A stretch of DNA of 64,000 bases from an uncultured Dokdonia sp. (GTDB lineage: Bacteria > Bacteroidota > Bacteroidia > Flavobacteriales > Flavobacteriaceae). This document shows, one piece after another, positions 1 through 64,000 of the stretch. Location of the stretch: positions 1 through 64,000 of the forward strand of contig NZ_CANMDS010000001.1 of NCBI RefSeq assembly GCF_947496725.1, given 5' to 3'. Within the stretch, counting starts at the first letter, position 1. Each line of letters opens with the position of its first letter. The translations under genes and the position numbers were made by a program. The notes beneath the pieces were generated by a model. That model saw nothing but the letters and a program-made list of their open reading frames with translations, was not told the DNA's origin and ran no database searches.

Positions 1-3000
1 TCAAAGCTTGCAAACTCATCGATATCACTACCGCTTTCTATATCATCACAGAGCTCGTATTCGGCAGGTTGGATAGGGGTTGGTAATGGGTTTACAATAA
101 GTTCTAAAGGAGCAATATTGCTACAGAAGGTCATTGTTGTGGTCATCTGTGCAGTGTCGGTTACTAGGGCATATACGGTAGCGGTATTGCTCGTATAAGC
201 ATTAGGGGTTGCAATGGTAGGAGTACCAGCTTCCGCGGAAGCGAGAGAAGAAAACCACTCCACCGTATGCGTTGTAGGGTCTAAGCCGCCTAGAATATTA
301 GCTTCTTGCGTACTTAAATCAAATATTTGAAGCCCATCTGTATCATCATCACACAGTGCGTATGGAGTTGCATTTTGGTTAGGCATTGGGGTGTTGAGCA
401 CACGCAGGGTAAGCGGTGTGGTGCTATAGCAACCGGCATCGTTAAAGACACGGGCATACACAATTTGCTCAAAAGGCTCATTGTTGATATACATCATATT
501 GTCAAGCTCCTGACCCACCGGTGCATTATCTGCATCTGCTTGTGTAAGATAGTAGGCTACAGTAAGGGTCGGGTCGCCAGCGGTGATTTCGGCGTCTCTA
601 GAGGAAAGCACGAAGAAGTCAAAAACTCCGTCGTTATCGTCATCACACTCCTCATAATCTGCAGGGGTTACGGGTACTGGCACTGGGAAGCTGCGCACAC
701 TAAGGTTGACCGTTGCATAACAAGCTGTGGTATTATCGGTCACACGAGCCACTACAATCTGAGGATTGGTGGTCATTGTAAACATTGTTTTGTCTGGAAT
801 ACTTGCATCACCAGCATCGGCCCCAGCCTGGTCTAGGTGGTAGGTGATGGTAAGGTTTGCATCAAATCCGCCCGTAATCTCTATGTCTTTTGAAGAGAGG
901 TCTACTGTGGTAAGTCCATCTATCACACCATCATCATCACAAACTTGAAGCTCGGTAGGTGTGGTGAGTACAGGGTTTTGGTTTACGATGAGCTCAAAGT
1001 TCATTGCCAGGTTGACAAAATCAAACGTAGTACAGCCCGTAGTGGCATTCTCCAGACTGTAATAAATAGTCTGAGGGTTGCTGCTGTTTGAAAAAGCAGT
1101 AGGGTTAGCAATATCATTCATTGCCGTGTAATTCCCTACATTCTCATAATAAGTAACTAGAATATTAGAATCACCGCCAGTAATCTGAGCATCTTGCTCT
1201 GTAAGGTCAAATTGGGCTGCGTTTGCGATAGGTGAACATTCTTCAAGTGAAGAGATGTTGGGTAAAAAGGTGGGGTTAGCTTCCACATTGAGTAATACGT
1301 GTATCCCTAGACCACGACAGTCGTTTGCGGTATCGCCATCTACACGTACCCATATGCCTTGCTGTCCATTTGTATCTGTATAGGTGAGGTTATTTGTATA
1401 GGCATCAATAGTTGCCGTGATAGGATTGGTCTCTGTTTCTGCTTCTTGCTGGGTTTCGTAGTAGCTTACAGTGAGCATTTGCCCCGCAGGGAATAAAGCT
1501 AGCACTTGTGCTGTAGCATCAGAAAAATCAAATACTGACTGACCATCACTATCTGTATCACACTCAAAATATTCTAATTGAAAAGTATCAGGAATCTCTG
1601 AAGTATCTACTTCAAGATCGATTTGAGCCTGACGTGTACATCCATTTATAGTAGAAATAGTAACGCTTATGGATTCGTTGTTTGCGGTTTGATTTACATA
1701 AGACGTTGGGTCTATAATAGGAGATCCTCCTGAATCAAAATAAAGAAACGTTTCATTGTTAGCATCTGCACTTAATAAGGTTTGAGCTTCAGTTAAATTA
1801 ATAAAAGCAAAACCGTCTTGATCTGTATCACACTGTGATAATAGTACAGGATTATTTAAAAGAACTGGAAGCTCTGCCACATCTAGCGTAATCTCTCTAA
1901 TTGCAAAGCAATTTACATCTCCATTATTTTCAACACGGACCCATATCATATCATCTGCACTCGTGTAGGCAAGTGCTAGCGACATATCGTTGTTAGTAGC
2001 ATCTATAGCACTGGAATGATAAGAAACACTAAATAAAGTAGGGTCTTGCGTGCCAAGAATAGAATTATTTAAAGACGAGAGATCGAAAACAGTTATCCCA
2101 TTTGTATCACTACCATCAGATGCATCATCGCATACTGTAAACACACCTGGATCATTTGCTATAGTCTGACTATTTACGGAAATCATAAATGAACCAACTT
2201 CAAAACAATCTGGACTTAAATCTGTTTCGACACGGACCCATATTTCTTGAGAAGACATCGTATTTGAATAAGCATCAGGGTTCGGTATCTGATTAATATT
2301 CATTTCGGCGTCTGATGGGTTTTCATAAAAAGTAACACTAACAACCGAAGGATCTTGCGTATCTAAAATATCTGATGTCTGATCAGTTAAATCAAAAACT
2401 TCTACACCATCACCAGAAATATCATCGCACACTGTTAAATCCATAGGGTCGTTATACATAGGATTTGCAAACTCGATAGTAGCAGTGTCTTCTCCAAGAC
2501 ATCCTGTACCTGCATCCACAAGGACACGATAAGTAGCAGCAACAGTCACATCTATAGTAGGAGTTGTTACCGGTACTCCCATACCATCAAGCAAAGGAAC
2601 AAATCCAGTCCCATTATCTACTTCCCAAGTATAGCTTATAGCCCCATCAAACGTAGCATCTAATGTTAAAGTTTCACCCTCACAAGCAGCGTTAAATTCT
2701 GATCCTATTCTATCACCACCAATATCAACTCCAAGATTGAAACTCCCCGCCTCTAGAAAAACAGCAATATCTCTTACGGAATCACTTTGATCTGCAACAA
2801 CCAATTTTATGGTATAGGGATTACCCACAACTACCGTTCCCATAGCTGTAAGGGAAACTGTTTGCCCCTGGAAGTTTATAGCAGAATTTGCTTCTGGATT
2901 AAATGGAGCAAAATTATAGCGGTCAAAAAATTCCTCATTTACTGCTGCACAGTTACCAGGAACTTCTGGACGAATATTTGTAACCTCGATTGGAATATTA

Positions 3001-3563
3001 GTTCCGGGAAGAACTGCCAAATTTTGAACAACACCGGTAGTGAGATCAGTGAGGATAAAGGCGAATGCGTCAGAGAAGGTACATTCAAATCCTTGATTAT
3101 ATTCTTCTGAGGCCATTATAAAATTAAAATTTAACTCATCTACGAATGGAGTAAAATCAAATTGTATAAAACTAGCGTCATTAGTATTTGTTGCTGTTGT
3201 ATTTGCCTCAAGGTCTGTGTCACCTCCCCAGCCCCCTCCACTGGGTATACCATCTACTTCTGGACCCGGAACATTATTTACATTACCAGAGACTAAGACT
3301 ATACCCGCTTCATAGGGAAAATCTGCTCCATTAGATTCAAAAGAGCCTATACCATTTATACCTGCACCTTCGTCAATACCTGTAGATTTTGAAACATTAC
3401 TTATTTCTGCACAATCACTAGAACTACCTATAAGGATATCTGTAATTAATGTCTCAACATCTGCAACCGTGGTGGCACTGCCATCTACCGTTATTGCTTG
3501 TGCATTAATATGTACTGTAAAGAATAAAAATAAGACGGATATAAGTACTAAAGATGATCTCAT
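1..3563 (-). CDS. Giant secreted repeat protein with choice-of-anchor L domain (3' end outside window)
   Basis: The frame is open from an ATG at 3563 to the window edge, at least 1187 residues, so the C-terminus is missing. It starts with a signal peptide (hydrophobic stretch ending NAQA). Residues about 30-240 look like a choice-of-anchor L domain (SNVSKSTG, FDFTPF, ASEEYNQGF, DAFAFIL). About nine tandem repeats of 80-100 residues follow. Each opens with a CDD/CDxDxDG motif, then FDLS, VTYY and IWVRVE/IVYARV, as in proteins carrying a CHU_C type IX sorting domain. The acidic Asp-rich motifs suggest calcium binding. It is probably an exported adhesin-like surface protein; function is otherwise unknown. 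Opposite-strand reading frames here are judged spurious. Confidence 0.88.
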   Translation of the reverse strand, partial: MRSSLVLISVLFLFFTVHINAQAITVDGSATTVADVETLITDILIGSSSDCAEISNVSKSTGIDEGAGINGIGSFESNGADFPYEAGIVLVSGNVNNVPGPEVDGIPSGGGWGGDTDLEANTTATNTNDASFIQFDFTPFVDELNFNFIMASEEYNQGFECTFSDAFAFILTDLTTGVVQNLAVLPGTNIPIEVTNIRPEVPGNCAAVNEEFFDRYNFAPFNPEANSAINFQGQTVSLTAMGTVVVGNPYTIKLVVADQSDSVRDIAVFLEAGSFNLGVDIGGDRIGSEFNAACEGETLTLDATFDGAISYTWEVDNGTGFVPLLDGMGVPVTTPTIDVTVAATYRVLVDAGTGCLGEDTATIEFANPMYNDPMDLTVCDDISGDGVEVFDLTDQTSDILDTQDPSVVSVTFYENPSDAEMNINQIPNPDAYSNTMSSQEIWVRVETDLSPDCFEVGSFMISVNSQTIANDPGVFTVCDDASDGSDTNGITVFDLSSLNNSILGTQDPTLFSVSYHSSAIDATNNDMSLALAYTSADDMIWVRVENNGDVNCFAIREITLDVAELPVLLNNPVLLSQCDTDQDGFAFINLTEAQTLLSADANNETFLYFDSGGSPIIDPTSYVNQTANNESISVTISTINGCTRQAQIDLEVDTSEIPDTFQLEYFECDTDSDGQSVFDFSDATAQVLALFPAGQMLTVSYYETQQEAETETNPITATIDAYTNNLTYTDTNGQQGIWVRVDGDTANDCRGLGIHVLLNVEANPTFLPNISSLEECSPIANAAQFDLTEQDAQITGGDSNILVTYYENVGNYTAMNDIANPTAFSNSSNPQTIYYSLENATTGCTTFDFVNLAMNFELIVNQNPVLTTPTELQVCDDDGVIDGLTTVDLSSKDIEITGGFDANLTITYHLDQAGADAGDASIPDKTMFTMTTNPQIVVARVTDNTTACYATVNLSVRSFPVPVPVTPADYEECDDDNDGVFDFFVLSSRDAEITAGDPTLTVAYYLTQADADNAPVGQELDNMMYINNEPFEQIVYARVFNDAGCYSTTPLTLRVLNTPMPNQNATPYALCDDDTDGLQIFDLSTQEANILGGLDPTTHTVEWFSSLASAEAGTPTIATPNAYTSNTATVYALVTDTAQMTTTMTFCSNIAPLELIVNPLPTPIQPAEYELCDDIESGSDIDEFASF
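229..242. repeat. Symmetric variant of the TTTCGCGAAA palindrome
   Basis: GCTTCCGCGGAAGC is a perfect 14-bp palindrome. It differs from the common element at two symmetric positions, so dyad symmetry is kept. It lies inside the giant repeat gene and encodes ASAEA, in the same register that gives AFAKA elsewhere. Confidence 0.4.
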
Positions 3564-3877
3564 AATGGGTATGGATTAAAGGGAGATTTCTTACTATTTC
3601 GTTTGGTTTTAATTAAACTGAGTAAAACCTAGCGAAAGATATGAAAAAACGTACTCAAACACTGAGTACGAACGCTTTGTAATATAACAAGCTTGTTAAC
3701 ATTTGTCCTAAGATTTGTTATAACTTATTCATACCGCTTTATCAATATTTAATTTTTAACGAGACTGAAGGTTAATGTATAGTAGTAATGGATTATCATA
3801 TAATTTGCAGAGCAGTAAAACTAATTATGATAAACAAAAAAACCACATCTATAATAGATGTGGTTTAATGAATGTTG
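3564..3877. other. Intergenic region between giant gene and tRNA cluster
   Basis: No convincing gene was seen in this AT-rich gap. It must hold the promoter of the leftward giant gene, but no exact TAnnTTTG box was found. A short dyad, GTACTCAAACACTGAGTAC, lies near 3651-3669. The right end holds the tRNA terminator. Confidence 0.5.
3832..3866 (-). terminator. Terminator of tRNA-Pro/tRNA-Arg transcript
   Basis: An 11-bp stem (AAACCACATCT with AGATGTGGTTT) and a 5-nt loop lie just downstream of tRNA-Arg. A T-run follows on the minus strand, as in a Rho-independent terminator. Confidence 0.8.
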
Positions 3878-3951
3878 TGAGCCCTGAAGGATTCGAACCT
3901 TCGACCGCCTCCTTAGAAGGGAGGTGCTCTATCCAGCTGAGCTAAGAGCCC
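3878..3951 (-). tRNA. tRNA-Arg (anticodon TCT)
   Basis: The acceptor arms GGGCTC and GAGCCC pair. The D-arm (AGCTCAGCTGGATAGAGC), the anticodon loop TTCTAAG inside a CCTCC/GGAGG stem, and the T-loop GGTTCGAATCC are all present. CCA is not encoded. It is the last tRNA of a Ser-Pro-Arg cluster, and no terminator separates it from tRNA-Pro, so the two are probably co-transcribed. Confidence 0.95.
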
Positions 3952-3965
3952 TAATCAACAAAAAG

Positions 3966-4040
3966 TCGGGGTAGCAAGATTCGAACTTGCGACCTCCTCG
4001 TCCCAAACGAGGCGCGATAACCGGGCTACGCTATACCCCG
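3966..4040 (-). tRNA. tRNA-Pro (anticodon TGG)
   Basis: The acceptor stem CGGGGTA pairs with TACCCCG. The anticodon loop TTTGGGA lies in a CCTCG/CGAGG stem, and the T-loop is GTTCGAATC. CCA is not encoded. It lies 14 bp upstream of tRNA-Arg in the same transcript. Confidence 0.95.
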
Positions 4041-4072
4041 AGACCTGCACTAAGTGCATAATCTCATACATC

Positions 4073-4104
4073 AAAAAAAATCTATAAAACATATAGATTT
4101 TTTT
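4073..4104 (-). terminator. Terminator between tRNA-Ser and tRNA-Pro
   Basis: An inverted repeat (AAAAAAATCTATA with TATAGATTTTTTT) starts 8 bp downstream of tRNA-Ser and ends in a T-run on the minus strand. It suggests that tRNA-Ser is at least partly transcribed as its own unit. Confidence 0.65.
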
Positions 4105-4112
4105 GACAATTG

Positions 4113-4201
4113 CGGAGAGACAGGGATTCGAACCCTGGGTAAGTGTTTCCACCTACGACGATTTAGCAAACCGCTCCTTTCGGCCACTCAGGCACCTCTC
4201 C
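4113..4201 (-). tRNA. tRNA-Ser (anticodon GCT)
   Basis: This is a class II tRNA of 89 nt with a long variable arm (about GTCGTAGGTGGAAACACTTAC). The acceptor GGAGAGG pairs with TCTCTCC with one G-U pair. The anticodon loop reads TTGCTAA, with GCT as anticodon, and the T-loop is GGTTCGAATCC. CCA is not encoded. Confidence 0.95.
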
Positions 4202-4239
4202 TTTCACTAATAAATGAACTTGCTTGTTATAAGCGGATG

Positions 4240-4270
4240 CAAATGTACATCAAGAAATACAAGAAAACAA
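4240..4270 (-). promoter_or_regulatory. Candidate promoter of the tRNA cluster
   Basis: On the minus strand a TTG (4270-4268) and a TACATTTG (4247-4240) are separated by 20 nt. This matches the Bacteroidetes -33 TTTG / -7 TAnnTTTG pattern. The -7 box lies about 38 bp before the 5' end of mature tRNA-Ser. Confidence 0.5.
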
Positions 4271-4380
4271 GAATAAAATGAGGATTAATTTATAAACTTT
4301 ACCTTAAAAATTAATTTCTAATGGTAATGCTCTCAAAATCAATAATAAATTAATTTAACTGATGATAAAATAAATTTATT

Positions 4381-4394
4381 TTTTCGCGAAAGCG
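4381..4394. repeat. Palindrome copy (14-bp, one arm shortened)
   Basis: TTTTCGCGAAAGCG lies between genes, with 8 bp between it and the stop codon of the leftward secreted protein gene. Confidence 0.85.
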
Positions 4395-4402
4395 TACCTA
4401 TT

Positions 4403-6166
4403 CTATTGTCGTCTTAATGCAAAATAGCCCGTAAAGATTACGTTAGACGCTGTATTTGCTTTATACCAAAACCCACTGTCTAGTAATTCTCTGCCTTGAT
4501 ATGTTCCATCCCAACCTGAACCATATGGCAAAATGGTCTTTAATCGCTTACCGTAACGGTCATAAATCTCTATACTAGTAACTGTCTCTCCATTTACCTC
4601 TACTCCCCTCACCTGCCAGGTGTCATTTATACCGTCACCATTAGGCGTGAAATATTTTGGGAAGCCTGGGTCAGGTTTTATAGTTCTACTATCTGAACCA
4701 CAACCTATGCGGTCTCTTACGAATACTTGAATATCAAGCGGATTTATATTCTGTAAAAAGGAGCTAGATTGATAAGGTCCGTTTACACCCGTACTGGAGT
4801 ATTCAAAATCTCCTTCTTCTTCTAACTCTACAATAACGGAAACAAAACTACCTTCATTATTTATAATCAAATTACTTATGACAGGAGATTGAGAAACCGT
4901 GACATTAAACAAATGTGTAGCAGTACAAGTCACAAATCCTGCTTCTATCATTGCCTCTTCATTAACCTCGAGTAGATACGTACCAGTCTCTGCTATAGCC
5001 ACATTAGGGTTTGTAGATATGAGTTGCTGTTGCCCCTCTACTATTTTGTGCCAAGATATTGTATCATAACCTTCTGAATAACTCAATTCTAATGGAGTCT
5101 CTTCATCACAAATTTCATAACTATCTTCTAGTGTGATTACGGGGTTTAAATCTACCATCTCTCCAGTAATGCCATCTGTGTATGGACCGCAGCCTAGTGT
5201 TGTAGTAAAACTAGTTTGTGTACAGTTTTGAGCTTGTCCAGCAGCATTAAAGGGTGTTATGGTCACGTAGTACGTGACACCTTCTTCAAAGTCTATTACA
5301 GGAGTTGATGTTGCTTGACCTATATTAGTATTTGCAAGTACATCATCACCTCCTGGTGTTGATCCTATTTTTATCAAATACCCCTCAACATTATCTACAG
5401 GAAACCATTCAAGCAATGGCGTGAGTGCAACTTCTATCGCTCCATCCATAGGACTAAAAAGTTGTGTACACTCTGGCACTTCTGAGGCTACTACCTCTGT
5501 TGTAAAACTGGTTTCTGCACAGGTGGAATTCTGTCCATTTTCATTATAAGGTGTTACCGTTACATAATAGGTAGTGTCTGAATCAAAATTAAAAGCTGGA
5601 GTAAATGTGAGTATATTACCTACATCTTGAGCATTAATTACATCTACTCCTCCAGGCGATGTACCTATACTTATTAAATAACCTGTGGCACGTGAAGCAT
5701 ACGCCCACGATATACTTGTGTTTACCGGTACATCTATCGCTCCATTAGACGGAAAAGCAACTTCTGTACATTCGGGTGGGAGTATATTATCTTCTGTAGT
5801 AAAAAATTGAGAATCACAGCTTACAGTACTTCCACTTGGAAAGAACCCTCTTATGGTGATATAAATCAATGTGCTTTCTGGAAAACCCTGAGGAGCCGTA
5901 AACTGAGCGTTACTTCCCGTATTGAAATTATCAAGAATATCTATCCCCCCTGGTGTAGTGCCTAAATCTACAAAGTAGCTCACTGCTCCAGGTATACTTT
6001 CAAAAAATATAGTTTCGGTGATGGAAACATCTATTGCTCCCTGCACTGGTGATGTAAGTAATGCGCAGGGGTCGTAGGTGGTATACGCTTTCGCGAAAGC
6101 GGAATTAAAAACACACAACACTATAAAAATAGTTTTTAAGTTGATATGTTTTATTAACTCCATCAT
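4403..6166 (-). CDS. Type IX-secreted protein with three FN3-like repeats and CHU_C C-terminus
   Basis: 587 residues. An N-terminal signal peptide ends in AFAKA, so the cleavage site is encoded by a copy of the iterated palindrome. Three repeats of about 100 residues follow (28-125, 126-225, 226-328). Each has GAIDV, then GYLIxIGTxPGG, YYVTVTPxN and C-x-TSFTT, an FN3-like fold. The last 90 residues are a gliding-motility-associated CHU_C (type B) domain (FTPNGDGINDTW, IYDRYGK, GWDGTYQG, GFWYK). It is probably an exported cell-surface protein recognised by the type IX secretion system. It stands alone, downstream of parC. An in-frame ATG one codon later is an equally possible start. Confidence 0.9.
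   Translation of the reverse strand: MMELIKHINLKTIFIVLCVFNSAFAKAYTTYDPCALLTSPVQGAIDVSITETIFFESIPGAVSYFVDLGTTPGGIDILDNFNTGSNAQFTAPQGFPESTLIYITIRGFFPSGSTVSCDSQFFTTEDNILPPECTEVAFPSNGAIDVPVNTSISWAYASRATGYLISIGTSPGGVDVINAQDVGNILTFTPAFNFDSDTTYYVTVTPYNENGQNSTCAETSFTTEVVASEVPECTQLFSPMDGAIEVALTPLLEWFPVDNVEGYLIKIGSTPGGDDVLANTNIGQATSTPVIDFEEGVTYYVTITPFNAAGQAQNCTQTSFTTTLGCGPYTDGITGEMVDLNPVITLEDSYEICDEETPLELSYSEGYDTISWHKIVEGQQQLISTNPNVAIAETGTYLLEVNEEAMIEAGFVTCTATHLFNVTVSQSPVISNLIINNEGSFVSVIVELEEEGDFEYSSTGVNGPYQSSSFLQNINPLDIQVFVRDRIGCGSDSRTIKPDPGFPKYFTPNGDGINDTWQVRGVEVNGETVTSIEIYDRYGKRLKTILPYGSGWDGTYQGRELLDSGFWYKANTASNVIFTGYFALRRQ
6086..6101. repeat. Palindrome copy (complete)
   Basis: CGCTTTCGCGAAAGCG lies inside the signal peptide of the CHU_C protein, encoding AFAKA. 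Confidence 0.9.
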
Positions 6167-6216
6167 AATATCACCGCACCAAGTATGTCTAGCTTAGTAA
6201 ATATACTGGAAACTAA

Positions 6217-6275
6217 CATATTTACAATAACCATTAGACATATCTAATATATGTCTAATGGTTATTGTAAATGTG
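6217..6275. repeat. 25-bp inverted repeat (long hairpin) behind parC
   Basis: Arms 6217-6241 and 6251-6275 pair over 25 positions with one mismatch (or G-U) and a 9-nt loop. It begins 2 bp after the parC stop codon. No T-run follows on the minus strand, so it is not a standard terminator. It could block 3' exonucleases or separate the transcripts of parC and the next gene. Confidence 0.75.
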
Positions 6276-6277
6276 AT

Positions 6278-8968
6278 TTAAAACAATGTGGTTTGCCCTT
6301 CGCCATCATCTACATCATCTGAAGGCTTTGAGTTATTGTCTTTGCCAGATGGTAGTTCTGTACTAGGGCTGTTTGAAACCTCTTGCTCGTCTACTACCTC
6401 TATTTGCTCCTTTTCTACTTCTTTTGGCACTTCATACGGCAGTGGTTCAATCCAGTCGAGACCTTTAAGTTTTTCGGTAAAGAACGTATTACCCATTGCC
6501 GAAATACCCTTTATAGCGATAAAGTCTTCCATAGAGACTGTTTCATTCTCACGCTGGTCTTTACCACGTTGCTTATAAAAAACCATCTCTGCAACAGGCC
6601 TCCAGTCTGTAGATACAAGCTCTAGCTGGCTATTACTGTGGTCTGATATAAAGGTTTCTTCCTTATCTGGACTATCTATTAAAAAGCGCTTACCGTAGTA
6701 ACGTTCCTTTTCCCCGTCCCAATAAATGGCTGTAATAGGCTTTTTAGGCTCCCACTTTTCAAGAACAATCATATCATCATCAAAGTGATGTGTTACCTCA
6801 GGTATAATAGTACGTACATTACCGTGCTGGTTAATGATAAGTAATCTATCATCTGGTCTAAATTCTCCCAGAAGATCACCACGCTCATCAAGATTAAGTC
6901 TTTGCACAGTCTCGTCAAACCATATTTTACGAGGCTTAAGGGTAGAAAGGCCTTTCTCTTTGAGCTCTACAGATTTTACAGCATTTTTTGAAACGATGTT
7001 ACCCTTAGACGATCTGCCTTTTATAAGCACATCTGCAAAGTCTATCTCTAGCCTAAGTTTTTTAACTGATGCTACAGCTCGTAAATAGACCGTCACAAGT
7101 TCTGCCTCTCCGTTAGGGTTTGCGCTAAAATAGAGTACTTGAGCTCCCTTTTTATCACCAGCAAGCTGGTAATCATTATTACGTGTGACAGAGGTAACAT
7201 TAAAACGTTTAACATATGTAGGTAATCCACTACCTGCTCTATAAATCATATTATAGGTAGTGCGCTTATCTTTTTTCTTAAATATAGCAACGTGTATGAT
7301 GTCTTTACCTATAAAGGTTTTAGACTCCACCTTAACCACCATCATAGATCCAGACTTTGTAAATACAATAATATCATCTATGTCTGAACAATCTGTAACA
7401 TACTCGTCCCTTTTAAGAGAGGTACCCACAAAGCCCTCTGCTCTGTTTACATAAAGTTTTGTATTTCTTAAGACAACCTTAGCTGCTTGAATATCGTCAA
7501 AAACACGGATCTCAGTTTTACGTTCTTTTCCTTTTCCGTAATCTTTTTTGAGACGCGTAAAGTAGTCTATCGCATACTGTGTGAGATTATCTAGATGATA
7601 CTTTACTTGGGCTATTTGATCCTCAAGAGCATCTATCTTCTGCTGTGCTTTATCTATATCAAACTTAGAAATACGTTTAATACGTATCTCGGTAAGACGT
7701 GTGATATCCTCTACAGTCACAGCGCGCTTTAAGTGACCTATGTGAGGTTTTAAACCTTCATCTATAGCTTTAATTACGCCATCCCAAGTCTCTTGTTCTT
7801 CAATATCACGATAAATTCTATTCTCAATAAAAATACGTTCTAGTGAAGCATAATGCCATTGGTTTTCAAATTCTCCAAGCTGGATTTCCAACTCAGACTT
7901 AAGAAGTGCTTTTGTACGATCCGTAGATCTGCGTAACATTTCTGACACTCCCACAAAAAGTGGCTTGTTATCTTCAATAACACAACCTAGTGGTGATATA
8001 GATGTCTCACAATTTGTAAATGCATACAATGCATCTATGGTTTTATCTGGAGAAATACCACTAGGCAAGTGCACAAGAATCTCAACATTTGCAGAGGTAT
8101 TATCTTCTATCTTTTTTATCTTGATTTTACCCTTATCATTTGCTTTAAGAATAGAATCTATGAGCGATGTAGTAGTCTGTCCAAAAGGCAGCTCAGTAAT
8201 TACTAGCGTGTTTTTATCCTGCTGGCTCATACGAGCACGACAGCGTATTTTCCCGCCTCTTAAACCATCTTTATAATCTGTAAAATCTGCAATACCAGCG
8301 GTAGGAAAATCTGGATAAATGGTAAATCGTTTTCCTTTAAGGTGTTTTATAGAAGCATCAATAAGTTCTATAAAGTTGTGAGGCATTACCTTAGTACTTA
8401 AGCCTACGGCAATTCCCTCTGCACCTTGAGCGAGTAATAAAGGAAACATTACCGGTAAGTTTATAGGCTCTTTTTTACGACCATCATAAGAGGCCTGCCA
8501 GTCTGTAATCTTTGGGTTATAAACAACGTCTAGTGCAAATTTTGAGAGGCGTGCCTCGATATATCTAGATGCCGCCGCGCGGTCTCCGGTTAAAATATTA
8601 CCCCAGTTACCCTGTGTATCAATAAGTAAGTCTTTCTGACCTATTTGCACCATTGCATCACCTATACTCGCATCACCGTGAGGGTGATATTGCATTGTGT
8701 GCCCTACTACATTTGCTACTTTATTATAACGGCCATCATCTAGCTCCTTAAGTGCGTGCATAATACGTCGCTGCACAGGCTTAAAGCCATCCTCTATTGC
8801 AGGTACAGCACGCTCAAGTATTACATAAGATGCATAGTCTAAAAACCAATCTTCAAACATTCCAGAGACACGAGTAATCGTCTCCCCACTTCCTTCTCCA
8901 GTTTGAGATGGAAGCATATCTGAGTTTAATTCTTCGTCTTGGTTATGGTCGTTTATTTCTTCGCTCAT
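6278..8968 (-). CDS. parC: DNA topoisomerase IV subunit A
   Basis: 896 residues of the GyrA/ParC family. It breaks and rejoins DNA strands to decatenate chromosomes, together with ParE encoded upstream in the same direction. The core motif SRYIEARL places the catalytic tyrosine at about residue 136. Upstream lie FKPVQRRIMHAL and YHPHGDASIGDAM of the winged-helix region. The C-terminus is an acidic low-complexity tail. The gene lies 19 bp after a small lipoprotein gene, and parE is upstream of that, so all three may form one operon. ParC rather than GyrA is preferred because of the parE neighbour. Confidence 0.93.
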   Translation of the reverse strand: MSEEINDHNQDEELNSDMLPSQTGEGSGETITRVSGMFEDWFLDYASYVILERAVPAIEDGFKPVQRRIMHALKELDDGRYNKVANVVGHTMQYHPHGDASIGDAMVQIGQKDLLIDTQGNWGNILTGDRAAASRYIEARLSKFALDVVYNPKITDWQASYDGRKKEPINLPVMFPLLLAQGAEGIAVGLSTKVMPHNFIELIDASIKHLKGKRFTIYPDFPTAGIADFTDYKDGLRGGKIRCRARMSQQDKNTLVITELPFGQTTTSLIDSILKANDKGKIKIKKIEDNTSANVEILVHLPSGISPDKTIDALYAFTNCETSISPLGCVIEDNKPLFVGVSEMLRRSTDRTKALLKSELEIQLGEFENQWHYASLERIFIENRIYRDIEEQETWDGVIKAIDEGLKPHIGHLKRAVTVEDITRLTEIRIKRISKFDIDKAQQKIDALEDQIAQVKYHLDNLTQYAIDYFTRLKKDYGKGKERKTEIRVFDDIQAAKVVLRNTKLYVNRAEGFVGTSLKRDEYVTDCSDIDDIIVFTKSGSMMVVKVESKTFIGKDIIHVAIFKKKDKRTTYNMIYRAGSGLPTYVKRFNVTSVTRNNDYQLAGDKKGAQVLYFSANPNGEAELVTVYLRAVASVKKLRLEIDFADVLIKGRSSKGNIVSKNAVKSVELKEKGLSTLKPRKIWFDETVQRLNLDERGDLLGEFRPDDRLLIINQHGNVRTIIPEVTHHFDDDMIVLEKWEPKKPITAIYWDGEKERYYGKRFLIDSPDKEETFISDHSNSQLELVSTDWRPVAEMVFYKQRGKDQRENETVSMEDFIAIKGISAMGNTFFTEKLKGLDWIEPLPYEVPKEVEKEQIEVVDEQEVSNSPSTELPSGKDNNSKPSDDVDDGEGQTTLF

Positions 8969-8987
8969 TAATTGGTTGTAATAACAC

Positions 8988-9419
8988 TTACTTTTCTAAT
9001 AGTTCCACCGTCTCTTGCTGCGGCGTTACAAATACATTTATAAATCTACTATCGCCGTAGGTTTGAACTCGCACTTCACTTTGAAGTTCATTTTCTTTAA
9101 AACTCGCAATAAAATTATAATTCATAGTGTCTGAGGTTGAACCTTTGACATTTTTAAGTTTTAATGCTTTTAAAGTACCCGCCTCTTTCTTAATTGAGTT
9201 GAAATAGGTAACTCCTTCCTCACTCTTCAAATATTCCTTTAAATCACTAGACACAGAAAATTTTCTGAAATCAATTGCTTCATCACTCATTACAGCTTTA
9301 GCAAAACGTTTTGCCTCCCCTGTGTTAATCTTCATCACCGTATTTATCACTGCAGAGGCACATCCCATTAATAAAATACTTAGGGTTGCAATAATTGTAA
9401 ATCTTTTAATCATCTTCAC
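8988..9419 (-). CDS. Small lipoprotein between parE and parC
   Basis: 143 residues. A short hydrophobic N-terminus ends in the lipobox LLMGC, so it is probably exported and lipid-anchored. The rest is alpha/beta with no motif I recognise. It resembles small stress or turnover lipoproteins only in size and layout. It sits 95 bp downstream of parE and 19 bp upstream of parC in the same direction. That is an odd place for an envelope protein, and co-transcription does not by itself imply a topoisomerase role. Confidence 0.8.
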   Translation of the reverse strand: MKMIKRFTIIATLSILLMGCASAVINTVMKINTGEAKRFAKAVMSDEAIDFRKFSVSSDLKEYLKSEEGVTYFNSIKKEAGTLKALKLKNVKGSTSDTMNYNFIASFKENELQSEVRVQTYGDSRFINVFVTPQQETVELLEK

Positions 9420-9490
9420 TTATTTTAAGGTTCTTACTATAACTATAGACGCTTAAAAACTTATAATGGTTGCCTCAATCTTTTTTTTTA

Positions 9491-9506
9491 CGCTTTCGCG
9501 AAAGCG
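9491..9506. repeat. Palindrome copy (complete)
   Basis: CGCTTTCGCGAAAGCG lies between genes, with 8 bp between it and the parE stop codon. On the minus strand it is followed by an A-run, not a T-run, so it is not an intrinsic terminator. Confidence 0.9.
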
Positions 9507-9514
9507 TTATTCTT

Positions 9515-11371
9515 TTACTCCTCTACTACTCTATCTAGTTCTACCTTTAGATTCTCAATAATGAACTTCTGTCTATCTGGGGTGTTTTTACCCATATAGA
9601 AAGAGAGAAGATCTTCTATCATAAGTGCTTTGTCAAGCATTACTGGTGCTAGCCTAATATCTTCTCCTATAAAAAACTGAAACTCATCTGGCGATATCTC
9701 ACCAAGTCCCTTAAATCGTGTAATCTCTGGCTTTGCGCCTAGCTTTGCCATCGCATCTGCCTTTTCTTGATCACTGTAGCAGTATATCGTTTCTTTCTTA
9801 TTACGTACTCTAAAAAGTGGCGTCTCTAGTATATACAGATGTCCTTCTTTAATTACTTCAGGAAAAAACTGAAGAAAAAATGTAATTAGTAACAGGCGTA
9901 TGTGCATACCATCTACATCGGCATCGGTAGCGATTACAATGTTGTTGTAGCGCAAATCTTCAATAGACTCTTCTATATTGAGTGCCGCTTGTAATAGGTT
10001 AAACTCTTCGTTTTCGTAAACAATCTTTTTAGAAAGACCGTAGCTGTTAAGAGGCTTCCCCTTAAGACTAAAAACCGCTTGTGTGTTTACATCTCTTGAC
10101 TTTGTTATAGATCCAGATGCAGAGTCTCCCTCTGTGATAAACAGTGTAGTCTCTAGGTTTCGGGCTTTCTTACTATCTGTAAGGTGTATACGGCAATCTC
10201 TTAATTTCTTGTTGTGTAAACTCGCTTTTTTTGCTCTCTCCTTTGCAAGTTTTCTTATACCAGAGAGGTCTTTACGCTCGCGCTCTGCTTGCAAAATCTT
10301 GCGTTGCAAAGCATCTGCCACTGGAGGATTTTTGTGTAAGAAGTTATCAAGGGCGGTTTTTAAGAAATCATTTATGTAGGTTCTTACTGTAGGTAGATCT
10401 CCTCCCATATCTGTAGAACCTAGTTTGGTCTTTGTCTGCGACTCAAAAACAGGCTCCATCACCTTGATGCTTATAGCGGAAACAATGGACTTTCTAATAT
10501 CTGAAGCTTCATAGTTTTTACCATAGAACTCTCGTATCGTACGCACGATACTCTCTCTAAATGCCGCTTGGTGTGTACCTCCTTGAGTGGTATGCTGCCC
10601 GTTTACAAAAGAGTGATACTCTTCTGAGTACTGCGTTTTACTGTGTGTGATAGCAACCTCAATATCTTCACCTTTAAGATGGATAATATCATAAAGTCTA
10701 TCCCCCTCTGCTATAGACTCAGATAGTAAATCTTTTAATCCATTTTCAGAAAAGAACTTCTCACCATTAAAAACAATGGTAAGACCCGGATTAAGGTATA
10801 CATAGTTCTTTATAAGGCGCTCCACATACTCAGAACGAAACTTAAAGTTCTTAAATATCTCACTATCTGGCACAAACGAAACCTTGGTCCCGCGCCTACG
10901 TGAAGTCTCATCTAGCAAGTCTTGATTTGTAAGCTCTCCACGCTCAAACTCTGCACTTGCAGACTTACCATCTCGGGTAGACTCTACTCTAAAATAATTT
11001 GAAAGTGCATTTACCGCCTTTGTACCTACACCGTTAAGTCCTACAGATTTCTTAAATGCACGCGAGTCATACTTACCACCCGTGTTCATTTTTGAAACCA
11101 CATCAACCACTTTTCCTAGCGGAATCCCACGGCCGTAATCGCGTACGATTACTTTTTCGCCCTGTATAGAAATCTCAATGGTCTTACCCGCACCCATTAC
11201 AAATTCATCTATACAGTTATCAAGCACCTCTTTTACAAGGATATAGATACCGTCATCTGCACTTGAGCCGTCGCCTAGTTTACCTATATACATCCCGGGA
11301 CGCATACGGATATGCTCCTTCCAGTCGAGGGAGCGTATATTATCTTCGTTGTATTGTGTTTCTTGAGCCAT
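9515..11371 (-). CDS. parE: DNA topoisomerase IV subunit B
   Basis: About 618 residues. This is the ATPase subunit that drives strand passage by topoisomerase IV. GHKL ATPase motifs are present ([35 protein letters not shown]), then the TOPRIM domain ([12 protein letters not shown] and [10 protein letters not shown]). I chose the ATG at 11371 ([11 protein letters not shown]), which begins close to the conserved region. An upstream in-frame ATG at 11425 would add 18 residues unlike the family. It heads the parE-lipoprotein-parC group and is divergent from a DUF6503-like gene. Confidence 0.93.
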
Positions 11372-11480
11372 AAAATGTCGTGGAGTCGCTAATATAAGGA
11401 CTTGCGATGGGTTAAGTAAGCACAAAAAAAAGAAGTAATTAACAATTTTAAAATCTCTTTGTTGATTGCTATATTTTTTA

Positions 11481-11494
11481 CGCTTTCGCGAAAA
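11481..11494. repeat. Palindrome copy (14-bp, one arm shortened)
   Basis: CGCTTTCGCGAAAA lies in the divergent intergenic region between parE and the DUF6503-like gene. Confidence 0.8.
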
Positions 11495-11574
11495 ATCACA
11501 CCCTTATCATCACAATAATTTACACTTATAAATGTGTGCTATATTGTATATTGTGGGTTTAAATATCACAATTT

Positions 11575-12336
11575 ATGGCTGTATTAAAAGGTTTACAAGG
11601 AAGACTCGTACTTATTGCTATCGCTGGTGGCATCGCAGTATTATTATTTTTTTTATTTAGGACCAACACAGCTTCTACACCAGAAGTAATGACTGGAAAT
11701 ACATTATTACAAAAAATAATGAGCTCCAGTGGCGGAAAGGAAAATTACGAGAGTATAAAATCACTCTCTTTTGAGAAAGCATTCAAACTTTATGATAAAG
11801 ATAGTACTACCGAAATAAATCGTCTCGAAAAACATACCTATGATTTTACAAATGGAGCGATGAGATCCATCACCTGGAAAGATAGCCTACACACCTATAA
11901 ACTCATACAAAAGGATACTGCTATACTACAGTTTAAAGATGGAATACGTGATACATCTATAAGTAAAACTGCTCTACAAAACAAACTATACGCCGCGACT
12001 TTTGTGCTAGGCCTCCCTTACACGCTTGACACAGGTAGCTCGGTAAAAACATACTTAGGTATTACAGATTTTCAAGGTACACCAGCACACGAGCTTAAAG
12101 TGACTTTTCAAGATGGCACAGACACTTGGTATCTTTATTATGATGAGTCTACATTAGACTGGCTGGGGTACTGGGTACAAACTTCAGATCATTATAGCCT
12201 AGTTATTAATGAGGAAATGATTAACGAAAAAGGGTTTACGCTTTCGCGAAAGCGTAAAAGCTACCGCACAGACGCACAAAAAAATCGACTCTACTTGAGA
12301 GCCGATTATGAATATTCCAACTATTTAATACAATGA
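11575..12336 (+). CDS. Membrane-anchored DUF6503-like protein
   Basis: 253 residues. One N-terminal transmembrane segment (about 11-28) anchors a domain that is probably periplasmic. The pattern of a GGxxNYxxI start, then FxxxF, YDFTNGAMR, GLPYTL and TWYLYYDESTLDWLGYW resembles DUF6503 and lipoprotein-sorting-type beta sheets common in Bacteroidetes. The biochemical role is unknown. A palindrome copy near residue 223 encodes LSRKR. Its stop codon abuts that of the convergent AraC-type gene with no gap. Confidence 0.7.
   Translation: MAVLKGLQGRLVLIAIAGGIAVLLFFLFRTNTASTPEVMTGNTLLQKIMSSSGGKENYESIKSLSFEKAFKLYDKDSTTEINRLEKHTYDFTNGAMRSITWKDSLHTYKLIQKDTAILQFKDGIRDTSISKTALQNKLYAATFVLGLPYTLDTGSSVKTYLGITDFQGTPAHELKVTFQDGTDTWYLYYDESTLDWLGYWVQTSDHYSLVINEEMINEKGFTLSRKRKSYRTDAQKNRLYLRADYEYSNYLIQ
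12239..12254. repeat. Palindrome copy (complete)
   Basis: CGCTTTCGCGAAAGCG lies inside the DUF6503-like gene, encoding LSRKR. Confidence 0.9.
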
Positions 12337-13752
12337 TCAACTCACACTTTCTAGTTTTAAAAACTGTGTAGGTGTAAGGTCACAAAACCTTTTAAAAGAC
12401 TTATTAAAAGTCACTTTATTATTATAACCCACCTCGTAGGCAATATCTATGATATTGAGGTTTTCTGGGTTGTTTTTTAATCGCTCCATTGCTTCTTCTA
12501 CTCGATACTTATTAATAAGCTCAAAAAAGTTAAGCCCAAAGTGTTCGTTTATAACCTGGGATGCGTTGTGACGGGTAGTTCCTAAACGCTCTGCTACATA
12601 CTCCAGTTTAAGAGTACTTTCTCTGTACAGTTTATCTTCTTCTAGTAACTTGACAAGTTGTTCTTTAAGCTCTGTAGAGAAGCTTTGAGTAAGACCAGAG
12701 TTTTGATATTTGGTAGCTGCCTTTTTGACTTTTTTGACACTACCTATGAGTGCTAGTGGATTTGAGTACGCGACATAACCTACATATAACACAAGACTTG
12801 TCATTGCCAAGAGCTGAATATGCAATAGGCTACTACCAAAACTATATTGCACTATAATAAAAGCATACAGTGCATAAAATACAGCATAGACGCTATGCAC
12901 GATAACTATATTACGACGTAATCTCAATTGCTTAAGATCTGTTGATTTTTCCTTTTTACTATCTAAATATAATTTGATAGTAAAGAAACCATAAACTACT
13001 AGTGATGTAAATTTCAGTATGGTTGCTGGTACTAGATATGGTAATGTAGAGTAAGACCCTTCCCCTAGCATAATTTCTAATTTACCCTCTGCAGACATTG
13101 CAAAGACAGGGATGAGTAATATTAAAAATATAACCGTAGGGATTAAATGGAGAGCATCTTTCTTTTTAAACTCATAATTTTTGGTAATTCGCTTAAAATA
13201 AAAATAAAGTACAGGACCATATAAAAATGAAAACGGTGCAGACATAGATAATGTGTGCGGCTCGTAATACACATAGTTTGATAAATAAAGCGCTACGTGT
13301 ATTAAGAAAAATGAGTGCATAAATACAAAAAGGCTTATGAGCCCATTTGCAATCTTATCTTGTTTCTTTCTAGCATTTAATATAAGTGCTATAAATATGC
13401 CTATTAAACCTACATATAGATAAAAGAAAGTACCCATATTAAATTTAACTAGGTATTTATCCTTTAGAGCAATAAAACCTTCATTGCGCTTTAAACTCTC
13501 ATAAGAACTATTTTCTAAGATTGAAAAATCACCAGTTTCAAGTATGTAGGCATCTAGTGCTGCTACGGCTTTATCTGTATCACCTTTTTTGGTAAATGCA
13601 ATAGCCTGTCGTTCTAAAGCACTGGCTGCGTCTATATAAAGACCTTCTTGAGTTTGTAGTATAGGATTTTCACCTGGATCTAATGTAGGATTTGAAAAAG
13701 CGACTAGCGGGATGCTAAGTAAAACAAGCAATGCAATGAGTGATGATTTCAT
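12337..13752 (-). CDS. AraC-type regulator with signal peptide and multi-TM sensor
   Basis: 471 residues. An N-terminal signal peptide (to about residue 20) and a short extracytoplasmic region are followed by about seven transmembrane segments (residues 105-335). The C-terminus is a double helix-turn-helix AraC/XylS DNA-binding domain (VAERLGTTRHNASQVIN, then DIAYEVGYNNKVTFNKSFKR, TPTQFLK). This layout fits a membrane sensor that controls transcription directly. The ligand is unknown. The 300-bp upstream region holds two dyad elements that may be its own operators. It converges with the DUF6503-like gene. Confidence 0.87.
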   Translation of the reverse strand: MKSSLIALLVLLSIPLVAFSNPTLDPGENPILQTQEGLYIDAASALERQAIAFTKKGDTDKAVAALDAYILETGDFSILENSSYESLKRNEGFIALKDKYLVKFNMGTFFYLYVGLIGIFIALILNARKKQDKIANGLISLFVFMHSFFLIHVALYLSNYVYYEPHTLSMSAPFSFLYGPVLYFYFKRITKNYEFKKKDALHLIPTVIFLILLIPVFAMSAEGKLEIMLGEGSYSTLPYLVPATILKFTSLVVYGFFTIKLYLDSKKEKSTDLKQLRLRRNIVIVHSVYAVFYALYAFIIVQYSFGSSLLHIQLLAMTSLVLYVGYVAYSNPLALIGSVKKVKKAATKYQNSGLTQSFSTELKEQLVKLLEEDKLYRESTLKLEYVAERLGTTRHNASQVINEHFGLNFFELINKYRVEEAMERLKNNPENLNIIDIAYEVGYNNKVTFNKSFKRFCDLTPTQFLKLESVS

Positions 13753-14002
13753 AAGTGTTCGTTTGGTTGATGTCTGTAAGGTACAAAAACATCGTATAAA
13801 CCATTGATTATAAGTACACGCCGATAAAAGTTTACTTATACACTAAAATTACAAATTATATTAATCATAAACCCTGATAAATATAAAATGCTGTAAATCA
13901 ATATTTTAAAAAGTAAGTTTTTATCGGTTAGTATAAAAAATAGAGTAAATATACTTCGGAATAAAAATGCGTAATTTTTAACAAAGAAATGTACTACAAA
14001 TA
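13753..14002. promoter_or_regulatory. Intergenic region with candidate operator dyads
   Basis: There is no gene in this AT-rich stretch upstream of the AraC-type gene. TATAAGTA (13809-13816) and TACTTATA (13833-13840) form a perfect dyad. CCGATAAAAG plus TTTACTTATA (13821-13840) reappears inverted and imperfect at about 13911-13928. Such spaced half-sites suit an AraC-type autoregulatory site; this is inference. Confidence 0.4.
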
Positions 14003-14031
14003 AAAAAGCCCCCTATCGGGAGCTTTTTTTA
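14003..14031 (-). terminator. Terminator of the polyketide operon
   Basis: AAAAAAGC plus CCCC, a short loop and GGGAGCTTTTTTT form a hairpin flanked by A and T runs, 25 bp beyond the acyl carrier protein stop codon. It ends the leftward seven-gene operon. Confidence 0.85.
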
Positions 14032-14055
14032 TAACTTATTTTACTTCAAAAAGTC

Positions 14056-14301
14056 TTATAAAACCTTTGCTTCTATAATTTCTATAGCAGATTTTACAGT
14101 TTCCATCTTTTCTATCTCATCATCCTCTATGGTAATGTCAAAATGATCTTCTACATCTAAAACGATGTCTACCAGATTTGCAGAATTTATATTAAGCTCT
14201 TGAGTGAGATGACTGGTAGGTTTAATGTCATCTACAGAGACATCTTCTGGAAGATAGATTTTAATAATGTTTTTTAACTCGTCGTAATGCTTTGTGTTCA
14301 T
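14056..14301 (-). CDS. Acyl carrier protein
   Basis: 81 residues, the usual size of a stand-alone acyl carrier protein. Ser40 in NINSANLVD is the likely phosphopantetheine site. The context is INSANL where the classical motif is DSL, so it is a divergent, probably cluster-specific carrier. The protein is acidic and helical. It is the last gene of the leftward polyketide operon, 53 bp after the ketosynthase. It is likely to carry the acyl chain elongated by the ketosynthase, dehydratase and reductase encoded upstream. Confidence 0.9.
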   Translation of the reverse strand: MNTKHYDELKNIIKIYLPEDVSVDDIKPTSHLTQELNINSANLVDIVLDVEDHFDITIEDDEIEKMETVKSAIEIIEAKVL

Positions 14302-14354
14302 ATCTTTAAATGTGTGATGAGATTTTTACTCATCAGGTTACTATCATATTTATA

Positions 14355-15629
14355 TTAGGCTGTAAGTTTTTTAAATATCATACAGCAATTTACATCTCCA
14401 AAGCCAAAACTAGCCTTGGCCGCTATACAAATTGTTTTATTTACGGTATGACTAGGCACACAGCTATCATCTATTATACCCTTTATATCTGGGTGTAAAT
14501 TACCCGTATTTATATTGCCAAAGACCTTATTATTCTTGAGTTCTAATATGGTTGCCACAGTCTCAATGCTACCAGCGGCAGCAAGGCAATGACCAGTCAT
14601 ACTCTTGAGAGAATTTATATAAGGAAAATCTTTACCTCTTAACTCTAACGCTTCACTCCAATTTTTTATCTCTGTAGGGCACATTCCTGTAGATGTAAGG
14701 TGACCATTTATGGTATCTATATCTTGACTATCTATATGACTATTTCTTACAGCAGTACGTATACAGTGCTGCACAGCTTCACTGTTAGGTGCTGTCATTG
14801 TGCCTCCCATACGCTGTCCGCCACTATTTACGGCTCCTCCTAATACTTCTGCATAAATGCGAGCTCCCCGTGACAGTGCACTATCTAAAGATTCTAGCAC
14901 AAGTGCTCCTGCCCCACTGCCCGGTACAAAACCATTTGCATCTTCTTGCATAGGCCTACTTCCAGCCGTAGGGTTCTCATTATATTTTTTAGTAAGTACA
15001 CGCATAGCATCAAAACCACCCCATATGTAAGGACCACTGTCGTTACAGCTCCCTACTAGCATACGTACCGCATCACCATTGCGCACGCGTTCATATCCCA
15101 TTAAGACACTCTCAAGACCTGTAGTACAGGCACTACTATTTGTTGTAACTTGATTCCCACAACCTATGTAACCACCTAAGTAGGCACTTATCCCGCTTGC
15201 CATTGTTTGGATTACTGTAGTGCTTCCTAAGCGACGCACTTTACCCTCATCAGTTTGGTAAATAGCGCTTCTAAATTTTTCTGCACCCAGAAGCGAAACG
15301 CCAAAAATTATCCCACTATCATAGTCTACGGCATCCTTATCCATAATATTGAGACCAGCATCTTTCCAAGCGTCTACACCTGCTATCATACCATACTCAA
15401 TACCTGAACTTTGTAAATCACGTAACTGCAAGGGAGTAAAGTATTTTTTTAAAAGCTCAGGAGTAACATCAGGCTGTCCCGCAATCTGACAGCCAAAATT
15501 CAAATCTGCTAGCTGTTGATGAAAAGTAACACCACTTTTACCCGAAAATATAGCATCAGAGAATTGTGCTAACCCTATTCCGTTAGGAGCACAAACACCC
15601 ATACCTGTAATCACTACTCTATTCTTCAT
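14355..15629 (-). CDS. Beta-ketoacyl-ACP synthase (FabF-like)
   Basis: 424 residues of the condensing-enzyme family. The Cys-His-His triad is intact: Cys168 in NSSACTTGLES, His310 in INGHLTSTG and His347 in SMTGHCLAAAG, with Lys342. It would extend an acyl chain on the adjacent carrier protein. It overlaps the dehydratase gene by 11 bp, so the two are translationally coupled. The position in a type III polyketide synthase operon argues for a dedicated role rather than housekeeping fatty acid synthesis. No chain-length-factor partner is encoded nearby. Confidence 0.9.
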   Translation of the reverse strand: MKNRVVITGMGVCAPNGIGLAQFSDAIFSGKSGVTFHQQLADLNFGCQIAGQPDVTPELLKKYFTPLQLRDLQSSGIEYGMIAGVDAWKDAGLNIMDKDAVDYDSGIIFGVSLLGAEKFRSAIYQTDEGKVRRLGSTTVIQTMASGISAYLGGYIGCGNQVTTNSSACTTGLESVLMGYERVRNGDAVRMLVGSCNDSGPYIWGGFDAMRVLTKKYNENPTAGSRPMQEDANGFVPGSGAGALVLESLDSALSRGARIYAEVLGGAVNSGGQRMGGTMTAPNSEAVQHCIRTAVRNSHIDSQDIDTINGHLTSTGMCPTEIKNWSEALELRGKDFPYINSLKSMTGHCLAAAGSIETVATILELKNNKVFGNINTGNLHPDIKGIIDDSCVPSHTVNKTICIAAKASFGFGDVNCCMIFKKLTA

Positions 15630-16062
15630 CTTTTGTACTAAAAATTCCTGCTAGCTCACCTTGAGCGCAAATATCACCTCCTTCATTATATAACTTTACG
15701 GTACACTTTAATTTATTAAACCTAAAATACTTTTGTACAGCTTTTACTACAACTCGTTCTCCTGGTAATACAGGTTTTAAAAACTCCGTTTGTGCATTTG
15801 TGAAAGCTACTTGTAATTGAGATAGGTCCTTATCTTGCATTTTATAAATACCTAAGCTTACAAGACCTATTTGTGCCATACACTCTGTAAGGATAACTCC
15901 AGGAGTAACAGGTAAATCTTTAAAATGGCCTTTGTAAAAAAAAGCCTCAGGTTTAAAGGTATAACTACCGTGTATCTCCTCTTTTGTCACCATATCTATA
16001 GTATCTACAAATATAAAGGGCTCGCCATATGGTAGTGCTGCAATGATTTCTTCTCCGCTCAT
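15619..16062 (-). CDS. FabZ-like 3-hydroxyacyl-ACP dehydratase
   Basis: 147 residues with the hot-dog fold pattern. The FabZ signature is recognisable as GHFKDLPVTPGVILTECMAQ, with catalytic His46 and Glu60. Like FabZ, it would dehydrate 3-hydroxyacyl-ACP to trans-2-enoyl-ACP. Its stop codon region overlaps the ketosynthase start by 11 bp, and its own start overlaps the reductase stop as TAATG. A thioesterase role for the same fold is possible but less likely given the neighbours. Confidence 0.87.
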   Translation of the reverse strand: MSGEEIIAALPYGEPFIFVDTIDMVTKEEIHGSYTFKPEAFFYKGHFKDLPVTPGVILTECMAQIGLVSLGIYKMQDKDLSQLQVAFTNAQTEFLKPVLPGERVVVKAVQKYFRFNKLKCTVKLYNEGGDICAQGELAGIFSTKDEE

Positions 16063-16853
16063 TATCTTATGTGTTCACCACCATCTACTGGTATTGTTAT
16101 ACCGTTAATCCACGAGGCTTCGTCTCTTGTTAAAAGATACACTGCATTTGCCACATCATTAGGAAGTGTAAGTCGTTGGTATGGATTTCTCTTAACCGCC
16201 ATTTCTTTCATCTTATCACTACCCGGTATGAGGCGTAAGCTTTCGGTATCTGTAATGCCGGCTTGTATGCAGTTAGACGTTATGCCCAGCGGTGCAAACT
16301 CAAGGGCAATTCCGCGAGAGATACTCTCTAGGGCAGCTTTTGCCGCCGCAACTGCTGCATATTGTGGCCACGCACGACTACTACCCTCACTCGTAAACGC
16401 AATGGCTCTTGCAGATGGGGTAAATAATTCTGCTTTCGCGAAAGCGGAAACCCAATCATAATAACTCACTGCCATTGCATCCAGCGTGCCCTTGAAATCT
16501 TCATTAGAAAGTGTATTCCCGCCTTCTGCATCATACAACGGTTTTAGATTACCGCGCGCAATACTATGTAAGATTAATTTAATGACACCTTTACCAAGTT
16601 TTGCTAAAATATCATCTACAGTCTCTTGCCTTTTCTTAGGGTTAAGTGCATCTGTGTTATAAGATATAATCTCACAGCCAGAGACCTCCATCTCCCGCAC
16701 AGCATCTTCAAAAGCTGCGACAACGCTACGTCTTGACCTGTGTATGATAATAATATTCATACCCTCGTGGGCAAGCTTCTTTGCTGTGGCAAGGCCTAAT
16801 CCAGCACTTCCACCCAGTATAACAGCATATTTATTTTTATAGCTTTGACTCAT
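16062..16853 (-). CDS. FabL-like enoyl-ACP reductase (SDR family)
   Basis: 263 residues. The nucleotide-binding motif GGSAGLG (14-20) is that of classical SDRs. The catalytic pair is Tyr165-x6-Lys172 (QYAAVAAAK), the spacing seen in enoyl reductases FabI and FabL instead of YxxxK. HSIAR at 96-100 recalls the FabI HSIA motif, and the C-terminal region TDTESLRL to IPVDGG follows FabL. It is probably an NAD(P)H-dependent enoyl-ACP reductase. A palindrome copy encodes SAFAKAE at 136-142. A ketoreductase role cannot be excluded, as none is otherwise encoded in the operon. Confidence 0.78.
   Translation of the reverse strand: MSQSYKNKYAVILGGSAGLGLATAKKLAHEGMNIIIIHRSRRSVVAAFEDAVREMEVSGCEIISYNTDALNPKKRQETVDDILAKLGKGVIKLILHSIARGNLKPLYDAEGGNTLSNEDFKGTLDAMAVSYYDWVSAFAKAELFTPSARAIAFTSEGSSRAWPQYAAVAAAKAALESISRGIALEFAPLGITSNCIQAGITDTESLRLIPGSDKMKEMAVKRNPYQRLTLPNDVANAVYLLTRDEASWINGITIPVDGGEHIR
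16432..16446. repeat. Palindrome copy (15 of 16 bp)
   Basis: GCTTTCGCGAAAGCG lies inside the FabL-like reductase gene, encoding AFAKA. Confidence 0.9.
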
Positions 16854-16859
16854 CTCTTA

Positions 16860-17912
16860 TTACCATTTTAAAAGTACGCGTTGTGCCGAAAAACCTGGAC
16901 CAAAACTCAACATTATCCCTAGATCCCCCGGAGCACACTGTCGGTCTAGAAAACGTTCTAAAACATACAAAACAGTGGCGCTACTCATATTACCATACAA
17001 CTTTAGAACCTCTTTTGTATCATCTATATTTTTACCTAGTTTACCAAAAAGGTCTTCTACCGTCTCGACAATTTTACGGCCTCCTGGATGAAATATAAGG
17101 TGGTTTACATCTTCTATACTAAATCCATTTTGTGCAAGAAACGGATGTATAATATCTGGAAACTTATCTGCTATTTGTTGTGGTACTTGCTGGTCTAGTA
17201 TCATTTGTAAACCTGTATTTACCAGCTTAAAACCCATCATCTCTTGTGCATTGTAAAAGTGATACATTGCGGTATCTACTATCTCTGGTCCCTTATCTTC
17301 TTCTCTACTCGATAATAAAACACAGGCAGCTCCATCACCAAAAATTGCCGCACTCACCACATTTACCATAGAGTAATCATCGTGCTGAAAGGTAGCCGTA
17401 GGACTCTCTATAGCAATCACCGCCGCTCTCTTGCCAGGATTTGCCTTAAGAAACTCATTTGCATAAACGGTACCACTTACACCAGCTGCACATCCCATCT
17501 CTGTTACTGGAAGGCGTACAATGTCTTGTCTTAAATTTAAAGCATTTATTAAATAGGCATCTAGTGACGGTATCATAATACCTGTACAGCTCACTGTTAT
17601 TATAAAATCTAGCGATTGCCCTTCCCACGCAGCTTTATCAAGTGCTTTTGAGAGCACTTGCTCTCCTAGTTTTACAACCTCTCTCGTGTAGATATCGTTT
17701 TTTTCTTGAAAACTAGTAGCAGTAAATACCTCCTCTGGTGCCATAATACTGTAGCGCTTATCTACAGCGGCATTGCCAAAAATCTTTTTTACCTTCCTCT
17801 TAAAGCGATCTTCTTGCCCGTCTAACCATATGTCTAAAAAAGGTAAGATTTCCTCTGTGGTGCGAGAGTATTGTGGCAACTGCTTTGCTACCGTTGTGAT
17901 TTTTACGCTCAT
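16860..17912 (-). CDS. Type III polyketide synthase (chalcone/alkylresorcinol synthase-like)
   Basis: 350 residues, typical for the family. The Cys-His-Asn triad is complete: Cys141 in TEMGCAAGVSG, His275 in IFHPGGRK and Asn308 in YGNMSSATVL. FGDGAAC and the final GPGFSAQRVLL are also characteristic. It would extend an acyl starter with malonyl units and cyclise the product to a resorcinol, phloroglucinol or pyrone. The start at 17912 overlaps the methyltransferase stop as ATGA; an upstream ATG at 17930 is less likely. Neighbouring acyl-chain genes suggest a long-chain starter. Confidence 0.93.
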   Translation of the reverse strand: MSVKITTVAKQLPQYSRTTEEILPFLDIWLDGQEDRFKRKVKKIFGNAAVDKRYSIMAPEEVFTATSFQEKNDIYTREVVKLGEQVLSKALDKAAWEGQSLDFIITVSCTGIMIPSLDAYLINALNLRQDIVRLPVTEMGCAAGVSGTVYANEFLKANPGKRAAVIAIESPTATFQHDDYSMVNVVSAAIFGDGAACVLLSSREEDKGPEIVDTAMYHFYNAQEMMGFKLVNTGLQMILDQQVPQQIADKFPDIIHPFLAQNGFSIEDVNHLIFHPGGRKIVETVEDLFGKLGKNIDDTKEVLKLYGNMSSATVLYVLERFLDRQCAPGDLGIMLSFGPGFSAQRVLLKW

Positions 17913-18616
17913 ATTGTTTTTATAACCCACAAGTATCTAAATGCCCATTTCCAATTTATGGAATAACTATCTAGTGCGAGTTGTTTTGAATAGGTTTCTA
18001 ATTCTTCTTTTTTAAAGGCTCTAGCTATACTCACCTTACCATCATACTTAGCAATCTTACTTTTCATAAATATACCGCTAAAAAGCTGAAACAAACGATA
18101 TGCAATCTTACTGCGCTGCAAATCATTTATAATCACTCCTGTACTTGCAAGCTGCACAAAGGTTTTAATAAAGGTAAAGATTTGCTGGTCTGTAAAGTGG
18201 TGCATTGTCAAGGTGCATAATATAATATCGCACCCTGCTGTAGCAGCGTCTAGCGTAAGTATATTTTGAGTACTAAACGCGAGATGTGAGATACCTTCTG
18301 ACTTCTTTATTGCTCTGGCAATGCTCTTCTCATTTATATCAAGCCCTATAAAATCTATCTTATAATCTAGGTTTTCAAAATGTCTTGCAATCTGTCTTAA
18401 AACCTCTCCATCTCCACAACCTACATCTATCACTCTCCAATGTTTTTTATCGGGTTGTGAGGTAATCATATCCTGAAGGGCATTGATTGTTATCTTGTTA
18501 CCGCCTAAGTATTTGTTTACCACAGCTAGATCTTTGAGAGCGAGACGTAGGTCTGCTTCTGGCAACTCTGGGTCATCCATTAATTCTGGAGCAGTACTAC
18601 GTTTATCAATATTCAT
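17909..18616 (-). CDS. SAM-dependent methyltransferase
   Basis: 235 residues of the class I methyltransferase fold. Motif I reads VIDVGCGDGEVL, the acidic residue of motif II is in FIGLDINEKS, and TLTMHHF follows at motif IV. It probably methylates the oxygen or ring carbon of the polyketide made by the next gene, to which it is coupled by an ATGA overlap. Its own start overlaps the oxidoreductase stop (TAATG). The substrate is inferred from context only. Confidence 0.88.
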   Translation of the reverse strand: MNIDKRSTAPELMDDPELPEADLRLALKDLAVVNKYLGGNKITINALQDMITSQPDKKHWRVIDVGCGDGEVLRQIARHFENLDYKIDFIGLDINEKSIARAIKKSEGISHLAFSTQNILTLDAATAGCDIILCTLTMHHFTDQQIFTFIKTFVQLASTGVIINDLQRSKIAYRLFQLFSGIFMKSKIAKYDGKVSIARAFKKEELETYSKQLALDSYSINWKWAFRYLWVIKTI

Positions 18617-19734
18617 TACAAAAGGTTTTTGCCGTGAGTAGATGTTATAATCTTAGTGAGTAATCTAGGTGATTGCTGTAAAACTCTCACACCTACTTTA
18701 GTGATAGTATCGCTTTGCAAGCCTCGCTGTATGATAGCACCGTTGCGCATTCTGGTTGTAAATGCAGCCTTCCACTGCTTGGTATAATTTTGCTCTAGAA
18801 GCATTCTGCTTTTTGGATATGACAGATACTCTAATAAACACTCACTAGCAATCTTAGCACTATGTATCGCCATCGCCATACCATTACCACATAACGGGTG
18901 TATAAGACCTGCACTATCACCTATCATAAGTATGTGATTCTCCACAGTCTGCTTGTTTTGAAAGGATATCTGACTTATGGTGAGTGGTTTATTAAACAAG
19001 GGTTTCGCTTTCGCGAAAAATGACTTCAGCTCTTTATTCTTTTCTAATACTTCAACTCGATAGGTATCTAAATCTTTATATTTTTTAAATGATGCAACAT
19101 CTGCCAGATAACAAACATTTACAGCATCTGTCTCTACTTTAGATAGACCACAATACCCGCCTTTAAAGTTATGCAAGGCAACTTCATCTTCTGGAAAATC
19201 TGCTTGATAATGTGCCTTCACACCGAGCCAAGGAGAACGGGTGGAAATAAATTTTCGCGAAAGCGTAATATCTAGCGTACTTCGCTTTCCGTAGGCCCCT
19301 ATTACGTGTGGTGTTCTATAACTTTTACCAGCTATGGCAACTTCAAAAATATGATCATCATACGTTATGTCTAATACGCTTGCTCTCTCAACGGTGACGC
19401 CATTTTCAATAAGCTTATTGTACATCATATAATCTAGTTCATACCTACTTATACCAAAACCTCCTAGTGGTAAATCTACGCGAAGAACCTTACCGCTTAA
19501 ACCTGAGAAAGAAAATTTTGTAATCTCCTTTGCTCCGTGAGCGATGGGATCTATACCTAAACGTTTGAGATATGGCAATACCTCATTTGAGACATACTCA
19601 CCACAGACCTTATGTTTTGGGTACTCATTTTTTTCTATAAGAAGAATGCTATGAGCAGATTGGGATAAATGGAGAGCTGCGGTTAGTCCCGCAAGGCCAC
19701 CTCCTACAATAATGATGTCATAATCTTGTCTCAC
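18616..19734 (-). CDS. FAD-dependent oxidoreductase (geranylgeranyl reductase/hydroxylase-like)
   Basis: 372 residues. The N-terminal Rossmann motif is GGGLAGLTAALHLS. KHKVCGEYVS is typical of the geranylgeranyl-reductase and flavin hydroxylase superfamily, and the second FAD motif is MIGDSAGLIHPLCGNGMAMA. It probably hydroxylates or oxidises the polyketide product. It is the first gene of the leftward operon. Two shortened palindrome copies lie in it, encoding SFFAKAK and TLSRK. The promoter must lie in the short gap upstream, which also contains the terminator of the preceding gene. Confidence 0.86.
   Translation of the reverse strand: MRQDYDIIIVGGGLAGLTAALHLSQSAHSILLIEKNEYPKHKVCGEYVSNEVLPYLKRLGIDPIAHGAKEITKFSFSGLSGKVLRVDLPLGGFGISRYELDYMMYNKLIENGVTVERASVLDITYDDHIFEVAIAGKSYRTPHVIGAYGKRSTLDITLSRKFISTRSPWLGVKAHYQADFPEDEVALHNFKGGYCGLSKVETDAVNVCYLADVASFKKYKDLDTYRVEVLEKNKELKSFFAKAKPLFNKPLTISQISFQNKQTVENHILMIGDSAGLIHPLCGNGMAMAIHSAKIASECLLEYLSYPKSRMLLEQNYTKQWKAAFTTRMRNGAIIQRGLQSDTITKVGVRVLQQSPRLLTKIITSTHGKNLL
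19006..19019. repeat. Palindrome copy (14-bp, one arm shortened)
   Basis: CGCTTTCGCGAAAA lies inside the FAD oxidoreductase gene, encoding FFAKA. Confidence 0.8.
19252..19265. repeat. Palindrome copy (14-bp, one arm shortened)
   Basis: TTTTCGCGAAAGCG lies inside the FAD oxidoreductase gene, encoding TLSRK, 246 bp from the previous copy and with the opposite arm shortened. Confidence 0.8.
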
Positions 19735-19762
19735 ATTGTGAAGTTACAAACCACGAGACAAT

Positions 19763-19797
19763 AAAAAATCCTTAAAACTAAAGTTTTAAGGATTTTA
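19763..19797 (-). terminator. Terminator of OmpA-family gene
   Basis: AAAATCCTTAAAACT and AGTTTTAAGGATTTT form a 15-bp stem with a tiny loop, followed by Ts on the minus strand. It lies 22 bp beyond the stop codon. Confidence 0.85.
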
Positions 19798-19819
19798 TGA
19801 ATTCTGTTGAGGCTGGTTC

Positions 19820-20530
19820 TTAATTACCTCCGTTCGCTTGATTTATTGCATCTTCTTTCATTTGCTCATTAGGCACTATGGCAAGTTGCACTCTTCTATT
19901 TTGAGCTCTCCCCTCTGCTGTATCATTACTAGCCGCTGGTTGCGCCTCTCCATACCATACGGTTGTAAAACGCCCTGCAGAGAGCCCTGTACCTATCATA
20001 TAATTTGTGACTGCATTTGCTCTGTTTTGAGATAAGGTGAGGTTGCTTGCATCAGATCCTACACTATCTGTATGACCAGCTACAATAACATTAGTCTGAT
20101 TGTACTCTTTCATAATATTAGAAAGCTTGTTGAGCATAGTCTGGCTATTTGCGTTAATGTTATACTTGGCTGTATCAAAATACACACCAGAGTTCTCATC
20201 AAATGTTACGACTATACCATCATCTACACGCTCTACACTTGCACCTGGTATTTCTTGCTCTATCTGTTGTGCCTGCTTATCCATTTTATTTCCTATGAGA
20301 ACACCGGCACCGCCGCCTACTACACCACCTATAACTGCACCTAGCTCACCATTACCACCTTTACCGGCATTGTTACCTATAATGGCTCCAAGTATGGCTC
20401 CTCCAGTAGCACCTATTACGGCACCTTTTTGTTTATTATTTGCATTTTTTGTCGCTTCACAGCTAGTAAAACCTGTAAGCATTGCAGCACCAAGGGCTAC
20501 TACCGTTATATTTCTTAATATATTTTTCAT
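19820..20530 (-). CDS. OmpA-family lipoprotein with glycine zipper
   Basis: 236 residues. A signal peptide with the lipobox TGFTSC is followed by a glycine-zipper segment (about 36-82, repeats such as GAVIGATGGAILGA) likely to sit in a membrane. An OmpA C-terminal domain follows (VYFDTAKYNI, VAGHTDSVGSD, LSQNRANAV, GRAQNRRVQLA), which should bind peptidoglycan. It is probably an outer-membrane lipoprotein tethering envelope layers. It begins 26 bp after a lipocalin-like gene in the same direction. Confidence 0.92.
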   Translation of the reverse strand: MKNILRNITVVALGAAMLTGFTSCEATKNANNKQKGAVIGATGGAILGAIIGNNAGKGGNGELGAVIGGVVGGGAGVLIGNKMDKQAQQIEQEIPGASVERVDDGIVVTFDENSGVYFDTAKYNINANSQTMLNKLSNIMKEYNQTNVIVAGHTDSVGSDASNLTLSQNRANAVTNYMIGTGLSAGRFTTVWYGEAQPAASNDTAEGRAQNRRVQLAIVPNEQMKEDAINQANGGN

Positions 20531-20556
20531 TTTTATGATTTTTTGATGTGTAATAA

Positions 20557-21042
20557 TTACTCTGCGTTTTTAGTAAAATTCATTGTGATTTTAAAAGGAG
20601 ATCCTTCTACATTAACAGTTTGCGTCATTTGCAACTGATTATCAGACAGGTAAGAAAGCGATATTCTAAAACCAGTATTAGTCTCAGATTTCATTTTTGA
20701 ATCTGTAGGCTTTAGTAAGATGTCATAATTCATCTCATCACCTTCGTTATTAGGTATAGACCATACAAAGTATCTTGTTTCGGTATCGCAGCTTGCGCCC
20801 GAAAGTTCATAGTTTCCAAAATTATTATTAGGTATAAATCTCCAAGTACTACCTTCCATACACTCCTCAGAAGCATCGTTCAAAAGGTTTATATTATAAG
20901 TGCCTGCACGGTCATAACTCACATCGTTAAGTGTCCAGGTTCCTTTAAGTGTTTTTTTTGATTCTTTAATAACAGATGTGGAACCACAACTTGTAATCAC
21001 AGCTAGTACTACAACTAGCATTGACATTTTTAAATATTTCAT
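20557..21042 (-). CDS. Lipocalin-like lipoprotein
   Basis: 161 residues from the ATG at 21042. The signal peptide ends in a lipobox (VITSCGS). The mature part has the LKGTWTLNDV opening and the beta-strand pattern of the Bacteroidetes lipocalin-like family, with two cysteines (ECMEG and ASCDTE). The ligand is unknown. An upstream ATG (21072) would put ten extra residues before a canonical signal peptide, so it was not used. It is probably co-transcribed with the OmpA-family gene. Confidence 0.82.
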   Translation of the reverse strand: MKYLKMSMLVVVLAVITSCGSTSVIKESKKTLKGTWTLNDVSYDRAGTYNINLLNDASEECMEGSTWRFIPNNNFGNYELSGASCDTETRYFVWSIPNNEGDEMNYDILLKPTDSKMKSETNTGFRISLSYLSDNQLQMTQTVNVEGSPFKITMNFTKNAE

Positions 21043-21118
21043 AATAGTTAGGTTTTTAATGAAAAATGGCAATCTCTCACTAATGGAAAGATTGCCAAAT
21101 ATGGTTTATAGCCAAGTC

Positions 21119-21280
21119 TTATCTCTTAAATAAACGACTTACTAATGATAGTACAAATAATACAATGAAGATAAAGAATAAGATCTTTGCAATACTCTCA
21201 GCTCCAGAGGCTATACCACCAAATCCAAAGATTGCAGCGATAATTGCGATAATAATAAATATGATTGTGTAACGTAACAT
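21119..21280 (-). CDS. DUF1328 small membrane protein (YtjA-like)
   Basis: 53 residues encoded from an ATG at 21280 to a TAA at 21119. The start is [19 protein letters not shown], followed by [17 protein letters not shown] and a basic end, RLFKR. This is the classic two-helix DUF1328 pattern with its conserved GFGGIA turn. The function is unknown; such proteins are small inner-membrane proteins. It lies 76 bp upstream of the lipocalin-like gene in the same direction. Confidence 0.88.
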
Positions 21281-21436
21281 AATGTGATTGTTTTATTGAT
21301 TAGTATGGTGTAAAAGTATCGCCATTTGTTGCGTTTTTTTTAGACTTTAGCAGCCTTTAACGGCTAAATGTTAATCGATAGCCAAGATTCCCCCTTTTAA
21401 CTCATTTTTACTTAAAACATTAACATTTTCAACCCC

Positions 21437-21472
21437 ATAAAAAAGGGCTTCATATATGAAGCCCTTTTTAAA
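21437..21472 (-). terminator. Terminator of the E1 dehydrogenase gene
   Basis: AAAAAGGGCTTCAT and ATGAAGCCCTTTTT form a strong hairpin flanked by A and T runs, 21 bp beyond the E1 stop codon. Confidence 0.9.
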
Positions 21473-21492
21473 TAATAATCTAGTGTAAATTC

Positions 21493-23499
21493 TTAATAGT
21501 CTATGAGCTCTTGAAGCTCACTTTCTAGACGCTCTAAAGGTAAGTATTGCTGCTCTAGATTTGCATCAAAAGGAATAGGAGTATCTAAGCTTGTCACACG
21601 TTTTACCGGTGCGTCTAGCTTCTCAAAACAAGATTCCATTATAAGGGCCGAAATATCTGACATAATAGACCCAAAGCCAGAATCTTCTGTAAGTAATAAT
21701 GCCTTTCCCGTTTTACAAACAGATGCGATGATGCTCTCCTTATCTAGTGGTTGTAGTGTTCTCAAGTCTATAAGATCTACAGATAGCTCTGTCCTTTTAT
21801 TTAATAAGTCAAGCGCCCAGTGTACCCCTGCTCCGTAGGTGACGATGGTAAGTTGTGACCCTTCTCGTACTAGTGCAGCCTTACCTAACGGGATTGTGTA
21901 ATAATCTGTAGGCACTTCTTGTCTTATACTTCTGTATAGCTTTTTATGCTCAAAGAACAGCACGGGATTTGGATCTTCTATAGCCGTTGCAAGTAATCCC
22001 TTTGCATCTGCCGGAAAAGCAGGAAAAACCACCTTAAGACCTGGTGTATGTGTAAACCAGGCTTCATTAGTTTGAGAGTGAAAAGGTCCAGCAGCCACGC
22101 CTGCACCACAAGGCATACGTACCACCACATCTGCCGGTTGTGACCATCTGTAATGTGACTTAGCCAGGTAGTTTACAATAGGATTAAAACCCGAGGTTGC
22201 AAAATCAGAAAACTGCATTTCCATCATTGCTTTTTTTCCATTTATAGCAAGACCCATTGCTGTCTCAACAATGGCGCTCTCACAAATAGGTGTATTGCGC
22301 ACACGTTCTTTACCAAACTGCGCTACAAAGCCTTCGGTTATTTTAAAAACACCACCATACTCTGCCACATCTTGCCCCATTATCACAAGGTCATCATACT
22401 TCTCCATAGACTGACGCAAGCCTTGAGAGATAGCATCTATTAGTCTTAGCTCTTCTGTAGTGTTACTGGGTACGCTTTCGCGAAAGCGGAAAGGTGCATA
22501 CACATCTTCCATCTCTGTGTTGAGATCTGGAGTGATTTGCTCCTCTTGATACGACTTTTCTAGGTGTTCATTTATTTCATTCTTAATCTCAACGGCATAG
22601 CGTTCTTTTACCGTAGCCGAAAGTATACCTTCTTGCTCCAGATAGGCCTCATAATTACTAAGCGGATCCTTCTTTGCCCACATATCCATAAGCTCCTGAG
22701 GTACGTATTTTGTACCACTAGCTTCCTCGTGACCGCGCATTCTAAAGGTTTTAAACTCTATAAGTACTGGTCGCGGGTTATTACGTATATCCTCTGTTAT
22801 TTTTGAGATTTGTGTGTAGACTTCAAGTATGTTATTACCATCTATAATGTGTGACTCCATCCCGTAGCCCTGCGCTCTGTGAGCAAGATGCTCACAATTA
22901 TACTGCTCGCTAGTAGGTGTTGAGAGTCCGTAGCCGTTATTCTCTATGCAAAAAAGTACTGGCAGCTGCCATACAGACGCTACATTGAGCGCCTCGTGAA
23001 AATCTCCTTCACTCGTACCACCTTCTCCTGTAAAAACGGCCGTTACGGCTTTTTCTTCTCTTAATTTATGAGCAAGAGCAATCCCATCTGCCACACCAAG
23101 TTGTGGACCCAGATGTGATATCATTCCCACAATATTGTATTCTTGAGTACCAAAATGAAAACTACGATCTCTTCCTTTTGTAAAACCACTCATTTTACCC
23201 TGCCATTGTGTAAACAATCTATACAACGGTATCTCTCTCGTGGTAAACACGCCTAGATTACGGTGCATAGGCAAGATATACTCTTCATCGCGCATTGCAG
23301 ATGTAACTCCTACAGAAATGGCTTCTTGACCTATACCAGAAAACCATTTTGAGATTTTTCCTTGTCTAAGCAAGATGAGCATTTTCTCCTCAATCATACG
23401 AGGTTTGAGCATCGCTCTGTACAATTGCAAGAGTACTTTCTCATCAAGAGTACCTCGATTATAATTAAATGAGAGTGTGGTTTTTGTATGCGTAGCCAT
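21493..23499 (-). CDS. Fused E1 alpha-beta subunit of a 2-oxoacid dehydrogenase complex
   Basis: 668 residues from the ATG at 23499 (an upstream ATG at 23532 is less likely). The N-terminal half is E1-alpha, with the thiamine diphosphate motif GEGGTSEGD to ENNGYG. The C-terminal half is E1-beta (MGQDVAEYGGVF, TPICESAIVETAMGLA, MQFSDFA). It decarboxylates a 2-oxoacid, probably branched-chain, and passes the acyl group to a lipoyl E2 encoded elsewhere. A palindrome copy encodes FRFRES in the linker between the halves. The gene appears monocistronic. Confidence 0.92.
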   Translation of the reverse strand: MATHTKTTLSFNYNRGTLDEKVLLQLYRAMLKPRMIEEKMLILLRQGKISKWFSGIGQEAISVGVTSAMRDEEYILPMHRNLGVFTTREIPLYRLFTQWQGKMSGFTKGRDRSFHFGTQEYNIVGMISHLGPQLGVADGIALAHKLREEKAVTAVFTGEGGTSEGDFHEALNVASVWQLPVLFCIENNGYGLSTPTSEQYNCEHLAHRAQGYGMESHIIDGNNILEVYTQISKITEDIRNNPRPVLIEFKTFRMRGHEEASGTKYVPQELMDMWAKKDPLSNYEAYLEQEGILSATVKERYAVEIKNEINEHLEKSYQEEQITPDLNTEMEDVYAPFRFRESVPSNTTEELRLIDAISQGLRQSMEKYDDLVIMGQDVAEYGGVFKITEGFVAQFGKERVRNTPICESAIVETAMGLAINGKKAMMEMQFSDFATSGFNPIVNYLAKSHYRWSQPADVVVRMPCGAGVAAGPFHSQTNEAWFTHTPGLKVVFPAFPADAKGLLATAIEDPNPVLFFEHKKLYRSIRQEVPTDYYTIPLGKAALVREGSQLTIVTYGAGVHWALDLLNKRTELSVDLIDLRTLQPLDKESIIASVCKTGKALLLTEDSGFGSIMSDISALIMESCFEKLDAPVKRVTSLDTPIPFDANLEQQYLPLERLESELQELIDY
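22473..22488. repeat. Palindrome copy (complete)
   Basis: CGCTTTCGCGAAAGCG lies at the E1 alpha/beta junction, encoding RFRES. Confidence 0.9.
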
Positions 23500-23598
23500 T
23501 AGGTTGTGTTTGATATAACCAAATGTAATCATTATTGCCTAACGATTACCTGCAGTAAAATCTTGATGTTATATACTGACTAATAAGCACCTCTATTC

Positions 23599-23646
23599 AA
23601 AAAAAAAAGCTAGTAACTCATATGTAATACATACGAGTTACTAGCT
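23599..23646 (-). terminator. Terminator of the NmrA-like gene
   Basis: GCTAGTAACTC and GAGTTACTAGC pair, with further pairing inside the loop, and a run of ten Ts follows on the minus strand. It lies 39 bp beyond the stop codon. Confidence 0.88.
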
Positions 23647-23684
23647 TCTCATAAAATCTGTAAATAGCTTTTAAAAAGCAGTGA

Positions 23685-24329
23685 TTATGCCTCCTCTACT
23701 GCTACTTTATTTAAGGCGTCTGCTATGAGCGTATCTCCTTTTATAATTTCAAAAGTTTCTCTATTTGCTACATCATCATTAAGAGAGCGTACCAGCGTTT
23801 GAGCTACATCATTACGACTTATCTCTCCGTGCTTTCCTAGCTTTTCTTGTAGCTCAATTTTATTTGTGAGCTCATCATTTGTTAAGCTTCCTGGGCGCAC
23901 TATTGCATAGTTAAGACCGCTTTCTTTAAGGTACACATCTGCATTATGTTTTGCTTTTAAGTAATCCTGCAAGTCTTCTGCCTCTTCTGGATTATCTGCT
24001 CCCATAGAGCTTAGCATTACAAATTTCTTGATGTTATTTTGTTTTGAAGCATCAATCATCTTCTTTGCTCCTTCTTGGTCTACAGCAACTACTTTTTTAC
24101 CACCAGATCCGGCTGCAAAAAGTACTTTATCATAAGGCTGGTTAAATACTCGAGTTACATCTTCTTCAAGATCTCCCATTACGGTTGCTATACCCTTAGA
24201 TGCAAAGAAAGATTTTTGCTCCTCCTTACGCACCATTGCTATAGGTGTGAAGTATTGTGATTCATTTAAAAGGTTTACTATTTTTTTTCCTGTGGTACCG
24301 TGGGCACCTGCTACTAATATCTTTTCCAT
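23685..24329 (-). CDS. NAD(P)-binding NmrA/atypical SDR protein
   Basis: 214 residues from the ATG at 24329 (MEKILVAG). The Rossmann motif GAHGTTGKKIV is at the very start, and KFVMLSSMGAD and YAIVRPGSLTND follow, as in atypical SDRs of the NmrA/YwnB type. The YxxxK catalytic motif is not in the usual place, so it may be a redox sensor or have an altered mechanism. The substrate is unknown. It stands alone, with its own terminator. Confidence 0.85.
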   Translation of the reverse strand: MEKILVAGAHGTTGKKIVNLLNESQYFTPIAMVRKEEQKSFFASKGIATVMGDLEEDVTRVFNQPYDKVLFAAGSGGKKVVAVDQEGAKKMIDASKQNNIKKFVMLSSMGADNPEEAEDLQDYLKAKHNADVYLKESGLNYAIVRPGSLTNDELTNKIELQEKLGKHGEISRNDVAQTLVRSLNDDVANRETFEIIKGDTLIADALNKVAVEEA

Positions 24330-24465
24330 AACCTCAAGATAGAAAGATACTGGCGGCAAACCATAGATTACTAATCGGTTTAACTTCGATTTAGTATGAA
24401 AGTATCATTTTGAGAATCAATTACTAATGAAATTAACATAAAGTAATTGTTAATGTGTTGCAATA

Positions 24466-24481
24466 CGCTTTCGCGAAAGCG
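24466..24481. repeat. Palindrome copy (complete)
   Basis: CGCTTTCGCGAAAGCG lies in the divergent intergenic region between the NmrA-like and dioxygenase genes. Confidence 0.9.
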
Positions 24482-24580
24482 TACAAAAAGTTACTAACAA
24501 TTTGAGGCTCCAAAATGTGAAAAACGCTGTTAAGCCCCTAAAAATGCTTACCTTCGTCACACAACAGTAAAGATTACAAG

Positions 24581-25531
24581 ATGAATAATATACCAAGTGT
24601 AAACCTTGCAGATTTTTTGAGCGATGATCCTGCAACTAAGGATAAGTTTGTTCAAGAAATAGGTAAGGCATATGAAGAAATAGGATTTGTATCCCTTAAG
24701 AACCATTTTCTAGATGATGAGCTTGTAGATGATTTATATAAGAATGTAAAGGACTTTTTTGCACTTCCAGAGGCTACAAAAAAGAAGTATGAAATAGAAG
24801 GTGGCGGTGGCCAGCGTGGTTATATTTCTTTTGGCAAAGAACACGCAAAAGGAAAGAAAGAAGGTGACTTAAAGGAGTTTTGGCATTTTGGACAAGAGGC
24901 AGATGAAGATGCAAATCTTATCGAGGAGTATCCAGAAAATGTGATTGTAAACGAGGTTCCAGCGTTTAATGAAAAAGGTATGGAAGCATACCGTATGCTA
25001 GAAAAAACAGGAATCTATGTATTACGTGCACTAGCACTTTATGTAGGTCTTGATGAGTTTTATTTTGACCACTGGGCAAGAAACGGAAACAGCATCTTAA
25101 GACCTATACACTACCCTCCTATTACCGAAGAGCCTAAAGGTGCCGTACGTGCAGGTGCTCACGGTGATATAAACCTCATAACTTTACTTATGGGAGCCTC
25201 TGCCGGAGGATTACAAGTACTACGTAAAGATGGCGAGTGGATAGATGCTATACCTAATGAAGATGAGCTTGTAATAAATGTAGGTGATATGCTAGAGCGT
25301 CATACTAATAATAAATTGCGTTCTACTATACACCGTGTGGTAAACCCTCCAAAAGAGCAATGGGGAACGGCTCGCTACAGTATTCCTTTCTTTATGCACC
25401 CTAGATCAGATATGAAACTTAACTGTCTTGACGAGTGTGTAGATGAAAACCACCCAAAGGCTTTTGAAGATATTACAGCGGGTGACTTTTTACACCAGCG
25501 TCTTGTAGAAATAGGGTTGATTAAAGAATAA
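24581..25531 (+). CDS. 2-oxoglutarate/Fe(II) dioxygenase, isopenicillin N synthase family
   Basis: 316 residues. The iron-binding triad is His194-x-Asp196 (AHGDINLITLL) and His251 (IHRVVNP), and Arg265-x-Ser267 (ARYSIPFF) would bind the 2-oxoglutarate carboxylate. The N-terminal DIOX_N region (EEIGFVSLKNH) is present. It oxidises a small molecule that cannot be named from sequence. Two bases separate it from the next gene, an eIF1-like factor, so they are probably co-transcribed. Confidence 0.9.
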   Translation: MNNIPSVNLADFLSDDPATKDKFVQEIGKAYEEIGFVSLKNHFLDDELVDDLYKNVKDFFALPEATKKKYEIEGGGGQRGYISFGKEHAKGKKEGDLKEFWHFGQEADEDANLIEEYPENVIVNEVPAFNEKGMEAYRMLEKTGIYVLRALALYVGLDEFYFDHWARNGNSILRPIHYPPITEEPKGAVRAGAHGDINLITLLMGASAGGLQVLRKDGEWIDAIPNEDELVINVGDMLERHTNNKLRSTIHRVVNPPKEQWGTARYSIPFFMHPRSDMKLNCLDECVDENHPKAFEDITAGDFLHQRLVEIGLIKE

Positions 25532-25533
25532 GT

Positions 25534-25866
25534 ATGGACTTAAGTGATCAATTAAAGAATCTTTTTCCGGATCACACTCCGGAAAAAGATGCTACAGAAA
25601 ATCTTGACATAGAAGATACACTCTGGATACAAGATGATCCTCTCATTTGTAAATACGAGAAACGTAAAGGAAAACCTATCACGATTATAGAGGGGTATAC
25701 CGGCGCTACTTCAGACTTTAAAATTCTTGCAAAAGAGATTAAAGTTTTACTAGGTGTAGGTGGTAGTTTTAAAAATGAAAGTATCATTATACAAGGTGAT
25801 TATAGAGATCGCATTATGTCTTTTTTAAAAGATAAAGGTTTTAAAACTAAACGTGTAGGCGGATAA
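25534..25866 (+). CDS. SUI1/eIF1-like translation factor (YciH family)
   Basis: 110 residues. The C-terminal 70 residues carry the SUI1 pattern: RKGKPITIIEGY, LAKEIKVLLGVGGSFKNESIIIQGDYRDRI and the final KGFKTKRVGG. Bacterial YciH-like proteins bind the small ribosomal subunit and can affect start-codon fidelity. It follows the dioxygenase gene by 2 bp. Confidence 0.9.
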   Translation: MDLSDQLKNLFPDHTPEKDATENLDIEDTLWIQDDPLICKYEKRKGKPITIIEGYTGATSDFKILAKEIKVLLGVGGSFKNESIIIQGDYRDRIMSFLKDKGFKTKRVGG

Positions 25867-25900
25867 ACGTATCTTAACCCCAAGTAAATACACCATCCCT

Positions 25901-26830
25901 ATGTCACAACTCTTACACGTTACAAACGGCGATAGCCTTAATGATAGATTACTTGCAATGCAAGTAAAAGGAGATTATGCGGTATGGCGAGAGATGCTGT
26001 GTGAAGGTAAGACAGTGGCAAACCTAGCCAGTGAAGAGTTTAGAGCGGCACGTATATCTTTTTTTAAATCAAATTACCCGGAGCACGCTGGATCTTATGA
26101 TGATAAATTTGGGAGTCAGCTAGCTATTATTGCAGACGCCCATTTATATGAAGAAGTCGTCTTATGGTTTGAATATGATCTCTTTTGTCACATTAATATG
26201 CTTGCCTGTATAAGTTTTTTACGTGCTATAAATTACAAGGGTATTGTCTCACTTGTGTGTAGCGGTCGTGTAACTGGCGAAAAAGAGCTTAAAGGCCTCT
26301 CGCAACTATCTGACCAGCAACTACTGGCTCATTATAAAGACAAGACTACGCTTACAAACCACGATATCTTTCTTGCAGATGATTTATGGAGGCTATATTG
26401 TGGCAATGACCACTTAAAGCTTAAGCCACAGCGTGCAAAAGATACTAGCTTCACCTATTTATCTAACTGTATAAGTGCACACAAAGAGCGATTTCCGCAC
26501 GTGCAGAGTGGACTTAACACACTGGAAACAAATATGCTTAGACTCATACGCAAGTATGAAATTAAATCAGAAAAACAACTATGTGGTTATATGCTCAATT
26601 ACCAAGGTTACTATGGGTATGGAGATATACAACTATTTAAAATGATTGAAAGAATGCGACCTTTTTTTACAATCCAGAATGATGTACTTATACTCACAGA
26701 AGAGTCTAGTAGCATTCTAGACACCGGTAAAAATGTATTTCAAAAAATCGCTTATTCTTGCAACCTAGGTGGTGTGTCAAAGTATGATTACACCTATGAT
26801 GAAAATAACCACCAGCTTACAAAATTATAA
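25901..26830 (+). CDS. DUF1835 domain protein
   Basis: 309 residues. The N-terminal LLHVTNGDSLNDRL and GDYAVWREMLCEG motifs are typical of DUF1835, and LYEEVVLWFEYDLFC with LSDQQLL follows. The family's function is not known. It lies 34 bp after the eIF1-like gene and 1 bp before the nucleoside phosphorylase gene, so all belong to one rightward transcript. Confidence 0.85.
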   Translation: MSQLLHVTNGDSLNDRLLAMQVKGDYAVWREMLCEGKTVANLASEEFRAARISFFKSNYPEHAGSYDDKFGSQLAIIADAHLYEEVVLWFEYDLFCHINMLACISFLRAINYKGIVSLVCSGRVTGEKELKGLSQLSDQQLLAHYKDKTTLTNHDIFLADDLWRLYCGNDHLKLKPQRAKDTSFTYLSNCISAHKERFPHVQSGLNTLETNMLRLIRKYEIKSEKQLCGYMLNYQGYYGYGDIQLFKMIERMRPFFTIQNDVLILTEESSSILDTGKNVFQKIAYSCNLGGVSKYDYTYDENNHQLTKL

Positions 26831-26831
26831 T

Positions 26832-27707
26832 ATGGCCATAGCCTCTTCAGAACTTATACTTAACCCAGACGGGAGTATCTATCATCTTAATATTAAACCG
26901 CAAGATATTGCTACAACAATTATCACCGTAGGTGATCCAGATCGTGTAGATACGGTTACAAAATACTTTGATAGTGTACGATTTACAACACAAAAACGTG
27001 AGTTTAAAACAAGCACAGGAACTTATAAAGGAAAAGAGATTACCGTCATATCAACTGGTATAGGTACAGATAATATTGACATTGTCCTTAATGAACTAGA
27101 TGCGCTTGTAAATATAGATCTAGAGACTAGAGCTGTAAAAGATACGCACACAACACTTGATATTATACGCATTGGGACCAGTGGGGCTATACAAAAAGAC
27201 ATCCCTGTAGACTCATTTTTAATAAGTCGTTACGCAATGGGACTTGATGCGCTGTTACATTTTTACGATAGTAAGCACATACAGCACTTTGAGGTACAAG
27301 AAGCGTTTATAAAACATATGGACTGGGCTCAAGAAAAGAGTGCTCCTTACATAGTGTCTTGTGATGAAACGCTAGCCTCAAAATTTAATGAGCCAGATTT
27401 TCACCAAGGTTTTACTGCTACAAACATAGGTTTTTATGCGCCTCAAGGTAGAATGCTTAGACTTAAAACGAGCGACGTTGAGATGAATGATAAATTGGGT
27501 TCTTTTAGCTTTCGCGAAAGCGGACTCAACCTGCGTGTCACAAATCTAGAAATGGAAACTTCTGGCATCTATGGCCTTGCAAAATTATTAGGGCATAGAG
27601 CAATTTCTTTAAACTGTATCCTCGCAAATAGAGTAAACAAAACCTTTAGCACAACACCTACAGAGCAAACAGAAAAACTTATACAAGAAGTTTTAGAAAG
27701 GCTTTAA
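26832..27707 (+). CDS. Nucleoside phosphorylase (uridine phosphorylase-like)
   Basis: 291 residues from the ATG at 26832. The N-terminal VGDPDRVDTVTKYFD and the ITVISTGIGTDNIDIVLNEL and IRIGTSGAIQ motifs define the PNP/UDP family. It cleaves a nucleoside with phosphate to base and sugar 1-phosphate, and NLEMETSGIYGLAKLLGHRA carries the ribose-binding METxx motif. An upstream in-frame start at 26769 lies inside the preceding gene and was rejected. A palindrome copy encodes FRES at about residues 228-231. Confidence 0.9.
   Translation: MAIASSELILNPDGSIYHLNIKPQDIATTIITVGDPDRVDTVTKYFDSVRFTTQKREFKTSTGTYKGKEITVISTGIGTDNIDIVLNELDALVNIDLETRAVKDTHTTLDIIRIGTSGAIQKDIPVDSFLISRYAMGLDALLHFYDSKHIQHFEVQEAFIKHMDWAQEKSAPYIVSCDETLASKFNEPDFHQGFTATNIGFYAPQGRMLRLKTSDVEMNDKLGSFSFRESGLNLRVTNLEMETSGIYGLAKLLGHRAISLNCILANRVNKTFSTTPTEQTEKLIQEVLERL
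27508..27522. repeat. Palindrome copy (15 of 16 bp)
   Basis: GCTTTCGCGAAAGCG lies inside the nucleoside phosphorylase gene, encoding SFRES. Confidence 0.9.
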
Positions 27708-27782
27708 AACTCATAAAACAAAGAGGTAATGGTTCCGTTTATCATTTAACAGATAATTAAAACTGTAGGGAGTACGCTTTTG

Positions 27783-27790
27783 TACATTTG
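27783..27790 (+). promoter_or_regulatory. Candidate -7 box of ppk1
   Basis: TACATTTG matches the Bacteroidetes TAnnTTTG box and lies 13 bp before the ppk1 ATG, which implies a very short leader. No TTG was seen at the -33 position, so support is partial. Confidence 0.35.
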
Positions 27791-27803
27791 AGAAAAACTC
27801 CCT

Positions 27804-29858
27804 ATGATTAAACTAGACGAGACTAATTTTAAGCATCGCGATATAAACTGGCTAGCTTTTAATGAGCGCGTATTACAAGAGGCAGAAGATGTAGAAAATA
27901 ATCCGCTTTATGAGCGTATAAAGTTTCTTGCCATATACTCTACAAATCTTGATGAGTTTTTTCGTGTGCGCGTGTCACAGCTGCGTCAACTTAAAAGAGT
28001 TAAGAAGAAGATACGTAAAGAACTCTCACTAAGGCCTAATAAGATTGTTAAGGAGATAAAGAAAACTGTACATACTCAGCAGGAGCGTTTTGGCAAGGTC
28101 TTTAGACTACATATTATACCAGAGCTTAAGGCAAATGGTATACATCTTCTTACCTCCAAATTATATACAGAAAAGCACGATGCTATTATTGATGCTTACT
28201 ATGAAGAAAAATTAAAACCTCTTCTAGAAGTAACTGTAGTAAATGTAAAACAAGGTGATATCTTCTTGCAGGATCAAGCGCTATATTTTTATGTGCTATT
28301 TAAGGATACTCAAAAGGTAGGATTTGTAAATATTCCTTCAGATAAAATAAATCGTTTTCTAGAGCTATATGAAGAAAATGGAGCACATTATCTCACGTTT
28401 ATAGATGATATCATTCATCATAAAATGCAAGATATTTTTCCTGCCGAAACTATTAGAGGAATTTACGAGGTAAAAATATCAAGAGATGCAGAGTTATATC
28501 TGGATGATGAGGTAGATGGTATACTCGCAGAGCGTATTTATGAATCTTTAAAACGAAGACACCAAGGACAACCTACGCGGCTACTCTATGACGCGTCTAT
28601 GGACAAGGAAGATGCAAAACGCTTAAGAAAATTACTCAATGTGGGTAAGGTAGATATGATGCCAGGAGGTCGTTATCATAACTTTAATGATTTTTTTAGT
28701 TTTCCCGATCCTACAGATAACCCAAAACTGCATTATCAAGAACAACCCTCCATACCACACAGCACACTAGCCCATACAGACGATTATTTTACAGCATTAA
28801 AAGAGCGCGATCATCTGGTGCATTTTCCTTTTATGTCTTTTAACTATGTTGAGCGCTTTATAGAACAAGCCTCTGTAGACCCCACAGTTACCGAAATTAA
28901 AATATCCCTTTACCGTGTTGCAGATGAGTCACCACTTACCTCTGCCCTACTTAAAGCTTTAGATAACGGTAAGAAGGTATTTATTTTTATAGAAGCCAAA
29001 GCACGCTTTGACGAAGAGAACAATATAAAATGGGGAAGAAAATTTGAAGAAAAAGGTGCTGTAGTTATTTACAGTTACCCAAGAATAAAAGTACATTCTA
29101 AAATTTTACTCGTTAAGCGTAAAGAAGAAGGTAAAAATAGAAGATACGTCTACATAGGCACTGGTAACTTTAATGCAAAAACCTCAAAAGTATATGCAGA
29201 TCACGGCTTCTTCTCTGCAAATAAGAAGTTAAGTAAAGAACTCGATAGGGTATTTAAAGTATTACAGGGAGACCTCATTGTACCGCGCAACAAACACTTA
29301 CTAGTAAGTCCGTTTACCACGCGTCGCACTTTTGAAAAACTTATATATGATGAGATAGAATATGCTCAAGCAGGACAAAAGGCAGAAATTAAAATAAAAA
29401 TTAACAGCCTCGAGGATAAAGAAATGATTCAGTTGCTGTATAAAGCTAGTCAGGCAGGAGTAAAAATACGTATGCTGGTACGAGGTTTTAGCTCTCTTGT
29501 ACCTGGTATAAAAGGGCTTAGTGACAATATCTATATGACTTCTATACTAGATAGATACTTAGAGCACGGTCGCATCTATTATTTTTATCACGGTGGTGAA
29601 GAGCAAGTGTATATGGGAAGTGCAGACCTTATGACGCGTAACTTAGATAGACGTATAGAAGTACTTGTACCTATCACACAGCCTGACTGTAAAAAGGAAT
29701 TACTAGATATATTAACCCTACAACTTGAAGATACGGTTAAAGCCCGCATACAAGATGCTGTGGCTTCAAATACATATGTGAGACAGCAGGATGAAAATAA
29801 AACGGCTATTAGGTCACAATATGCTATTTTTGACTACTTAAAGAATAAGCATACCTAA
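27804..29858 (+). CDS. ppk1: Polyphosphate kinase 1
   Basis: 684 residues, the usual length. It makes inorganic polyphosphate from ATP. The N-terminal domain begins RDINWLAFNERVLQEA and contains STNLDEFFRVRVSQL. Two phospholipase-D-like halves carry the active-site histidines, one in RIKVHSKILLV and the other in LEHGRIYYFYHGG, with MTRNLDRRIEVLVP near the end. It is followed after 3 bp by a PBP-like protein gene. Confidence 0.95.
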   Translation: MIKLDETNFKHRDINWLAFNERVLQEAEDVENNPLYERIKFLAIYSTNLDEFFRVRVSQLRQLKRVKKKIRKELSLRPNKIVKEIKKTVHTQQERFGKVFRLHIIPELKANGIHLLTSKLYTEKHDAIIDAYYEEKLKPLLEVTVVNVKQGDIFLQDQALYFYVLFKDTQKVGFVNIPSDKINRFLELYEENGAHYLTFIDDIIHHKMQDIFPAETIRGIYEVKISRDAELYLDDEVDGILAERIYESLKRRHQGQPTRLLYDASMDKEDAKRLRKLLNVGKVDMMPGGRYHNFNDFFSFPDPTDNPKLHYQEQPSIPHSTLAHTDDYFTALKERDHLVHFPFMSFNYVERFIEQASVDPTVTEIKISLYRVADESPLTSALLKALDNGKKVFIFIEAKARFDEENNIKWGRKFEEKGAVVIYSYPRIKVHSKILLVKRKEEGKNRRYVYIGTGNFNAKTSKVYADHGFFSANKKLSKELDRVFKVLQGDLIVPRNKHLLVSPFTTRRTFEKLIYDEIEYAQAGQKAEIKIKINSLEDKEMIQLLYKASQAGVKIRMLVRGFSSLVPGIKGLSDNIYMTSILDRYLEHGRIYYFYHGGEEQVYMGSADLMTRNLDRRIEVLVPITQPDCKKELLDILTLQLEDTVKARIQDAVASNTYVRQQDENKTAIRSQYAIFDYLKNKHT

Positions 29859-29861
29859 TAT

Positions 29862-30713
29862 ATGATTAAAATACGCATAGGCGGAGTACCAGAACACTTT
29901 AACCTCCCTTGGCATCTTGCTATAGAGGATGGAATGTTTGCTCATCACGGCATAGATCTAGAGTGGATAATGTTTCCAGAAGGAACTGGAGCAATGAATA
30001 AGGCACTGCGCAACAAAGAGATTGATCTTGCTGTTATCCTCACGGGAGGAATAATAAAAGACATAGCAAATGGCAATCCTTCAAAAATATTGCAGGTCTA
30101 CGTATCATCTCCTTTACAATGGGGAGTACACGTAGGTGCAAAAAGTGAATTTACATCTATAGAAGAACTTGAGAACGCGACCTGTGCCATAAGCCGTTAT
30201 GGGTCTGGCTCTCACGTTATGGCACACGTACAAGCAGAACAGCGCGGCTGGGATACTAGTGCTCTTAAGTTTAATGTGATTAACACCTTAGACGGGGCTA
30301 TAGAAGCACTCACTGAAGGTACTGCAGACTATTTTATGTGGGAACATTTTACCACAAAACCCATTGTAGATAATGGAGTCTTTAGACGTCTAGGTGACTT
30401 TCCTACACCTTGGAGTTGTTTTGTAATTGCAGGTAGAGAGTCGTTTATAGAGGAACATAAGGCATCAATAGAGATTGTGCTAGATGTAATTAATACCGTT
30501 ACAGCAGATTTTAAGAAAATACCATCTATAGACCGTACCCTAGCAAATAGATACGAGCAACAACTAGAAGACATACAGCAATGGCTTTCTATGACCACTT
30601 GGTCTCAAAAACAGATTACAGACGAAGAATTAACACGTGTGCAGTCAAAAATATTTGATTTAAAAATGATTGATAATCAGATAGATATAAATAAATTTAA
30701 GATTAATTTATAA
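29862..30713 (+). CDS. Periplasmic-binding-protein-like protein without signal peptide
   Basis: 283 residues. The fold pattern is that of SsuA/THI5-type substrate-binding proteins (IGGVPEHFNLPWHLAIEDGMF, GTGAMNKALRNKEIDLAV, ISRYGSGSHVMA, TADYFMWEHF). No signal peptide or lipobox precedes it, so it is probably cytoplasmic. No ABC permease or ATPase is encoded nearby. It may bind or act on a small metabolite. The 3-bp gap after ppk1 implies co-transcription. Confidence 0.8.
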   Translation: MIKIRIGGVPEHFNLPWHLAIEDGMFAHHGIDLEWIMFPEGTGAMNKALRNKEIDLAVILTGGIIKDIANGNPSKILQVYVSSPLQWGVHVGAKSEFTSIEELENATCAISRYGSGSHVMAHVQAEQRGWDTSALKFNVINTLDGAIEALTEGTADYFMWEHFTTKPIVDNGVFRRLGDFPTPWSCFVIAGRESFIEEHKASIEIVLDVINTVTADFKKIPSIDRTLANRYEQQLEDIQQWLSMTTWSQKQITDEELTRVQSKIFDLKMIDNQIDINKFKINL

Positions 30714-30787
30714 TTTTTTTGATTTTATACGCAACCATTCCTATTTCTATGCATCTATAGCACAACAACCAACCTTCAATACCCTAG

Positions 30788-30895
30788 ATGACGACGTTTT
30801 TTATTGTTATAGGAATTCTAGTCGCTGTAAATTTTTTACTGCTACAGTTTTCTTGCAACAAAGGGTCAGAAGTAGAAACCGAGGAAGAAGAGTAA
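30788..30895 (+). CDS. Tiny single-pass membrane protein (35 aa)
   Basis: ATG at 30788 to TAA at 30895. An N-terminal hydrophobic helix (FFIVIGILVAVNFLLL) is followed by SCNKGSEV and an acidic tail, ETEEEE. A strong terminator follows within 24 bp, which supports expression. I recall similar short proteins in other Flavobacteriia, but no function is known. Confidence 0.6.
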   Translation: MTTFFIVIGILVAVNFLLLQFSCNKGSEVETEEEE

Positions 30896-30918
30896 GCTAA
30901 TTATATATTAAGTTAAGA

Positions 30919-30961
30919 ACGGCGCTGAAAGCTAATTCAAATTTTCGGCGTCGTTTTTTTT
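30919..30961 (+). terminator. Terminator after the tiny membrane protein
   Basis: ACGGCGCTGAAA and TTTCGGCGTCGT form a 12-bp stem with two G-U pairs, followed by a run of eight Ts. It ends the rightward ppk1 group before the convergent ung gene. Confidence 0.85.
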
Positions 30962-30971
30962 ATGTCCTGTT

Positions 30972-31637
30972 TTACCAGTTTATTGGTGCTTCTCCTTTAC
31001 TCAATAAAATCTCATTTACCTTACTAAAATGCTTGTTACCAAACCAGTACCCACGGTTTGCGCTTAGTGGTGATGGATGCCCAGAGAGTAGGATAAAATG
31101 TTTTGACGCATCTATCTTTCTACCTTTCTTTTTGGCAAATCCTCCCCAGAGTAAGAAAATGATGTTTTCACGCTTTCGCGAAAGCGTATCTATCACCACA
31201 TCTGTAAACTGCTCCCAGCCTTGCTTTTGATGAGATCCTGCCTCGCCTGCTCTTACTGTAAGCGTTGCATTGAGAAGTAACACTCCTTGTGCTGCCCATC
31301 TATCTAGATTGCCAGATACTGGTGTAGGTAGTCCCATATCTGTCTCTAGCTCCTTAAAGATATTTTTAAGTGATGGAGGATGAGCTACGCCATCTTGCAC
31401 AGAAAAGCAAAGTCCGTTAGCCTGTCCAGCACCGTGGTAAGGATCTTGACCTATAATCACGACTTTTACCTTATCAAAAGGGCAATGATCAAAGGCATAA
31501 AAAATCTCCCCAGCCGGCGGATAGCAAGTGTGTGTAGCATACTCCTCCTTTACAAATGTGGTAAGCGATTTAAAATAAGGCTTCTCAAATTGGGTAGTGA
31601 GTTCTTGCTTCCAGCTGTCTTCTATATTTACGTGCAT
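30972..31637 (-). CDS. ung: Uracil-DNA glycosylase
   Basis: 221 residues from the ATG at 31637; a 16-residue upstream extension was rejected. It removes uracil from DNA. The catalytic loop GQDPYHG, the FLLWG strand and the minor-groove loop GHPSPLSANRG are intact. A palindrome copy encodes LSRKRE just before the conserved FLLWG strand. From memory of E. coli Ung, the segment has the same length, so the palindrome replaced codons without inserting residues. Confidence 0.95.
   Translation of the reverse strand: MHVNIEDSWKQELTTQFEKPYFKSLTTFVKEEYATHTCYPPAGEIFYAFDHCPFDKVKVVIIGQDPYHGAGQANGLCFSVQDGVAHPPSLKNIFKELETDMGLPTPVSGNLDRWAAQGVLLLNATLTVRAGEAGSHQKQGWEQFTDVVIDTLSRKRENIIFLLWGGFAKKKGRKIDASKHFILLSGHPSPLSANRGYWFGNKHFSKVNEILLSKGEAPINW
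31171..31186. repeat. Palindrome copy (complete)
   Basis: CGCTTTCGCGAAAGCG lies inside ung, encoding LSRKR. Confidence 0.9.
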
Positions 31638-31682
31638 AATCCGTATTTTTGTATAAGAGTTTGTCATTGCTATTAGACAACT

Positions 31683-31690
31683 CAAAGCTA
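31683..31690 (-). promoter_or_regulatory. Candidate -7 box of ung
   Basis: TAGCTTTG on the minus strand is an exact TAnnTTTG match, 46 bp before the ung start codon. No TTG was found at -33. A TATTTTTG at 31644-31651 on the plus strand could likewise serve mutS2. Confidence 0.3.
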
Positions 31691-31731
31691 GAGAAAAAAG
31701 AAATAATTACAGAGCCGTTGTGGTTCTATTA

Positions 31732-31747
31732 CGCTTTCGCGAAAGCG
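31732..31747. repeat. Palindrome copy (complete)
   Basis: CGCTTTCGCGAAAGCG ends 8 bp before the mutS2 start codon, in the ribosome-binding region. Confidence 0.9.
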
Positions 31748-31755
31748 AGATCCCT

Positions 31756-33933
31756 ATGATAAAAATCAATAAAAAGACACTTCAAGACTTAGAATTTGAT
31801 ATTGTTTGTGAGCAGGTTTCTGAGCGTTGTACGACAGAAAAAGGTAAAGCAAAAGCGCTCACCATAGAGCCCTACCCTACACCTAAGCAAGCGCTTTTTG
31901 GCCTTCATCAGACTAATGAGTATCTGTCTTCTAGAACGGCAGATAGTGCAATACCTAATCACGGCTTTGATAGTCTTGACCACGAGTTAAAATACCTAGC
32001 CATAGAAGATAGTACCCTTGAGAAAGGGAGTTTTAAAAAACTATCTAGCATCTCTGAGACGGTAAATATTCACCTCAAGTTTTTTAAAAAGTTTGAAGAA
32101 CTCTACCCTACGCTTTATAATACTGTAAGGGAAACGGAGTATACCACAGGGATTATAGACGCTGTCACAAGAATAATAGATAAGTATGGTGAGGTGCGCG
32201 ATGATGCAACACCTACCCTAGGCACCTTACGCCGAGCGATTAACCAAACTAAAGGTCGTATAAACTCAAGCTTCTCTAGCGCATTAGGGCAGTATGCTGG
32301 TTATGGCTATCTAGATGACATACGCGAGACAATAGTAGATAATGTGCGTGTACTTGCTGTAACTGCGATGCATAGACGTAAGGTAAAAGGTTCTATTATG
32401 GGTAGCTCAAAGACGGGGAGCATCACTTATATACAACCAGAAGCGACGCTACAGGCGCAGCGCGAACTCAACAATCTTATTTTTGAGGAAGATGAGGAGG
32501 TAAAACGTATTCTTAAAGAACTTACTAATGCGATGCGTCCTTTCATCCCGCTATTTGAGGAGTATCAAGAGCTACTGAGCGACATAGATGTAATAGCCGC
32601 AAAAATGAAGTATGCCGAAAAGCTTAATGGCCTACTTCCTAAAATTACTACAGATAGGGAACTTACCATAAAAGATGCCTATCACCCACTACTTCTTCTT
32701 AATAACAATGCAAAAAATGAGAAGACGTATCCGCAAGATATACACCTAGATCAAGGGAGTCGCATTATTGTGATTTCTGGACCTAATGCCGGCGGTAAGA
32801 GTATCACTTTAAAAACCGTAGGGCTGCTGCAAGTAATGCTACAAAGTGGTATGCTTATACCGGTACACGAGTATTCTAGAATGTGCCTGTTTAATAAGAT
32901 TCTTACAGATATAGGTGATAACCAGAGTATAGAAAATCACTTAAGTACCTACAGCTACCGCCTTAAGAATATGAACTACTTCCTTAAGAAGTGTGATAAA
33001 AACACGCTTATTCTTATAGATGAGTTTGGTACAGGGTCAGATCCTGAGCTGGGTGGTGCGCTGGCAGAGACGTTTCTTGAGGTTTTTCACGAGCGTGAGG
33101 CCTTTGGTATTATCACGACGCACTATGCAAATCTCAAGATGATGGCAAACGAGACGCCAGAGATTGTAAATGCAAATATGCTCTTTGACGCACGTACACT
33201 AGAGCCACTTTTTAAGCTACATATGGGAGAAGCGGGAAGCTCCTTTACCTTTGAGGTAGCACAAAAAAATGGCATCCCCTACTCGCTTATAAACCGTTCT
33301 AAGAAAAAGGTAGAGCGTGGCAAAATACGTTTTGACAAGAGTATCGCAAACCTACAAAAGGAGCGCAGTAAACTCTCAAAAACTACTAGTTCGCTTAAAG
33401 CGAAAGAACAACAAGCCGCAAAAGAAAAAGCCCAACTCGCCGAAATAAACGAGAAGGTACAAAGCAAGCTAGAGGCTTATCAAGAACTGTATGACAGCAA
33501 CCAGCGCTTGATTTACTTAGGTACAAAGCTAGATGGCATAAGCAAGAAATTCTATCACGATAAGAAAAAACGCGAACTCGTAGCTGAGTTTATGAAAATC
33601 GTACAGATAGAAAATAGTAAGCGTAAAAAACAAAGTGCAAAGCAAGCCAAAGCAGAAAAAGCCAAAGCAATCGCCACAAAAAAAGAAGCCGAAAAGCACG
33701 TAAAAGTAATACGTGAGAAAAAGAAAGAGGCTAAGAAAACAGCACCTGAGGTTGTAAAACCAAAGGTGATTTTAAGAGAAGGAGATCGCGTGCGTATGTT
33801 TGACGGTAAGGCTGTGGGAGTGATAGATAGTATAGAAAAAGGCAAAGCCACCGTAGATTACGGGATGTTTACCACAAACGTCTCCCTAGAACAACTAGAG
33901 CTCGTACAACGCAAAAAGAAGAATGCTAAGTAA
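31756..33933 (+). CDS. mutS2: MutS2-family ATPase lacking an Smr domain
   Basis: 725 residues from the ATG at 31756. An upstream ATG at 31720 reads through the palindrome and was rejected. The ABC-type ATPase has Walker A GPNAGGKSITLKT and Walker B LILIDEFGTGSDP, with an H-loop in ITTHYANLK. A long charged coiled coil follows (about 520-670), then a short KOW-like beta domain (REGDRVRMFDGKAVGVID). The C-terminal Smr nuclease domain of Bacillus MutS2 is absent. It probably acts on branched DNA or stalled ribosomes rather than mismatches. Confidence 0.88.
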   Translation: MIKINKKTLQDLEFDIVCEQVSERCTTEKGKAKALTIEPYPTPKQALFGLHQTNEYLSSRTADSAIPNHGFDSLDHELKYLAIEDSTLEKGSFKKLSSISETVNIHLKFFKKFEELYPTLYNTVRETEYTTGIIDAVTRIIDKYGEVRDDATPTLGTLRRAINQTKGRINSSFSSALGQYAGYGYLDDIRETIVDNVRVLAVTAMHRRKVKGSIMGSSKTGSITYIQPEATLQAQRELNNLIFEEDEEVKRILKELTNAMRPFIPLFEEYQELLSDIDVIAAKMKYAEKLNGLLPKITTDRELTIKDAYHPLLLLNNNAKNEKTYPQDIHLDQGSRIIVISGPNAGGKSITLKTVGLLQVMLQSGMLIPVHEYSRMCLFNKILTDIGDNQSIENHLSTYSYRLKNMNYFLKKCDKNTLILIDEFGTGSDPELGGALAETFLEVFHEREAFGIITTHYANLKMMANETPEIVNANMLFDARTLEPLFKLHMGEAGSSFTFEVAQKNGIPYSLINRSKKKVERGKIRFDKSIANLQKERSKLSKTTSSLKAKEQQAAKEKAQLAEINEKVQSKLEAYQELYDSNQRLIYLGTKLDGISKKFYHDKKKRELVAEFMKIVQIENSKRKKQSAKQAKAEKAKAIATKKEAEKHVKVIREKKKEAKKTAPEVVKPKVILREGDRVRMFDGKAVGVIDSIEKGKATVDYGMFTTNVSLEQLELVQRKKKNAK

Positions 33934-33948
33934 TAGCGTATCATTAGT

Positions 33949-34359
33949 ATGACTAAAAAAATCATCCTTTTTGACGGAGTTTGCAACTTGTGCAATGGTG
34001 CCATCACCTTTATCATACAGCGTGATAAGAAGGATATATTTAGATATGCGCCTTTGCAAAGCGAGATAGGTAAAGAACTTGCTGCAAAACATCATATAGA
34101 CCTTGATAAGGTAGACTCTATCATTTTAGTGACTGAAGATAAAGCCTATTCAAAATCTACGGCGGCGCTTCGCATTGCAAAGCAACTCTCTGCGGGCTGG
34201 CCTTTGCTTGCTGTGTTTTTAATTCTTCCGAGATTCTTGCGTGATGCGGTATATGACTTTATTGCCCGTAATCGCTATAAATGGTTTGGCAAAAAAGAAG
34301 CCTGTATGATTCCTACTCCAGAACTTAAGAGTAAGTTTCTGGACACTACACCTATGTAG
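33949..34359 (+). CDS. DCC-family thiol-disulfide oxidoreductase-like protein
   Basis: 136 residues. FDGVCNLCN, the CxxC with preceding Asp that names the DCC family, starts at about residue 9. RYAPLQSEIG and PRFLRDAVYDFIARNRYKWFG complete the family pattern. A thioredoxin-like redox role is suggested, but the partners are unknown. It starts 15 bp after mutS2. Confidence 0.9.
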   Translation: MTKKIILFDGVCNLCNGAITFIIQRDKKDIFRYAPLQSEIGKELAAKHHIDLDKVDSIILVTEDKAYSKSTAALRIAKQLSAGWPLLAVFLILPRFLRDAVYDFIARNRYKWFGKKEACMIPTPELKSKFLDTTPM

Positions 34360-34440
34360 AAAAAATCATTATTAAAAAGTAAGCGTTATTTATATCATTA
34401 AATAGCGCTTTTTTAATTTCTAAGACTCATATCGAGTACA

Positions 34441-34454
34441 TTTTCGCGAAAGCG
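34441..34454. repeat. Palindrome copy (14-bp, one arm shortened)
   Basis: TTTTCGCGAAAGCG lies in the gap between the DCC and secreted basic protein genes. Confidence 0.85.
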
Positions 34455-34573
34455 TTAACACCTATAAACACTGTACGTAACAAGGTTTTTCTATTTATGG
34501 CACGCTGATTGCAAACTAACTAGCAAGCGTACACCGAAAGACGGTAACGTATCAACCCTAATACTTTTATATT

Positions 34574-35131
34574 ATGAAAAAGCTATTAATCGCAGTATTG
34601 TTTCTAGGAGGAATGACTGCACAAGCAAACACAGTGACAGATCTCGATCACACTACAGAAAGAGGGCCACGTTACAATGTACCACAGTCTATCACATTTA
34701 CTGAGAGAGGTATCACCTTTGAGGTATATACAAATGGACAGTTTGATTTTACACAACGTGGTAATAGATATCAAACTCGCACAGAAGGTCGCAGAGGTTT
34801 CAATCAAGGTACTCCAGGACACGCCTACGGTGTAACATATCCTTATAGAAATAACACTTTTGTTAAATATAACCGTCAAGGTGAAATTTATAAAGTAGGT
34901 CGCAATCTCATAGATTACAACCGCCGTGGTAAAGTAAGACAGATAGGTTCTGTTGCCTTGAGATATACAAATGGTCGTCTAGATCGTGTAGGAGATATGA
35001 AGGTGATTTATAATAGAAGAGGTCGTATTGTTGATCTTGTAGATTATAACTACCGCACACAAAGGGCACAGCGTGCAAACGGTAGAAATATAAAGATTAA
35101 GAAGAATAAAAATATACGTGTACGAGGATAA
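34574..35131 (+). CDS. Small secreted Arg/Tyr-rich protein
   Basis: 185 residues. A signal peptide ends at AQANT. The mature protein is very basic and built of short beta-like units, such as NRQGEIYKVGRN, YNRRGKVRQIGS and YNRRGRIVDLVDYNY, which recall degenerate YD/RHS-like turns. The C-terminus is lysine-rich. I do not recognise a family. It has its own terminator and is probably monocistronic. A nucleic-acid or polyanion contact at the cell surface is conceivable but unsupported. Confidence 0.72.
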   Translation: MKKLLIAVLFLGGMTAQANTVTDLDHTTERGPRYNVPQSITFTERGITFEVYTNGQFDFTQRGNRYQTRTEGRRGFNQGTPGHAYGVTYPYRNNTFVKYNRQGEIYKVGRNLIDYNRRGKVRQIGSVALRYTNGRLDRVGDMKVIYNRRGRIVDLVDYNYRTQRAQRANGRNIKIKKNKNIRVRG

Positions 35132-35176
35132 ATGTTAATCCTCATATACTAACGATAACTTTGGTTGGTTTGTTAA

Positions 35177-35209
35177 AGCCTCGATTTACAATTGTAAATC
35201 GGGGTTTTT
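35177..35209 (+). terminator. Terminator of the secreted basic protein gene
   Basis: CCTCGATTTACAATTGTAAATCGGGG is a stem with essentially no loop, followed by TTTTT. Confidence 0.85.
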
Positions 35210-35230
35210 CTATGTTATTAAGCAATGTTT

Positions 35231-36715
35231 TTATCTTTTAAACAAAGTACCAAGCACGCTATCGATCGCGTTATTAATATCTAAAGAAAGTTTAAGCTTA
35301 TAAGAAAGTATGAGGTATATACTTCCCAACATAGTGCCTTTTACAACAATTGCCACTAGCGGATTAAAAGAAAAATCCCAAAAGTAAAACCCACAAAACA
35401 AGGTAGCAATCACTCCAAAGGTTAATAGCGACTTTTTAGAAAATGGTTGCATTTTAAATTTGGCTTGTACCACAAGTAATTTGGCAAGCGAGTAGCCTAC
35501 CGTTGCGATAAGCGTTGCCACTCCAGCACCATTTATCCCCAGTGTGGGAATCAACACCATATTTAAAATTACTGCTACAATTACCGCCACAACTCCTATT
35601 ACCAGTACAATGCGATAATAATCACTATTAAATACAATAGCATTATTTATACCCAGACAGTTATCTAAAAGTTTTGAAGCACTTATACAAAGCACTACAT
35701 AAAGTGCCGTCGCATAGGCTGGACCTACAATGAGATAAAGGCTTTTAATGTTGCAGCATATCAGTAAAAATAACAAGCCAGAAATTACTAATAAACTCAG
35801 GCTACTTTTCTTATAAAGTATGCGCATTTCCTCCCACTGTTTATTATTGAGCATACCTGCCACCATCGGGTATGTAATCTGGTGCATTGCCCTCGCAGGC
35901 ACACCTATCACCGTTGCGATGTAGATAGCAACTGCATAGTAAGCTACATTTTCTATCGCCACATATTTACCTATCATAAACTTGTCTATATCGATAAGCA
36001 AAGTTGCCACAGAACCCGCGATTATGATAAGCGTTGAGTACTTTATAATAGCGGTGCGCTGTCTATCAAGTTTTGAGGGATTACGCTTTCGCGAAAGCGT
36101 AAAAACAGGCTTTCGTTGTCCAAAGGCATAGAGTAGCATCACAATCATTCTCACTACATAAATGGCAACCGTAAGCACTAAAAAAGTATCCACATTTATG
36201 ATAGAAAAAGCCAGTAACACAAGAAGTAAGGTCACGCCCAAACGATGAAAAACCTCCTTTAAAAAATTACCGAACGTACTTTTGAGCTGCACTTTAGACC
36301 AAGAGAAAAATATCTCAAAATAAGCCGACGACAAGGCGATAATGAAGATATACCACACGTAGCCAGAAACAATCTCATTTTTTGACGAAAGGAAATCTGC
36401 AATTTGCTGATGTAAGAAATACGTGATTGCAGTAATGGGAATAATTAAAAATAGTGGTAAAACCAGCATCCAACTTAAAAACCGATCTTGATCTTCTCCG
36501 TCAAAAGATGAGTAAAACTTGACTATCGTATTTTGAACCCCAAAGGCTAGAAAAGGCACTAAAATAAAAGCCGTAGACAGAATAAAGCTTACCAAGCCAT
36601 AATACGTATCGCTCATAAAGTTTACGTACAAAAACAGTGTGTTTACGGCACCTAAACCAAAACCTAAGTAGGTTGTGATAAGATTCTGAAAAGATTGTTT
36701 TAATACGATTCCCAC
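35231..36715 (-). CDS. Polysaccharide/oligosaccharide flippase (Wzx/MATE-like)
   Basis: 494 residues with about 12-14 hydrophobic segments in the pattern of the MOP superfamily. SFQNLITTYLGFGLGAVN at the start and the AVAIYIATVIGVPARAM region are typical. It probably flips lipid-linked sugars across the inner membrane. A palindrome copy in a cytoplasmic loop encodes LSRKRN. It is the last gene of the YfhO-glycosyltransferase-flippase operon, which points to surface glycan assembly. Confidence 0.87.
   Translation of the reverse strand: MGIVLKQSFQNLITTYLGFGLGAVNTLFLYVNFMSDTYYGLVSFILSTAFILVPFLAFGVQNTIVKFYSSFDGEDQDRFLSWMLVLPLFLIIPITAITYFLHQQIADFLSSKNEIVSGYVWYIFIIALSSAYFEIFFSWSKVQLKSTFGNFLKEVFHRLGVTLLLVLLAFSIINVDTFLVLTVAIYVVRMIVMLLYAFGQRKPVFTLSRKRNPSKLDRQRTAIIKYSTLIIIAGSVATLLIDIDKFMIGKYVAIENVAYYAVAIYIATVIGVPARAMHQITYPMVAGMLNNKQWEEMRILYKKSSLSLLVISGLLFLLICCNIKSLYLIVGPAYATALYVVLCISASKLLDNCLGINNAIVFNSDYYRIVLVIGVVAVIVAVILNMVLIPTLGINGAGVATLIATVGYSLAKLLVVQAKFKMQPFSKKSLLTFGVIATLFCGFYFWDFSFNPLVAIVVKGTMLGSIYLILSYKLKLSLDINNAIDSVLGTLFKR
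36084..36099. repeat. Palindrome copy (complete)
   Basis: CGCTTTCGCGAAAGCG lies inside the flippase gene, encoding LSRKR. Confidence 0.9.
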
Positions 36716-36724
36716 AGTTTTCTT

Positions 36725-38008
36725 TTATAGTTGCGCTATTAAATTACTCAGTTGTGCTGTGAGCTCTCTCCTATGATATTTGGCTACTTCGGTTGTATTA
36801 CTTTCATACTTGTAGTCACCTGTAAATAACGCTTCAATCACTGATTTCAAGTTTTTCTCTTGACTGTAATCTACAAAACTACCTGTTGCTGTTTTTTCAA
36901 TAATAGCTCCGATGTCTGCACCCTTAGGACCTATAGCGACTATAGGTCGCTGTGCGCTTAGGTATTCAAAGATTTTTCCAGCTATGATGCCTTTTGTCTT
37001 TTCGGCGTTAATTTCTATGAGGAGCAAGGCATTTGCTTGTTCTTGTAATCGCTGTGCTTCTTGGTGGCTTACATAACCTACAAGGTTCAATTGTGACTCT
37101 AGACCGGCTGCCGTTATTGCGTCAATGATTTCTTGACTTACTTTCCCTACAAGCTGTATTTCTAGCGCTTTAGAAAAGGCTGGTAACTCATCACATAATG
37201 CTCTCAACACCTTCCACAACAACTGCGGATTGCGGTCTGAGAGTAAAGAACCTATGTGAGATAATACAAACCGCTCTGTAGGTTGATGCGGAGTGATTAC
37301 TCTATCGTCAAACCCATTTGTGATAACGGTAATAGGTCTTTTGGTAATTGCTTGAAATTCTCTTTTTGTTCCTGGGCTGGTTACAATTATATGATCTGCA
37401 GTGGTGAGAACTTGTTTTTCTAACTGCTTGTGGCGCGCTTTTGTTTTGGCGGTCATTAGGAGTTTATCGTGATACCCAATAGTCGTCCACGGATCTCTAA
37501 AATCGGCTAACCAATTAAGGTTGGGTTTCCAGTTTTTGAGTTGGTTGCCTATGAGATGTAAGCTGTGCGGTGGTCCTGTAGTGATGATTTTTTCAATATC
37601 GTTTTCTTCGACGTACTTTTTCAAGTACTCCACAGAAGGTGCTACCCACCCTACTCTTGCGTCTGGCACAAAGAAGTTTCCACGTACGTAGAGCATCGCT
37701 TTTTGTAACAAGCTCTGCTTTCCTTCATTTGGTAAAATGCCCGATGAGATGGTTTTAGTTTGCTTTCGCGAAAGCGTACTCGCCAACCCATACGGCTCTT
37801 TAATAGGTTGTTTAATCACAGTCACCTTACTTGAAACCTCAGCAACCAAAGAATCATCTACGATAGGATAACTAGGATTTTCTGGAACGTAAACAATAGG
37901 TTCTATGCTAAATTCTGGTAGGTACTTTGTAAACTTGAGCCATCGTTGCACACCGGGACCACCAGCGGGTGGCCAATAATATGCGATGATGAGTACCTTG
38001 TTATTCAT
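36725..38008 (-). CDS. Glycosyltransferase family 4
   Basis: 427 residues with GT-B fold features. The N-terminus reads AYYWPPAGGPGVQRWLKF, the C-terminal domain has LVGYVSHQEAQRLQEQANALLL, and GKIFEYLSAQRPIVAIGP holds the nucleotide-sugar binding site. It would transfer a sugar to a lipid- or glycan-linked acceptor on the cytoplasmic side. It is coupled to the YfhO gene by a TAATG overlap and lies 9 bp before the flippase. A palindrome copy encodes LSRKQ. Confidence 0.9.
   Translation of the reverse strand: MNNKVLIIAYYWPPAGGPGVQRWLKFTKYLPEFSIEPIVYVPENPSYPIVDDSLVAEVSSKVTVIKQPIKEPYGLASTLSRKQTKTISSGILPNEGKQSLLQKAMLYVRGNFFVPDARVGWVAPSVEYLKKYVEENDIEKIITTGPPHSLHLIGNQLKNWKPNLNWLADFRDPWTTIGYHDKLLMTAKTKARHKQLEKQVLTTADHIIVTSPGTKREFQAITKRPITVITNGFDDRVITPHQPTERFVLSHIGSLLSDRNPQLLWKVLRALCDELPAFSKALEIQLVGKVSQEIIDAITAAGLESQLNLVGYVSHQEAQRLQEQANALLLIEINAEKTKGIIAGKIFEYLSAQRPIVAIGPKGADIGAIIEKTATGSFVDYSQEKNLKSVIEALFTGDYKYESNTTEVAKYHRRELTAQLSNLIAQL
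37762..37776. repeat. Palindrome copy (15 of 16 bp)
   Basis: GCTTTCGCGAAAGCG lies inside the glycosyltransferase gene, encoding LSRK. Confidence 0.9.
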
Positions 38009-40434
38009 TAAGCCTGTGTTTCTGAATCACGGTTTTTTACCGTGTAGAATATCCCTCCCGCAACTAGTAAGAAAAGTAATAAACTACTGCCTAGCATAAT
38101 CATCCCTCCGGTTTTTACCACTTGTGGCTCAAAAGTCATCACCACTTCGTGAGCGCCTGCAGGTACTTTAATACCTCTCAAGGCATAGTTTACTGGTAAA
38201 ATGGTAGTTTCTACACCATCTACAGTGGCAATCCATCCATTTTTATAATAGTTCTCTGCAAAAACCATAAAGCCATCGCTTCCATTTTCTACTTGGTACA
38301 CGAGTTTGTTAGGCTGTACCTCTTTAGTTTCTACCACAGCCGTGGTATCACGTTGCGGCTGGAAGTTTCCTAGTTCCTCACGATATTCTTCACGGATGAG
38401 TACTGTGTTTTTTGTGTCTACTTTTGTGAGACCATCAAACTCTGCATTATAATCTGGTACGTACTGTATCTCATTTACAAACCACGCTGGACCGTTTGCT
38501 TCTGGGTTTTTGCTTATCCCCATACCCTGCTCACTATCTTGAAGGATGTATTTTACATTGTACATATTAAGCACCTCAGCATTACCCTGAGCAATCTGCT
38601 GATTGTATAAATCATCAATCGTACGCGGTTGTACAGCAGAATAACCGTTAAGCGAATTGAAATAGTACGAAGTATGGCTATTATTAAATCCTCGAGCCAG
38701 ATCAATCACGCGGAAATAGCTATCATCCTTAAGCATCTCCTCATCTGCTGGAGTAATCTGGAAGTTTTGATCATATTGTCGCTGGGTGATGAAGTTTTCT
38801 TCATTTACAGAACGTCTATCTACCCCTACAAGGTCAAAAACTATGAGCGCACCAATGGTGATTATTGCAATGTTTTCTGAAATCTTTTTCTTGAGCGTTA
38901 ACCACAGAGCGGTTCCTATAAAAAGCACAAATAGTAAAGACCTCAACACATCACTTTTTAATACAGCGAGGCGATCTTCTTTTATGGCATTTAATATTTC
39001 TGGTTGCTCGATGGCCATCTGTCCTTCGGCGGCAGAGCGTAGGTTAAATAAGCTTCCGCTAAAAAGGTAGAGTATCACAAAAAGACCTGCTAGCGAACCT
39101 ATAGCGATGAGTAATTTCTTTTGCTTTTCGGCTTGATCAACTCGGTCGTTTAAAAATCTGTGTAAACCTACCATTGCAGCGATAGGTAACAGTAACTCTA
39201 AAATCACCTGTATACTCGTAACCGCCCTAAACTTATTGTATAACGGAATGTAGTCAATAAAGAAACGTGTAATTCCTTCTACGTTCTTTCCCCAACTTAA
39301 TACGAGTGACACAATCATACCTGCTAGTAACCACCAGCGCAATCTTCCATTTACTAGAAACAGTCCTAATATTGCAAGTGCAAAAACAGTTATTCCAAGG
39401 TATGGAGGAGCTTCTACAAACGGTTGTTCTCCCCAGTACAATCTTGTTCCTTGCGCGTAATAGCTTACTTCATTAGGAGGCACTCCTAACTCGCTTAACT
39501 TTTTCGCGAAAGCGGAATCACGACCCAAATCGGCAGCGGTACCGGTTCCCATAAAATCTGATGCAATGAGATTGAGGGATTCTAGCTTTCCATAACTCCA
39601 CTGCGTTATGTAATCAAAGCCAAGACCGTCTTCTACGGCGTCTTTGGCTAGGTCATCTTTTAATAATTGCTCGCCACGTATACTTGTCTCTGCATACTCT
39701 GCAGTAGCAAGTAAGGTGGTTGCGTTTGTAGCGAGACCTAATAGTACGGCAATTACTAATATTCCCGAAGCTTTAAAGAAATGTGGAAGTTGTTTTTTCT
39801 TGATAGCATCTATGAGGTATGCAATCCCTAAAATCACACAAAGCAACCCTAGATAATAGGTCATCTGGTAGTGATTTGCTTGTATTTCTAGCCCCATTGC
39901 AACGGCAGTGAGTAAAAATCCCCAGAGATATCGTTTCTGATACGTAAGTATAATACCCGCAAGTACGAGCGGAAAATAACCTATGGCGTGCACCTTTGAG
40001 TTATGCCCTACGCCTATAATGATAATGAGATACGTAGACAGGCCAAAAGCTAGCGCACCAACTACGGCAAGCTTCCAAGGGACGCGCATCACGAGCATTA
40101 ATGCATAAAAAGAAATAAAATATAGAAAAAGATAATCTGCTGGGCGTGGTAAAAAGCGAATCACACGATCCAGCTTATCCATCATATCATACTCAAACCT
40201 CGCTCCCATCTGGTAGGTAGGCATCCCTCCAAAGGCACTATTAGTCCAGTAGGTCTCCTCACCCGTTTCTGCTCTAAAGTCACGATGTTGCTTTGCCATC
40301 CCTTCATAGAGCTTGATATCATTTTGATAAATGCGCTTTCCAGATAACACCGGATTGAAGTAAACCAGCGCCACGACTATAAAGCCAAGTACAACTAGAA
40401 TATGCGGAAGGAGTTTTTTAAAATCGATGTTCAT
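38008..40434 (-). CDS. YfhO-family membrane protein
   Basis: 808 residues. About a dozen transmembrane helices are followed by a large extracytoplasmic part and a final helix (about residues 775-798). ENYYKNGWIATVDG near the C-terminus is diagnostic for YfhO, and the N-terminal YWTNSAFGGMPTYQ suits GT-C-type enzymes. YfhO proteins in Gram-positive bacteria glycosylate teichoic acids, so a role in surface glycan decoration is plausible here. It heads the glycan operon. A shortened palindrome copy encodes SAFAKK. Confidence 0.9.
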   Translation of the reverse strand: MNIDFKKLLPHILVVLGFIVVALVYFNPVLSGKRIYQNDIKLYEGMAKQHRDFRAETGEETYWTNSAFGGMPTYQMGARFEYDMMDKLDRVIRFLPRPADYLFLYFISFYALMLVMRVPWKLAVVGALAFGLSTYLIIIIGVGHNSKVHAIGYFPLVLAGIILTYQKRYLWGFLLTAVAMGLEIQANHYQMTYYLGLLCVILGIAYLIDAIKKKQLPHFFKASGILVIAVLLGLATNATTLLATAEYAETSIRGEQLLKDDLAKDAVEDGLGFDYITQWSYGKLESLNLIASDFMGTGTAADLGRDSAFAKKLSELGVPPNEVSYYAQGTRLYWGEQPFVEAPPYLGITVFALAILGLFLVNGRLRWWLLAGMIVSLVLSWGKNVEGITRFFIDYIPLYNKFRAVTSIQVILELLLPIAAMVGLHRFLNDRVDQAEKQKKLLIAIGSLAGLFVILYLFSGSLFNLRSAAEGQMAIEQPEILNAIKEDRLAVLKSDVLRSLLFVLFIGTALWLTLKKKISENIAIITIGALIVFDLVGVDRRSVNEENFITQRQYDQNFQITPADEEMLKDDSYFRVIDLARGFNNSHTSYYFNSLNGYSAVQPRTIDDLYNQQIAQGNAEVLNMYNVKYILQDSEQGMGISKNPEANGPAWFVNEIQYVPDYNAEFDGLTKVDTKNTVLIREEYREELGNFQPQRDTTAVVETKEVQPNKLVYQVENGSDGFMVFAENYYKNGWIATVDGVETTILPVNYALRGIKVPAGAHEVVMTFEPQVVKTGGMIMLGSSLLLFLLVAGGIFYTVKNRDSETQA
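39501..39514. repeat. Palindrome copy (14-bp, one arm shortened)
   Basis: TTTTCGCGAAAGCG lies inside the YfhO gene, encoding AFAKK. Confidence 0.85.
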
Positions 40435-40462
40435 AGGTGTTATGTCAATAGTCGTTAGTCAC

Positions 40463-40541
40463 CGAGCTTCCCGTTCTTGAAGGATGGCTCTGTTTTAAAT
40501 TCTCAACGAGCTTTCCCCGTCCCTGAAGGGTGGCTCGGTTT
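40463..40541. repeat. Tandem pair of imperfect 33-35-bp repeats
   Basis: The units at 40463-40495 and 40507-40541 both run from CGAGCTT to GGCTC(G/T)GTTT, with a CCCGT core and TGAAGG(A/G)TGGCT. Each can form a small hairpin through GAGC/GCTC and CCCTGAAGGG. They fill most of the gap between hisS and YfhO. A weaker third CCCTTTAGGG motif follows at about 40560. Confidence 0.75.
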
Positions 40542-40586
40542 ATTCATTATATTTTTTCTCCCTTTAGGGCTGGAGAAAATAAAAAT

Positions 40587-41969
40587 TTATTTCAAAGCTG
40601 CTACTAGTTCATCTATGCTTACAGTCTCTTGTGAGCCTTCTGCCATATTTTTGAGCGTATATTGTTTTGCTTCCATCTCTTCTTTTCCAGCTAGTACTAA
40701 ATAAGGAATATTGCGACGGTTTGCATAGGTCATTTGCTTTTTCATTTGCTTATTGCTCGTCACGGCATCTGGATATAACTCGGCTGAGATTCCGGATTGG
40801 CGTAGCTTGCTTATCGCTTGCATTGCATAACTTGCTTCTTGATCTCCAAAGTTTACAAAAAACACTTTAACGCCTTCTGTCGCCTCTTCTGGAAATAAGC
40901 CTAACTCTTCTATCACAAGGTAAATACGATCTAGACCAAAAGAGATCCCTACACCACTCATATCTTTAAGTCCAAAAATACCTGTAAGATCTGCATAGCG
41001 ACCACCGCCACCTATGCTTCCCATCTGTACACCTTCTGGAGCGCTTACTTCAAAAATAGCTCCCGTGTAATAGTTGAGTCCGCGGGCTAGGGTTACGTCT
41101 AGTTGTAGTGTTGCGGTTTGTAAACCTAAGTTTTCTATAGCATCATTGATAAAAAGCAGTTCGTTAATTCCTTCCATTCCTGTCTCAGAATCTGCAAGTA
41201 GAGTTTTAAGCGTCCCTAGCTGATCACCAAACGTTCCAGATAATGTAAACAACGGTGCTACCTTATCTATCGCCTCTTGAGTAATGCCTTTGGCAAGCAT
41301 TTCTTTAGTCACGCCCTCTTCTCCTATTTTATCAAGCTTATCTAGCGCTACGGTAAAATCTATGAGTTTATCACTCGCGCCTATCACCTCTGCAATACCA
41401 GAAAGTACCTTGCGGTTGTTCATTTTGATAATCACTCCTTCTAGCTTTAATGCGCTAAAAACAGCATCATATAACTGTACAAACTCTACTTCTTGCCATA
41501 GAGAATCACTTCCTACCACATCTGCATCACACTGATAAAACTCGCGAAAACGTCCTTTCTGTGGGCGGTCTGCTCTCCATACGGGTTGCATCTGGAAACG
41601 CTTAAATGGGAATACAATATCATTCTGATGTTGTACTACGTATCTCGCAAAAGGTACCGTAAGATCGTAACGAAGTGCTTTCTCTGAGATTTGTGGTGTG
41701 AGTGCTGTTGAGTCCGCTTTCGCGAAAGCGTCATCCTTCACCTTGCGTAAATAGTCACCACTATTAAGAATTTTAAATATCAAGCGATCACCTTCTTCTC
41801 CGTATTTACCCATCAAGGTGCTGCTGTTTTCAAAACTAGGCGTCTCGATAGGCTGAAAACCAAAACGCTGAAACTGCGTGCGTATGGTGTTCATAATATA
41901 GCTGCGCTTTGCAACTTCTTCTGGTGAAAAATCTCTGGTTCCTTTAGGTATTGAAGGTTTTGTACTCAT
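40587..41969 (-). CDS. hisS: Histidyl-tRNA synthetase
   Basis: 460 residues. It is a class II aminoacyl-tRNA synthetase that charges tRNA-His. The N-terminus [11 protein letters not shown], motif 2 ([26 protein letters not shown]), the histidine signature [13 protein letters not shown] and motif 3 ([11 protein letters not shown]) are present. The C-terminal anticodon-binding domain ends in a lysine. A palindrome copy encodes DAFAKAD in a loop after YLRKV, a region I recall as variable in Bacteroidetes. Confidence 0.95.
41715..41730. repeat. Palindrome copy (complete)
   Basis: CGCTTTCGCGAAAGCG lies inside hisS, encoding AFAKA. Confidence 0.9.
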
Positions 41970-42044
41970 ATGTTACAGTCGTATTCTTTAAGGTACTTCC
42001 TATCAAAATAATTAAAAGGAAAGACTACCTGTGTTCTTTTTATA

Positions 42045-42058
42045 CTTTCGCGAAAGCG
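42045..42058. repeat. Palindrome copy (14-bp)
   Basis: CTTTCGCGAAAGCG lies in the divergent gap between hisS and the ABC permease gene, 75 bp before the hisS start codon. Confidence 0.85.
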
Positions 42059-42180
42059 TATATCTCTTTTTCACAATGTGATTTACCACAAAATTTGCGG
42101 TTGTGGCATATTTAAAATGCACTCGCAAATATCTTAAAAATTGAAGCCACGAGAGAATTATTTGAAAAGTTTGGTAACTT

Positions 42181-42212
42181 TTTGACGAGTTAATAGTCTT
42201 ATCGTACATTGT
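42181..42212 (+). promoter_or_regulatory. Candidate promoter of the ABC permease gene
   Basis: TTTG (42181-42184) and TACATTGT (42205-42212) are 20 nt apart, close to the Bacteroidetes -33/-7 layout, and lie 48 bp before the start codon. Confidence 0.45.
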
Positions 42213-42260
42213 GTACAGAGACAATCGTGTTTCTGAAATGCTTAATTCATACTTGAACCT

Positions 42261-43496
42261 ATGTTTTCACTATTTCGCGAGAATTTAAGAATCGCCTTTG
42301 ACAGTATTAAAAGTCAGCTGTTGCGTACTATTTTAACAGTATTTATCATTGCCATAGGTATCACGGCTCTGGTAGGGATTTTAAGTCTTGTAAAGGCGCT
42401 TGAGAATACGATAAGCTCAGACTTTGCAAGTATGGGAAGTAACACCTTTAATGTGCAACGTTATGAGTTTACCTCACGTCGCTCTAATGAAAAACAGGTT
42501 ATTAACCCCGTTATAGGTTATCGTCAGGTAAAGGAATTTACAGAACAATACAATTACCCTACCGCCCGTACTGCTATCTCTTTTCAAGGAACACGAAGTG
42601 CAGAAGTGAAGTATGAAAATGAAAAGACAGATCCAGAAGCAAGCGTAGTAGGTGTAAATGAAAACTTCTTAAACAACTCCGGCCTCAAGCTAGAAAAGGG
42701 AAGAAACTTCACCTCTTTTGATATAAATAATAACACACGAGTTTGTGTATTAGGAAGTGACTTTTATAAAAATATATTTAAGGATGATAACCCTATAGGG
42801 AAAACCATAAGTATACGTGGTACCAAGTTTAACGTAATAGGCATTCTTGAAGAAAAGGGTGCCACCTTTGGCAACAATCAAGACTTGCGAGTTCTCATAC
42901 CGATACAAGTAGCGAGAACGATGTTTACCCAACCTAACATAAACTACAACGTGAGTGTAATGGTAGAAGACGCAGAACTTCTAGACAGCGCCGAAGAACA
43001 AGCGATACTCACCTTTAGGAACATACGTGGGCTTACGCCTGTAGAAGAAAATAACTTTGGTATAGGACGCAGTGACGACCTTATTAATCAAATAGCCGAA
43101 ATAACGGGTGTGCTTAATGTGGCCGCCTGGGTAATAAGTATCATTACGATTTTTGGATCTTGCATCGCACTTATGAATATAATGCTTGTCTCTGTAACAG
43201 AGCGTACACGAGAGATAGGCGTACGTAAGGCGCTAGGAGCAAAAAAATCTACCATTGCAGCACAATTCTTATACGAGGCAATCATCGTGGGGCAACTAGG
43301 AGGTCTTACAGGGATTGTACTAGGTATAAGTATAGGTGCACTTATAGCCTCTATTGCAGACTTTGTATTTACCACTCCTTGGGGAGCAATTATTGCAGCA
43401 ACTATAATCACATTTGCAATTGCAATATTATCTGGTTTATTTCCAGCTATAAAAGCGGCAAAGCTTGACCCTGTAGAGTCTTTACGTTACGAGTAA
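42261..43496 (+). CDS. MacB/FtsX-type ABC transporter permease
   Basis: 411 residues. An N-terminal transmembrane helix (about 20-45), a periplasmic MacB-like domain and three C-terminal helices form the FtsX pattern. The coupling motif MLVSVTERTREIGVRKALGAKK contacts an ATPase, and PAIKAAKLDPVESLRYE ends the protein. No ATPase gene is adjacent, so the partner is encoded elsewhere. It probably exports a small molecule or lipid-linked substrate by mechanotransmission. Confidence 0.92.
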   Translation: MFSLFRENLRIAFDSIKSQLLRTILTVFIIAIGITALVGILSLVKALENTISSDFASMGSNTFNVQRYEFTSRRSNEKQVINPVIGYRQVKEFTEQYNYPTARTAISFQGTRSAEVKYENEKTDPEASVVGVNENFLNNSGLKLEKGRNFTSFDINNNTRVCVLGSDFYKNIFKDDNPIGKTISIRGTKFNVIGILEEKGATFGNNQDLRVLIPIQVARTMFTQPNINYNVSVMVEDAELLDSAEEQAILTFRNIRGLTPVEENNFGIGRSDDLINQIAEITGVLNVAAWVISIITIFGSCIALMNIMLVSVTERTREIGVRKALGAKKSTIAAQFLYEAIIVGQLGGLTGIVLGISIGALIASIADFVFTTPWGAIIAATIITFAIAILSGLFPAIKAAKLDPVESLRYE

Positions 43497-43581
43497 GAGA
43501 AGCACTGTATAGAGAAATCTTAACTGCACAATCTGCAATCATTTATCAAAAGAGTATATTCGTATTCTTAATATAATTGAT

Positions 43582-45015
43582 ATGCAGCCCTTACATATAT
43601 TACTTCTTATTGCTGGTTACTTTGGTGTGCTTATGCTCATAAGCTACTTAACAAGCAAGGGAGATTCTAACACAGATTTTTTTAAAGCAGGCAAGCAATC
43701 TCCTTGGTATCTTGTTGCTTTTGGGATGATAGGAGCTTCACTATCTGGAGTTACCTTTATATCTGTCCCTGGATGGATTGAGGCATCAAGCTTTAGCTAT
43801 TTTCAAGTCGTCCTTGGTTATACTGTGGGTTATGCGGTAATAGGTCTCGTACTGCTCCCACTCTACTATAAATTGAACCTTACTTCAATCTACACCTATC
43901 TTGAAGGGAGATTTGGTACCTATTCTTATAAGACTGGAGCATCTTTCTTTTTACTAAGCAGAATTATAGGTGCGAGTTTTAGATTATACCTTGTTGCAAA
44001 CGTATTACAGCTACTCGTTTTTGATGAGATGGGTGTACCATTTTTTGTAACAGTAACCCTTACCATCATACTTATCTGGCTCTATACCTTTAAAGCTGGT
44101 ATAAAAACCATTGTATGGACAGATACCTTACAGACACTCTTTATGCTCATCGCGGTGGGTGTGGCTATCTACTTTGTGAGTGACGAGATGGGTCTCAATG
44201 CAGGAGCGGCTTTAGATCTCATTTCTAATAGCGATATGAGTCAGATTTTCTTTTTTGACGACTGGAAAAGCGGTGACTTCTTTGTAAAGCAATTTTTATC
44301 TGGAGCCTTTATATCTATTGTGATGACTGGGCTAGATCAAGATATGATGCAAAAAAACCTTACTTGTCGTAATCTAGGTGATGCCCAAAAAAATATGTTT
44401 TGGTTTACCATCGTGCTTACCATTGTAAATCTTGTATTCTTAGCACTGGGATTATTACTCACTGTATATGCATCACAAAACGGTATAGACGCACACAAAG
44501 ATGAACTCTTCCCTACCATTGCTGTAAATAGCGGCTTAGGTATTGGGCTGGCTATTGTTTTCTTACTGGGACTAATCGCAGCAGCATACTCAAGTGCAGA
44601 TAGCGCCCTTACATCACTTACCACTTCTTTTAGTATAGACATACTAGACATCGAAAAAAAATATGATGCCGTAAAGCAAGTAGCAGTGCGCAAACGCATC
44701 CACATTGTAATGTCGCTTGTACTCATTGCCGTTATCATCATATTTAAATACGTAATTGCAGATGCTACAGTAATCGCAAAACTATTTACGTTTGCTGGCT
44801 ATACTTATGGACCTCTCTTAGGCCTTTATGCATATGGACTCTTTACAAAGTGGAATGTAAAAGACAAGTTTGTCCCAGTAGTTGCCATTGCATCGCCTAT
44901 TCTTGCATACATCATAAGTACGCTTTCGGCAGGAGTGGGATTTGAGTTCGGGTTCTTTATATTAATCTTAAACGGTGCGTTGACCTTTTTAGGATTATTA
45001 TTTATAAAAAAGTAG
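43582..45015 (+). CDS. Sodium:solute symporter (SSS family)
   Basis: 477 residues with about 13 transmembrane segments. MIGASLSGVTFISVPGW and SRIIGASFRLYLVANVL near the N-terminal half, and AAAYSSADSALTSLTTSFSIDIL later, are hallmarks of SSS transporters. The Ser/Ala-rich last motif contributes to the Na+ site. The transported solute cannot be told from sequence. A palindrome copy starts 7 bp after the stop codon. Confidence 0.92.
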   Translation: MQPLHILLLIAGYFGVLMLISYLTSKGDSNTDFFKAGKQSPWYLVAFGMIGASLSGVTFISVPGWIEASSFSYFQVVLGYTVGYAVIGLVLLPLYYKLNLTSIYTYLEGRFGTYSYKTGASFFLLSRIIGASFRLYLVANVLQLLVFDEMGVPFFVTVTLTIILIWLYTFKAGIKTIVWTDTLQTLFMLIAVGVAIYFVSDEMGLNAGAALDLISNSDMSQIFFFDDWKSGDFFVKQFLSGAFISIVMTGLDQDMMQKNLTCRNLGDAQKNMFWFTIVLTIVNLVFLALGLLLTVYASQNGIDAHKDELFPTIAVNSGLGIGLAIVFLLGLIAAAYSSADSALTSLTTSFSIDILDIEKKYDAVKQVAVRKRIHIVMSLVLIAVIIIFKYVIADATVIAKLFTFAGYTYGPLLGLYAYGLFTKWNVKDKFVPVVAIASPILAYIISTLSAGVGFEFGFFILILNGALTFLGLLFIKK

Positions 45016-45022
45016 TTTATTA

Positions 45023-45038
45023 CGCTTTCGCGAAAGCG
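45023..45038. repeat. Palindrome copy (complete)
   Basis: CGCTTTCGCGAAAGCG lies 7 bp beyond the symporter stop codon and 22 bp from the end of the convergent CoA-binding gene. Confidence 0.9.
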
Positions 45039-45060
45039 TACTTATAAAATCTAGAAAATT

Positions 45061-45444
45061 TTAATACTGATCTGTCCCCAGTAAAACAAGTGTACACGCA
45101 ACATCAACTTCGATATTGTGCGCTTGTAACTTTTTATAAAGAACAGGATTTTCTGTTCCTGGGTTAAAGATGACACGCTTAGGAGCCAGGTTAATTATGA
45201 AATCATAATAAGCCTCTTGCCGCTGCGGATTAAGATATAATGTGATGGTATCTAAATCTTCTTTAAGCTCATCTACGGTCTCGATGGCTTGATCAAAAGT
45301 GATGATTTCTATATCACCTACCTTTCCTCCTCTTAATCCAACGGCAATCACGGGATGATTTTGTGCATTAAGACGTATGATTGCTCTATGTGAATATCGC
45401 TGAGGTTTTAAGGATGCCCCGATAACCATTGTGGTTTTTAACAT
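45061..45444 (-). CDS. CoA-binding domain protein (short YccU-like)
   Basis: 127 residues, one Rossmann-like CoA_binding domain. TMVIGASLKPQRYSHRAI opens it, HPVIAVGLRGG and LDTITLYLNPQRQEAYYD follow, and VIFNPGTENP and VDVACTLVLL end it. It probably binds CoA or a nucleotide, and the function is unknown. It converges with the symporter gene. Confidence 0.9.
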   Translation of the reverse strand: MLKTTMVIGASLKPQRYSHRAIIRLNAQNHPVIAVGLRGGKVGDIEIITFDQAIETVDELKEDLDTITLYLNPQRQEAYYDFIINLAPKRVIFNPGTENPVLYKKLQAHNIEVDVACTLVLLGTDQY

Positions 45445-45840
45445 AACGTAAAGTTAAAAAATTATTACGGTGTAACAGACCGCTATTTTAAACGTCTCTA
45501 TAATAAGTTAACTTACTTGTTAGGTACGTTTTTAATTCGTTTTGATGGTTAGTGTTAATTTTAAACGTTACCTGACAAAAAATCCCGAGATATCGAGTCT
45601 CGGGATTTTGTTATTTACGACCTAATCTACTGATACTACGGTTAAATAATTGTTAATTGCCCTAATCAAATGAAACATTGAGCACCTTTTTACGTCTTAT
45701 AAGTAAGTAATAGTCTCAACTGAATACTCAAATCAGGATTTTAAATTATTTGAATTAGCCTTTATAATATTTTAAACCTATTTTCTAAAGAGTCTATTAG
45801 GTTTCTTAAGGTCTCTGCTCACGCAGGGACCTTTTGTTTT
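45445..45840. other. Large intergenic region with two hairpins and no gene
   Basis: No open frame of note was seen on either strand. A hairpin at 45579-45608 (AAAATCCCGAGA with TCTCGGGATTTT) has a T-run on the minus strand. Another at 45808-45833 has a T-run on the plus strand. The 200 bp between them may encode a small RNA or be the 3' UTR of the leftward TRIC gene. Confidence 0.45.
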
Positions 45841-45842
45841 TT
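45808..45842 (+). terminator. Orphan plus-strand terminator
   Basis: AAGGTCTCTGC, a TCAC loop and GCAGGGACCTT form an 11-bp stem, followed by TTGTTTTTT. It faces the plus strand, yet no plus-strand gene lies upstream within the gap. It abuts the stop codon of the convergent TRIC-family gene. Confidence 0.7.
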
Positions 45843-46458
45843 AAGAATAATCTTTTCTATACACACTAGGCAAACTCCACTCCTTTACTACTGCCAGCGT
45901 TCTAACTAAAATAATAATACATCCTGCAACGAGCATTGCTATAGATTGTGGAAGTCCAGCCGTAGTAGATGCTAGATATACACTCCCACCTAATATACAT
46001 ACTGTGGCATATATCTCTTTATGAAATATTATAGGGATCTCATTGCATAGTATATCTCTAAGCACACCTCCAAAACACGCCGAGATTGTACCAAGCACCA
46101 CACAAACTACAGGGTGTAAACCTGCTGCAGTAGCAATCTGAACTCCAGCAATGGTATACAAGGCAATACCTATAGTGTCAAACAAGAAGAGAGATCTCCT
46201 CACGTATTTTAAATAGCTTCTAAAAATAATTGCCACTAGTGTTGCTCCAAAAATCACGTAAACAAAGGTCATATTAAGCATCCAGCTTACGGGTGTCTTC
46301 CCTATGAGTATATCTCGAAGTGTACCACCACCTACTGAGGTAACCAATGCGATGATTAATATCCCAAAGACGTCAAGCTTTTTACGCATAGCGGTAAGTG
46401 CTCCAGATATGGCAAACGAGACCGTACCTAGTATGTCTATAATTGTGGTAATCTCCAT
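45841..46458 (-). CDS. TRIC-family cation channel (UPF0126/YadS-like)
   Basis: 205 residues with seven transmembrane segments arranged as two related halves. Each half carries the paired glycine motif: VTSVGGGTLRDILIG and ISACFGGVLRDILCN. This identifies the bacterial trimeric intracellular cation channel family. It starts directly after the RDD protein stop codon (TAAATG), so the two genes are co-transcribed. Confidence 0.92.
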   Translation of the reverse strand: MEITTIIDILGTVSFAISGALTAMRKKLDVFGILIIALVTSVGGGTLRDILIGKTPVSWMLNMTFVYVIFGATLVAIIFRSYLKYVRRSLFLFDTIGIALYTIAGVQIATAAGLHPVVCVVLGTISACFGGVLRDILCNEIPIIFHKEIYATVCILGGSVYLASTTAGLPQSIAMLVAGCIIILVRTLAVVKEWSLPSVYRKDYS

Positions 46459-47181
46459 TTACTGCTGTGTGTAATAATTATAGTCTGCAAGCACGCGCTC
46501 TACAAAAGCTACATTAGTCTCTTCTGGAGTGACATCCATTTTTTCTTTAAGTCTATCTGCTAGTTTTATAATCACGTTGTGATTTCCATTACGCTTAGCA
46601 TCTTTAAAGAGCGTTTTAATAAGTTGTACATCCTTATCGTTAAAAACGGTAACCTGAGGATAAGTAGGCATATAGTTTTCTGGTATGTCTACAATAAGAC
46701 TGTCTGATAGACGTGCTCGCTTTTTTTCTGTAATGACTGTTGTACCTGCTGCCATATCACCTAGTCTTTGCCCTTTCTCACTCATAAGGATACTTACTAC
46801 AGCAATCCCTCCAGAAGAGCCAGCTATATCTATAATACGCATAAGCCATCTTACAAAGTAACTCCCAAAACCTGGTTTTGAGCCATCTAGTTTTACCACT
46901 CTTATTTTCATAACAGCCTTACCCGGTGTTTTACCATCCCAGAAGGTCTCAAAAAGTATGTAGTATAAGAATATAGGCAACCCTAATACAAGGTAGTATG
47001 CCCAGATATCACCCATTGCTTGAGAGTCTAACCCAAACTGCGCTATGATAAAAATGGAAACAACCCAGTAAGCAATAATTATAAGCAAATCGACAATGTA
47101 TGCTAGTATACGATCTCCTATGCTTGCAACATTCTGATAAATGCTCACATTTTGAGCGGTTTCTATTTGAAAGTTATCCAT
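46459..47181 (-). CDS. RDD-family membrane protein
   Basis: 240 residues. The RDD domain begins ASIGDRILAYIVDLLI, continues with FWDGKTPGKAVMKIRVV, and has three or four membrane helices. A cytoplasmic C-terminal tail of about 90 residues follows. RDD proteins are often found next to SpoIIM/MoxR/DUF58 loci in Bacteroidetes, as here, where it is divergent with only about 35 bp between starts. Some are thought to be sodium/proton antiporters. Confidence 0.9.
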   Translation of the reverse strand: MDNFQIETAQNVSIYQNVASIGDRILAYIVDLLIIIAYWVVSIFIIAQFGLDSQAMGDIWAYYLVLGLPIFLYYILFETFWDGKTPGKAVMKIRVVKLDGSKPGFGSYFVRWLMRIIDIAGSSGGIAVVSILMSEKGQRLGDMAAGTTVITEKKRARLSDSLIVDIPENYMPTYPQVTVFNDKDVQLIKTLFKDAKRNGNHNVIIKLADRLKEKMDVTPEETNVAFVERVLADYNYYTQQ

Positions 47182-47216
47182 ATATTCTTTTTCTTTACCT
47201 GTATAATTAAGTGTAT

Positions 47217-48197
47217 ATGCGTGAAGCTGCTTTTGTTAAGCAAAATAAGGATAAATGGTTAACATTTGAAAGTGTTCTGGTAAACAAAGACCAGATTCAC
47301 CCAGATGAGCTATCTAGCCTGTATATGGAAGTTACAGACCACTTAAGTTATGCACAAACGTTTTACCCTCATAGTAAGACCTTAGAGTATCTCAATCACC
47401 TTGCTTCACAATCACACCAGATTATTTATAAAACAAAGCGCGAGTCTAGTAAGCGCTTCATCACCTTCTTTACAGAAGAGTTTCCGCTTGTAATGTATCA
47501 ATACCAGCGACAGCTACTCATTGCGTTTTTAGTCTTTCTATTATTTAGCATTATAGGTGCTTATAGCGCTGCCAGTGATGGTGCCTTTGTAAGAAGTATT
47601 ATGGGTGATGGCTATGTAAATATGACCTTAGATAATATAGAAAAAGGCGACCCTATGGGCGTTTATAAGAAGCAGGGAGAAATAAATATGTTTTTAGGTA
47701 TTACCATAAACAATATCAAGGTAGCGCTATTTGCTTTTATCTATGGAATATTCTTTACGGTAGGTTCACTGTATATAATAATGCGCAATGCCGTAATGTT
47801 AGGTAGTTTTCAGTACTTCTTTTTTGAGCAAGGTGTAGGCTGGGAGTCTGTTCGTACTATATGGATTCACGGTACTATTGAAATTTCTGTTATTATAATT
47901 GCGGGATGTGCAGGTATGGTACTAGGTAACTCTATCCTCTTTCCTAAAACCTATACACGCCTAGAATCTTTTAAGAGAGGAATGAAAAACGGACTTAAGA
48001 TTGTAGTGAGCACCATACCACTGTTTGTTATTGCAGGTTTTCTAGAAGGGTTTGTAACGCGACACACAGAGATGCCAGACTGGCTAGCAATTACGATTAT
48101 AAGTTGCTCACTTGCCTTAATCATATTCTATTACGTCTATTACCCTATAAAAAAACATAAAGAAGAGAAAGCTCGTCTAGCTGCGCTTCCCACATGA
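47217..48197 (+). CDS. Stage II sporulation protein M-like membrane protein
   Basis: 326 residues from the ATG at 47217 (a GTG two codons earlier is possible). A soluble N-terminus is followed by about five membrane helices, with NNIKVALFAFIYGIFFTVGS and WIHGTIEISVIIIAG typical of SpoIIM. In non-sporulating Bacteroidetes its role is unknown; it is probably part of a membrane complex with the next genes. It overlaps the next gene as ATGA. Confidence 0.88.
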   Translation: MREAAFVKQNKDKWLTFESVLVNKDQIHPDELSSLYMEVTDHLSYAQTFYPHSKTLEYLNHLASQSHQIIYKTKRESSKRFITFFTEEFPLVMYQYQRQLLIAFLVFLLFSIIGAYSAASDGAFVRSIMGDGYVNMTLDNIEKGDPMGVYKKQGEINMFLGITINNIKVALFAFIYGIFFTVGSLYIIMRNAVMLGSFQYFFFEQGVGWESVRTIWIHGTIEISVIIIAGCAGMVLGNSILFPKTYTRLESFKRGMKNGLKIVVSTIPLFVIAGFLEGFVTRHTEMPDWLAITIISCSLALIIFYYVYYPIKKHKEEKARLAALPT

Positions 48198-49153
48198 TAA
48201 AAATTATAAGAATGAGTATAAAAAAATACGTTGAGTTTAGAAAAAAACGTGAACTAGGTGATGTTATAAGTGACACATTTAAGTTCTTAAGGACTAATGC
48301 AAAACCCCTTTTTAAAGTACTTGTACGCACTTGTATTATTCCGTTTATTCTACTCATCGTAGCAATAGGTTTTTATACAAACGAGTCTTCTGGGGCAAAC
48401 TTGATAGCAGCACTAAGTACTGAGAGTGATATAATAGGTTTTGTTCTAGCCGGTTGTGGTCTTGCTATTGCTGGTATTATCTACAACTCTATGTTATATG
48501 GCAGTACTTCTGAATATATAAAAGCATATGTTGCAAGTGGTGAGGCACCTGAGACAGATGCTATCGTAGAGACTATAAAAAAGAAAACCGGAAACTTTCT
48601 TGCTCTAGGTTTTGTAAACCTCATTATCGTACTTGGAGTTGCACTTATTCCTGCAGGTATTGGAGGATTTTTAATCGCCTCTGGATCTAATGCAATGGGC
48701 GTTATCTTATTATTACTTTTGTTTTTCCCACTGTTATATATTTATACAAAGCTTATGGTTATTTTTCCTGCAATGGTAAATAAAGAGCTTACCGTTGTGG
48801 CCTCATTAAAAGAAAGCTGGAGACTTGTAAAAGATGAGTGGTGGATGACATTTATCACCGTTATTATAATGGCATTTTTAATAGGTATTATAGGTTTTGT
48901 CTTTCAGATACCTGTATTAATTTATACCATTATCAAAACATTTGCGGCTGTAGATGCTGGATCTATGAGTGACCCCGCTGCTTTATATGACACCGTCTCT
49001 ATAACCCTACAAACCCTTGCATCTGCTATGAATTATATATTATACGTAATCCTTGCTATTGCTATAAACCTGATTTACTTTAACCTTAATGAGCGCAAAG
49101 ACCAGTCTGGAAGCTTAGATCAAATAGACAGTATAGGTCGCACTAATGCATAG
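48194..49153 (+). CDS. Multi-pass membrane protein of the MoxR/DUF58 locus
   Basis: 319 residues with about six hydrophobic segments. The cytoplasmic start (GDVISDTFKFLRTNAKPLFK) and NKELTVVASLKESWRLVKDEWW recall the glycerophosphoryl diester phosphodiesterase membrane-domain and DUF4013 groups. The function is unknown. It overlaps both neighbours (ATGA upstream, 8 bp downstream), so it belongs to the six-gene operon. Confidence 0.8.
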   Translation: MIKIIRMSIKKYVEFRKKRELGDVISDTFKFLRTNAKPLFKVLVRTCIIPFILLIVAIGFYTNESSGANLIAALSTESDIIGFVLAGCGLAIAGIIYNSMLYGSTSEYIKAYVASGEAPETDAIVETIKKKTGNFLALGFVNLIIVLGVALIPAGIGGFLIASGSNAMGVILLLLLFFPLLYIYTKLMVIFPAMVNKELTVVASLKESWRLVKDEWWMTFITVIIMAFLIGIIGFVFQIPVLIYTIIKTFAAVDAGSMSDPAALYDTVSITLQTLASAMNYILYVILAIAINLIYFNLNERKDQSGSLDQIDSIGRTNA

Positions 49154-49952
49154 ACAGCTCTTTCTTATTACCTTTTTCTTTATTTCGCTTTGCGCGGAAG
49201 CAACCGTCGTACAACAAAATGAAGATGAGACAACCGCCGAAGAAATAGCTATAGAAGAAATAAATAGACCAGAGCAAGTTTATAATGACCCTAGAGGCGT
49301 CATAATCTATGATGAAGAAAAAGTTACATCCTTTACCATAGATGAAGCTACACTAAGGGACTATCAAAACGACGATGAGTTTAATTACAAAGAAGCCATT
49401 CCAGAAGATACCTGGTGGACTCGCTTTAAACAAAAACTCAATGATATTTATAGCAGCTTTATAAGATGGCTCACTGGTGGTGATGAAGCATCTGGAGTAT
49501 GGAGGTTTGTGGTAGAGATACTTCCCTACTTACTTATGGCAGGGTTTCTAGCATTATTTGTCTATATATTTATGAAGATAGATAGTGGTTCTCTATTAAT
49601 GGAAAATGTAAAAGCTCCCGAAGCCTTAATCTCAGATGATGAAGAACTCATACAGCGCCAAGACCTAAATGAGCTTATAGACGAAGCCATAAAAGATGGT
49701 AATTACAGACTCGCCGTACGATTTTATTACTTATTTATCCTTCAGCAATTGAGTACAAAAGACCTTATAGACTGGCAAGTTCAAAAGACTAACCACGACT
49801 ATATCTTTGAGATTCAAAACACGCAGCTTCAGGGTGATTTTAGAAAAGTCACAGATATTTACGATTATATCTGGTACGGTAATTTTGAGGTAGATAAGAC
49901 CGCTTTCGCGAAAGCGGAAACCCATTTTAAATCTATAAAAAATCAGATATGA
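49146..49952 (+). CDS. DUF4129 domain protein
   Basis: 268 residues. A signal peptide, an acidic periplasmic part and one transmembrane helix (about 122-143) precede a cytoplasmic DUF4129 domain (DGNYRLAVRFYYLFILQQL, IDWQVQKTNHDY, YDYIWYGNFEV). DUF4129 proteins accompany MoxR and DUF58 proteins. A palindrome copy encodes TAFAKAE near the C-terminus. It is coupled to the next gene by ATGA. Confidence 0.88.
   Translation: MHRQLFLITFFFISLCAEATVVQQNEDETTAEEIAIEEINRPEQVYNDPRGVIIYDEEKVTSFTIDEATLRDYQNDDEFNYKEAIPEDTWWTRFKQKLNDIYSSFIRWLTGGDEASGVWRFVVEILPYLLMAGFLALFVYIFMKIDSGSLLMENVKAPEALISDDEELIQRQDLNELIDEAIKDGNYRLAVRFYYLFILQQLSTKDLIDWQVQKTNHDYIFEIQNTQLQGDFRKVTDIYDYIWYGNFEVDKTAFAKAETHFKSIKNQI
49901..49916. 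repeat. Palindrome copy (complete)
   Basis: CGCTTTCGCGAAAGCG lies inside the DUF4129 gene, encoding AFAKA. Confidence 0.9.
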
Positions 49953-51166
49953 GTAATAAATATAAGGTCTTAGCCGGTGTGCTGCTCCTTGCTCTTGCTC
50001 TGGTGATTTATATGGAGTCTGGGGAGAAAGATGAAGTAAACTGGTTTCAGAGTTATTCTAAAACAGACAAAATACCTTACGGTACGTATGTACTGCACGA
50101 CCTGCTCTCAAACAGTCGTACCCAAGATAATTTTAAGGAGGTGAGACAACCACCTTATGAGTTTCTTGATGATAGTACGACGGTCTCTGGTACCTATTTA
50201 TTTATAAATCAATACATACTCTTTGACGAAGCCGAGTCAAAAAAACTACTCTCGTGGGTAAGTAAAGGTAACACGCTATTTATAGGCTCAAGAGGTATAG
50301 GCGAGACTATACTAGATACACTTAATTTAAGCACAGATTTATTTTATGATCTGGATAATCTACAACGTAAGCCTCTTGTAAACTTAGTTAATCCTGCACT
50401 ACATCGCAAGCGCCCATTTTACCTAGATAGAGAAACTACAGCAGGTTACTTTGACCAAGTAGATACACTCGCTACAGTAGCCTTAGGAGAGTTTAGCCTT
50501 ATGGTAGATAAAGACACGCTGCATATGGAGGAGCCTCGAGTAAATTTTGTCAAGCAGTCCTTTGGCGATGGTGAGATTCTCATACACTTAATGCCAGAAG
50601 TATTTACAAATTACTTTGTTTTAAAAGAAAACAATTATAAATACACTCAGAATGTACTTTCATACATAGATCAAGAGAAAGATCTTTTATGGGATAATCA
50701 CCATAAAAATGGTAAGACCGTTTACTCTAGTCCGTTGTATATTTTCTTAAGAAATAGATATTTAAAATGGGCATACTACATCCTACTTATCGGTACGGTG
50801 CTCTGGGTAATCTTTGAAGGAAGACGCAAGCAACGTGCAATACCTATTGTAAAACCATTACCTAACCAGACGCTTACTTTTACAAAAACTATTGCTGGTA
50901 TGTACTTTGATAAAAAAGACCATAAGAGCATAGCCCTTCATCAAATTAATCACTTTCTAGAATTTGCACGAAGCGCCTATAATCTAGATACCAATTTTAT
51001 AAACGATGAGTTTATAAAAAAACTGGCTCTGAAGAGTGATAATACTCTTGAAGAAACGAGATTACTCATTAATTACATAGTATCCTTACGCTCTAGACAA
51101 GCACTTACTCAAGAGGAACTTTTAGAACTCAACAAACGCATTGAAGCATTTAAAAAACAAAACTAA
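49949..51166 (+). CDS. DUF4350 domain protein
   Basis: 405 residues. An N-terminal transmembrane helix (7-23), a periplasmic DUF4350 domain ([22 protein letters not shown], then [31 protein letters not shown]) and a second helix (about 272-290) are followed by a cytoplasmic helical tail. The family's function is unknown. Context places it in the MoxR/DUF58 complex. TAATG overlaps the MoxR start. Confidence 0.86.
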
Positions 51167-52212
51167 TGGACGATATCACACCACAAGATTCTGAGCACAC
51201 TACAGATGGACTTCCACAAGAAAACGTACCACAAGATGAAGGTATGGCTTTTGAGAATCGTATACCGCTAGAAGAATTACGCACTGCTGTAGAGGCAATA
51301 CGAGCAGAGCTAGGTAAAATTATTATAGGTCAGCACGAGTTTATAGAGCTTCTTATTGTGGCATTGCTTAGTGATGGTCACGTGCTCATAGAAGGTGTTC
51401 CTGGTATTGCAAAAACGGTAACAGCAAAGCTATTTGCCAGAACACTTGATACCGCCTTTGGCCGTATACAATTTACACCAGATCTTATGCCTAGTGATGT
51501 ACTAGGTACCTCTATACTTAATATGAAAACTAGTGAGTTTGAGTTTAAGCAAGGGCCTATATTTTCAAATATTGTACTTATAGATGAGATTAACCGTGCT
51601 CCTGCAAAAACGCAAGCAGCCCTCTTTGAGGTGATGGAAGAGCGCCAGGTTACTATAGATGGTACAAAGTATAAGATGGACCCACCATTTATGGTACTAG
51701 CAACACAAAACCCTGTTGAGCAAGAAGGGACGTATGCGCTTCCAGAAGCACAACTAGATCGTTTCTTATTTAAAATAAAAGTAGACTACCCTACCCTTGA
51801 GCAAGAGGTTGCCATCTTACAGAGTCATCACGACCGTAAGGGAGGTGCACCACAAGCTGCTATTGCATCTGTACTTGATCCTGCAAAACTTGCAGCCTTT
51901 AGAAAACAAGCACAAGAGGTGATCATAGAAGAGAAGATTCTTAACTATGTGGCAGAGATTGTTGTAAAATCACGTACACATCCTCATTTATACTTAGGTG
52001 GTTCTCCTAGAGCATCACTAGCTATTATGAATGCGTCAAAAGCATTTGCTGCAATCGCTGGACGAGACTTTGTTATTCCAGAAGATGTAAAACGTGCTGT
52101 AGTACCAGTAATGAGACACCGTCTTATTATGGCTCCTGAGCGTGAGATGGAGGGAATGACTACAGAGCAAGTGATAGATATGATTGTACAATCTGTTGAA
52201 ATACCTCGATAG
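51166..52212 (+). CDS. MoxR-type AAA+ ATPase
   Basis: 348 residues. Walker A reads [13 protein letters not shown], Walker [20 protein letters not shown], and sensor motifs lie in [23 protein letters not shown]-terminal helices ([16 protein letters not shown]) form the lid. MoxR ATPases act as chaperones or activators for partner proteins with von Willebrand factor-like domains, here most likely the DUF58 protein encoded 2 bp downstream. Confidence 0.95.
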
Positions 52213-52214
52213 TA

Positions 52215-53555
52215 TTGGCCATTATTAGATTCATAAAGGGATTATTTTTACACCAGCGCTTATTTTATGGGCTGGCAGTACTAGCTTTGCTATACCTTCT
52301 CTCCTACTGGTTTAACGGCCTTTTTGGAATTACAAACATTTTATTATTGGTGTTTTTGCTTGTGGTATTTATAGATACCCTAGTCCTCTTTCGCGGAAGC
52401 GGAAAAATTAAAGCAACACGTGCGCTTCCAGAAAAGTTTTCTAATAGTGACGTTAATGAACTTAAGGTCACACTAGAAAATAAATATCCATTTTCCGTAT
52501 CTCTTGATATTATAGATGAGATCCCAGTGCAGTTTCAAAAGCGAGACTTTAGTAAGCATATTAAGATACCAGCCAGGGAGTCTAGTTCATTTAGCTATAC
52601 ATTACGACCTACAGAGCGTGGAGAGTACGTTTTTGGACATCTTAATTTATACGCTAGCACAAAACTAAAATTAGTAAGAAGACGTTACCGTTTCGAGAAA
52701 GACCAGATGGTAAAAGTATATCCCTCTTTTATCCAGATGAAGAAATATGCCTTTCTCGCACTAGACAATAGACTCACCTTACACGGTATGAAAAAAATAC
52801 GCCGTATAGGTCACACTATGGAGTTTGAGCAGATTAAAGATTACGTACCTGGTGATGACGCTCGTACTATAAACTGGAAGGCAACTGCAAAAAGAGGTAG
52901 CCTTATGGTCAATCAGTTTCAAGATGAAAAGTCACAACCCGTTTATGCATTAATAGACGCCAGCCGGGTGATGAAAATGCCTTTTAAAGGACTTACGCTA
53001 CTAGATTATGCCATAAACAGTACGCTTGCGTTTTCTAACATTGCGCTTAAAAAGAAGGACAAGGTAGGTATGCTCACCTTTGCCGAAGAGGTGAAAAATC
53101 ACCTCCCTGCTAGTAGCAAGAAAACCCATCTACAAACCATACTAGAGGTGCTTTATAATATAAACACTAAGTTTTTAGATAGTGACTATGGTGGTTTATA
53201 CAATCAAGTAAAACGTAAGATCACACAGCGTAGTTTATTATTACTGTACACTAATTTTGAACATATTACTGCGCTAGAGCGACAGTTACCTTATTTAAAA
53301 GCGCTTTCGCGAAAGCATATTCTCGTCGTTATTTTCTTTCAGAATACAGAGTTAGATCAACTTATTACAAAACCCGCAACCTCCTTACCTGATGTCTATC
53401 ATAAGACCATTGCTCAAAAAGCAGATTATGATAAAAAAGTAATGGTAGCACGACTAGAACAATATGGAATACAAACTATATTAACAAAACCAGATGATCT
53501 CACCGTAAATACGATTAATAAATATCTAGAGATTAAAGCACGAGGTATATTATAA
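52215..53555 (+). CDS. DUF58 domain protein
   Basis: 446 residues starting at a TTG at 52215, 2 bp after the MoxR stop; no ATG is close by. Two N-terminal transmembrane helices (about 18-58) precede the DUF58 signature FEQIKDYVPGDDARTINW, continuing KATAKRGSLMV. A von Willebrand-A-like region contains YALIDASRVMKM. It is the probable client of MoxR. A complete-arm palindrome copy encodes ALSRKH, and a 14/16 match encodes LFRGSG. Confidence 0.9.
   Translation: MAIIRFIKGLFLHQRLFYGLAVLALLYLLSYWFNGLFGITNILLLVFLLVVFIDTLVLFRGSGKIKATRALPEKFSNSDVNELKVTLENKYPFSVSLDIIDEIPVQFQKRDFSKHIKIPARESSSFSYTLRPTERGEYVFGHLNLYASTKLKLVRRRYRFEKDQMVKVYPSFIQMKKYAFLALDNRLTLHGMKKIRRIGHTMEFEQIKDYVPGDDARTINWKATAKRGSLMVNQFQDEKSQPVYALIDASRVMKMPFKGLTLLDYAINSTLAFSNIALKKKDKVGMLTFAEEVKNHLPASSKKTHLQTILEVLYNINTKFLDSDYGGLYNQVKRKITQRSLLLLYTNFEHITALERQLPYLKALSRKHILVVIFFQNTELDQLITKPATSLPDVYHKTIAQKADYDKKVMVARLEQYGIQTILTKPDDLTVNTINKYLEIKARGIL
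52386..52401. repeat. Degenerate palindrome copy (14 of 16 matches)
   Basis: CTCTTTCGCGGAAGCG differs from the consensus at two positions and is no longer fully symmetric. It lies inside the DUF58 gene in the FRES register. Confidence 0.5.
53302..53316. repeat. Palindrome copy (15 of 16 bp)
   Basis: CGCTTTCGCGAAAGC lies inside the DUF58 gene, encoding LSRK. Confidence 0.9.
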
Positions 53556-53601
53556 TACTGTGATTTATCTCTCATAATTCGTTCAGACAAAGTCTAATTT
53601 T

Positions 53602-53609
53602 TATATTTG
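53602..53609 (+). promoter_or_regulatory. Candidate -7 box of purB
   Basis: TATATTTG is an exact TAnnTTTG match, 23 bp before the purB start codon. The -33 region has no clear TTG. Confidence 0.45.
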
Positions 53610-53632
53610 TCCCTTAACTAAACCCACAACAA

Positions 53633-54976
53633 ATGTCGTTGTCACCACTTCAAGCCATCTCACCTATAGATGGTAGATATGCTTCAAAAACTGAAGCCTT
53701 AGTTCCCTTCTTTTCTGAAGCTGCTTTAATAAAATATAGAGTAAAAGTAGAGATAGAGTATTTTATAGCTCTTTGTGAGTTACCACTACCGCAACTTACC
53801 GGTGTAAATAAAAACATCTTTACAGACTTACGTGATATCTACCAGAACTTTACAATAGAAGATGCGCAAGCTATAAAGGATATAGAGAAGATAACAAACC
53901 ACGATGTAAAAGCGGTTGAGTACTTTATAAAAGAAAAATTTGACGCTCTTGAGCTGTCAGAGTTTAAAGAGTTTATACACTTTGGACTTACTTCTCAAGA
54001 TATAAACAACACTGCAATTCCTTTATCACTTAAGGATGCGATGAACCAATCTTACATCCCACAACTACTGGAAGTTGTAGATCATTTACGCCAGCTAGTA
54101 GATGAGTGGGAGAATGTACCACTACTGGCGCGCACGCACGGGCAACCAGCGTCTCCTACTCGCTTAGGGAAAGAAATACAAGTCTTTGTAGTACGTATAG
54201 AAGAGCAACTTAACTTACTTAATGATATCCCGAGTGCAGCAAAATTTGGTGGAGCTACAGGTAACTTTAATGCACACAAAGTAGCATACCCACATATAGA
54301 CTGGAAAGCTTTTGGACAATCTTTTGTGCACGATACACTTAAGATGCAACACTCATTCCCTACTACTCAAATTGAGCACTACGACCATATGGCGGCACTC
54401 TTTGATGGTTTAAAGCGTATTAACACCATTCTAATAGACCTTGACCGTGACTTCTGGACATATGTCTCTATGGATTACTTCAAGCAAAAAATTAAAGCCG
54501 GTGAGGTAGGATCTAGTGCAATGCCACACAAAGTAAACCCTATTGATTTTGAAAACAGTGAGGGTAACTTAGGCATTGCAAATGCAATCTTTGAACACCT
54601 TTCGGCAAAGTTACCTATCTCTAGATTACAACGTGATCTTACTGATAGTACGGTTTTACGTAATATAGGTGTACCATTAGGACACACGCTTATAGGTTTA
54701 CAGTCTACGGTAAAAGGTTTAAATAAGCTCCTTATAAACGAAGCAAAAATCGCTGCAGATCTTGAAAACAACTGGGCAGTTGTTGCAGAGGCAATACAGA
54801 CCATTTTAAGACGTGAGGGCTACCCTAATCCTTATGAGGCGCTTAAAGAACTTACACGTGTAAACAGTAAGATTACACAACAGTCTATGGCAGAGTTTGT
54901 AGATACCCTTGATGTAAGTTTAGATATCAAGAATGAGCTTAAAGCTATTACACCTCAAAATTATACAGGTATATAG
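53633..54976 (+). CDS. purB: Adenylosuccinate lyase
   Basis: 447 residues. It catalyses two fumarate-releasing steps of purine synthesis. The fumarase/aspartase-superfamily signature GSSAMPHKVNPIDFENSEG is complete. The N-terminus SPLQAISPIDGRYASK and the catalytic histidine in ARTHGQPASPTRLGKE are those of the E. coli-type PurB. It is monocistronic, with a palindrome copy and a strong terminator directly downstream. Confidence 0.96.
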   Translation: MSLSPLQAISPIDGRYASKTEALVPFFSEAALIKYRVKVEIEYFIALCELPLPQLTGVNKNIFTDLRDIYQNFTIEDAQAIKDIEKITNHDVKAVEYFIKEKFDALELSEFKEFIHFGLTSQDINNTAIPLSLKDAMNQSYIPQLLEVVDHLRQLVDEWENVPLLARTHGQPASPTRLGKEIQVFVVRIEEQLNLLNDIPSAAKFGGATGNFNAHKVAYPHIDWKAFGQSFVHDTLKMQHSFPTTQIEHYDHMAALFDGLKRINTILIDLDRDFWTYVSMDYFKQKIKAGEVGSSAMPHKVNPIDFENSEGNLGIANAIFEHLSAKLPISRLQRDLTDSTVLRNIGVPLGHTLIGLQSTVKGLNKLLINEAKIAADLENNWAVVAEAIQTILRREGYPNPYEALKELTRVNSKITQQSMAEFVDTLDVSLDIKNELKAITPQNYTGI

Positions 54977-54984
54977 TTTAAGAA

Positions 54985-55000
54985 CGCTTTCGCGAAAGCG
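54985..55000. repeat. Palindrome copy (complete)
   Basis: CGCTTTCGCGAAAGCG lies 8 bp beyond the purB stop codon and before a separate intrinsic terminator. Confidence 0.9.
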
Positions 55001-55011
55001 TGACATATATT

Positions 55012-55049
55012 AAAAAAAAGGCTAGGTTTATCCCTAGCCTTTTGTTTTT
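55012..55049. terminator. Bidirectional terminator between purB and beta-helix gene
   Basis: AAAGGCTAGG, a short loop and CCTAGCCTTT are flanked by an A-run on the left and a T-rich run on the right. It can therefore end transcripts from both convergent genes. Confidence 0.88.
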
Positions 55050-55058
55050 AATTTATAA

Positions 55059-56852
55059 TCACTTTATTATTTGATTCTTTTTAAAAGATCTAGGCTTTTT
55101 TAATTTTAGCCTTTGAGTAATTTCTTCATTCTCTTGGCTAATATCTATTGTCCATAAATCATTGTTGTTATTTACAAATATTTCTCCCTGACTATTATTT
55201 GTAATCGTATTATTGTTTAGCGTCATTTGACTTGTGTAAACGCCGTAACTGCCACCAATTATTATTTTATCTCTTCCAGCTAGCTTATTATTTATAAAAC
55301 TCCAACTTCCATTTCCATAAGCATTTACTGTAGTCTCTAAACGTTCGTCAAAAGTGCAGTTTTGGATAGTAATAGTATTATTATCTAATCTAGTTACCTT
55401 GCTACTTGCTGTAAGAGCATTACCTATTGGTTTTATAGAAGGATTAGAATCATCTATAATAAAAGAACAATTATCATAAGCAATGTTATTCTTTATATTA
55501 CCTAATGTTTTCAAATAAGAGTTATTGATTGATTTAATTTTATTTGTTTCTAAATCGTAAGGCAATAAAAATCTACAATTCCTAAAACTTCCATCTACTG
55601 AATTAATTAGATTTTTAACAGATAACGTACTATTAGTTACAGAGAACCGAATAGATCTCACTAAAAAATTTGATGAAACCAAACTATCAACCGTAAGCGA
55701 ACTATATAATGGATTGCCATTATCACTTTCTGTGTAATCTAAAGTTTGAATAATACTGTTCTTAATAGTCACGTGCCGTTCTCTTCCCTTAATCGCAGAC
55801 ATAGACCTAACGGGCTCTATTTGGATATACCGTAAATCTAACTCTTTCATTGTTATACTAGGGCTAAAACAACTGATCTCTAAGTCTCCTCTCTGTCCAT
55901 AATTAATAGCTCCTTTTATGGAGCCGTTAAAATTTCGTTCTGTAATATTCTGAATTATAACATCATTTACTAAGACATTTGATGATGAGAAATTAATACC
56001 TGCGCCTATTTTGTCTATAATTTCTAAGTCTCTCAAAATTATTGCATTAATTTTACTTGACACATTTTTACTAGCCGCCCAAGACCATCCGTGTGCCTGC
56101 TCCCAAGTGTATAATGTAGCAGGACTTTTAGTCAGTGATCTACCATTTTTGTCGATAGAAAAGTTTGATAATTCTATTTCATTAATATTATTGGAATTAT
56201 TTAAGTAGTGATAAAATATCTTAGTATATCTACCTAGACGTTGCGTTTTACCATCTATTTCTCTAAAAATGGTTTTATTCTTACCAGCACCTACTAGTCT
56301 AAAGCTCTGGTTATTTTTATTCATATTAATTCGTAGAGAAGTATTTCCAGTGATGCTATTACGATCACCTATTAGATAAATTCCTCCATCTACATATAGA
56401 GTTTTATCGAGGTTAATAGCCGCATCTATAGCCTTTTGTAGATACTTAATATTATCTGTACCATAACTGCCTAAAACATTTACCACATCTTTGGACGCCT
56501 TATCCGCAATTTTAACCTTATTATTATCAATTACCGAAATTATCGTACTGACTAAATGTTCCGCATTTTTTCCTGCAAATGCGATACTTACAGATTTACC
56601 TATATCTAAATTTGTAAAACTTGCTGTAGGTGAAGATAAGATATCACCTTTTAAAGAAAAATCTGAAAGTTGTAACGCATCCCCTTTGGCTCCGTAATTT
56701 TTAGCCATTATGTACGACTGTGATTTGTCATCATTACCAATTACTGAAATTGGCCTATTATTCCCGACTTTATTCACGTCAACACTCAGTAATTGCGTGT
56801 TTCCACAAGAATTAAAAATTAAACAAAACAAAATTATTATCATTCTAATCAT
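55059..56852 (-). CDS. Beta-helix lipoprotein (pectate-lyase superfamily)
   Basis: 597 residues. The signal peptide ends in the lipobox FNSCGN. AKNYGAKGD at about residue 50 and KYLQKAIDAAINLDKTLYVDGGIYLIG are the start of pectate-lyase-3-type right-handed beta helices. Many short Asn-rich strands follow (IQNCTFDERL, SLTVDSLVSSNF). It may bind or cleave an acidic polysaccharide. The gene is visibly more AT-rich than its neighbours and lacks the palindrome, so recent gain is possible. It is 10 bp after the gluconate permease gene. Confidence 0.82.
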   Translation of the reverse strand: MIRMIIILFCLIFNSCGNTQLLSVDVNKVGNNRPISVIGNDDKSQSYIMAKNYGAKGDALQLSDFSLKGDILSSPTASFTNLDIGKSVSIAFAGKNAEHLVSTIISVIDNNKVKIADKASKDVVNVLGSYGTDNIKYLQKAIDAAINLDKTLYVDGGIYLIGDRNSITGNTSLRINMNKNNQSFRLVGAGKNKTIFREIDGKTQRLGRYTKIFYHYLNNSNNINEIELSNFSIDKNGRSLTKSPATLYTWEQAHGWSWAASKNVSSKINAIILRDLEIIDKIGAGINFSSSNVLVNDVIIQNITERNFNGSIKGAINYGQRGDLEISCFSPSITMKELDLRYIQIEPVRSMSAIKGRERHVTIKNSIIQTLDYTESDNGNPLYSSLTVDSLVSSNFLVRSIRFSVTNSTLSVKNLINSVDGSFRNCRFLLPYDLETNKIKSINNSYLKTLGNIKNNIAYDNCSFIIDDSNPSIKPIGNALTASSKVTRLDNNTITIQNCTFDERLETTVNAYGNGSWSFINNKLAGRDKIIIGGSYGVYTSQMTLNNNTITNNSQGEIFVNNNNDLWTIDISQENEEITQRLKLKKPRSFKKNQIIK

Positions 56853-56862
56853 AAGTAAGGTA

Positions 56863-58209
56863 TTATACTATAAACCAAAGCACTGTAGACACCACAAGCC
56901 CAACTATAGCAATAAGTGAGGTCATTACCGTCCACGACTTAAAGGTTTCTTTTTCTGTAAGGCCAAGGTACTGTTTTACAAGCCAGAAGCCGCTATCATT
57001 TACGTGAGAAAAGATACTCGCACCAGAAGCTATGGCTATTACAAGCACAGCTAGTTGTGGTGCACTAGTCTCAGAGAGACCTAACAGTGGCGCGGTTATA
57101 CCGGCAGCGGTAATCATTGCAACGGTGGCACTCCCTTGTAAAACACGGACAATAGCTGCGACTATAAACCCAAAAATTACAGGAGGAAAGATATCACTGC
57201 TCAAACTTTCTGCTATCATTTTACCGGCTCCAGTATCTATTAATATCTGTTTAAAAGCACCGCCGGCACCCGTAAGTAATATAATAACTCCTGCTGGGTA
57301 CAGTGATTTTGTAGATATATCTAATAATTCACTTTTAGAAAATCCTTTCTTTATTCCTAAAAAGTACCAAGCAACTAGATTTGCAATAATAAGCGCAACA
57401 AATGGGTGTCCCAGAAGATCTGCCCCATATATAAGCCAAGCTGGTAACTCCCCTTCTGCAAATAACGGACTATTAAGTACCGTGTTACATACTATTAAAA
57501 ATATAGGGATTGCTATGATGAGTAATATGGTTCCAGCACTAGGAGCGTTATCTGGGACTTTCATCTCAGAAACCATATCTTCTGGTGTCTCGATATGCAT
57601 TCTTTTTGATAAATACTTTGCAAGCATAGGCCCAGCAATTATAGCAGAAGGTATACCGGCTATAAAACCAAAAATAATTACATAACCTAAATCTGCCTCT
57701 AAAATTTCGGCGACGGCTATGGGGCCAGGCGTAGGTGGTATAAATGTATGTGTGATGGCAAGTCCTGCAAGTAAGGGTATAGCATACAACAGTAATGACT
57801 TCCCTGTTTTCTTTTGTAATGCATAGATGATGGGGATAAGTATAATAAATGCCACATCAAAAAACACAGGTATCGCCACAAAGAAACCTGTAAGCATTAC
57901 TGCCCAAGGAGATTTTTCTACTCCAAACTTATTCAACAAAGATGCTGCGAGCCTTTGAGCACCACCAGAACGTTCTAGTATGGACCCAAATAAAGCCCCT
58001 AGACCTACCACAGTGGCAACAAAACCAAGGGTTCCGCCCATTCCATTCTTTACAGAATCTAGTATAGACGATGGTTGCATTCCAGCAATAACTCCTACGG
58101 CAATACAAGTGATAAGCAATGCAAGGAAGGCTTGCATTTTTAATTTTAAAATAAGAAATAGTAATATTGAGATGCCTATTATAACAGCAAAGAGTAGTTG
58201 GTAATCCAT
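56863..58209 (-). CDS. Gluconate:H+ symporter (GntP family)
   Basis: 448 residues with about 12-14 membrane helices. GNxGGTLGFVATVVGLGALFG-type sequence near residue 55, TFIPPTPGPIAVAEIL and FSHVNDSGFWLVKQYLGL are the conserved GntP signatures. It imports gluconate or a related sugar acid. It lies 3 bp downstream of the gluconokinase gene, which makes gluconate the likely substrate. A long opposite-strand frame inside it is judged spurious. Confidence 0.93.
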   Translation of the reverse strand: MDYQLLFAVIIGISILLFLILKLKMQAFLALLITCIAVGVIAGMQPSSILDSVKNGMGGTLGFVATVVGLGALFGSILERSGGAQRLAASLLNKFGVEKSPWAVMLTGFFVAIPVFFDVAFIILIPIIYALQKKTGKSLLLYAIPLLAGLAITHTFIPPTPGPIAVAEILEADLGYVIIFGFIAGIPSAIIAGPMLAKYLSKRMHIETPEDMVSEMKVPDNAPSAGTILLIIAIPIFLIVCNTVLNSPLFAEGELPAWLIYGADLLGHPFVALIIANLVAWYFLGIKKGFSKSELLDISTKSLYPAGVIILLTGAGGAFKQILIDTGAGKMIAESLSSDIFPPVIFGFIVAAIVRVLQGSATVAMITAAGITAPLLGLSETSAPQLAVLVIAIASGASIFSHVNDSGFWLVKQYLGLTEKETFKSWTVMTSLIAIVGLVVSTVLWFIV

Positions 58210-58212
58210 AAA

Positions 58213-58713
58213 TTATGCTTCTATTTCTTTTAAAATGTCTGTAAGTATTTGATCTGTACTTTGGGCAACAGATACTTTTACGCCGTATGACGGAACTTCA
58301 AGTGTGTCATATTGTGATTGTAATAATGAGGGATTAAAAAAGTGATTTTGCCTTGATGCAAGTCGCTTACTTATAGTCTCAAAACTCGCATCAAGATAGA
58401 CAAAGTTTTGCTTTGCTTTCGCGAAAGCGTTATCACTATACAACCGCTCCCTATACACCTCCTTGAGAGCAGAGCACGCTAGAACTGCACCTTCTGCCTG
58501 TGACCAAGTATTTATTTTAATTGCTAGCACATCCAGCCACGGCCACCTATCACTATCTTGTAAAGGTTTTCCAGAAGCCATTTTATCAATATTTGCTTGT
58601 GGGTGAAAATCGTCGGCATCATAAAATGGTAGGTCTAGAGTCGCCGCAAGCTTTTTACCAATGGTGGTTTTACCACACCCAGAAACGCCCATAACTATAT
58701 ATACTACACTCAT
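58213..58713 (-). CDS. gntK: Gluconokinase
   Basis: 166 residues. The P-loop is GVSGCGKTTIGK, and FYDADDFHPQANIDKMASGKPLQDSDRWPWL is the gluconokinase signature. It phosphorylates gluconate to 6-phosphogluconate, the next step after import by GntP. A palindrome copy encodes NAFAKAK. Compared from memory with E. coli GntK, this loop is a few residues longer here, which would fit an insertion. TAATG overlaps the DUF72 stop. Confidence 0.93.
   Translation of the reverse strand: MSVVYIVMGVSGCGKTTIGKKLAATLDLPFYDADDFHPQANIDKMASGKPLQDSDRWPWLDVLAIKINTWSQAEGAVLACSALKEVYRERLYSDNAFAKAKQNFVYLDASFETISKRLASRQNHFFNPSLLQSQYDTLEVPSYGVKVSVAQSTDQILTDILKEIEA
58415..58429. repeat. Palindrome copy (15 of 16 bp)
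   Basis: GCTTTCGCGAAAGCG lies inside gntK, encoding AFAKA. Confidence 0.9.
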
Positions 58714-59615
58714 TAAAAAAGGGTATTTGTCGTACTACTTGCACTTTGTGGTACGCGTAGATTAATCCCTAATGCAGGGTTGAGTCGCTCTATAAAATAG
58801 GCAGATAGTAAGGTGGACTCTTGCTCGATGTTTTGATGTATAAAAAAATGAATTTTACGTAAGCCAAGACTCACCCAGTACGTAAGCCGCTCTACCCAGG
58901 CATCTAGTCGTGCATAATCACTAGGATGGTTTGCCCCTACATAACGTATAAAGGCTTCTCCATTTGTTAATCTCATATGCATAATATCACGCCTTCCAGC
59001 AGTGTCTACCAGAACATTTGCCATATTATGCTCTTCTAGAAGGGAATATAATCGCTCTGCAGTATCTGGGTTATTAAACCAGTCTGTATGCCTAAACTCT
59101 AACGCGATGGGAAGCGCTTCTGGCCAGTGGTTTACAAAATTATCTACACGGTCAAAATCTTTGGGTTGAAAGTTATTGTGCATCTGTAAGAACACGGTAC
59201 CTAGCTTTTCTTTGAGCATCGCCACGTGATCTACATACTCTGGGATAAAATCTTGAGCATCTATAAGTCTTTTACGGTGACTTATCATATTTGTGATTTT
59301 CGGGAAGAATTTAAATCCCTCTGGCGCTTTATTATACCACTTTTCAAATTGCTCTTTTGGGAACAGCCTGTAAAATGTAGCGTTGAGCTCTATACTATTA
59401 AACTGCTTTGCATAATACGAAAGTTCGTCTTTAGTTCCTCTGGGGTAAAAACCTTTGAGCTCTGCTTTATTCCATTTTGCACAACCTACATAGACTTCTA
59501 GATTTTTGTTTTGCGCTTTCGCGAAAGCGTCCTCAATCACACCTCTAGTTGCAGGGTGATCTGGAGGTAAGGTGAAATCAATTAACTCTGGTTGCTCTAC
59601 TGCGCCAAATTTCAT
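58713..59615 (-). CDS. DUF72 (YecE-like) TIM-barrel protein
   Basis: 300 residues. YVGCAKWNKAELKGFYPRG, FNSIELNATFYR and FKFFPKITNMISH are the DUF72 pattern, and LEFRHTDWFN and MRLTNGEAFIRYVG occur later. The fold is a TIM barrel of unknown activity. It heads the leftward gluconate operon, coupled to gntK by TAATG. A palindrome copy encodes DAFAKAQ near residues 28-34. Confidence 0.9.
   Translation of the reverse strand: MKFGAVEQPELIDFTLPPDHPATRGVIEDAFAKAQNKNLEVYVGCAKWNKAELKGFYPRGTKDELSYYAKQFNSIELNATFYRLFPKEQFEKWYNKAPEGFKFFPKITNMISHRKRLIDAQDFIPEYVDHVAMLKEKLGTVFLQMHNNFQPKDFDRVDNFVNHWPEALPIALEFRHTDWFNNPDTAERLYSLLEEHNMANVLVDTAGRRDIMHMRLTNGEAFIRYVGANHPSDYARLDAWVERLTYWVSLGLRKIHFFIHQNIEQESTLLSAYFIERLNPALGINLRVPQSASSTTNTLF
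59514..59529. repeat. Palindrome copy (complete)
   Basis: CGCTTTCGCGAAAGCG lies inside the DUF72 gene, encoding AFAKA. Confidence 0.9.
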
Positions 59616-59791
59616 ACTCTTAAATCTTTATAATATGTTCTTCACAATGATTAAAAATTTATCATATCTAAAGAACTACGGGTTTAAAGATAACGTAAGT
59701 ACACAAAAGATGATATTTTATTAAATAACTTGTAACATTATCCCGTCTTAATAGTCTTATGTGCAAACAAGAATCATTAACACAACATCAT

Positions 59792-60547
59792 ATGAAAACT
59801 ATCAAATTATTACTAGTTGCCGTAATTGTAAGCTTCACAACAATGGCACAGGCACAAACAGCCGAAGAAATCATTGCAAACTATTTTGAAAACACAGGCG
59901 GGATGGATGCCTGGAATTCTCTGGAAGCTCTAAAATTTGAAGGAGCGATAAAAGTTCAAGGTATGGAATTACCGATGACTATGATACAAACTAAAGCTGG
60001 AAAGCAGTTATCTGTTGCAGAGTTTCAAGGTATGAAGTTTTACCAAGGCGTTTTTGATGGAGAAACAATGTGGGGTACAAACCAGATGACAATGGCTGCT
60101 GAAAAGAGTGATGCGGAGACTACTGCAAATGCAAAGCTAGAGATGAATGACTTTGGTGATCCATTTTTAAACTATGCAGATAAAGGGTATACTGTAGAAC
60201 TTTTAGGTAACGAGACTATTGAAGGGACAGAAACTTATAAAATAAAACTTACAAAAGAACCTACAATGGTAGATGGTGCAGAAGTACCTACCGTAGCATA
60301 CTATTATTTTGATATGGACAACTTTGTACCTATTGTAATAGAACAAGATCTAGTTTCTGGTCCTGGTAAAGGAATGACAGGACAGACTAAGTTAAGTGAC
60401 TATCAAGAAGCTGGCGGAATATATTTTCCTTTCTCTATTGTAGCTGGTGCAAAAGGGCAACCTGGTGGACAAGAGATTGTAATTAAATCTGTTGAAATTA
60501 ATCCCGAAGTATCTGATGAGATGTTTGCTTTTCCAGAAGGAAAATAA
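59792..60547 (+). CDS. Secreted lipoprotein-sorting-like protein
   Basis: 251 residues from the ATG at 59792, the start of a clear signal peptide ending in AQAQ. The mature protein begins TAEEIIANYFENTGGMDAW and has alternating beta strands ending KSVEINPEVSDEMFAFP, the layout of LolA-like/outer membrane lipoprotein-sorting proteins. It probably binds a lipid or hydrophobic ligand in the periplasm. It is followed by its own terminator. Confidence 0.87.
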   Translation: MKTIKLLLVAVIVSFTTMAQAQTAEEIIANYFENTGGMDAWNSLEALKFEGAIKVQGMELPMTMIQTKAGKQLSVAEFQGMKFYQGVFDGETMWGTNQMTMAAEKSDAETTANAKLEMNDFGDPFLNYADKGYTVELLGNETIEGTETYKIKLTKEPTMVDGAEVPTVAYYYFDMDNFVPIVIEQDLVSGPGKGMTGQTKLSDYQEAGGIYFPFSIVAGAKGQPGGQEIVIKSVEINPEVSDEMFAFPEGK

Positions 60548-60563
60548 AAAACACATATAACAT

Positions 60564-60592
60564 AATCCCCAAGACTACTTGGGGATTTTTTT
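60564..60592 (+). terminator. Terminator of the LolA-like gene
   Basis: AATCCCCAAG and CTTGGGGATT form a stem with a 5-nt loop (ACTA region), followed by TTTTT. Confidence 0.88.
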
Positions 60593-60632
60593 AGCGCATA
60601 TTTTAAGAAAATATCAATCCAAACCAACCCAT

Positions 60633-63600
60633 ATGAAAACTAAACACATCCTCCTAGGTCTATGTATTGCTGCACTAAGCATACCTACCCAGGCACAAGA
60701 AATTGCCCTCAAGGGTAAAGAACTCTTTGGCGACATTACCGCTAGACAGATAGGACCCGCGCTTATGTCTGGTCGTATTATAGATATGGAAGTTCACCCT
60801 ACTAATGCTCAAATAATATACACCGGTACCGCAGGTGGTGGTGTATGGAAATCTCAAGATGGAGGTGCTAGCTACGCTCCTATTTTTGATGATCAAATAC
60901 AATCTATAGGTCAAGTGGCTATAGACCCTACAGATCCAGATCAAACGGTATGGGTAGGTACAGGAGAAATATGGACTCGTAACTCAGTCTCTGTAGGAGA
61001 TGGATTATACCGTACAAAAGATGGGGGTAGCAACTGGCAAAAAATACCAGGTTTTGATAACAGTGAGCGCATCTCTGGCATTGAGATAGATCCTAATGAT
61101 GGAAATACAGTGTATGTAGGTGTAATGGGTGCTTTATGGAGCGATAGTGATGATCGTGGTGTTTACAAAACAACAGATGGCGGTAAGACTTGGGAAAAAG
61201 TTCTTTACATAAATAATACTACAGGTGTTGCAGATCTTATTATGGATCCTAGCAACTCAAACATACTCTATGCATCTATGTGGGAGTTTAGACGTACGGC
61301 TTGGGATTTTAACTCTGGCGGTGTTAACTCTGGCCTGCATAAATCTACAGATGGAGGTAAGACCTGGAAAAAAATACACAATGGTTTTCCAGAAGGTAAA
61401 TTGGGACGCATAGGCGTTGCTGTATCACCTAGTGAGCCTAGCATTGTTTATGCTGTAATCGAGTCAGAACAAGAAAAAGATAAAGGATTATACAGATCTG
61501 AAGATGGCGGAGCAAACTGGAAACGTACTAATGGAGACTTCTCACTTACTGTGCGCCCGTTTTACTTTTCAAGAATAGTAGTAGATCCAAAAAATCCTGA
61601 TGTAGTAGTAAAAGGTGGTCTTAGTGGTTCAATATCTCGTGATGGTGGTAATACCTTTAAACCTCTGGGCAATATGCACTCAGACATACACGATATTGTT
61701 TTTGACATAAACAATTCTGATATGATGCACGTGGGTACAGATGGTGGCGTATATCGCTCTTGGAATGGTGGTACAACAATGGAAATAGTATCTAACCTTC
61801 CTTTATCTCAATTTTATCACATCTCTGTAGATAATGCAGAGCCTTATAATATTTACGGTGGTTTACAAGACAATGGTTCTTGGTACGGTCCATCTTCTTC
61901 TCCAGGTGGGATTGAAGCTAGAGACTGGACACGTGTAGGCGTAGGTGATGGTTTTAGAGTACTACCCCACCCTACCAAGGACATCTTATATTCTGAGATG
62001 CAAGGTGCAGATAATGTGTGGCGTTATGATATGAAGCGTAACTACACAAAAAATGTAAAACCACTACCAGCAAAGGGAAGCGCAGATCTACGCTTTAACT
62101 GGAACCCTCCTATGGCAACAAGTACACACCAGCCAGATCGCTTTTATATGGGGAGCCAGTTCTTGCACGTGAGTGAAGATATGGGTGACACCTGGAAGGT
62201 AATCTCTCCAGATCTTACCACAAACGACCCAAAGAAACAAGAAAAAAACTCTGGCGGACTCTCTGCAGATAACTCGGGAGCAGAAACACACACCACGATA
62301 TTTACCATTGCAGAATCACCTATAAATGAAAAAGTTATATGGGTAGGTACAGATGATGGTAATGTGCAAATAACACGCGACGGTGGTGCAAACTGGACTA
62401 ATGTAGTTGCAAATGTACCAGGCCTACCGGCAAATACTTGGGTATACCACATAGAAGCTTCTGTACACGGTGCCGGAAGTGCATATGCAGTTTTTGAAGG
62501 ACACGCAAGAGGTGATATGAAACCTTATGTGTATAAAACCACAGATTATGGTAAAAGCTGGAAAAGTATCACAACAGATGATATTACAATGTTTGCCCGC
62601 AACATTCAAGAAGATTATGAAAATGAAAATTTACTCTTTTTGGGAGCAGAAAACGGTCTATATATTACTGTAGATGGAGGTCTTAATTGGTCAAAATTTA
62701 CAAATAACTTTCCAGCAACCGCTGTTCACTTTCTTGATTTACAAAAACAGACTAATGACCTTGTTGCTGGTACTCACGGGCGTGGTGTTATTATCATAGA
62801 TGATATAAGTATCTTAAGAGATATAAAGCCAGAAATACTAGACAAGAATGTACACTTTTTTGATACTAAGCCAGGTACAATGGTAGAAGAAGGCGGTTTT
62901 GGCGGCGGAAGCACAGAACTAGAGTTTGTAGGCCCTAACCCTGGAAATGCTCTCAAAATCAAATACTATCTAAAGAAGAGACACACCTTTGGTAAAATGA
63001 CGCTTGCCATACAAGATATGGAGGGCAATGAGATAACAACGCTTGCGCCAGGTAAATCAAAAGGAATAAACATTGTCTCTTGGAACTATGCAAGCAAGTC
63101 ACCTAAGCTTGCCGCGGCAAAGACATTTGCCTTTGGAGGGTTTACTCCAGTAAGAGTACAAGCAGGAATGTATAAAGCGGTCCTTAAAAAAGGTAAGGAC
63201 ACGTATGAAACAACCTTTGAAGTAAAGAATGACCCAAAATCATTTATTACAGCACCAGAAAGAAAGGAGCAATATAAAACTTCAAAACAACTTTTTGATA
63301 TTCAAGAAGACCTAGCCTATATGGTGTATCAAACTAACTTGATGGTAAACAGTGCTCAAGATGCCATAGAGGCAAATGCAAAAGCAACAAAGGTTGCACA
63401 ACCACTCATAGATGATCTCAATGAGCTTAAAAACACACTCGTAGTTACAACGGGTGATAACTACGTAGGTACTGCCCCACCACAACTTAGAGAAAAGCTA
63501 AGCACACTGTACAGTGATGTTGCTTCAAACTATGAGGCACCTAGTGCTGCTCAAAAGGAGAATATAAACTTACTACTAGAACGATTTAATACTGCAAAAG

Positions 63601-63719
63601 CAGACTTTGAAAAGATTAAATCAAAACGCCTAGTGAAGTTTGAAAAATACTTAGAAAAGCAAGAAATGAAGCCTATTACCTTTGATACTAAAGAAGTCTT
63701 TTTGGATAGCAAAGAGTAA
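60633..63719 (+). CDS. Secreted BNR/VPS10-like beta-propeller protein
   Basis: 1028 residues from the ATG at 60633; an 18-residue upstream extension overlaps the terminator and was rejected. The signal peptide ends in PTQAQE. At least seven Asp-box (BNR) motifs occur, such as TKDGGSNW, TTDGGKTW, SEDGGANW and TVDGGLNW, typical of sortilin/VPS10-like double propellers (about 30-740). A beta domain and a helical C-terminal part follow (about 800-1028). No CHU_C or other type IX tail was seen. It may be a periplasmic or outer-membrane glycan- or peptide-binding protein. Confidence 0.88.
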   Translation: MKTKHILLGLCIAALSIPTQAQEIALKGKELFGDITARQIGPALMSGRIIDMEVHPTNAQIIYTGTAGGGVWKSQDGGASYAPIFDDQIQSIGQVAIDPTDPDQTVWVGTGEIWTRNSVSVGDGLYRTKDGGSNWQKIPGFDNSERISGIEIDPNDGNTVYVGVMGALWSDSDDRGVYKTTDGGKTWEKVLYINNTTGVADLIMDPSNSNILYASMWEFRRTAWDFNSGGVNSGLHKSTDGGKTWKKIHNGFPEGKLGRIGVAVSPSEPSIVYAVIESEQEKDKGLYRSEDGGANWKRTNGDFSLTVRPFYFSRIVVDPKNPDVVVKGGLSGSISRDGGNTFKPLGNMHSDIHDIVFDINNSDMMHVGTDGGVYRSWNGGTTMEIVSNLPLSQFYHISVDNAEPYNIYGGLQDNGSWYGPSSSPGGIEARDWTRVGVGDGFRVLPHPTKDILYSEMQGADNVWRYDMKRNYTKNVKPLPAKGSADLRFNWNPPMATSTHQPDRFYMGSQFLHVSEDMGDTWKVISPDLTTNDPKKQEKNSGGLSADNSGAETHTTIFTIAESPINEKVIWVGTDDGNVQITRDGGANWTNVVANVPGLPANTWVYHIEASVHGAGSAYAVFEGHARGDMKPYVYKTTDYGKSWKSITTDDITMFARNIQEDYENENLLFLGAENGLYITVDGGLNWSKFTNNFPATAVHFLDLQKQTNDLVAGTHGRGVIIIDDISILRDIKPEILDKNVHFFDTKPGTMVEEGGFGGGSTELEFVGPNPGNALKIKYYLKKRHTFGKMTLAIQDMEGNEITTLAPGKSKGINIVSWNYASKSPKLAAAKTFAFGGFTPVRVQAGMYKAVLKKGKDTYETTFEVKNDPKSFITAPERKEQYKTSKQLFDIQEDLAYMVYQTNLMVNSAQDAIEANAKATKVAQPLIDDLNELKNTLVVTTGDNYVGTAPPQLREKLSTLYSDVASNYEAPSAAQKENINLLLERFNTAKADFEKIKSKRLVKFEKYLEKQEMKPITFDTKEVFLDSKE

Positions 63720-63734
63720 ACAATAATCACTCTT

Positions 63735-63773
63735 AAAAAATCCCGATGTGCAACTGCATATCGGGATTTTTTA
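63735..63773. terminator. Bidirectional terminator
   Basis: AAAAAATCCCGAT and ATCGGGATTTTTT form a 13-bp stem with a 12-nt loop. A and T runs on both sides suit both the propeller gene and the convergent aldehyde dehydrogenase gene. Confidence 0.9.
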
Positions 63774-63779
63774 TTTTTA

Positions 63780-63795
63780 CGCTTTCGCGAAAGCG
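63780..63795. repeat. Palindrome copy (complete)
   Basis: CGCTTTCGCGAAAGCG lies 5 bp beyond the aldehyde dehydrogenase stop codon, next to but separate from the terminator. Confidence 0.9.
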
Positions 63796-63800
63796 GATAC

Positions 63801-64000
63801 CTATTTTATATAAACCGTTTTTTTATTTACAAACTCTTGTATACCATCTAGCGATAGCTCCCTACCATAACCTGAAATCTTAGTCCCACCAAAAGGTAAG
63901 TTAGGATTACTCTTAACCATATCATTTACAAATACAGCACCATCGTCAAAAAGTGGTATAAGCTTCTCTATGCGCGCCTTATCTTGAGTAAAAATTGAGA
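63801..64000 (-). CDS. Aldehyde dehydrogenase, C-terminal end (5' part outside window)
   Basis: Only the last 66 codons are present. FVNDMVKSNPNLPFGGTKIS followed by GYGRELSLDGIQEFVNKKTV is the conserved C-terminus of NAD(P)-dependent aldehyde dehydrogenases. The best resemblance is to succinate-semialdehyde dehydrogenases. The catalytic cysteine lies outside the window. Confidence 0.9.
   Translation of the reverse strand, partial: SIFTQDKARIEKLIPLFDDGAVFVNDMVKSNPNLPFGGTKISGYGRELSLDGIQEFVNKKTVYIK

Follow-up and report, generated by a model that had tools for sequence, protein, structure and literature searches.

An evenly spaced 16-bp palindrome iterated throughout Dokdonia genomes and carried by phages: a candidate self-recognition element of three Flavobacteriaceae genera

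Noc sites, parS, and matS are long palindromes bound by dimers, REP/RAYT elements occur as many short palindromes per genome, and the palindromic insert of Rickettsia lies in genes. HIP1 has been described as an iterated palindrome whose deviations sit mostly at its ends (PMC4390886). Known uptake words have been reported with a graded excess of mismatched forms (PMC1939737). For Riemerella, which belongs to the same family as Dokdonia, two reports describe a preference for its own DNA in transformation, with restriction-modification suggested by the authors as one cause (PMC7965970), and a transformation route comprising four genes unlike known machinery together with ComEC, DprA, ComF, and RecA (PMC8459023). 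The test used for Riemerella reportedly showed no competence in Flavobacterium johnsoniae.

Analysis of the window, the whole 64-kb stretch of Dokdonia DNA studied here, revealed 26 copies of the core TTTCGCGAAA, compared with a mean of 0.09 and a maximum of 1 in 100 shuffles; the initial annotation had likewise put the chance expectation of this 10-bp core well below one. The core lies within the perfect 16-bp palindrome CGCTTTCGCGAAAGCG at 14 of these sites (Table 1). With up to three mismatches to the 16-mer allowed, 28 sites were found: 14 were perfect, 5 had one mismatch, 7 had the core intact and one arm altered, and 2 were degenerate relatives at positions 228 and 52386. The recount thus reproduced the annotated 26 copies (14 complete, 5 at 15/16, 7 short-armed), whereas the hexamer TCGCGA, said to occur only twice outside the elements, occurs there three times (27836, 41542, and 42275). 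In 384 kb of the genome, TCGCGA was found 148 times, 126 times in cores and 22 times outside elements, the latter number being at background (22–32 expected by Markov models of order 1–3, with elements included in training).

Table 1. Core-bearing copies of the palindrome in the 64-kb window
Feature	Position	Context and conservation
Perfect palindrome	6086..6101	In ORF 4403-6166 (-), reads AFAKA near N-terminus
Perfect palindrome	9491..9506	Intergenic
Perfect palindrome	12239..12254	Within CDS 11575-12336
Perfect palindrome	22473..22488	Within CDS 21493-23532
Perfect palindrome	24466..24481	Divergent intergenic
Perfect palindrome	31171..31186	Within CDS
Perfect palindrome	31732..31747	Intergenic or gene start, by choice of start codon
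Perfect palindrome	36084..36099	Core in 5/6 aligned congeners; one substitution in G005
Perfect palindrome	41715..41730	Within hisS (40587-41969, -); core in G001, G005, G007, G008
Perfect palindrome	45023..45038	Convergent intergenic; core in 4/4 aligned congeners
Perfect palindrome	49901..49916	Within CDS 49146-49952; core in 4/5 aligned congeners, substituted in G015
Perfect palindrome	54985..55000	Convergent intergenic, adjoins adenylosuccinate-lyase-like CDS
Perfect palindrome	59514..59529	Within DUF72 CDS 58713-59615
Perfect palindrome	63780..63795	Convergent intergenic
One mismatch, outer base	16431..16446	CDS
One mismatch, outer base	27507..27522	CDS
One mismatch, outer base	37761..37776	Core in 6/6 aligned congeners
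One mismatch, outer base	53302..53317	CDS
One mismatch, outer base	58414..58429	CDS
Core + right arm only	4379..4394	Intergenic
Core + left arm only	11481..11496	Intergenic
Core + left arm only	19006..19021	CDS
Core + right arm only	19250..19265	CDS
Core + right arm only	34439..34454	Intergenic; one core substitution in G004
Core + right arm only	39499..39514	CDS; core in 5/6 aligned congeners
Core + right arm	42043..42058	Divergent intergenic; core in 2/2 aligned congeners (G001, G008)

The 3.29-Mb genome contains 711 perfect 16-mers against 0 copies of a reversed-palindrome control, and all 18 congeners searched carry the palindrome, with 138–711 perfect copies each; the frequency is thus above background, and the element is not restricted to one locus. 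The 126 cores in 384 kb correspond to approximately 330 cores per Mb, or about one per 3 kb, and extrapolate to approximately 1,080 sites per genome. At least 100 copies were present in 5 of 299 family genomes, representing three genera among those sampled, namely the source genus and two others, and elsewhere in the family and phylum the sampled genomes showed 0–13 copies. No earlier report of the palindrome was found among the matches listed in the literature search.

A scan for other iterated words covered 80 named hisS loci, with loci shorter than 8 kb excluded from the palindrome scan and those shorter than 15 kb from the k-mer scan. The listed words included TTCCGGAA in L164, GCAATTGC in L154 and L188, and three further 10-mers with 7 copies in L188, L195, and L203. 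Inspection revealed no longer dyad around TTCCGGAA or GCAATTGC, and the L164 genome contained 55 copies of TTTCCGGAAA (control, 4). The remaining listed words were A/T-only and N-run matches.

The copies had been described as evenly spread, and this was borne out in 384 kb, where the coefficient of variation of the spacing was 0.50 against 0.99 for random placement. Only 8 of 125 gaps were shorter than 1 kb (35 expected) and none exceeded 9 kb (6.3 expected), as if a second site close by added nothing. Depending on the choice of gene starts, 57–66 of the 126 sites lie in the 13–16% of the DNA that is outside genes, a 3.4-fold enrichment; about half of the sites are nevertheless intragenic, and 15 of 60 intragenic sites lie within 120 nt of the gene start (6.8 expected).

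The 16-bp palindrome stands as annotated, but the pattern is longer than claimed, with flank composition biased out to approximately 32 nt from the centre (384 kb). On both strands the 3' flank is G-poor and A/C-rich over approximately 25 nt, and the 5' flank of the site on each strand is G/T-rich. The G share of the 3' flanks is 0.096 on the sense and 0.099 on the antisense strand, gene direction being without effect, and the flanks are symmetric both within and between genes.

Among one-mismatch 16-mers in 384 kb, 18 of 20 deviate at the outermost base. Against a null model trained with the elements masked, one-mismatch cores were in modest excess in both G000 (22 vs. 5.6–11.8 expected) and G008 (29 vs. 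10.6–14.2 expected). When base composition served as the expectation, there were 22 one-mismatch cores vs. 13.5, and, with base composition alone as the null, 103 two-mismatch cores vs. 183. Half-sites outside elements were near background (CGAAAGCG, 4 vs. 3.3 expected; GCGAAAGC, 4 vs. 5.6), the longest half-words were slightly above expectation (GCGAAAGCG, 3 vs. 0.9; CGCGAAAGCG, 2 vs. 0.15), and variants in which up to four symmetric changes preserve the dyad were nearly absent (one in G000 and one in G008). Judged by enrichment, both halves of the palindrome are needed.

Comparison with G008, which shares 74% DNA identity, revealed that 16 of 22 sites are conserved, whereas control 10-mers were conserved at 11 of 269 positions nearby and 590 of 8646 overall (4–7%). 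Phages carry the element as well: 18 chosen phage records contained 64 cores in 414 kb. A search of 32 genomes with one phage portal protein (E 1e-20) gave no match, which without a positive says nothing for or against a link between phage and host. The 34-nt consensus gave only two 17-nt matches among named phages, both mycobacteriophages, and none among plasmids.

We favor, with a probability of about 0.45, the reading that the palindrome works like a DNA-uptake (self-recognition) signal kept by recombination. A dimeric DNA receptor would bind GCTTTCGCGAAAGC in outside DNA and would belong to a Riemerella-type transformation route, one that presumably operates without pili there and perhaps here as well. 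Site-bearing fragments would be imported and then recombined, and biased exchange would restore and spread intact sites until nearly every few kilobases had one. Uptake would then be the selecting process, Dokdonia would be transformable, and such a receptor would exist. We arrive at this reading because of the copy number relative to its control, the presence in every congener searched and in only three genera, the even, gene-direction-independent placement with enrichment outside genes, the strong conservation in G008 relative to control 10-mers, the carriage by phage contigs, and the own-DNA preference and partly novel transformation genes of Riemerella. The one-mismatch excess, which has the same direction as that reported for uptake words, removes one counter-argument and raised our estimate slightly, from 0.42. 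Carriage by phages fails as an argument against uptake, since the H. influenzae phage HP1 has 17 uptake words of its host within 32 kb (3 for the reversed control). Against an uptake function count the non-palindromic nature of known uptake words (PMC1939737) and the small size of the one-mismatch excess beside 126 perfect cores in G000 and 125 in G008, as do the restriction-modification cause suggested for the Riemerella preference and the non-competence reported for F. johnsoniae. Seven of 9 bearers, this genome among them, lack the pilus/type II secretion ATPase (PF00437), and the palindrome is therefore not classed as a USS/DUS member. Among the matches listed in the literature search, none concerned competence in Dokdonia.

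Of the three mechanisms initially proposed, the uptake signal and a dimeric chromosome protein are retained, the ParB/Noc form of the latter is dropped, and a methylase or restriction target is weakened. A putative homodimeric, sequence-specific protein acting in looping, compaction, segregation, or repair is the main rival reader, which we consider somewhat less probable than uptake. It would act on all resident DNA including prophages, with the sites, at one per approximately 3 kb, as its anchoring or loading points, and its footprint of approximately 60 bp would take in the biased flanks. The perfect dyad together with half-sites near background points to a dimer on duplex DNA, and the even spacing, the flanks symmetric in and between genes, and the spread of listed sites along the G001 genome, where the largest gap among the matches listed was 138 kb, are consistent with such a role. 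Neither regional enrichment nor depletion was apparent among those matches, however, high copy number is confined to three sampled genera, and no candidate protein emerged: exactly one ParB_N match was found in each of 9 bearers, which disfavors a ParB/Noc-type paralogue as reader. The one-mismatch excess over the masked null lowered our estimate for a chromosome protein slightly.

A HIP1-like element, made and kept by a DNA methyltransferase recognizing its centre as proposed for cyanobacteria, would also be an iterated palindrome with mostly terminal deviations, and the annotated resemblance to HIP1 at a different sequence and length holds to that extent. We regard this origin as improbable, and specifically so for the C5 type, given that 6 of 9 bearers, this genome among them, lack the C5 methylase domain (PF00145), TCGCGA shows no shortage elsewhere, and the site spans 14–16 bp with biased flanks.

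A Chi-like recombination site or a single-strand hairpin signal is similarly improbable. G/T-rich DNA is favored by RecA, and the G/T-rich 5' flanks, the slight excess of the longest half-words, and a predicted single-strand hairpin of -4.3 kcal/mol agree with it; the inner 14 nt fold as their own hairpin at 84% of 114 sites vs. 62% with shuffled flanks, a difference that arises in part because the two flanks are complementary in composition. A signal read on one strand would need only one side, yet 8-mer half-sites are at background, which, as far as enrichment can show, disfavors one-sided reading, and dyad-keeping variants are nearly absent.

Convergent gene pairs enclose 11 of 56 intergenic sites (approximately 6 expected by length), which speaks for a bidirectional transcription terminator. 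We nevertheless consider this very unlikely: with about half of the sites intragenic, flanks lacking a T tract, and no dependence on gene direction or clear dependence on gene ends, neither a terminator nor a promoter element fits.

Site turnover occurs mainly by substitution: in 13 comparisons of alignable DNA, 11 of them containing sites, no gap of at least 4 core bases was found, and one G008 site showed a 2-base gap. In G003, G004, G015, and G016, the palindrome-bearing stretch of hisS is replaced by a longer one that is not alignable. A mobile palindromic repeat, either REP/RAYT-like or inserted in genes as in Rickettsia, would account for the high copy number, the presence in genes, and the differing length of the hisS segment in these four congeners, but is the least credible explanation, as alignable DNA holds no clean insertion and the hisS copies without the palindrome are the longer ones.

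We consider it rather probable that in three Flavobacteriaceae genera the palindrome serves a self-recognition system common to host and phages. It would then be either an uptake signal, the first known to be palindromic and used by a pilus-free machine, or a chromosome-maintenance site of a new kind, evenly spaced and bound by a dimeric protein of its own; within this joint claim, the element is probably recognized as a long perfect palindrome flanked by polarized A/C sequence. In either case, this marine bacterial genus has a genome-wide DNA word of unusual sharpness. Should it be an uptake signal, sequence-specific uptake would have arisen in Bacteroidota through a palindromic word, perhaps without pili, and the palindrome would mark gene flow from this group to others. 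Should it be a chromosome site, it would mark a putative protein with roughly a thousand targets.

Among known systems, REP/RAYT elements also comprise many short palindromes per genome, but the sites described here show no insertion signature, are often intragenic, and are evenly spaced. Compared with Noc sites, parS, and matS, the palindrome has far more copies, no regional exclusion apparent among the listed sites, and no ParB paralogue. HIP1 is likewise highly iterated with deviations mostly at its ends, but is an 8-bp, GC-rich word usually present at 1000–2000 copies per Mb, whereas the Dokdonia palindrome has 14–16 bp, occurs at approximately 330 cores per Mb, shows a compositional bias in its flanks, and is found mostly in tested bearers that lack a C5 methylase (6 of 9). 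We know of no uptake word that is a perfect palindrome of such length, and the 14–16 bp dyad, its frequency of about one per 3 kb, and the lack of the pilus ATPase in most tested bearers set it apart from the USS of Pasteurellaceae and the DUS of Neisseriaceae. With these it shares iteration of a short word genome-wide, a preference for noncoding DNA with occurrence also in coding DNA, indifference to gene direction, a (here modest) one-mismatch excess, and carriage by phages, as in the temperate host phage HP1.

A search for TTTCGCGAAA, the 10-bp core of a perfect 16-bp palindrome (16-mer), revealed 26 copies in the window, whereas 100 dinucleotide shuffles averaged 0.09 and never exceeded 1. 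Scored against the 16-mer, 14 were perfect, five had one mismatch, and seven kept the core intact with one arm altered, which exactly reproduces the count in the initial annotation. The 3.29-Mb genome contained 711 perfect 16-mers and no reversed palindrome.

Anatomy and spacing were analysed in 384 contiguous kb (the window and 16 stretches), which held 126 cores, 95 of them perfect 16-mers. The best-kept part of the element was GCTTTCGCGAAAGC (114 copies); outside it the next base pair was mostly C and G, followed by a looser tA and Ta, and none of the 126 cores was without both flanking C/G bases. The flanks were polarised on both strands, with G at 0.02–0.11 at positions 11–26 from the centre versus a background of 0.19 and with A and C raised, and this bias faded out towards about 32 nt. 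It was present at intergenic and intragenic sites (inside genes, G was 0.096 sense and 0.099 antisense), in the congener G008 and two stretches of g11, a further Flavobacteriaceae genus (9 sites), and at 31 distinct phage sites, and was weaker in genome G207 (19 sites).

Eight-base half-sites outside elements were at background, and two longer half-words were slightly over expectation (3 versus 0.9 and 2 versus 0.15). Compared with Markov models in which the elements were masked, one-mismatch cores numbered 22 in the window genome (5.6–11.8 expected) and 29 in G008 (10.6–14.2 expected), where seven 14-mers also differed from the element at just one core base. These half-site and one-mismatch counts indicate a strongly two-sided site of which few copies, but some, are decaying. 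In the 3' half of each element, on both strands, lies GCGAAAGC, known as a single-stranded DNA mini-hairpin of unusual stability; it was not predicted by the folding program, and such half-sites alone were not enriched.

Between 57 and 66 of the 126 sites lay outside genes, depending on gene-start calls, with noncoding sequence making up 13–16% of the DNA; this corresponds to a 3.4-fold enrichment over the 384 kb, in which the 126 sites showed no marked promoter or terminator preference. Within genes, the commonest reading frame gave AFAKA (36 of 60 sites, first gene models), often near signal-peptide ends as judged by eye, and 15 of 60 sites lay at most 120 nt from the gene start versus 6.8 expected. 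Spacing in the 384 kb was strikingly even (CV 0.50 versus 0.99 under random placement), and the lowest CV among 1000 null placements keeping the noncoding preference was 0.80. The CV in G008 was 0.59, and on the complete chromosome of the congener G001 the 85 listed of 93 forward matches to a longer form were spread over the 3,294 kb, the first at 26 kb and the last at 2,995 kb.

All 18 Dokdonia genomes returned by the search carried 138–711 copies. Among 299 genomes drawn evenly from the family, two of them from Dokdonia, 38 had at least one copy and five at least 100, namely the two Dokdonia, two g11 genomes (495 and 579), and one of another genus, g191 (153); the remaining 33 held 1–13 each. 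A phylum sample (198 genomes, 19 of them Flavobacteriaceae including the window's own) yielded seven with a copy, the highest besides the window's own being 2, and 80 named hisS loci held five cores in four loci, two of the five in a Dokdonia contig. Four low-copy loci from three genomes and genera (L088, L089, L090, and L091) showed palindromes at common positions in a region with 77–90% DNA identity between genera, which in L088, the one locus tested, encodes an AcrB-type (RND) efflux pump and an outer-membrane efflux protein. From the four loci inspected, this looks like horizontal transfer marked by the motif, and we infer its direction as export from bearers, the high-copy genomes.

Orthologous sites were compared with 13 congeners (11 with sites) in alignable DNA only, and no core gap of at least 4 bases was found there; one G008 site differed by a 2-base gap. 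Against G008 (74% identity), 22 window-genome sites fell in aligned DNA, and 16 of them kept all ten core bases (9 of the 15 genic and 7 of the 7 intergenic sites); among control 10-mers, 11 of 269 in the vicinity and 590 of 8646 in total did so. By our arithmetic, the sites change roughly 8–10 times more slowly than their surroundings. Sites in non-aligning surroundings were dropped, including the hisS site, which in G003, G004, G015, and G016 gives way to a longer segment. HisS of these four congeners has about 90–120 extra residues at approximately codons 77–86, the palindrome position in the window genome.

Features of the window with their coordinates
Feature	Position	Strand or scope	Remark
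hisS	40587-41969	-	palindrome at 41715
degenerate relatives of the palindrome	228 and 52386	window	comparison with the 16-mer

In IMG/VR, the 16-mer occurred in 41 stretches (30 contigs by count of the list), and the reversed control in 14 stretches with one copy each. Eighteen of the 30 contigs were chosen, mostly apparent multi-copy ones, several near-identical within groups and not independent; they held 64 cores in 414 kb (17 with at least two, one with a single core), and the seven with at least four were evenly spaced (mean CV 0.42 versus 0.73 for random). PHROGs matches comprised a portal, major head protein, tape measure, and integrase in one group; a terminase, portal, head protease, tail sheath, and a presumably Mu-like transposase in a second; and, in a third, a primase whose relatedness to Flavobacterium phages was 45%. 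On these matches, the bearing contigs are to be regarded as real phages. Their hosts we infer from the motif; one portal protein searched against 32 genomes gave no match. Phage relatives at 65–71% identity retained two distinct sites, with about four substituted, and three named relatives (Flavobacterium, Cellulophaga) had no core.

Other words were also observed. In the Flavobacterium saliperosum locus L164, TTCCGGAA was in excess (9 in 21 kb), and the genome of this locus held 55 copies of TTTCCGGAAA versus 4 of the control, with no longer dyad around either word in this species. L188 (Polaribacter), L195 (Flavobacteriaceae), and L203 (Flavobacterium) each had one non-palindromic 10-mer occurring 7 times within about 21 kb. 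The HisS of L204 shares 66% identity with the flavobacterial query; its contig bears the title Bifidobacterium breve MAG and probably comes from a mislabelled or contaminated bin. No earlier report of the palindrome appeared among the matches listed in the open literature, most subscription papers lying outside the search. Words containing TTTCGCGAAA are absent words of the human genome according to the available text of PMC8034619; other literature with the string was unrelated, judged by title, and the text of PMC4390886 and PMC5217627 gave no match to Bacteroid, Flavobact, Dokdonia, or Krokinobacter.

The palindrome might be the site of a putative dimeric chromosome protein, the main rival to the uptake reading given below and somewhat less likely than it. 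An extra ParB as reader of the palindrome is disfavoured, none being present in nine of nine bearers, as is a C5 methylase (none in six of nine bearers, found in 7 of 11 comparison genomes). A PF00437 ATPase was absent from seven of nine bearers; of the 11 comparison genomes, 1 had it. One member of this comparison set, G038, holds two 16-mers. Separately, in the congener G005 a single long open frame contains two adjoining C5 methylase domains (G005:C1:2994546-2996633).

The overall pattern of the palindrome is, on our analysis, that of uptake words. This pattern, the parallel with the H. influenzae phage HP1, and transformation in Riemerella led us to choose an uptake-type self signal as the reading, with a probability of roughly 0.45. 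The 32 kb of HP1 contain 17 uptake words, compared with 3 for the reversed control, and phages carry the palindrome in the same way; phage carriage was dropped as an argument against an uptake signal because HP1 does likewise. In the same family, Riemerella columbina shows constitutive transformation with a preference for own DNA, for which restriction-modification or other systems are considered in the part of the article available (PMC7965970), and transformation of R. anatipestifer needs eight essential genes, four unlike known machinery in the accessible text (PMC8459023). Unlike the uptake words of Pasteurellaceae and Neisseriaceae (USS/DUS), as far as the available text describes them (PMC1939737), the element is a perfect palindrome; this is a real departure, and we do not class it as a member of USS/DUS.
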